DNA of 19,078 bases, from positions 1-19,078 of the forward strand of contig CAMBWG010000004.1 in the NCBI GenBank assembly GCA_945871415.1, read 5' to 3'. This DNA comes from an uncultured Desulfovibrio sp. GTDB taxonomy: Bacteria > Desulfobacterota > Desulfovibrionia > Desulfovibrionales > Desulfovibrionaceae. Below are positions 1-19,078 of this stretch, piece by piece. The translations under genes and the position numbers were made by a program. The notes beneath the pieces are model-generated. The model was not told where the DNA came from. It was given only the letters and a program-made list of their open reading frames with translations, and did no database searches. Positions within the stretch are counted from its first letter, which is position 1, and each line of letters starts with the position of its first letter.

Positions 1-99
1 CGCCGCCCGGCCCGAAGTGAGCGGAAAAACCGCGCTTTTTCCGCGAAACGACAGGTCGTATGGTTTGAAACGCAACGCGTTTCAAACTGAAAATGCTCT
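1..99 (-). repeat. Interspersed palindromic element, copy 1 (cut by window edge)
   Basis: This is the first of nine related elements. I define the forward direction as starting AGAGCATTTTCAGTTTGAAACGC-like; this copy reads backwards and ends in GCTCT at 95-99. Two hairpins are visible: GCGGAAAAA/TTTTTCCGC (20-43) and a perfect 11-bp stem GTTTGAAACGC/GCGTTTCAAAC around the loop AAC (63-87). The GC-rich distal part lies beyond the window start. It sits about 110 bp upstream of the adenylation gene, probably just after a preceding gene outside the window. Confidence 0.85.
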
Positions 100-208
100 G
101 GAGATTGATATGCGGGACAGGCGCGGGAGCATTGTCTGCAATATTCTCCGCGTGAGCGGCGGGGGACTGCGCCGCGCCGTATGAATTTTTTACCATCGCC
201 AGGTAGTC

Positions 209-1753
209 ATGCATCATTACAACCTTGGAACTCTCTGTGATGAAGCGGCGGCCCGCTGGGGGCAGAACGTTGCTCTGCGTTATGCCGACGGTCAGTACAC
301 CTATGGCCGGCTGACCGATATTGCCCGTCGTCTGGCAGCGCTGCTGATGCGGAATGGCTGTGAGCGCGGCGATGTCATTGCCATCGCTCATAACAAGCAT
401 CCTCTGTCGTATGCGCTGATGCTGGCGGCGCTGCGCCTTGGCGTTCCGTACGTGATTATCGACGCGGCATCGCCCCTGGCCCGTACAGCGAAGATCATGA
501 CTACGGCCCAACCGCGTCTGCTTTTTTATGATGACGCCCGCTATGAAGATGCGATGCGCCGTCTGGCCGAAGAGTGCGGTCTGCCCTGTCTTTTTCTTGA
601 CGAGGCGGCATTGCCGGAAAGCGACGCCGGGCTTCTGGAGGAACTGCATACCCGCGCCCGGGATGTGGACGGCTCCACTCTGGCCTATATCATGTTTACC
701 TCCGGCTCTACGGGCATGCCCAAGGGCGTGGCGGTGACGCATCAGAATATTTTGCACTTCATCCAATGGGGGGCGAGCTGTTTTGATGTGTGCGAAAAAG
801 ATATTTTCGCCAATCTCAGCCCCATGTATTTTGACAATTCCGTCTTTGATTTCTATATCGCTCTCTTTTCCGGGGCCTCCCTGGCTCCGGTGCCTCGCGA
901 GCTGCTGACCAGCCCCTATGAGCTTGTGGCGCATGTGGGAAAAATGGCCTGCACAGTCTGGTTTTCCGTGCCTTCGCTGCTCATCTATGTCATGGCCATG
1001 AAAGCCATGCAGCCGCGCTTTCTGCCGGCCCTGCGCTCCATTTCTTTTGGCGGCGAGGGCTACCCCAAGGCGGAACTGAAAAAGCTCTATGATCTTTTTT
1101 CGCCGCAGGCGCGCATCGTCAATGTCTATGGTCCAACGGAATGTACCTGCATTTGCAGCGCATACCGGCTGAGCGATGCGGATTTTACGGATCTGAAAGG
1201 CCTGCCGCCCCTGGGATGTCTGAATCAGAATTTCGATTATTTTATTGAAAGTGCGGACGGCGGCAGGGGAACGGAAGGCGAGCTTGTGCTGGTGGGGCCC
1301 AATGTGTCGGCGGGCTATTTTAATGACCCGGAGCGCACGGCGGCGGCGTTTCTGACTCTGACTGAACCCCGGCGCTTTATGAAGCGCGCCTACCGTACGG
1401 GTGATCTTGTCTGTGAAGCAGACGGGAAGCTCTATTTTCAGGGCCGCAAGGATAATCAGATTAAGCATATGGGCTACCGCATCGAGCTGGAAGAAATTGA
1501 AAGCGGTCTCATGCGGCTGCCTGGCGTAAGCCAGGCGGCGGCGGTCTATCTCCGACAGACTGAGGCCTACGGCAAAATCTTCGGCTTCGTCGCCTATGAG
1601 GGAGAGGAAGACGACAAAACTCTGTTGCATCGCCTGGGGGAAATCCTGCCCTCCTATATGATTCCGAGTCGCCTGATCCTCATGAAGGCTTTGCCCAAAA
1701 ACGCCAATGGCAAGGTAGACCGCCAGGCGCTGAAAACCTGGGCCGTCCGCTGA
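209..1753 (+). CDS. Stand-alone amino-acid adenylating enzyme (AMP-binding, DltA/NRPS A-domain type)
   Basis: A 514-residue protein of the ANL adenylate-forming superfamily, close in length to DltA. It should activate a carboxylic acid, most likely an amino acid, with ATP and transfer it to a carrier-protein thiol. Core motifs in order: phosphate loop FTSGSTGMPKG (163-173), FDNS (208-211, A4 region), VYGPTE (306-311), YRTGD (395-399), the hinge region with GRKDNQIKHMGYRIEL (412-427) and the C-terminal catalytic lysine in NANGKVDR (K502). No carrier or condensation domain is fused to it or present in the window. ATG 209 follows an AGG (201-203). Its TGA overlaps the ATG of the GtrA gene (TGATG), so the two are translationally coupled. 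The position beside sugar-nucleotide and glycosyltransferase genes suggests aminoacylation of a glycan or lipid carrier; the substrate is not assignable. It is not an acyl-CoA synthetase like the Acs further along. Confidence 0.85.
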   Translation: MHHYNLGTLCDEAAARWGQNVALRYADGQYTYGRLTDIARRLAALLMRNGCERGDVIAIAHNKHPLSYALMLAALRLGVPYVIIDAASPLARTAKIMTTAQPRLLFYDDARYEDAMRRLAEECGLPCLFLDEAALPESDAGLLEELHTRARDVDGSTLAYIMFTSGSTGMPKGVAVTHQNILHFIQWGASCFDVCEKDIFANLSPMYFDNSVFDFYIALFSGASLAPVPRELLTSPYELVAHVGKMACTVWFSVPSLLIYVMAMKAMQPRFLPALRSISFGGEGYPKAELKKLYDLFSPQARIVNVYGPTECTCICSAYRLSDADFTDLKGLPPLGCLNQNFDYFIESADGGRGTEGELVLVGPNVSAGYFNDPERTAAAFLTLTEPRRFMKRAYRTGDLVCEADGKLYFQGRKDNQIKHMGYRIELEEIESGLMRLPGVSQAAAVYLRQTEAYGKIFGFVAYEGEEDDKTLLHRLGEILPSYMIPSRLILMKALPKNANGKVDRQALKTWAVR

Positions 1754-2199
1754 TGCCGAAAATGCCCTTTCCCATGAAACAACTGCTGTACCGCCTGTCG
1801 GGGGGACGCTCCCTGCGTCAGGTTATCCGTTACGGCATTGTGGGCGTTGTCCAGAATGCCGTGGGCTACGGCATTTATCTTTTCTTCACCTGGCTGGGCG
1901 CGGACCCCAAGCTGGTCGTGAGTATAGCCTATCCGATTGGCATCCTGATTTCTTTTTTGGGCAATAAAAAATACACATTTGGCCATAAAGGCGGCATTGC
2001 AGGCTCGGGAGGGCGGTTTTTACTGGCTCAGGCCTGCAGCTGCGGCATCAATCTGGGCATGCTTGCCATTGGGGTGGACTGGCTCGGCTATCCGCATCAG
2101 CTTGTGCAGCTCGCAGCCATCTTCGTCTGTGCCGTCTTTCTGTTTCTGGCTCTCAAATTTTATGTGTTTGCGGTCCGGTCCGTGCCGGCCCAGCAATAG
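1753..2199 (+). CDS. GtrA-family membrane protein (polyprenyl-linked sugar translocation)
   Basis: A 148-residue protein with four predicted membrane helices (about 25-46, 53-71, 88-108, 114-138). It shows the typical GtrA features RYGIVGVVQN near the N-terminus, SFLGNKKYTF after helix 2 and ALKFYVF at the end of helix 4. Family members are thought to help flip polyprenyl-phosphate-linked monosaccharides across the inner membrane for periplasmic GT-C glycosyltransferases, which suits the GT-C gene downstream. ATG 1753 overlaps the preceding stop by one base. Its TAG stop (2197-2199) is partly formed by the first bases of repeat copy 2, so the native C-terminus may have been altered by that element. 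Confidence 0.85.
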   Translation: MPKMPFPMKQLLYRLSGGRSLRQVIRYGIVGVVQNAVGYGIYLFFTWLGADPKLVVSIAYPIGILISFLGNKKYTFGHKGGIAGSGGRFLLAQACSCGINLGMLAIGVDWLGYPHQLVQLAAIFVCAVFLFLALKFYVFAVRSVPAQQ

Positions 2200-2342
2200 A
2201 GCGTTTTATCTCTGAAAAAGGTGAAACGCGAGGCGGGGCACAGCGCCGTCCGATCCGAACTTGGCGGAAAAATACGTTTTTCCCATGAAACAACAGGCCG
2301 TATGGTTTGAAACGCTCAGCGTTTCAAACTGAAAATGCTCTA
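2198..2342 (-). repeat. Interspersed palindromic element, copy 2
   Basis: A complete 145-bp copy in reverse orientation filling most of the gap between the GtrA and aminotransferase genes. It begins AGAGCG inside the GtrA stop codon and ends GCTCTA, so both ends carry TA next to GAGC/GCTC. The stem GTTTGAAACGC/GCGTTTCAAAC (loop TCA) is perfect. The central A/T-rich hairpin is degraded here compared with copies 1 and 7. Confidence 0.9.
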
Positions 2343-2365
2343 GTCTATAAACCGGAGGCCGTCAC

Positions 2366-3504
2366 ATGTCTGAACATATTCCTTTCAACCGGCCGCACAT
2401 GACCGGCAAAGAACTTTATTATATTGCCGAAGCCCACTTTAACGGCAAACTGGCCGGCGACGGCCCGTATACCAGGCGCTGCCATCACTGGCTGGAAAAA
2501 CTGAGCGGATGCCGTAAGGCGCTGCTTACTCATTCCTGCACCGCGGCTCTGGAAATGCAGGCCCTGCTGCTGGATATTCAGCCCGGCGATGAAGTCATCA
2601 TGCCGTCCTATACGTTCGTATCCACAGCCAATGCCGTAGTTTTGCGCGGCGGTGTGCCCGTGTTTGTGGACATTCGCGAGGATACGCTGAATATAGATGA
2701 AAGCCTTATTGAGGAAGCCGTTACGCCGCGCACCCGCGCCATCGCGCCCGTGCATTATGCGGGCGTGGGCTGCGAGATGGACGTCATCATGGATATAGCG
2801 CAGCGCCACGGTCTCAAAGTTGTGGAGGATGCGGCGCAGGGCTTCATGTCCACCTACAAGGGACGGGCTCTGGGCAGTATCGGCCATCTGGGCGCGTACA
2901 GTTTTCATGAAACTAAAAACGTCATTTCCGGCGAGGGCGGCGCGCTGCTGGTCAATGATCCTGATCTTGTGCAGCGGGCTGAGATTATTCGGGAAAAAGG
3001 CACGGACCGCAGCCGTTTCTTCCGGGGGAAGTGGATAAATACACCTGGCAGGAGGCGGGATCTTCCTATCTGCCGGGCGAGCTCATTGCCGCTTTTTTGT
3101 GGGCGCAGCTGGAAGAAGCCGGCGAAATTACTGAAAACCGTATGGCCTGCTGGCGGCGTTATCATGAGATGCTGGAGCCTCTGGAGCGGGAAGGAGTCCT
3201 GCGCAGGCCGTCGATTCCGTCCCATTGCCGCCATAACGCGCATATGTACTATATTCTGCTTGCGCCGGACATTGACCGGCAGCCGGTGCTGAATGAGCTC
3301 AAAAAGCAGGGTATTGATGCCGTGTTTCACTATGTGCCTCTGCATTCCGCGCCTGCCGGGCGGCGTTACGGCCGCGTGCATGGCGCCATGAACCGGACCG
3401 ACAGTCTGTCGGCGCGTCTGATTCGTCTTCCTCTCTGGTATGGCATGGCGCGTGCCGCTCAGGAGAAGACTGTGGAAACGCTCCGTGCGGCACTGCACCG
3501 TTAA
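2366..3504 (+). pseudogene. wecE: WecE/RffA-type dTDP-4-keto-6-deoxyglucose aminotransferase, split by a frameshift
   Basis: DegT/DnrJ/EryC1 family PLP enzyme that strongly resembles WecE, which converts dTDP-4-keto-6-deoxyglucose to the 4-amino sugar dTDP-Fuc4N. The N-terminal part is intact to about residue 221, with GDEVIMPSYTFVSTANA (74-90), VVEDAAQG (152-159) and the PLP lysine K184 in SFHETKN. The homologous C-terminal half (DKYTWQEAGSSYLPGE onward to the stop at 3502-3504) is in the -1 frame from 3031. The switch lies at the run GGGGG (3024-3028); six Gs would restore FFRGEVDKYTW and give a product of about 379 residues, normal for the family. As read, the first frame ends at 3292 after about 85 unrelated residues (308 in total). 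ATG 2366 has a clear GGAGG (2354-2358). Causes could be a real mutation, phase variation in the G-run or a base-calling error; all else looks functional. Confidence 0.85.
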
Positions 3505-3508
3505 TCCC

Positions 3509-5248
3509 ATGACACAGAACAGAGCTTATTTTTCCGAGGCAGGTCAAAGGGGTTCCCCCGAGAACCAGCAGGACTGCTGGCTTCGCGCGCGGGGATGGGG
3601 CCTGCTGGCGGTGCTGGTCAGCACGGTGTACCCCAGAGTCCTTTCTCTGGGCGATTTCCCGTGCATGGATGAGGGCTTTTATGCGTACTGGGCCCAGTTC
3701 GTCCATCAGAGTCTGGCTCAGGGGCAGGGGCTGCCCGACACCGGGGGCTTCATGCTCTATCCCCTGCTGCTTTCCTGGCTCTGCGCTTTGCCGGGGAATA
3801 TGATCATCTGGCTGCGCCTGGCGGATATGCTGATGGCCGCCTGGGCCGGATGGCTGTTCTGCCGCCTTCTGGTGCGGGAAAGCCGGAGCGTTGAGGGGGG
3901 CGTGCTGCTGGCGCTGTTTTTTCTCTCAGCCATGAATGCGCCGGTAGTCATCGATGCCGGATTTAAAAACAGCATTTTTGCCGCATATGTTCCCCTGTTT
4001 CTGGCCGTGGAGCTGGTACGGGAGCAGGACGCGCGCAGCCCGCGCTGGTTTTTTGCGGGCGTGCTGACCGCCCTGGGCGTTTTATTGCGCGAACCTTTTG
4101 CCGTTTTTGCCGTGGCGGGAGCCGCGGCCGTCTGGGCTGGGCGCGGGCCTCAGGCGCTCTGGCGCTATGTTGCCGGCGGATGCCTTGGCGGGATGCTGGT
4201 GCTGGCTCTGGTTGGTTTCCTGCGTGGCGGCGTGGCCGAACTGATTCAGGCCTATGTTCAGGCCGGGGCCGTTTATGGAGCGGAAGCAGGGCGTACCTGG
4301 TACAATTTCACCAGATACGGAATGGAATTTCTGCTTATGTTCGGGCCTCTGCTGCTCCTGACAGCCGTCGCGGTAGTGGTTTTGTTGTATCAAATGTCCT
4401 GGGCTACGTACGGAAGGGCCTTGTTCTGGCTGATTCTGGCGCTTCTGCCTCTGCTGGAACCTCTGAGCAAACTTGGATTTGTGTACCACTTTGCGGTTGT
4501 TCTGCCGGGATGCGCGGGTCTGTGCGCCCTTGCCTGGAGTAAAATCCCGCCTCTTTTTCCCCTGCTGGAACGCCTGGGCAAATTGGGATGCGTCGTCGTT
4601 CACCGTCTTGCGGTTGCTCTGCCGGGGTGTGCAGGTAGGGGGGCCCGTGCCTGGAGCAAGATTGCGCCTGTCTGTTCTCGTCTGCGGGGGGAGCGGGGTG
4701 TAAAAGCACTTTTTTTGGCGATGTTCGCCTTCCTCGTCTTGACCGAGAGCGGACAGGCGCGGATGACGCTGGATACGCTGCGGGCTTTTCCTTCTTCCGG
4801 CTGGCCGGAGAAGTATGTTCCGAAGTCCAATACGCTGCTGGCGGGCAATGCTATTCGCGCGGTTCTTCCTCCCGGCGGAAGCCTGTGCATCAGCGGTTTC
4901 ATGTTCTTTCTTTATCCTGTGACCGGCGCGCTGCCTCCCAGCCCGGCCATGGGGGACCTGAGCCGTACCTTCATTTTTTCAGGGTATGATCCGGCCCGCT
5001 TTGAAAATACGTTGCGTAAGGATCCTCCGGATGTGCTGGTCATTGCCAAAGCTCAGGGCGAGCATTCGGCAGTTTTTACGAAAGAGTTGCAAGATGTTGT
5101 GGAAAAGAGCGGTCTGTATGTCCGCGCGGCTGAAATTCCTGTAGACGGAGAAAAAAATTACGGCTGGATCGGCTGTACTGTGTATCGCCGGGCGCTGCCT
5201 CTTCCTGCAGGGCAAACGCAGCCGCATATTGGGGAGATTGCCGGGTAG
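3509..5248 (+). CDS. GT-C-type (PMT/ArnT-like) membrane glycosyltransferase with internal duplication
   Basis: A 579-residue polytopic membrane protein. After a soluble N-terminus of about 30 residues comes a hydrophobic segment and then MDEGFYAYW, with D54-E55 in the first periplasmic loop as in PMT_2/GT39/ArnT-like GT-C enzymes that use polyprenyl-phosphate sugars. Many hydrophobic helices follow, then a soluble C-terminal domain from about residue 430. Residues 314-350 and 351-389 are a tandem duplication. ATG 3509 is chosen because it lies 4 bases after the aminotransferase stop; a start at 3440 would overlap that gene by 65 bases with no support. No Shine-Dalgarno is evident, so translation probably depends on coupling. 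If coupled, the frameshift in the upstream gene could lower its expression. The sugar and acceptor are unknown. Confidence 0.75.
   Translation: MTQNRAYFSEAGQRGSPENQQDCWLRARGWGLLAVLVSTVYPRVLSLGDFPCMDEGFYAYWAQFVHQSLAQGQGLPDTGGFMLYPLLLSWLCALPGNMIIWLRLADMLMAAWAGWLFCRLLVRESRSVEGGVLLALFFLSAMNAPVVIDAGFKNSIFAAYVPLFLAVELVREQDARSPRWFFAGVLTALGVLLREPFAVFAVAGAAAVWAGRGPQALWRYVAGGCLGGMLVLALVGFLRGGVAELIQAYVQAGAVYGAEAGRTWYNFTRYGMEFLLMFGPLLLLTAVAVVVLLYQMSWATYGRALFWLILALLPLLEPLSKLGFVYHFAVVLPGCAGLCALAWSKIPPLFPLLERLGKLGCVVVHRLAVALPGCAGRGARAWSKIAPVCSRLRGERGVKALFLAMFAFLVLTESGQARMTLDTLRAFPSSGWPEKYVPKSNTLLAGNAIRAVLPPGGSLCISGFMFFLYPVTGALPPSPAMGDLSRTFIFSGYDPARFENTLRKDPPDVLVIAKAQGEHSAVFTKELQDVVEKSGLYVRAAEIPVDGEKNYGWIGCTVYRRALPLPAGQTQPHIGEIAG
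4448..4675 (+). repeat. In-frame tandem duplication inside the GT-C gene
   Basis: Unit 1 (4448-4558, 37 codons) and unit 2 (4559-4675, 39 codons) share PLLE.L.KLG, then AV.LPGCAG, then AWSKI at matching positions. They also share DNA stretches such as CTGCTGGAAC and TTGCGGTTG. Unit 2 is two codons longer and less hydrophobic, with extra arginines. It looks like a diverged duplication of the F-x-Y-H-F...LPG membrane segment that is normally present once in GT-C proteins. Confidence 0.8.
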
Positions 5249-5272
5249 GGGCATTCCTTTGTCCATGCGCCT

Positions 5273-5412
5273 GGAGCTTTTTTGAAAAAGATGAAATGCG
5301 AGGCGGCGGCATAGCGCCGTCCGGCCAAAAGTGAGCGGAAAAGCTCGCCTTTCCCGCGAAACGACAGGCCGTATGGTTTGAAATGCGAAGCATTTCAAAC
5401 TGAAAATGCTCC
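5273..5412 (-). repeat. Interspersed palindromic element, copy 3
   Basis: A complete copy of about 140 bp in reverse orientation, bounded by GGAGC and GCTCC; the matching ends extend outwards as CTGGAGC/GCTCCAG. The main stem reads GTTTGAAATGC/GCATTTCAAAC (reading from 5379 in the + direction, loop GAA). Relative to other copies (ACGC/GCGT), both arms have changed together, which is a compensating change. It starts 24 bp after the GT-C stop codon. Confidence 0.9.
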
Positions 5413-5427
5413 AGTATCTCTTTGAAG

Positions 5428-5463
5428 GCAGAGGCCCATGCGTTAAGCATGGGCCTCTGCTTT
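5428..5463 (+). terminator. Hairpin terminator of the glycan cluster (+)
   Basis: A perfect 14-bp stem GCAGAGGCCCATGC/GCATGGGCCTCTGC (5428-5441 and 5447-5460) with loop GTTAA, followed by TTTCGTCTT. The T-run is short, but the stem is very stable and lies after the last + gene of the cluster. Confidence 0.7.
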
Positions 5464-5484
5464 CGTCTTCAGACCTGTCGAAGT

Positions 5485-5518
5485 AAAAAATGCGGGGGAA
5501 GGAACATCCTTCCCCCGC
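5485..5518 (-). terminator. Rho-independent terminator of acs (-)
   Basis: A perfect 12-bp stem GCGGGGGAAGGA/TCCTTCCCCCGC (5492-5503 and 5507-5518) with a 3-base loop. Read on the minus strand it is followed by a T-run (AAAAAA at 5485-5490 on the + strand). It lies about 170 bp after the acs stop codon, with repeat copy 4 between. A weaker GTCGGG/CCCGAC hairpin is at 5562-5589. Confidence 0.8.
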
Positions 5519-5611
5519 GAACCACTGTGGAGGTCGGCGTTGCAGGGCTCGGACGCGCGCTGTCGGGATTAAGCCGGCGCGCGCCCGACAAGAGGAGGAA
5601 GAGCGGCCTTT

Positions 5612-5689
5612 GGAACATGTTCAGTTTGAAACGCTTCGCGTTTCAAACCATACGGCCTGCCGTTTTGTCTTTTTCAAAGGCAGAGTACT

Positions 5690-5691
<2 letters not shown>
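5612..5691 (+). repeat. Interspersed palindromic element, copy 4 (internally deleted)
   Basis: An 80-bp forward-orientation copy. It keeps the first hairpin GTTTGAAACGC/GCGTTTCAAAC (loop TTC) and the distal TTTTTCAAAGGCAG end but lacks the central hairpin and the GC-rich stem. The join falls at CGTTT, a short word found on both sides of the lost segment in full copies, so the loss can be explained by deletion between direct repeats. Its last bases, read on the minus strand, form the TAG stop of acs. Confidence 0.85.
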
Positions 5692-7756
<2,065 letters not shown>

Positions 7757-8025
7757 CCTTTCTGCTCCTTCTCTGCTGAAATATGCCGGATATGGCGTGA
7801 ACATGCCGCCATTCTATCGGGGTAGCGGCTTTGCCCGTGTGCGTCAAGGACCCTTCTGTTGTTTGTGCTTTCAGTCATCGTTGTGCCTTTTTTCTTTAAT
7901 AAATTTGACGGGCTTTATAATCCTAACAATTTCATGTGAATAGCTTTTTGTGCTTTTTTTCTCAATATGCCCGTTCGGCAGGAAAAAATTTTTTTCAATG
8001 GAAACGACCGCTTCCGGAGAGTCTT
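7757..8025 (-). promoter_or_regulatory. AT-rich upstream region of acs
   Basis: About 270 bp with no gene. It is markedly more AT-rich than its surroundings, especially 7885-8000, with the A/T palindrome AAAAAATTTTTT near 7983. On the minus strand there is TTGACG at 7844-7849 but no good -10 box at 16-18 bp. An ATTATAAAG stretch near 7913-7921 is another possible -10. The acs promoter most likely lies here; the exact boxes cannot be fixed. No sigma-54 GG-N10-GC match was seen. Confidence 0.4.
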
Positions 8026-8169
8026 GGAGCATTTTCAGCTTGAAATGCCGTGCGATTCAAACCATACGTCCAGGCGTTTCGTGGAAAAAGCACGGTTTTG
8101 CGCGAAACGACTGGACGGGCGGGGCTGTCCGCCGCCTCGCGTTTTACCTTTTCAAAGGCAACACGCTCT
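8026..8169 (+). repeat. Interspersed palindromic element, copy 5 (long central palindrome)
   Basis: A 144-bp forward copy bounded by GGAGC and GCTCT. The first hairpin is partly broken (TTGAAATGC/GCGATTCAA). Instead, the centre forms a 15-bp stem with one mismatch, CGTCCAGGCGTTTCG (8067-8081) against CGAAACGACTGGACG (8103-8117), that other copies do not have. It lies between the symporter terminator and acs. Confidence 0.88.
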
Positions 8170-8182
8170 GGAAACCCGGCGT

Positions 8183-8213
8183 AAAAAAAGCCCCCGGCGG
8201 GGATGCCGGGGGC
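8183..8213 (-). terminator. Rho-independent terminator of the symporter gene (-)
   Basis: Read on the minus strand: stem GCCCCCGGC/GCCGGGGGC (9 bp, 6-base loop) followed at once by seven Ts (AAAAAAA at 8183-8189 on the + strand). It starts about 29 bp after the symporter stop codon. A textbook intrinsic terminator. Confidence 0.92.
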
Positions 8214-8241
8214 CAGGTACAGGCAGTCGTACTGCGGGGCC

Positions 8242-9606
8242 TTACTTCCTGAACTGGGCCAGCTTCTGCTCAAAATCCTGAAGCGAATTGCCCACGATCT
8301 TGTGCAGCGCCAGCAGGGCGATCAGGTTGGGGATAACCATCAGGCCGTTGAAGAGGTCGGCCAGGGCCCAGACGAGATCGACCTTCAGGGTCGCGCCGAC
8401 GACGATGAAGGCGCAGACGATGAGACGGTAGGGCAGGAGGCCGCCGTCGCCGAACAGGAAGCGCACATTCTGTTCGCCGAAGAAATACCAGCCGATAATG
8501 GTGGAGTAGGCGAAGAAGAAGAGGCAGATGGCGACAAAGCTCATGCCAAAGCTGCCAAGACCGAGGTTGTAGGCCTTCTGGGTGAGTTCGATACCGGTGG
8601 TCTGGTAGTCCAGCACGCCCGTAACGAGAATGACGATACCGGTAAAGGTAACGATCAGCACGGTGGTGAAGACACCAAAGATGGCGACAAGGCCCTGTTC
8701 GGCGGGATGTTCCACCTTGGCGATGGCATGGGCGTGCGGGGTGGAGCCCATACCGGCTTCATTGGAGAACAGGCCGCGCGCCACGCCGAACTGCATGGCC
8801 TTGGCCACGGTAAGACCGAGCGCGCCGCCCGCGACGGCCTGCGGATTGAAGGCTGCGGTAAAGATGAGCTTGAAGGCCGGGATAATCTGGCCGGCGTTGC
8901 TCAGGATGACATAGGTGCCGCCCAGCAGATAGATGGCGGCCATGAAGGGAACGATCTTCTCGGTCACGCTGGCAAGACGGCCCACGCCGCCGAAGAAGAC
9001 GATGCCCGCCAGAATGGCCGTGGCGATGCCGGAGACGATGAGCGGGATGCTGAAGGCGGTCTGCATGCCCTGAGAAATGGAGTTGGACTGCACCATGTTG
9101 CCGATGCAGCCGAGGGCAATGATGATGGCGATGGAGAAGAAGACGGCCAGGGGCTTGAACTTGGGACCCAGACCCTTGGTGATGTAGTAGGCGGGGCCGC
9201 CGACCACATGACCGTGTTCGTCGGTGCCCTTGAAGGTCTGCGCCAGCACGGCTTCCGCAAAGATGGTGGCCATGCCGAAGAAGGCGGCGACCCAGAGCCA
9301 GAAGAGCGCGCCGGGACCGCCGGAAACCAGTGCCGTTGCCGTGCCGGCGACGTTGCCCGTGCCTACCTGCGCGGCCACGGCTGTGGCCAGCGCCTGAAAG
9401 GAGCTCATGCCGGTCTTGTCGGCCTTCTTGCCGAAGAGGGTGGCGCCGCCGAACAGGTAACGGGCCGCAAGGCCGAACTGACGAACCTGAACGAAGCGCA
9501 GCTTGAAGGTGTAGAAAATGCCGGTACCGCACAACAGGGGAATAAGAACGAATACCCCCCATAGGACGCTGTTGATATCACCGACCAGCGAATTGAGAAA
9601 CTCCAT
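8242..9606 (-). CDS. Alanine/glycine:cation symporter (AGCS family, AlsT/DagA-like)
   Basis: A 454-residue inner-membrane transporter with about 10-11 hydrophobic helices, expected to import alanine or glycine with Na+ (or H+). Family signatures are clear: QVGTGNVAGTATALVSGGPG near residue 80-100, GGPAYYITKGLG, and the AGCS motif GLFSNEAGMGSTPHAHA near residue 285. Length is typical. ATG 9606 has a perfect AGGAGG (9614-9619) 7 bases upstream. It is monocistronic, with a strong terminator at 8183-8213. The amino acid transported is inferred from family only. Confidence 0.92.
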   Translation of the reverse strand: MEFLNSLVGDINSVLWGVFVLIPLLCGTGIFYTFKLRFVQVRQFGLAARYLFGGATLFGKKADKTGMSSFQALATAVAAQVGTGNVAGTATALVSGGPGALFWLWVAAFFGMATIFAEAVLAQTFKGTDEHGHVVGGPAYYITKGLGPKFKPLAVFFSIAIIIALGCIGNMVQSNSISQGMQTAFSIPLIVSGIATAILAGIVFFGGVGRLASVTEKIVPFMAAIYLLGGTYVILSNAGQIIPAFKLIFTAAFNPQAVAGGALGLTVAKAMQFGVARGLFSNEAGMGSTPHAHAIAKVEHPAEQGLVAIFGVFTTVLIVTFTGIVILVTGVLDYQTTGIELTQKAYNLGLGSFGMSFVAICLFFFAYSTIIGWYFFGEQNVRFLFGDGGLLPYRLIVCAFIVVGATLKVDLVWALADLFNGLMVIPNLIALLALHKIVGNSLQDFEQKLAQFRK

Positions 9607-9920
9607 GCATTTTCCTCCTGACGAGAAAGACGTGATTCCTGCCGGGGGTCGGCCGAAGCGGACACTCCCGAGAGGTCAAGGGAAGAGCAGAAAGTTCTTG
9701 ATGCCGTCGGCACGGGGAAAGCAGGGCACCAGCCCGGAAGGGGCTGCTCTTCAAAACCACGGACATATAAGGCGTCATCCTCCGTTGCGTGCGGCGGATG
9801 AAAGCGTCGGGGGGGAGTTGTATCCAACAGTTGCACGGGCATGTTGTTGGAGTCAGAAAAAACTAGCACGCTTTGGAAGCGCGGTCGAGTCCTCTTGCCC
9901 GCGCTTTGCTGTATTTTTTT
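9607..9920 (-). promoter_or_regulatory. Leader/promoter region of the symporter gene
   Basis: A stretch of about 314 bp without a convincing gene. It should hold the symporter promoter, but I cannot point to boxes with confidence. A small hairpin CAGCCC/GGGCTG is near 9731-9747 and a terminator-like hairpin for the upstream operon is at 9857-9906. I looked for a glycine-riboswitch core and did not recognise one. Confidence 0.35.
9857..9906 (-). terminator. Possible terminator of the miaB operon (-)
   Basis: Stem AAGCGCGG/CCGCGCTT (9877-9884 and 9899-9906) with a 14-base loop; on the minus strand a six-T run follows 14 bases later (AAAAAA at 9857-9862 on the + strand). A further short AGCA/TGCT pairing could close part of that gap. 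Imperfect, but placed about 160 bp after the last gene of the operon, beyond repeat copy 6. Confidence 0.4.
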
Positions 9921-10064
9921 AGAGCACTTTCAGTTTGAAACATTTTGCGTTTCAAAACTTATGGTGTCGTTTCGCGGAAAAAGCGCGGTTTTTCCGCTCA
10001 CTTCGGGCCGGGCGGCGCCGTGTCGCCGCTTCGCGTTTCATCTTTTTCAAAGTTGGAACGCTTT
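9921..10064 (+). repeat. Interspersed palindromic element, copy 6
   Basis: A 144-bp forward copy, bounded by AGAGC and GCTTT with TA next to both ends. The central hairpin GCGGAAAAA/TTTTTCCGC is perfect and the GC-rich stem GGGCGGCG.../...CGCCGC is present. The first stem has lost one or two pairs (AAACATTTTGCGTTT). Its last bases overlap the TAA stop of the receiver-TPR gene on the minus strand. Confidence 0.9.
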
Positions 10065-11472
10065 ATTTTCTGCGGCGTCGCGACAGCTGCCACGTACAGC
10101 GGATTACGGAAAGTATGTCGTTGAAGAGATGGGTGCGGGAGACGCCGTCGTCCTGCGCGTCCGTGCCGGGCTGCGGCAGCGGGGACAGGGGTTCGATTTC
10201 CTCCAGATAAGAGGGGGGCGGGCTGTCCTGCGGCGGTCGTGACGGTGCTTCGGGAGCTGGCTGCGTGACTCCGTCGCCTTCCCGCGCTCCCGTCTCCTCG
10301 CGCGCCGCCTGACGCTCCTGCCACTGCTGGAAGGCGGCGGCTTCCCGGCGGCGTTCCTCGGCGGCCTGACGCAGGCGCTCTTCCCGCTGGCGGGCGAGCA
10401 CGTCCAGCTGACGGCGGATTTCGCTGCTCAGGGAAAGAGCTTCGTCGCCGAGTTCGCCTTTCAGATGATTTTCCAGCCGGGCAATCAGCTCGTTGCTTTC
10501 GGCGCGAATGCGCGCGGCATTCTCGTCGCCTTCGCTGTCTTCCGTGGCCGAAGCCAGGCAGGTTTGCGCCAGCTTGTCCGCAAGGGTCGTATCGTCGCTG
10601 ATGTCGTAGACGGCTGCCAGCGCCTGCGCGGCTCCTTCCACATCCCCCTGACGCAGCAGGCGCTGGGCGGCGGCGATAACGGGATTGCGGGCGCGCGGAT
10701 TTTCCTGCAGCAGGCGCATATAGGCGGAACGCGCCTTGTGCCAGCGCCGCGCCCGGGCGAAGGTGTCGGCGGCCCGGGCCAGCCATGCCCGGTAGCGCGC
10801 CTTGTCGCCCTTGCCCTTATAGGCGGCCGCGATGCCCAGTTCGGCTTCGCCCTTGATATGTTCCGCCCGCAGAGCCCGCTGAAAGGCGGCAATGGCCGTA
10901 TTCCACTGCCCGGCCTCCAGACAGCGCAGGGCGGCGTTGAAATAGTCTTCGGGCTGGCGCGCCGGTTTGAGCAGCATGGCATAGGACGCCAGGGCCTCAT
11001 TGAAGGCGCTGGCGTCGGTATTGGCCGCGGCCTTCTGCAACTGGCGCTCATGGGCGGCATAGGCGGTCAGAGAGAGGAGCTGACGGCGAAGCGTCTCCAC
11101 CGAATAGGGACGCGAAAGGAGGGCGCTGGCGCCGCAGCCGAGAGCGGCCATCTGCTGGGCTTCGTCATCGTTGGCCAGCAGCAGAAGAACCGGTTGCGAC
11201 ACCAGACGGGGATGTAGGCGGAGCATGGCGCAGAACTGCTCGCCGTCCATGTCTTCCAGCTCCTGATGGCAGACAATGACGTCGGGCGTTTCCGGCCGGG
11301 AACCGGAGGCGAGCCCTTCCAGCAGGCGCGCGGCCTCCACGCCGGAAGTCATGCTCCATCGGGTGATGGCGCCGGCCTCGCGCAGGGTTCGTTTGTCCAC
11401 CGACGCGAGCCGTTCGCTCCTGCTCAGGAGCATGACGGAAATGGGACGGGGCGCGGCCACGGGCAGCCTCAC
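10063..11472 (-). CDS. Degenerate receiver domain fused to TPR repeats
   Basis: A 469-residue probably cytoplasmic protein. Residues about 10-135 have the shape of a response-regulator receiver (VIVCHQELEDMDG, then VLLLLAND, then GCGASALLSRPYSVETL). The phospho-acceptor Asp is replaced by His69, the P of the xPxMDG motif by Glu, the beta-4 Ser/Thr by Leu and the switch Lys by Arg121, so it is a pseudo-receiver. Residues about 150-310 are alpha-helical TPR-like repeats (YFNAALRCLEAGQWNTAIAAFQRAL and similar). A charged coiled coil (about 330-400) and a proline-rich linker follow, then a basic tail ending SRRRRK. The start is GTG 11472, overlapping the previous stop as GTGA, with no Shine-Dalgarno, so it is translationally coupled. 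Role unknown; it is likely a protein-protein scaffold. Confidence 0.8.
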   Translation of the reverse strand: MRLPVAAPRPISVMLLSRSERLASVDKRTLREAGAITRWSMTSGVEAARLLEGLASGSRPETPDVIVCHQELEDMDGEQFCAMLRLHPRLVSQPVLLLLANDDEAQQMAALGCGASALLSRPYSVETLRRQLLSLTAYAAHERQLQKAAANTDASAFNEALASYAMLLKPARQPEDYFNAALRCLEAGQWNTAIAAFQRALRAEHIKGEAELGIAAAYKGKGDKARYRAWLARAADTFARARRWHKARSAYMRLLQENPRARNPVIAAAQRLLRQGDVEGAAQALAAVYDISDDTTLADKLAQTCLASATEDSEGDENAARIRAESNELIARLENHLKGELGDEALSLSSEIRRQLDVLARQREERLRQAAEERRREAAAFQQWQERQAAREETGAREGDGVTQPAPEAPSRPPQDSPPPSYLEEIEPLSPLPQPGTDAQDDGVSRTHLFNDILSVIRCTWQLSRRRRK

Positions 11473-12056
11473 ATTTTGCGGTTTGTTTCGGGCTCCAGCG
11501 AGCGCAGCAGATTTTCGTATCCCGCGGTTTCGGCATCGGCGGTTGTTTCGTCAAGCGGCTTGCCGCGGGCCAGCCTGTCCGTCAGACGATCGGCCTCCCG
11601 GCGGGCATCGGCCTCGCGCAGCATGTCGATGGCGGCATCGGCGCGCAGATGCCGCTGACGGCGTTCCTGCTGCGCCAGTTCCAGTACCCGTTCATGCACG
11701 CGGATGCGCACGCCCGCGCGCAGGGCGACGGCAATGGCGTCCGAGGGACGGCAGTCCACGCGGGTCAGACCTTCGCGGTGCCGCAGCAGCAGAGCGGCAT
11801 AGTAAACGCCGTCTCGGATATCCACGATTTCCACACCCACGACCGCGCCTTTGAGCGCCTGCACCGTCATGAGCAGCAGATCGTGCGTCAGGGGGCGGGG
11901 CAGCTGTTCGCCGCTGAGCATGAAGGTCAGCGACATGGCTTCCATTGGGCCGACCAGCAGCGGTAGAAAGGTTCCCTCTTCCGCGGAACGCAGAATGACG
12001 AGCGGCGCCTTGGTGTCCGGGTCCAGAGTCAGACCGTCTACCTGCATTTCTACCAT
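11469..12056 (-). CDS. DUF151 / bifunctional nuclease (BFN) domain protein
   Basis: A 195-residue protein with a classic DUF151 domain: MVEMQVDGLTLDPDTKAP at the start, LPLLVGPMEA, PRPLTHDLL and DCRPSDAIAVALR near residue 105. Family members adopt the bifunctional nuclease fold; the biochemical role in bacteria is mostly untested. The C-terminal 60 residues are charged and helical. ATG 12056 overlaps the end of miaB by 7 bases and has CAGGGG a few bases upstream. It is the third gene of the operon. Confidence 0.9.
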   Translation of the reverse strand: MVEMQVDGLTLDPDTKAPLVILRSAEEGTFLPLLVGPMEAMSLTFMLSGEQLPRPLTHDLLLMTVQALKGAVVGVEIVDIRDGVYYAALLLRHREGLTRVDCRPSDAIAVALRAGVRIRVHERVLELAQQERRQRHLRADAAIDMLREADARREADRLTDRLARGKPLDETTADAETAGYENLLRSLEPETNRKM

Positions 12057-13402
12057 GACGCCCCTGCCTGTTGCCCCAGAAGGCTGTGTTTTTTGGCTTC
12101 GGTAAGGCGGACGCGCACCATGCGGCCCGTCATGTCTCCGTCGGCGGACGGCAGACCGACATGCACCAGCGCCCCGTAGGGATCGCGCCCCTGCCAGCTC
12201 CGCAGACCGTCGTTGCCGCCGTCGCGGCGGCTTTCCCCGTCGATGAGCACGTCGGTTTCCCGCCCGATGCGCGCGTCAAGCCATGCCTGCCCCAGTTCTT
12301 CCTGAAGCGCCTGTAAACGCAGCAGACGATCCTGCTGCACGTCGGGCGCAATCTTGTCGAGAAAGCGCGAGGCCCGTGTGCCGGGGCGATCCGAGTAGCA
12401 GAAGGAAAAGCTGGACATGAAGCCGCAGCGGCGCATGAGCGCCAGCGTCTGCTGGAAATCTTCCTCGCTTTCGCCGGGAAAGCCCACAATAAGATCCGTG
12501 GACAGGGCTATGTCCGGTCTGGCGGCGCGCAGAGCGTCCGTCAGTTCACTATAACGGGCCGCGTCGTATTTGCGCCCCATGCGGGTCAGCACGGCATCGG
12601 AACCGGCCTGCAGCGGCAGATGCAGACGCGGGCAGAGGTTGGGCAGTTCCCCGAACAGGGCCACGTCCTCCGGTCCCATGTCCTTGGGATGCGGCGTCAC
12701 ATAGCGCAGACGGAGCAGGCCCGGAAGCGCCGCCACCTGCCGCAGCAGAGCGGCAAAGCTGACGCCGTCGCCGTGTTTGTCTCTGCCGAAGGCATTGACG
12801 TTCTGCCCCAGCAGGCATATTTCGCGCGCGCCGTCTTCCAGCGCCTTGCGGCAGTCGTCCAGAACGGCCGCCGTCAGGCGCGATTTCTGGCGTCCGCGCG
12901 TATAGGGCACAATGCAGTAGGCGCAGAAGTTGTCGCAGCCCTGCATGATGTTGACGTAGGCGACGGGGCCGGAAGGAGCGCGCACGCCTTCTTCCCGTTC
13001 TTCGTAGCAGGAGGTGAAGTCCAGCAGCGACAGCTTGCGATCCGGTTCCTCCAGCAGACGTTCGATGGCTTCCGGCGCGGAGGCGATACCATCGCTGCCG
13101 GCCACAAGCCGCACCTGCGGCTGACGGAAGAGCTCTTCGCCCAGCTGCTGCGCCACGCAGCCGGTGACGACAACCAGCACATCGGGATTATTGCCCGAGG
13201 CCTGCCGGATACGCCCGAGAGCGCTCATGACCTTCTGCTCCGGCTTTTCCCGTACGGAACAGGTGTTGACGACGACGACCTGCGCCTCTTCCAGAGAGCC
13301 TTCGGTAAAGCCCCGTCGTTGCAGCACGCGTCCCAGCCACTGAGAGTCGTGCACGTTCATCTGGCAGCCGAAGGTTATGATATGATAGCTACGTTCCCGC
13401 AT
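12050..13402 (-). CDS. miaB: tRNA-2-methylthio-N6-dimethylallyladenosine synthase MiaB
   Basis: A 450-residue radical-SAM methylthiotransferase that adds a methylthio group to i6A37 of tRNAs reading UNN codons. N-terminal MTTase domain with the three auxiliary-cluster cysteines C13 (TFGCQMN), C48 (NTCSVRE) and C82 (TGCVAQQ). The radical-SAM cluster GCDNFCAYC has C156, C160 and C163 (CX3CX2C). LGQNVNAFG, LHLPLQAGSD and DLIVGFPGE follow, with a C-terminal TRAM-like domain. NVNAFG and the YTRGRQKSR segment fit MiaB better than RimO or MtaB. ATG 13402 lies just 3 bases after the TAA of the DUF3467-like gene with no obvious Shine-Dalgarno, so it is probably coupled. Confidence 0.95.
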   Translation of the reverse strand: MRERSYHIITFGCQMNVHDSQWLGRVLQRRGFTEGSLEEAQVVVVNTCSVREKPEQKVMSALGRIRQASGNNPDVLVVVTGCVAQQLGEELFRQPQVRLVAGSDGIASAPEAIERLLEEPDRKLSLLDFTSCYEEREEGVRAPSGPVAYVNIMQGCDNFCAYCIVPYTRGRQKSRLTAAVLDDCRKALEDGAREICLLGQNVNAFGRDKHGDGVSFAALLRQVAALPGLLRLRYVTPHPKDMGPEDVALFGELPNLCPRLHLPLQAGSDAVLTRMGRKYDAARYSELTDALRAARPDIALSTDLIVGFPGESEEDFQQTLALMRRCGFMSSFSFCYSDRPGTRASRFLDKIAPDVQQDRLLRLQALQEELGQAWLDARIGRETDVLIDGESRRDGGNDGLRSWQGRDPYGALVHVGLPSADGDMTGRMVRVRLTEAKKHSLLGQQAGASW

Positions 13403-13405
13403 GCT

Positions 13406-13780
13406 TTACTGCTCGCGTCCCGAGTGCCCGGAGAAGAGCGGGGCTTCTCCGTCCTCCATTTCCAGCGTCGCCACCCGATCTTCCAGCCATTCCAGGACGG
13501 CGCGGGCCGTTTCATAGTTCAGCAGTACCCGGGAATGAATATGACGGATGATGTCGCGCTGCTCGAAGCCCTCGGGCAGGTTCTCCGGCCCCAGAGAGCC
13601 GTCGGGGGAGACCAGACATTCCGTGGATTGCGGCAGGGCGTCGCTTTCATGATAGAAATTAAGCTCTATTTCTCCCTGGGGATTGATGCCGCCCCAGACA
13701 CCGTGGGCCGTATGCAGGCGGGCGTCTTTGTCGATGCTGTAGCGGTAGCGGATTTTGTTGGGATGACGGAGGGGATTCAT
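13406..13780 (-). CDS. Small DUF3467-like protein, first gene of the miaB operon
   Basis: A 124-residue soluble protein. The core has a beta-rich part (GVWGGINPQGEIELNFYHES, about residues 24-43) and ends in an alpha-helical segment (RVLLNYETARAVLEWLEDRVATLEME). This resembles the layout of DUF3467 proteins, where a beta-sheet half is followed by an S-P-x-x-A-K-x-L helix; the family assignment is tentative. ATG 13780 is chosen because AGGAG lies 5 bases upstream and a good -10/-35 pair lies just beyond (13805-13834). The longer frame to 13855 would cover that promoter. Function unknown. Confidence 0.7.
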   Translation of the reverse strand: MNPLRHPNKIRYRYSIDKDARLHTAHGVWGGINPQGEIELNFYHESDALPQSTECLVSPDGSLGPENLPEGFEQRDIIRHIHSRVLLNYETARAVLEWLEDRVATLEMEDGEAPLFSGHSGREQ

Positions 13781-13804
13781 GTGGGCTCCTGTAACATATT
13801 TTCC

Positions 13805-13834
13805 CGTATACTCGAAGCGGCGGGAATCCGGCAA
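13805..13834 (-). promoter_or_regulatory. Putative sigma-70 promoter of the miaB operon
   Basis: On the minus strand TTGCCG (13829-13834) and TATACG (13805-13810) are separated by 18 bp. Transcription would start near 13798, leaving a leader of about 18 bases with the AGGAG site. Confidence 0.5.
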
Positions 13835-13879
13835 ATGGTAAAAAAGACGCGGCATGAAGTAAAGCTTTCGCGAGCGCCC

Positions 13880-13907
13880 TTGACGCGGCCGCGGCCGTGA
13901 CTACAAT
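13880..13907 (+). promoter_or_regulatory. Putative sigma-70 promoter of the 188-residue gene
   Basis: TTGACG (13880-13885), a 16-bp spacer and TACAAT (13902-13907). Transcription would start near 13914, about 43 bases before the GTG start. It is divergent from the miaB-operon promoter, with 45 bp between the two -35 boxes. This promoter overlaps an alternative ATG start at 13897, which argues against that start. Confidence 0.65.
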
Positions 13908-13956
13908 ACTGCGCACAGAATCCGGCATTGGGACGCCGAACAGGAAGGAGACGAGC

Positions 13957-14523
13957 GTGAGCGATACCCGCATTACCAAACATGAGGTTGTGCCCTATTT
14001 TGATATGGAAGGCTTTATGGTCATGAGCCAGGAAAGCCGCCTGGGCGGCGCGACGCTGGAGCGCCTCATCAAACTGTGGGGCGAATGGCTGCCCCGGCTC
14101 GAAGTGCGGGAGATTGCCACCGGGGCCATCTCCTATCTTGCGGTCTGGCTGCCCGAGGCCGTGGAACAGCAGGTTGATGCCGCATGGGAAAAGTCACCGT
14201 CCGACGGCTGGCAGGACAACAACCTTGCCCAGTTCCTGTGCATGGCGGCCGTGCGCGAGCTCCTGCCCCAGGTGGAGGACGCGGGCTGCGCTCCCGCCCC
14301 CCGGCCCACCGAGGCCCTCAAGGCGGCGCTGGCCGAGCTGGGCCTGCATTATAAGGAAGGTGCGGCCACGCTGGACCGCCGCTTTGCCGTCGTCACCCAC
14401 TTCCCCTTCAAGGGGGGCTGTGAAATTTGCCATTTGCAGGGCCAGTGCCCCAAGGGGCAGGGCCAGAGTCAGGCCGCCAGCGTGCTTCTGCCCGGCTATG
14501 AGCGCGACGGCGGCAACGCCTGA
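13957..14523 (+). CDS. Conserved-looking protein of unknown function with a C-terminal cysteine cluster
   Basis: A 188-residue soluble protein that I do not recognise. The start is GTG 13957, with AAGGAG (13945-13950) 6 bases upstream; an in-frame ATG at 13897 falls inside the promoter. The N-terminal half is mixed alpha/beta (HEVVPYFDMEGFMVMSQES, LIKLWGEWLPRL). The end holds HFPFKGGCEICHLQGQCPKG, with three cysteines spaced CX2CX5C, suggestive of a metal site but one ligand short of a usual Fe-S or Zn set. One further cysteine lies in DAGCAPAP. It is monocistronic, ending at a repeat copy and a strong terminator. Confidence 0.75.
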   Translation: MSDTRITKHEVVPYFDMEGFMVMSQESRLGGATLERLIKLWGEWLPRLEVREIATGAISYLAVWLPEAVEQQVDAAWEKSPSDGWQDNNLAQFLCMAAVRELLPQVEDAGCAPAPRPTEALKAALAELGLHYKEGAATLDRRFAVVTHFPFKGGCEICHLQGQCPKGQGQSQAASVLLPGYERDGGNA

Positions 14524-14528
14524 TCCTT

Positions 14529-14674
14529 AGAGCATTTTCAGTTTGAAACGCTGTGCGTTTCAAATCATACGGCCTGTCGTTTCGCGGAAAAACGCGGTTT
14601 TTCCGCTGACTTCGGGCCGGGCGGCGCTGTGCCGCAACCTCGCATTTTTGCCTTTTTCAAAGGCAAGACGCTCT
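14529..14674 (+). repeat. Interspersed palindromic element, copy 7 (near consensus)
   Basis: A 146-bp forward copy bounded by AGAGC and GCTCT, 5 bases after the TGA of the preceding gene. Hairpins: GTTTGAAACGC/GCGTTTCAAA (loop TGT), GCGGAAAAA/GTTTTTCCGC and TTGCCTTT/AAAGGCAA. In the last stem the pairs differ from copy 9 (ACCTTT/AAAGGT) but pairing is kept. Confidence 0.92.
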
Positions 14675-14714
14675 GGAAAGAAATCGTTTTCGGGAGGATG
14701 TTTCCCGGACATTG

Positions 14715-14749
14715 AAAACGCCTTGCGGCAGTGTCGCAAGGCGTTTTTT
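14715..14749 (+). terminator. Bidirectional rho-independent terminator
   Basis: A perfect 10-bp stem ACGCCTTGCG/CGCAAGGCGT (14718-14727 and 14735-14744) with a 7-base loop, followed by six Ts (14744-14749) and preceded by AAAA. It ends the 188-residue gene on + and can also serve the small exported gene converging from the other side. Confidence 0.9.
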
Positions 14750-14799
14750 CACAAGACAGGGAAGGCCCGGCGGAGCGTTCCCTTTTTCGGTCATGCGTG

Positions 14800-15078
14800 C
14801 TATCTTCCCTCCATGACCAGCGTCCGCCACTGTCCGTCCGGCGTGCGAACGGACAATTCCACGGTGCGGGCGTTGCGGGTCACGTTTTCCACCAGACAGG
14901 TCTGCACCGTGTCTGTGGCATAGTCCCGAACATCAATGGTGTCTCCCCCGGACGGCAGCGCATCAGGCGTTACTTCCACGAGATCCGCTGTGGCGGCGTC
15001 GAAGCCGTCCCACGCGTACAGCATGACGGGAATCCCCAGACAGGCGGCCACGGCTGAACAGGTAAGCAGGTACTTCAT
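14800..15078 (-). CDS. Small exported protein (DUF5334-like)
   Basis: A 92-residue protein starting MKYLLTCSAVAACLGIPVM, a typical Sec signal peptide with a likely cut after LYA near residue 22. The mature part is short and beta-rich: WDGFDAATADLVEV, then repeated short strands ending DGQWRTLVMEGR. The WDG(Y/F)D opening and D-x-x-T-G-like pattern recall DUF5334 proteins; this is a memory-based, tentative match. The start at 15078 is favoured by the signal peptide, though no good Shine-Dalgarno is seen. That ATG overlaps the moaA ATG on the opposite strand (shared CATG at 15076-15079). Confidence 0.7.
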   Translation of the reverse strand: MKYLLTCSAVAACLGIPVMLYAWDGFDAATADLVEVTPDALPSGGDTIDVRDYATDTVQTCLVENVTRNARTVELSVRTPDGQWRTLVMEGR

Positions 15079-16123
15079 GGCGACATCTGTAAATCCATTC
15101 CCTTCTCTTGGCAACACCGTCTCCCTGTCCCCGCTGCATGACGCCCACGGACGTAATGTGCGCTATCTGCGCCTGTCGGTGACGGATCGCTGTAATCTGC
15201 ATTGCCTGTACTGCCGCAGCGTGGAGCAGCGCGATTTCATTCCGCATGAAAATATCCTGCGCTATGAGGAAATGGCCCGGGTCGTGCGCATTGTGCACGG
15301 CATGGGCGTGCGCAAGGTCCGGCTGACGGGAGGAGAACCCTTTGCGCGCAAGGGCTGCGACGATTTTCTGGCCATGCTGCATAGCCGTCATGATGACCTG
15401 GATCTGCGGCTGACGACCAACGCCACGCTGCTTGAGCCTCATATTCCGCTGCTGCGCCGCGTGGGCGTGAGCGTGGTCAATATCTCTCTGGACAGCTTCG
15501 ATCGGGCCACCTTCGCGCGGGTGACCGGGCACGATCTGCTGCCGTCCGTGCTGGCGGCGGTGGACGGGCTGCTGGTTGCCGGGCTGCGGGTAAAGATTAA
15601 CGCCGTGGCTCTGCGCGGCGTCAATGACGGGCAGCTGGACGATTTTGTGCACGCCGCAAAGACCTTGCCCGTGGATGTGCGCTTTATTGAATTCATGCCC
15701 ATGGGCAGCGGTACGCGCTGGGACGAGCAGCATTTCTGGCCTGCCGATCAGATCCGCGCCGATGCCGAGCGGCTTGTGCGGCTGCTGCCTGATGACGCGG
15801 GCAGCGAGACCAGCGGACCGGCCCGCATGTTCCGTATCGTGGGCGGCAAGGGACGTCTGGGCTTCATTTCGCCGTTGAGCAACCATTTTTGCGCGTCCTG
15901 CAACCGGCTGCGTCTTACAAGCGACGGCAACGTGCGCACCTGCCTTTTTGCAGACAGGGAATATGCTCTGAGGGGCATGCTGCGGACGCCCGGCCTTGAC
16001 GACGGCTGCATTGCGCGTACCATTAGCAATGCCTGCCGGCTCAAGCCCGTAGGCGCGGAATTGCTCGCCGCCCGTCAGGGCGCCGCCGTGGCCGCCAAAC
16101 ATATGGTAGGCATCGGAGGCTAA
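15077..16123 (+). CDS. moaA: GTP 3',8-cyclase MoaA (molybdenum cofactor biosynthesis)
   Basis: A 348-residue radical-SAM enzyme for the first step of molybdopterin synthesis (GTP to 3',8-cyclo-7,8-dihydro-GTP). N-terminal cluster C39, C43 and C46 in RCNLHCLYC; then KVRLTGGEP, LTTNATLL, NISLDS, VKINAVALRGVND and FIEFMPMG. The second cluster lies in NHFCASCNRLRLTSDG with the later Cys in RTCLF. The chain ends in the GG needed for activity. ATG 15077 is the start that gives a normal length; AGCAGG lies a few bases upstream. The frame stays open upstream to 14936, but those residues are antisense to the small exported gene. Followed 24 bases later by the GGDEF gene, possibly cotranscribed. Confidence 0.95.
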   Translation: MATSVNPFPSLGNTVSLSPLHDAHGRNVRYLRLSVTDRCNLHCLYCRSVEQRDFIPHENILRYEEMARVVRIVHGMGVRKVRLTGGEPFARKGCDDFLAMLHSRHDDLDLRLTTNATLLEPHIPLLRRVGVSVVNISLDSFDRATFARVTGHDLLPSVLAAVDGLLVAGLRVKINAVALRGVNDGQLDDFVHAAKTLPVDVRFIEFMPMGSGTRWDEQHFWPADQIRADAERLVRLLPDDAGSETSGPARMFRIVGGKGRLGFISPLSNHFCASCNRLRLTSDGNVRTCLFADREYALRGMLRTPGLDDGCIARTISNACRLKPVGAELLAARQGAAVAAKHMVGIGG

Positions 16124-16147
16124 CTTTTTTCTCTTTCTGGAGCGGTC

Positions 16148-17728
16148 ATGCCGGGTCCAGCGGCTGTTGATTCTTCTCCTGCAAAACCCCGGAAGATGGG
16201 AGTCTACTGGTACTGCTTTCTCCTGAGCCTGCCGGTCTTTCTTCTTGTGGGCGCAGCCTTTGGCCTGCTTGTCAACGGCCTGCACCGGCTGGATTCGGCC
16301 GCTCTGCGCATCAGTGAAGATTACCTTCCCGACTATCAGGCGCGCCATCCCCTGCAGAATCGTGTGCAGGTCCTGCGACGCGCCGTTCTCAGCGTCCGGC
16401 TTTCGGATAATATGGATTTATGCCGCAAGGCGCTGGCGGATGCGCGTCAGCAGCTTGACGGAACTTTTGTGGACAGCACGCTTTCCAGCTCGGAAACGAC
16501 CGCGCTGCGGGGGCTTCTGGACGAACTGGAGCGCGCCAAGCGCACGGCCAGCCGGCACAAGGCCGAGCTGGCCTTTGTCGTTGCCCGTCTTGAGCGGCGG
16601 GTGAACCGTCTGGCCGTTGTTTCGGGCAGGGTGTTCACCCTTCCCGGGATTCTGTCGTCCAGTCCCTATGATGCACCGGACCCGGATACGGAAAAAGAAC
16701 ATCTCCGGCAGGCTCTGGTCAGTCTTCAGGCTCCTCTGCTCTACTGCCGGGAGTCCTCGCTGAAAAAGACCAATATCTGCCAGGACCTGACGCGGAATAT
16801 CGAATCGCTGGAGCTTGTCTGGCAGCGCCATCATCAGGCGCAGGTGGCTGTCTATAATCTGAGCGACGCCATAGATTTTCGTCTGCGCGACTGGTTTTCC
16901 CGCTTTGAGACCGCCAACAGCCTTGCCATCAGAAGATCCATGGAAACCATGGAAACCGAGCGCATGCACATGGAGCTGGTCATCAAGATCGCCATTGTGG
17001 GCATATCGCTCTCCTCGCTGCTCTGCTTTCTGATTTTTATGCGTAAGGTTATCTTCCCTATATCTCTTGCGTCGCAGCAGCTGCGGCGTCTGGAGGCCAG
17101 CGGCGACTGCGAAAGCATTCCTCCGAGTAAAATTCGTGAACTGGACGCCCTTTTCGGCATGCTGCCCCGTCTGAAGAATCTTATTGCCGGCATGAAGGCG
17201 CATTCCCGTAATCTGGCGGAAGAGTGCAGCGAATTCCGGCAGATGAGTTTTATGGATGAGCTCTGCGGCGTGCCTAACCGACGCAGCCTGGATGCGGCGC
17301 TGGCCGAGGTGGCGCAGGAGCGCGCGCTGGCCGTTTTTCTTCTGGATGTGGACAATTTCAAGGCCTATAATGATACGCTGGGCCATCAGAAGGGGGATGA
17401 GGCCCTGCGGCTGGTGGCGCAGGAAGGCGCGCGCGTCGTGGCCGGGAGCGGCCGCTTTTTCCGTTACGGCGGCGAGGAATTCTGTGTGCTTCTTCTGGAT
17501 GACGACGTCTATCGCGCTGTGGAAATTGCCGAGGATATCCGCCGGAGCGTAAGGGCCCTGGCCATTTCTCACCCCGGCAACCCCCCGGGGGTGCTGACCG
17601 TGAGCATCGGCGTGGCCGTGCGTGAAGCCGGTGAAGCGCTTTCCGGCGATGATCTTCTGCATCAGGCGGACACTTCGCTGTATCAGGCCAAGGACGCGGG
17701 ACGCGACTGCGTGCGTGTCCGTCTTTAG
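16148..17728 (+). CDS. Membrane-anchored diguanylate cyclase (GGDEF)
   Basis: A 526-residue inner-membrane protein. Transmembrane helix 1 at about 19-42, a periplasmic helical sensor region of about 235 residues, transmembrane helix 2 at about 281-300, a short HAMP-like/coiled linker, then a GGDEF domain from about 365. The active site is RYGGEEF (GGEEF at 441-445), with the metal-binding DVDNFKAYNDTLGH and ALRLVAQ helix upstream, so it should make c-di-GMP. The product-inhibition I-site RxxD expected just before the active site is absent (AGSGRFF instead). ATG 16148 has GGAG (16139-16142) 5 bases upstream. Its TAG stop is formed by the first bases of repeat copy 8. The sensed signal is unknown. 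Confidence 0.93.
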   Translation: MPGPAAVDSSPAKPRKMGVYWYCFLLSLPVFLLVGAAFGLLVNGLHRLDSAALRISEDYLPDYQARHPLQNRVQVLRRAVLSVRLSDNMDLCRKALADARQQLDGTFVDSTLSSSETTALRGLLDELERAKRTASRHKAELAFVVARLERRVNRLAVVSGRVFTLPGILSSSPYDAPDPDTEKEHLRQALVSLQAPLLYCRESSLKKTNICQDLTRNIESLELVWQRHHQAQVAVYNLSDAIDFRLRDWFSRFETANSLAIRRSMETMETERMHMELVIKIAIVGISLSSLLCFLIFMRKVIFPISLASQQLRRLEASGDCESIPPSKIRELDALFGMLPRLKNLIAGMKAHSRNLAEECSEFRQMSFMDELCGVPNRRSLDAALAEVAQERALAVFLLDVDNFKAYNDTLGHQKGDEALRLVAQEGARVVAGSGRFFRYGGEEFCVLLLDDDVYRAVEIAEDIRRSVRALAISHPGNPPGVLTVSIGVAVREAGEALSGDDLLHQADTSLYQAKDAGRDCVRVRL

Positions 17729-17868
17729 AGCATTTTAGTTTGAAACGCTGTGCGTTTCAAAGCATACGGCCTGTCGTTTCGCGGAAAAAGCCTGTTTTTC
17801 CGCTCACCTTGGGCCGGGCGGCGCTCTGCCGCCGCCTCGCGTTTGCCCTTTTCAAGGACAAAACGCCT
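17727..17868 (+). repeat. Interspersed palindromic element, copy 8
   Basis: A 142-bp forward copy whose AGAGC lies within the TAG stop of the diguanylate cyclase gene; the far end is GCCTGG. The stem GTTTGAAACGC/GCGTTTCAAA (loop TGT) and the GC-rich GGGCGGCG.../...GCCGCC stem are intact. The last stem reads GCGTTTG.../...CAAAACGC, again with changed but mostly paired bases. Confidence 0.9.
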
Positions 17869-17904
17869 GGGAGGGGAACCGCTCAGGGATTGTTGATTTC
17901 AGGG

Positions 17905-17943
17905 AAAAGCCTTCTGTCCGGAGTCCGGTGGGGAAGGCTTTTT
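17905..17943 (+). terminator. Rho-independent terminator after the GGDEF gene
   Basis: Arms AAAAGCCTTC (17905-17914) and GAAGGCTTTT (17933-17942) with an inner TCCGGAGTCCGG segment, ending in a T-run. It lies 36 bp after repeat copy 8. Confidence 0.8.
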
Positions 17944-17987
17944 GTTGAGATTTTCGTATTTTTTTGTATGTTCTTTTTCTTTATTTG

Positions 17988-18003
17988 TGGAACAATATTT
18001 GCA
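17988..18003 (+). promoter_or_regulatory. Sigma-54 (RpoN) type -24/-12 promoter
   Basis: TGGAAC-N5-TTGCA at 17988-18003, with GG (17989-17990) and GC (18001-18002) exactly 10 bases apart, as in the TGGCAC-N5-TTGCA consensus (one difference). It sits in the most AT-rich part of the window (about 17941-18017). Transcription would start near 18013-18014, giving a leader of about 83 bases before the 200-residue gene. It implies control by an enhancer-binding protein, often used for flagellar genes. Confidence 0.7.
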
Positions 18004-18096
18004 TATTTTTTATAAATTTTGCGGAGCGGAAAAAACAGCCGCCCGTCTAAAGCAGAAAGAGTGCCGCGCGGCGTTGCCGGGGGGTAGGGAGGAATC

Positions 18097-18699
18097 ATGA
18101 TAGTTATCGACGGTCGCACCTGCGACAAGTCTGTTTCCGACTTCGCGAATCTGGAAGAAATCCTGAAGATGATCCTGAATTCCGAGGAAATGAAGGAGCG
18201 TGTCATTACCGATGTTCTGGTAAACGGCGAAGCCTTTTCGGAGATTTATCCGCATCAGGCGGAAGATATGGACAGCGCTTCTCTTTCGTCCGTGGAGGTG
18301 CGTTCGGTGCCTGCCGGTCAGATGGCCCTGTCCATTTCCGCGGAGATGGAAAAGGTTGCCAGCATGATGGCCGGAGCCTCCAGAGAAGTCGCCCGGCTGT
18401 TCCGTGAAGCCGCGGACAGCGAGGCGCTGGATCTTTTCCAGCGTCTGCTGGATGTGACGAGCGATTTTCTCAACATGATTGACATGCTGTGCAGCGACTA
18501 TGCTCCGCAGGTTCCCGAGGGATATAAGGCCAAGACGGAAAAGCTTTCCGAAATGCTTTCTGAAATGACCGACGTGCTCGGCAACGAGGACTGGATTCTG
18601 CTGGCCGACATGCTGGAATACGACTTCCAGCCCCTGTGCGAAGAATGGCGGGAGATCTGCCGCACGCTGCATGCGGAACTGGCCGAGGCCGCGAAGTAG
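18097..18699 (+). CDS. Protein of unknown function, first gene of a possible flagellar-linked pair
   Basis: A 200-residue acidic soluble protein that I do not recognise. The N-terminal 80 residues (MIVIDGRTCDKSVSDFANLE, then VLVNGEAFSEIYPH) look like a small beta-grasp or mixed alpha/beta unit. Residues about 85-200 are long amphipathic helices (EMEKVASMMAGASREVARLF, LFQRLLDVTSDFLNMIDML). ATG 18097 has a strong GGGAGG (18087-18092) 4 bases upstream. It is driven by the sigma-54-type promoter at 17988 and followed 10 bases later by a FliT/FlgN-like gene whose ribosome site overlaps its stop. Confidence 0.8.
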   Translation: MIVIDGRTCDKSVSDFANLEEILKMILNSEEMKERVITDVLVNGEAFSEIYPHQAEDMDSASLSSVEVRSVPAGQMALSISAEMEKVASMMAGASREVARLFREAADSEALDLFQRLLDVTSDFLNMIDMLCSDYAPQVPEGYKAKTEKLSEMLSEMTDVLGNEDWILLADMLEYDFQPLCEEWREICRTLHAELAEAAK

Positions 18700-18709
18700 G
18701 GAGGTTGCC

Positions 18710-19030
18710 ATGAATCAGGCACTGGAATTGCTGGATCGCGCTCTTGATACTGCCCGGCGCGAAATGCGCGCCCTGGCTGCCAGAGATTACGAACTTGCCG
18801 CTGAACTGCACGCCGATCGGGCGCAGCTGATGCAGGATGCCTGGAACCTGCGCACGGCCGTGCCTGTGGAGCTCTATCGGCATAAGCTGAATGAACTTTC
18901 CGAGCTGCAAAAGAGCTTGATGCGGACCGCGCGCGACGCCCGTGATATTGTGCGGGCCAGCCTGCAGCATACGCATCGCCAGCAGAAGCGTCTCGGGGCC
19001 TATCAGAGGTGCCTGCGGATGGCGTTTTAG
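18710..19030 (+). CDS. Small coiled-coil protein, FliT/FlgN-like
   Basis: A 106-residue all-helical protein, rich in Arg/Leu/Glu heptads (LLDRALDTARREMRALAARD, then HKLNELSELQKSLMRTARDA). Length and layout (two long helices, an R-x-x-L-M-Q centre, basic tail) resemble flagellar export chaperones FliT/FlgN, but there is no diagnostic motif. ATG 18710 has GGGAGG (18699-18704) 5 bases upstream, overlapping the stop of the previous gene. The TAG stop (19028-19030) is formed with the first bases of repeat copy 9. Confidence 0.75.
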   Translation: MNQALELLDRALDTARREMRALAARDYELAAELHADRAQLMQDAWNLRTAVPVELYRHKLNELSELQKSLMRTARDARDIVRASLQHTHRQQKRLGAYQRCLRMAF

Positions 19031-19078
19031 AGCGTTTCACCTTTGAAAAAGGTGAAACGCGAGGCGGCGGCACAGCGC
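19029..19078 (-). repeat. Interspersed palindromic element, copy 9 (cut by window edge)
   Basis: The first 50 bp of a reverse copy, starting AGAGCG inside the stop codon of the FliT/FlgN-like gene. It shows the distal hairpin in its best form: GCGTTTCACCTTT (19032-19044) against AAAGGTGAAACGC (19048-19060), 13 perfect pairs, followed by GAGGCGGCGGCACAGCGC-type sequence. Confidence 0.88.

Follow-up and report, generated by a model that had tools for sequence, protein, structure and literature searches.

Nine copies of a repeat in the window

The window analysed here is the whole of contig C4 (19,078 nucleotides) of G000, the draft genome of an uncultured gut Desulfovibrio sp. under study. An earlier note had described nine copies of a palindromic intergenic element of about 145 bp in it, and a profile search found all nine where they had been placed (E-values 8.3e-12 to 1.2e-43). 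Once the ends of the element are redefined as GAGC...GCTC, the nine copies sum to about 1.07 kb or 5.6% of the window, within the 5–6% proposed before. The element is not a single palindrome, as had been thought, since it folds into four hairpins (HP1–HP4) with short terminal repeats.

Both outermost copies are truncated at the contig ends, copy 1 (1–98, minus strand, 108 bits, 7.8e-32) covering model positions 1–99 with GCTC at 95–98, and copy 9 (19,030–19,078, minus, 43 bits, 8.3e-12) covering model positions 97–145 and supplying the TAG stop (19,028–19,030) of an ORF ending at 19,030. Copy 2 (2199–2340, minus, full length, 133 bits) lies between two copies of TA (2197–2198 and 2341–2342) and provides the TAG stop (2197–2199) of a gene with a GtrA domain (1753–2199); the same site in genome G024 lacks the element. 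Copy 3 (5274–5411, minus, 128 bits) has a partly diverged right end and TG/CA flanks. It is followed by copy 4 (5613–5690, plus, 47 bits), a 78-bp form with an internal deletion, whose right junction is the TAG stop (5692–5690) of an acetyl-CoA synthetase gene (5690–7804, minus); in the sister species G021 this site is empty and the gene, as read from its sequence, terminates at the same codon with TAA. Copy 5 (8027–8168, plus, full length, TG/TG flanks, 115 bits) carries an HP2 loop rewritten to mirror a 5'-arm variant private to this copy, so that the hairpin is a near-perfect palindrome, and the corresponding gap in G021 holds a different copy in reverse orientation. Copy 6 (9922–10,063, plus, full length, TA/TA, 137 bits) is shared with G021 at the same site, and its right junction is the stop (TAA, 10,065–10,063) of the gene at 10,063–11,472 (minus). 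Copy 7 (14,530–14,673, plus, full length, TA/TG flanks, 146 bits) is near the consensus and absent from the corresponding site in G021, and copy 8 (17,728–17,867, plus, full length, 133 bits) has a diverged right end and supplies the TAG stop (17,726–17,728) of the gene at 16,148–17,728.

The element is not confined to the window, as a profile search of 61 sampled contigs of G000 gave 231 copies in 780,332 bases, which extrapolates to about 750 copies in the whole genome and 3.4% of its bases; in G021 we found 118 copies in 318,720 bases. The density of about one copy per 2 kb noted before thus applies to the window (one per 2.1 kb), whereas the sampled genome is sparser (one per 3.4 kb). Five more two-part short forms like copy 4 were found in the 780 kb of G000. 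The confinement to intergenic regions held across the sampled genome, with none of 121 full-length copies having its midpoint inside a called gene and 119 of them overlapping genes by 10% or less. The element is short, non-coding, dispersed and multi-copy, as MITEs are. In both species gaps between convergent and tandem genes are more densely occupied than divergent ones, and in tandem gaps the element more often runs opposite to the genes (48 vs 22, p = 0.003; 29 vs 15, p = 0.05). A copy lies within 60 bases of 24 of the 119 true contig ends of the 61 contigs. The repeat is thus a frequent break point of the assembly, which helps to explain the fragmentation of the draft into hundreds of contigs.

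Typical copies have 54–56% G+C. Across the genus Desulfovibrio there are divergent subfamilies that keep the four hairpins, and the samples searched yielded none beyond this genus. In a viral collection one 6.4-kb contig carries the core motif close to its end. The repeat had been called unrecognised, and it stayed so in the collections searched: copy 7 matched none of 20,395 E. coli records (E ≤ 1e-5), which rules out ERIC or BIME by sequence, and no phage or plasmid record. A known Rfam RNA was set aside as well, as no Rfam (15) family scored at or above its gathering cut-off in the window; three matches near copy 7 stayed below threshold (best PyrR with 29.3 bits, cut-off 54).

Ends, insertion sites and IS630 relatives

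The termini of the element, GAGCATTTTCAGTTTGAAA on the left and GAGCGTTTCACCTTTGAAA on the right, form inverted repeats that pair perfectly in GAGC only and imperfectly in the remainder. Comparison with empty sites in a sister species showed that insertion duplicates 2 bp, mostly TA. The AGAGC and GCTCT ends given earlier therefore hold for GAGC...GCTC, while the outer A and T belong to the duplicated target. Among the sites comparable in the other species 12 were scored as empty and 18 as occupied, with one extra empty site at window position 5613. A recognisable duplication was present at five of the 12 (TA/TA twice, TA/TG, CA/CA and AA/AA), showing that the target is not strictly TA; the other seven show no clear duplication, with flanks that have diverged, TA/TG opposite a CG target or, at L080:2914, a remnant of about 26 bases rather than a true empty site. 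TA/TA is also the commonest flank pair among copies in which GAGC and GCTC can both still be recognised (12/58 and 14/45; 52 and 24 copies with altered ends, and one each near a contig end, were excluded). Identical pairs of any kind flank 18/58 and 17/45 of these copies and non-identical ones the majority (40/58 and 28/45). The idea that lineage-specific copies are younger found no support, as they were not significantly closer to the consensus than shared copies (12 vs 18, p = 0.24).

As each end of the element begins with a G directly after the duplicated TA, a stop codon hit at TA remains a stop, and the element can land there without altering the protein. Five of the nine window copies form a stop codon. 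In 22 of 111 copies the initial G serves as the third base of a stop codon (expected 8.3%, p = 1e-4), as it does in 19 of 70 copies of a second set (expected 7.9%, p = 1e-6).

Genome G098, a close relative, encodes an IS630-family element with an intact ORF of 322 amino acids (DDE_3, 1.6e-33, plus HTH domains), one end of which, GAGCGTTTCACCTTTGAAA, is identical to the consensus right end (16/16; 19/19 bases by eye). The IS630 relative of G021 matches this end in 15/16 positions, and in G002 the repeat and the IS ends agree in 14/16. The left end reaches only 11–12/16 against the IS ends of G098 and G021, and in G024 the ends of the repeat match those of its own IS630 element in only 8–10/16. 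By inspection rather than formal alignment we noticed no sequence shared between the interiors of repeat and IS. A candidate for the parent envisaged earlier is present in close relatives, matching best at the right end, and none was found in G000 (79% complete; no IS630 relative at E ≤ 1e-20). Twelve other carriers (G017, G064–G067, G070, G088, G092–G095 and G097) likewise gave neither a DDE_3 match nor an IS630 relative at this cut-off. A lone IS630-like gene on contig C172 of G000, with counterparts at the corresponding position in G021 and G098, appears from its sequence to stop before the third catalytic residue and is probably not active. At L038, L046 and L039 distant MITE-like copies lie next to ordinary genes, and no IS ends were found.

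Hairpins, covariation and rival readings

The fold of copy 7 is far more stable than expected (z = -6.8; none of 200 shuffles equally stable). In an alignment across subfamilies, made from sequence only with rows taken from the full-length hits to a model of this structure and with a G064-type row of different HP2 omitted, the covariation score was 0.389 against 0.141 ± 0.011 for shuffles, with slid pairings not exceeding 0.108, and 32 of 47 pairs showed double changes. Within genomes HP1 (53 vs 27) and HP4 (99 vs 59) have more compensated doubles than chance predicts for all doubles together, and HP2 shows 408 singly changed cells, 10 compensated and 13 uncompensated doubles. In 13 of 179 copies one arm of the central hairpin has been rewritten as the complement of the other with loss of the internal loop, which is a mark of template switching. 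Template switching is described to maintain hairpins of RNA genes and to give apparent compensatory changes (PMC8794818); as there, arm rewriting perfects or restores hairpins, here in dispersed copies of one repeat instead of RNA genes. Together with the decay of single copies, it means that covariation alone is no proof of an RNA function.

These data bear on two readings in which the fold matters. The fold itself could be selected as structured RNA or single-stranded DNA, for example as a stabiliser or processing site at mRNA 3' ends that spread by transposition and was kept for its effect on neighbouring transcripts. Four hairpins kept across sequence-divergent subfamilies, the covariation score, the compensated doubles in HP1 and HP4, the denser convergent and tandem gaps and the orientation bias in the latter would all fit. 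We nevertheless consider this unlikely, as pairs are lost freely within genomes, arm rewriting removes the internal loop, HP2 differs in the copies of G017, G064 and G070, sites are gained and lost between sister species, and the covariation rows were preselected by structure. Somewhat less doubtful, though still on the unlikely side, is that the four-hairpin fold and not the sequence constitutes the heritable identity of the element and is needed for its spread: subfamilies would have exchanged the greater part of their sequence, HP2 included, with length (145–148) and hairpin order mostly maintained, the transposase or a host DNA-bending protein might read hairpin or cruciform ends, and template switching would supply compensated variants. 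If so, the decaying copies, hundreds in number, would amount to a natural archive of mutation by template switching.

Other transposases would also have to be considered. Elements of the IS427/IS5 type (DUF4096) are widespread in Desulfovibrio, with 44 of 79 genomes carrying them, and can sit at TA, which flanks them at the 10 of 30 loci where ends could be identified (none were identified at the other 20). Their ends, GATAGTGTC..., GG(A/G)GCTGTTTCTA or GAAGTCATTTCAT, match those of the repeat in only 4–9/16 positions (24 comparisons), no locus with identified ends showed GAGCRTTTYA, and G000 gave no match, making this source highly improbable. Movement of a REP/BIME-like element by a RAYT-type Y1 transposase would agree with the high copy number, the hairpins and the intergenic location; it is barely credible given the 2-bp duplications and terminal inverted repeats, the lack of a Y1_Tnp match in G000 (79% complete; 5 of 14 control genomes positive) and a length of 145 bp compared with the 20–40 bp described for REP (PMC3733652).

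A probable MITE family of Desulfovibrio

With a probability of about 0.83 we regard the repeat as a non-autonomous IS630-type MITE family of the genus Desulfovibrio that is moved in trans by an IS630-family transposase, judged from its sequence features: short terminal repeats that begin with GAGC, a mostly-TA 2-bp duplication, a very high number of copies, their restriction to gaps between genes, and a terminus in common with an IS630-family transposon of close relatives. The MITE-like nature and the spread in trans suggested by the earlier note both fit the target duplications, the empty sites and the presence, in close relatives, of an IS630-family transposon whose ends match. Bound to the ends, such a transposase would have carried the element to TA sites by cut-and-paste. 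Selection would remove copies hitting coding DNA, and insertions between genes would be retained, notably those into the TA of stop codons because the initial G at either end leaves TAG. Landed copies would then decay with little sign of selection on base pairs, while source copies of each subfamily would keep the four hairpins; template switching, copying one arm onto the other, may account for part of the compensation. The mobilising transposon would by now be rare or lost in many carriers.

Small repeats are also found in Neisseria, which belongs to another phylum than Desulfovibrio. Its Correia elements or NEMIS are described as bacterial MITEs with more than 120 copies and inverted repeats that can sit in transcripts (PMC10969869, PMC2649163); we compare them by description, not sequence, and it is for the Neisseria elements that functions involving RNase III, IHF and promoters have been reported. 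RUP, a 107-bp repeat of Streptococcus pneumoniae for which IS630-Spn1 is the proposed mobiliser, likewise has IS630-family-like ends, a target duplication and a predicted RNA fold (PMC3049150), and mobilisation in trans is inferred in both cases. By description, not sequence, it differs in having 110 copies per genome and being AT-rich (27.5% G+C), compared with about 750 extrapolated copies and 54–56% G+C here. ERIC is similar in size (127 bp; PMC3049150) and copy number (711 in Photorhabdus luminescens; PMC10969869), and insertion at the 3' end of genes is reported for it; it differs in that it is described from E. coli K-12 (PMC10969869), whereas copy 7 had no match among the E. coli records.

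In summary, the repeat is a new family of a known type of element. The top-ranked literature results included no MITE family in Desulfovibrio, to which a very dense one with an ERIC-like copy number is now added. Its insertion sites suggest a simple principle by which insertion does no harm, TA + G = TAG. Furthermore, the dispersed copies offer a natural data set on template switching and call for caution when covariation in repeats is taken as proof of RNA function.

Copy number and position between genes

All nine copies in the window, which is the entire contig G000:C4, belong to a single family, as the earlier note had claimed. Using a profile from 44 full copies, which gave a consensus of 145 positions, we found 231 copies in 61 of the 435 contigs of the source draft genome G000 (2.56 Mb, 79% complete; 780,332 bases sampled, the three longest contigs represented by 20 kb each) and 118 in the sister species G021 (318,720 bases sampled), so that the outcome which the note had named as a refutation, copies in this window only, did not arise. 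They make up 3.4% of the bases in G000 and 4.4% in G021, where the density may be high as contigs were chosen partly for having hits. Under a strict rule 114 of the 231 are full length, extrapolation to the whole G000 assembly gives about 757 copies, and a genome search returned 670 first-look candidates, 10 of which were scored. Both orientations occur, split 113 to 118 between the strands in the G000 sample.

The reported confinement to intergenic DNA also stood. Genes were called with a purpose-built caller that started from eight window genes with Pfam support (78.6% coding); it overlooks a frameshifted gene at window 2366-3504 and might overlook genes that a copy has interrupted. None of the full-length copies was centred in a called gene (0/121 in G000, 0/75 in G021), and gene overlap was at most 10% for 119 and 74 of them, respectively. 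Copies per kb of remaining intergenic DNA, excluding gaps below 10 bases or above 1.5 kb, were 1.22 in convergent, 1.03 in tandem and 0.61 in divergent gaps of G000, and 2.21, 1.43 and 0.22 in G021. In tandem gaps the element runs opposite to the genes rather than with them in 48 versus 22 cases (G000) and 29 versus 15 (G021), two counts that are not independent as the species have some sites in common. The first G of the element completes a stop codon, as its third position, in 22 of 111 cases in G000 and 19 of 70 in G021 (17 and 9 ends without GAGC being dropped), against 8.3% and 7.9% predicted from free TA dinucleotides; every other stop-to-element offset within 60 bases was seen at most twice. 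Five of the nine window copies have this junction, one of them reading TAA, the G of the element having changed.

Two features of the window genes were seen in passing. The frame of a DegT/DnrJ/EryC1 aminotransferase at 2366-3504 is broken by a frameshift into overlapping ORFs (2366-3292 and 3031-3504), which may be an assembly error, and ORF 3440-5248, without a Pfam match, contains a local duplication at 4433-4684 (77 nt, 74% identity, 117 from start to start, with an additional 46-nt pair 111 apart).

Empty sites and a probable IS630-type parent

Both flanks of each near-full-length copy were sought in sampled DNA of the other species. For 115 G000 copies the G021 counterpart was occupied in 10 cases, empty in seven and intermediate in one, with none in the sampled G021 DNA for 97; for 67 G021 copies the corresponding numbers in sampled G000 DNA were eight, five, one and 53. 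Five of the 12 empty sites show a recognisable 2-bp duplication (TA/TA twice, once with a single base difference beside it, TA/TG, CA/CA and AA/AA), and the element is therefore bounded as GAGC...GCTC. At the remaining seven the flanks have diverged or the duplication is unclear, and one of these (L080:2914) retains a remnant of about 26 bases. Copy 4 (5613-5690) is missing in G021, whose acetyl-CoA synthetase gene stops with TAA at the same codon; the G000 stop, as read from the sequence, is TAG, with TA from the target duplication and G from the terminus of the element. Copy 7 (14530-14673) is also missing at the corresponding G021 site, copy 6 (9922-10063) is common to both species, and near copy 5 (8027-8168) G021 carries a different copy in reversed orientation. 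At L091:8798-8941, L075:4868-5011 and window 8027-8168 both species are occupied by oppositely oriented copies, reflecting either repeated insertion into one gap or inversion in place.

A DDE_3 transposase search of 79 genomes of the genus revealed IS630-family elements with an intact 322-aa frame in G098 and a broken frame in G021. At different sites their ends are GAGCGTTTCA(C/A)CTTTGAAATG and GAGCAATTCAACTTTGA(G/A)ATGT with TA flanks. The right end of the MITE consensus is identical to one G098 end at 16/16 positions (19 bases by eye) and to one G021 end at 15/16, so that a candidate for the autonomous parent that the note suggested looking for was found as regards the right end, whereas the left end matches at 11-12/16 and G000 (79% complete) yielded no relative of the G098 transposase at E <= 1e-20. 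Such relatives occur in 11 of the 79 genomes. Within G002 the left end of that genome's own MITE matches an IS630 end at 14/16; G024 ends match poorly (8-10/16). A mobilising enzyme of this kind is supported by the shared ends, yet would be rare or lost in many carriers. From these sequence comparisons we favour, with a probability of about 0.83, a non-autonomous IS630-type MITE family, our confidence being slightly lowered because of the left-end match.

IS427-type parentage was rejected: ends were identified at 10 of 30 IS427-type loci, and the six of these that were compared match the MITE ends at 4-9/16. An IS630-like gene at a matching place in G000, G021 and G098 (L160 964-1743; L385, L386, L387) apparently stops before the third catalytic residue. 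In G098 (L146 about 1398-2529, and at the corresponding position of L388) the intact IS630 element adjoins a MITE copy with one TA common to both, as would result from insertion of one into the duplicated target of the other.

Hairpin covariation and arm rewriting

The predicted fold of the consensus and its relatives consists of serial hairpins, four in most subfamilies; terminal repeats close it in several of seven sequences folded, and for copy 7 it is much more stable than for its shuffles. When 22 copies from 13 genomes were aligned by sequence alone, 88.3% of cells paired, double changes occurred in 32 of 47 pairs and the covariation score was 0.389 (0.141 for shuffles, at most 0.108 for slid pairings), although choosing rows among model hits biases it towards structure and G064-type copies, having a different central hairpin (HP2), were excluded. 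This shows that the hairpins persist in source copies; why they persist is not thereby told, because template switching can yield compensated changes without selection. Selection of the fold as a structured RNA is an unlikely explanation, slightly raised by 179 copies of G000 and G021, where compensated doubles exceed chance in HP1 (53 versus 27) and HP4 (99 versus 59). That excess comes mostly from a few pairs and is as expected if subfamilies differ there, and HP2 has 408 single changes against 10 compensated and 13 uncompensated doubles.

The central hairpin, otherwise imperfect, is longer and near-perfect in 13 of the 179 copies, where one arm has been rewritten to complement its partner, mostly the 3' arm from the 5' arm and at least once in reverse. 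Template switching has this signature as described in PMC8794818. Rewritten copies share variants outside HP2 no more than random sets (0.064 versus 0.083 +- 0.019), and a private variant is mirrored by the rewritten arm in three of them (window 8027, L015:40, L080:2914), so that the events look largely independent, as judged from these variants. Two rewritten copies in L102 have a common tract and may be a single event.

Distribution and classification of the family

A DNA query matched 27 of the 79 genomes of the genus and none of 24 genomes of other genera; first-look candidates ran into the hundreds in each of G000, G021, G098, G065, G092, G093, G095 and G097. The covariance model detected full-length relatives in G024, G033, G007, G012, G019, G064 and others. 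It matched 15 of 150 sampled genomes of the order, all within the genus (15 of 27 same-genus genomes listed), the rest being negative, where strict filters and 21 first-look candidates scored per genome make absence weak evidence. HP2 is a different hairpin in G017, G064 and G070 copies. A motif scan of named genomes gave only Desulfovibrionaceae among the 80 matches listed, one labelled Mailhella. The core motif also lies close to the end of a 6.4-kb viral-collection contig (L384 6045-6080), which could be prophage or host DNA.

No named family matched in Rfam or in E. coli, phage and plasmid records, and the repeat remains unrecognised in these collections, as first noted. No Desulfovibrio MITE is named in the listed titles and abstract openings for the genus, a search with most subscription journals and ISfinder outside it; the transposon survey PMC7325037 mentions Desulfovibrio once, and PMC10969869, PMC2267715 and PMC3049150 were also drawn on. 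We file the element as a new IS630-type MITE family whose conserved multi-hairpin anatomy is unusual.
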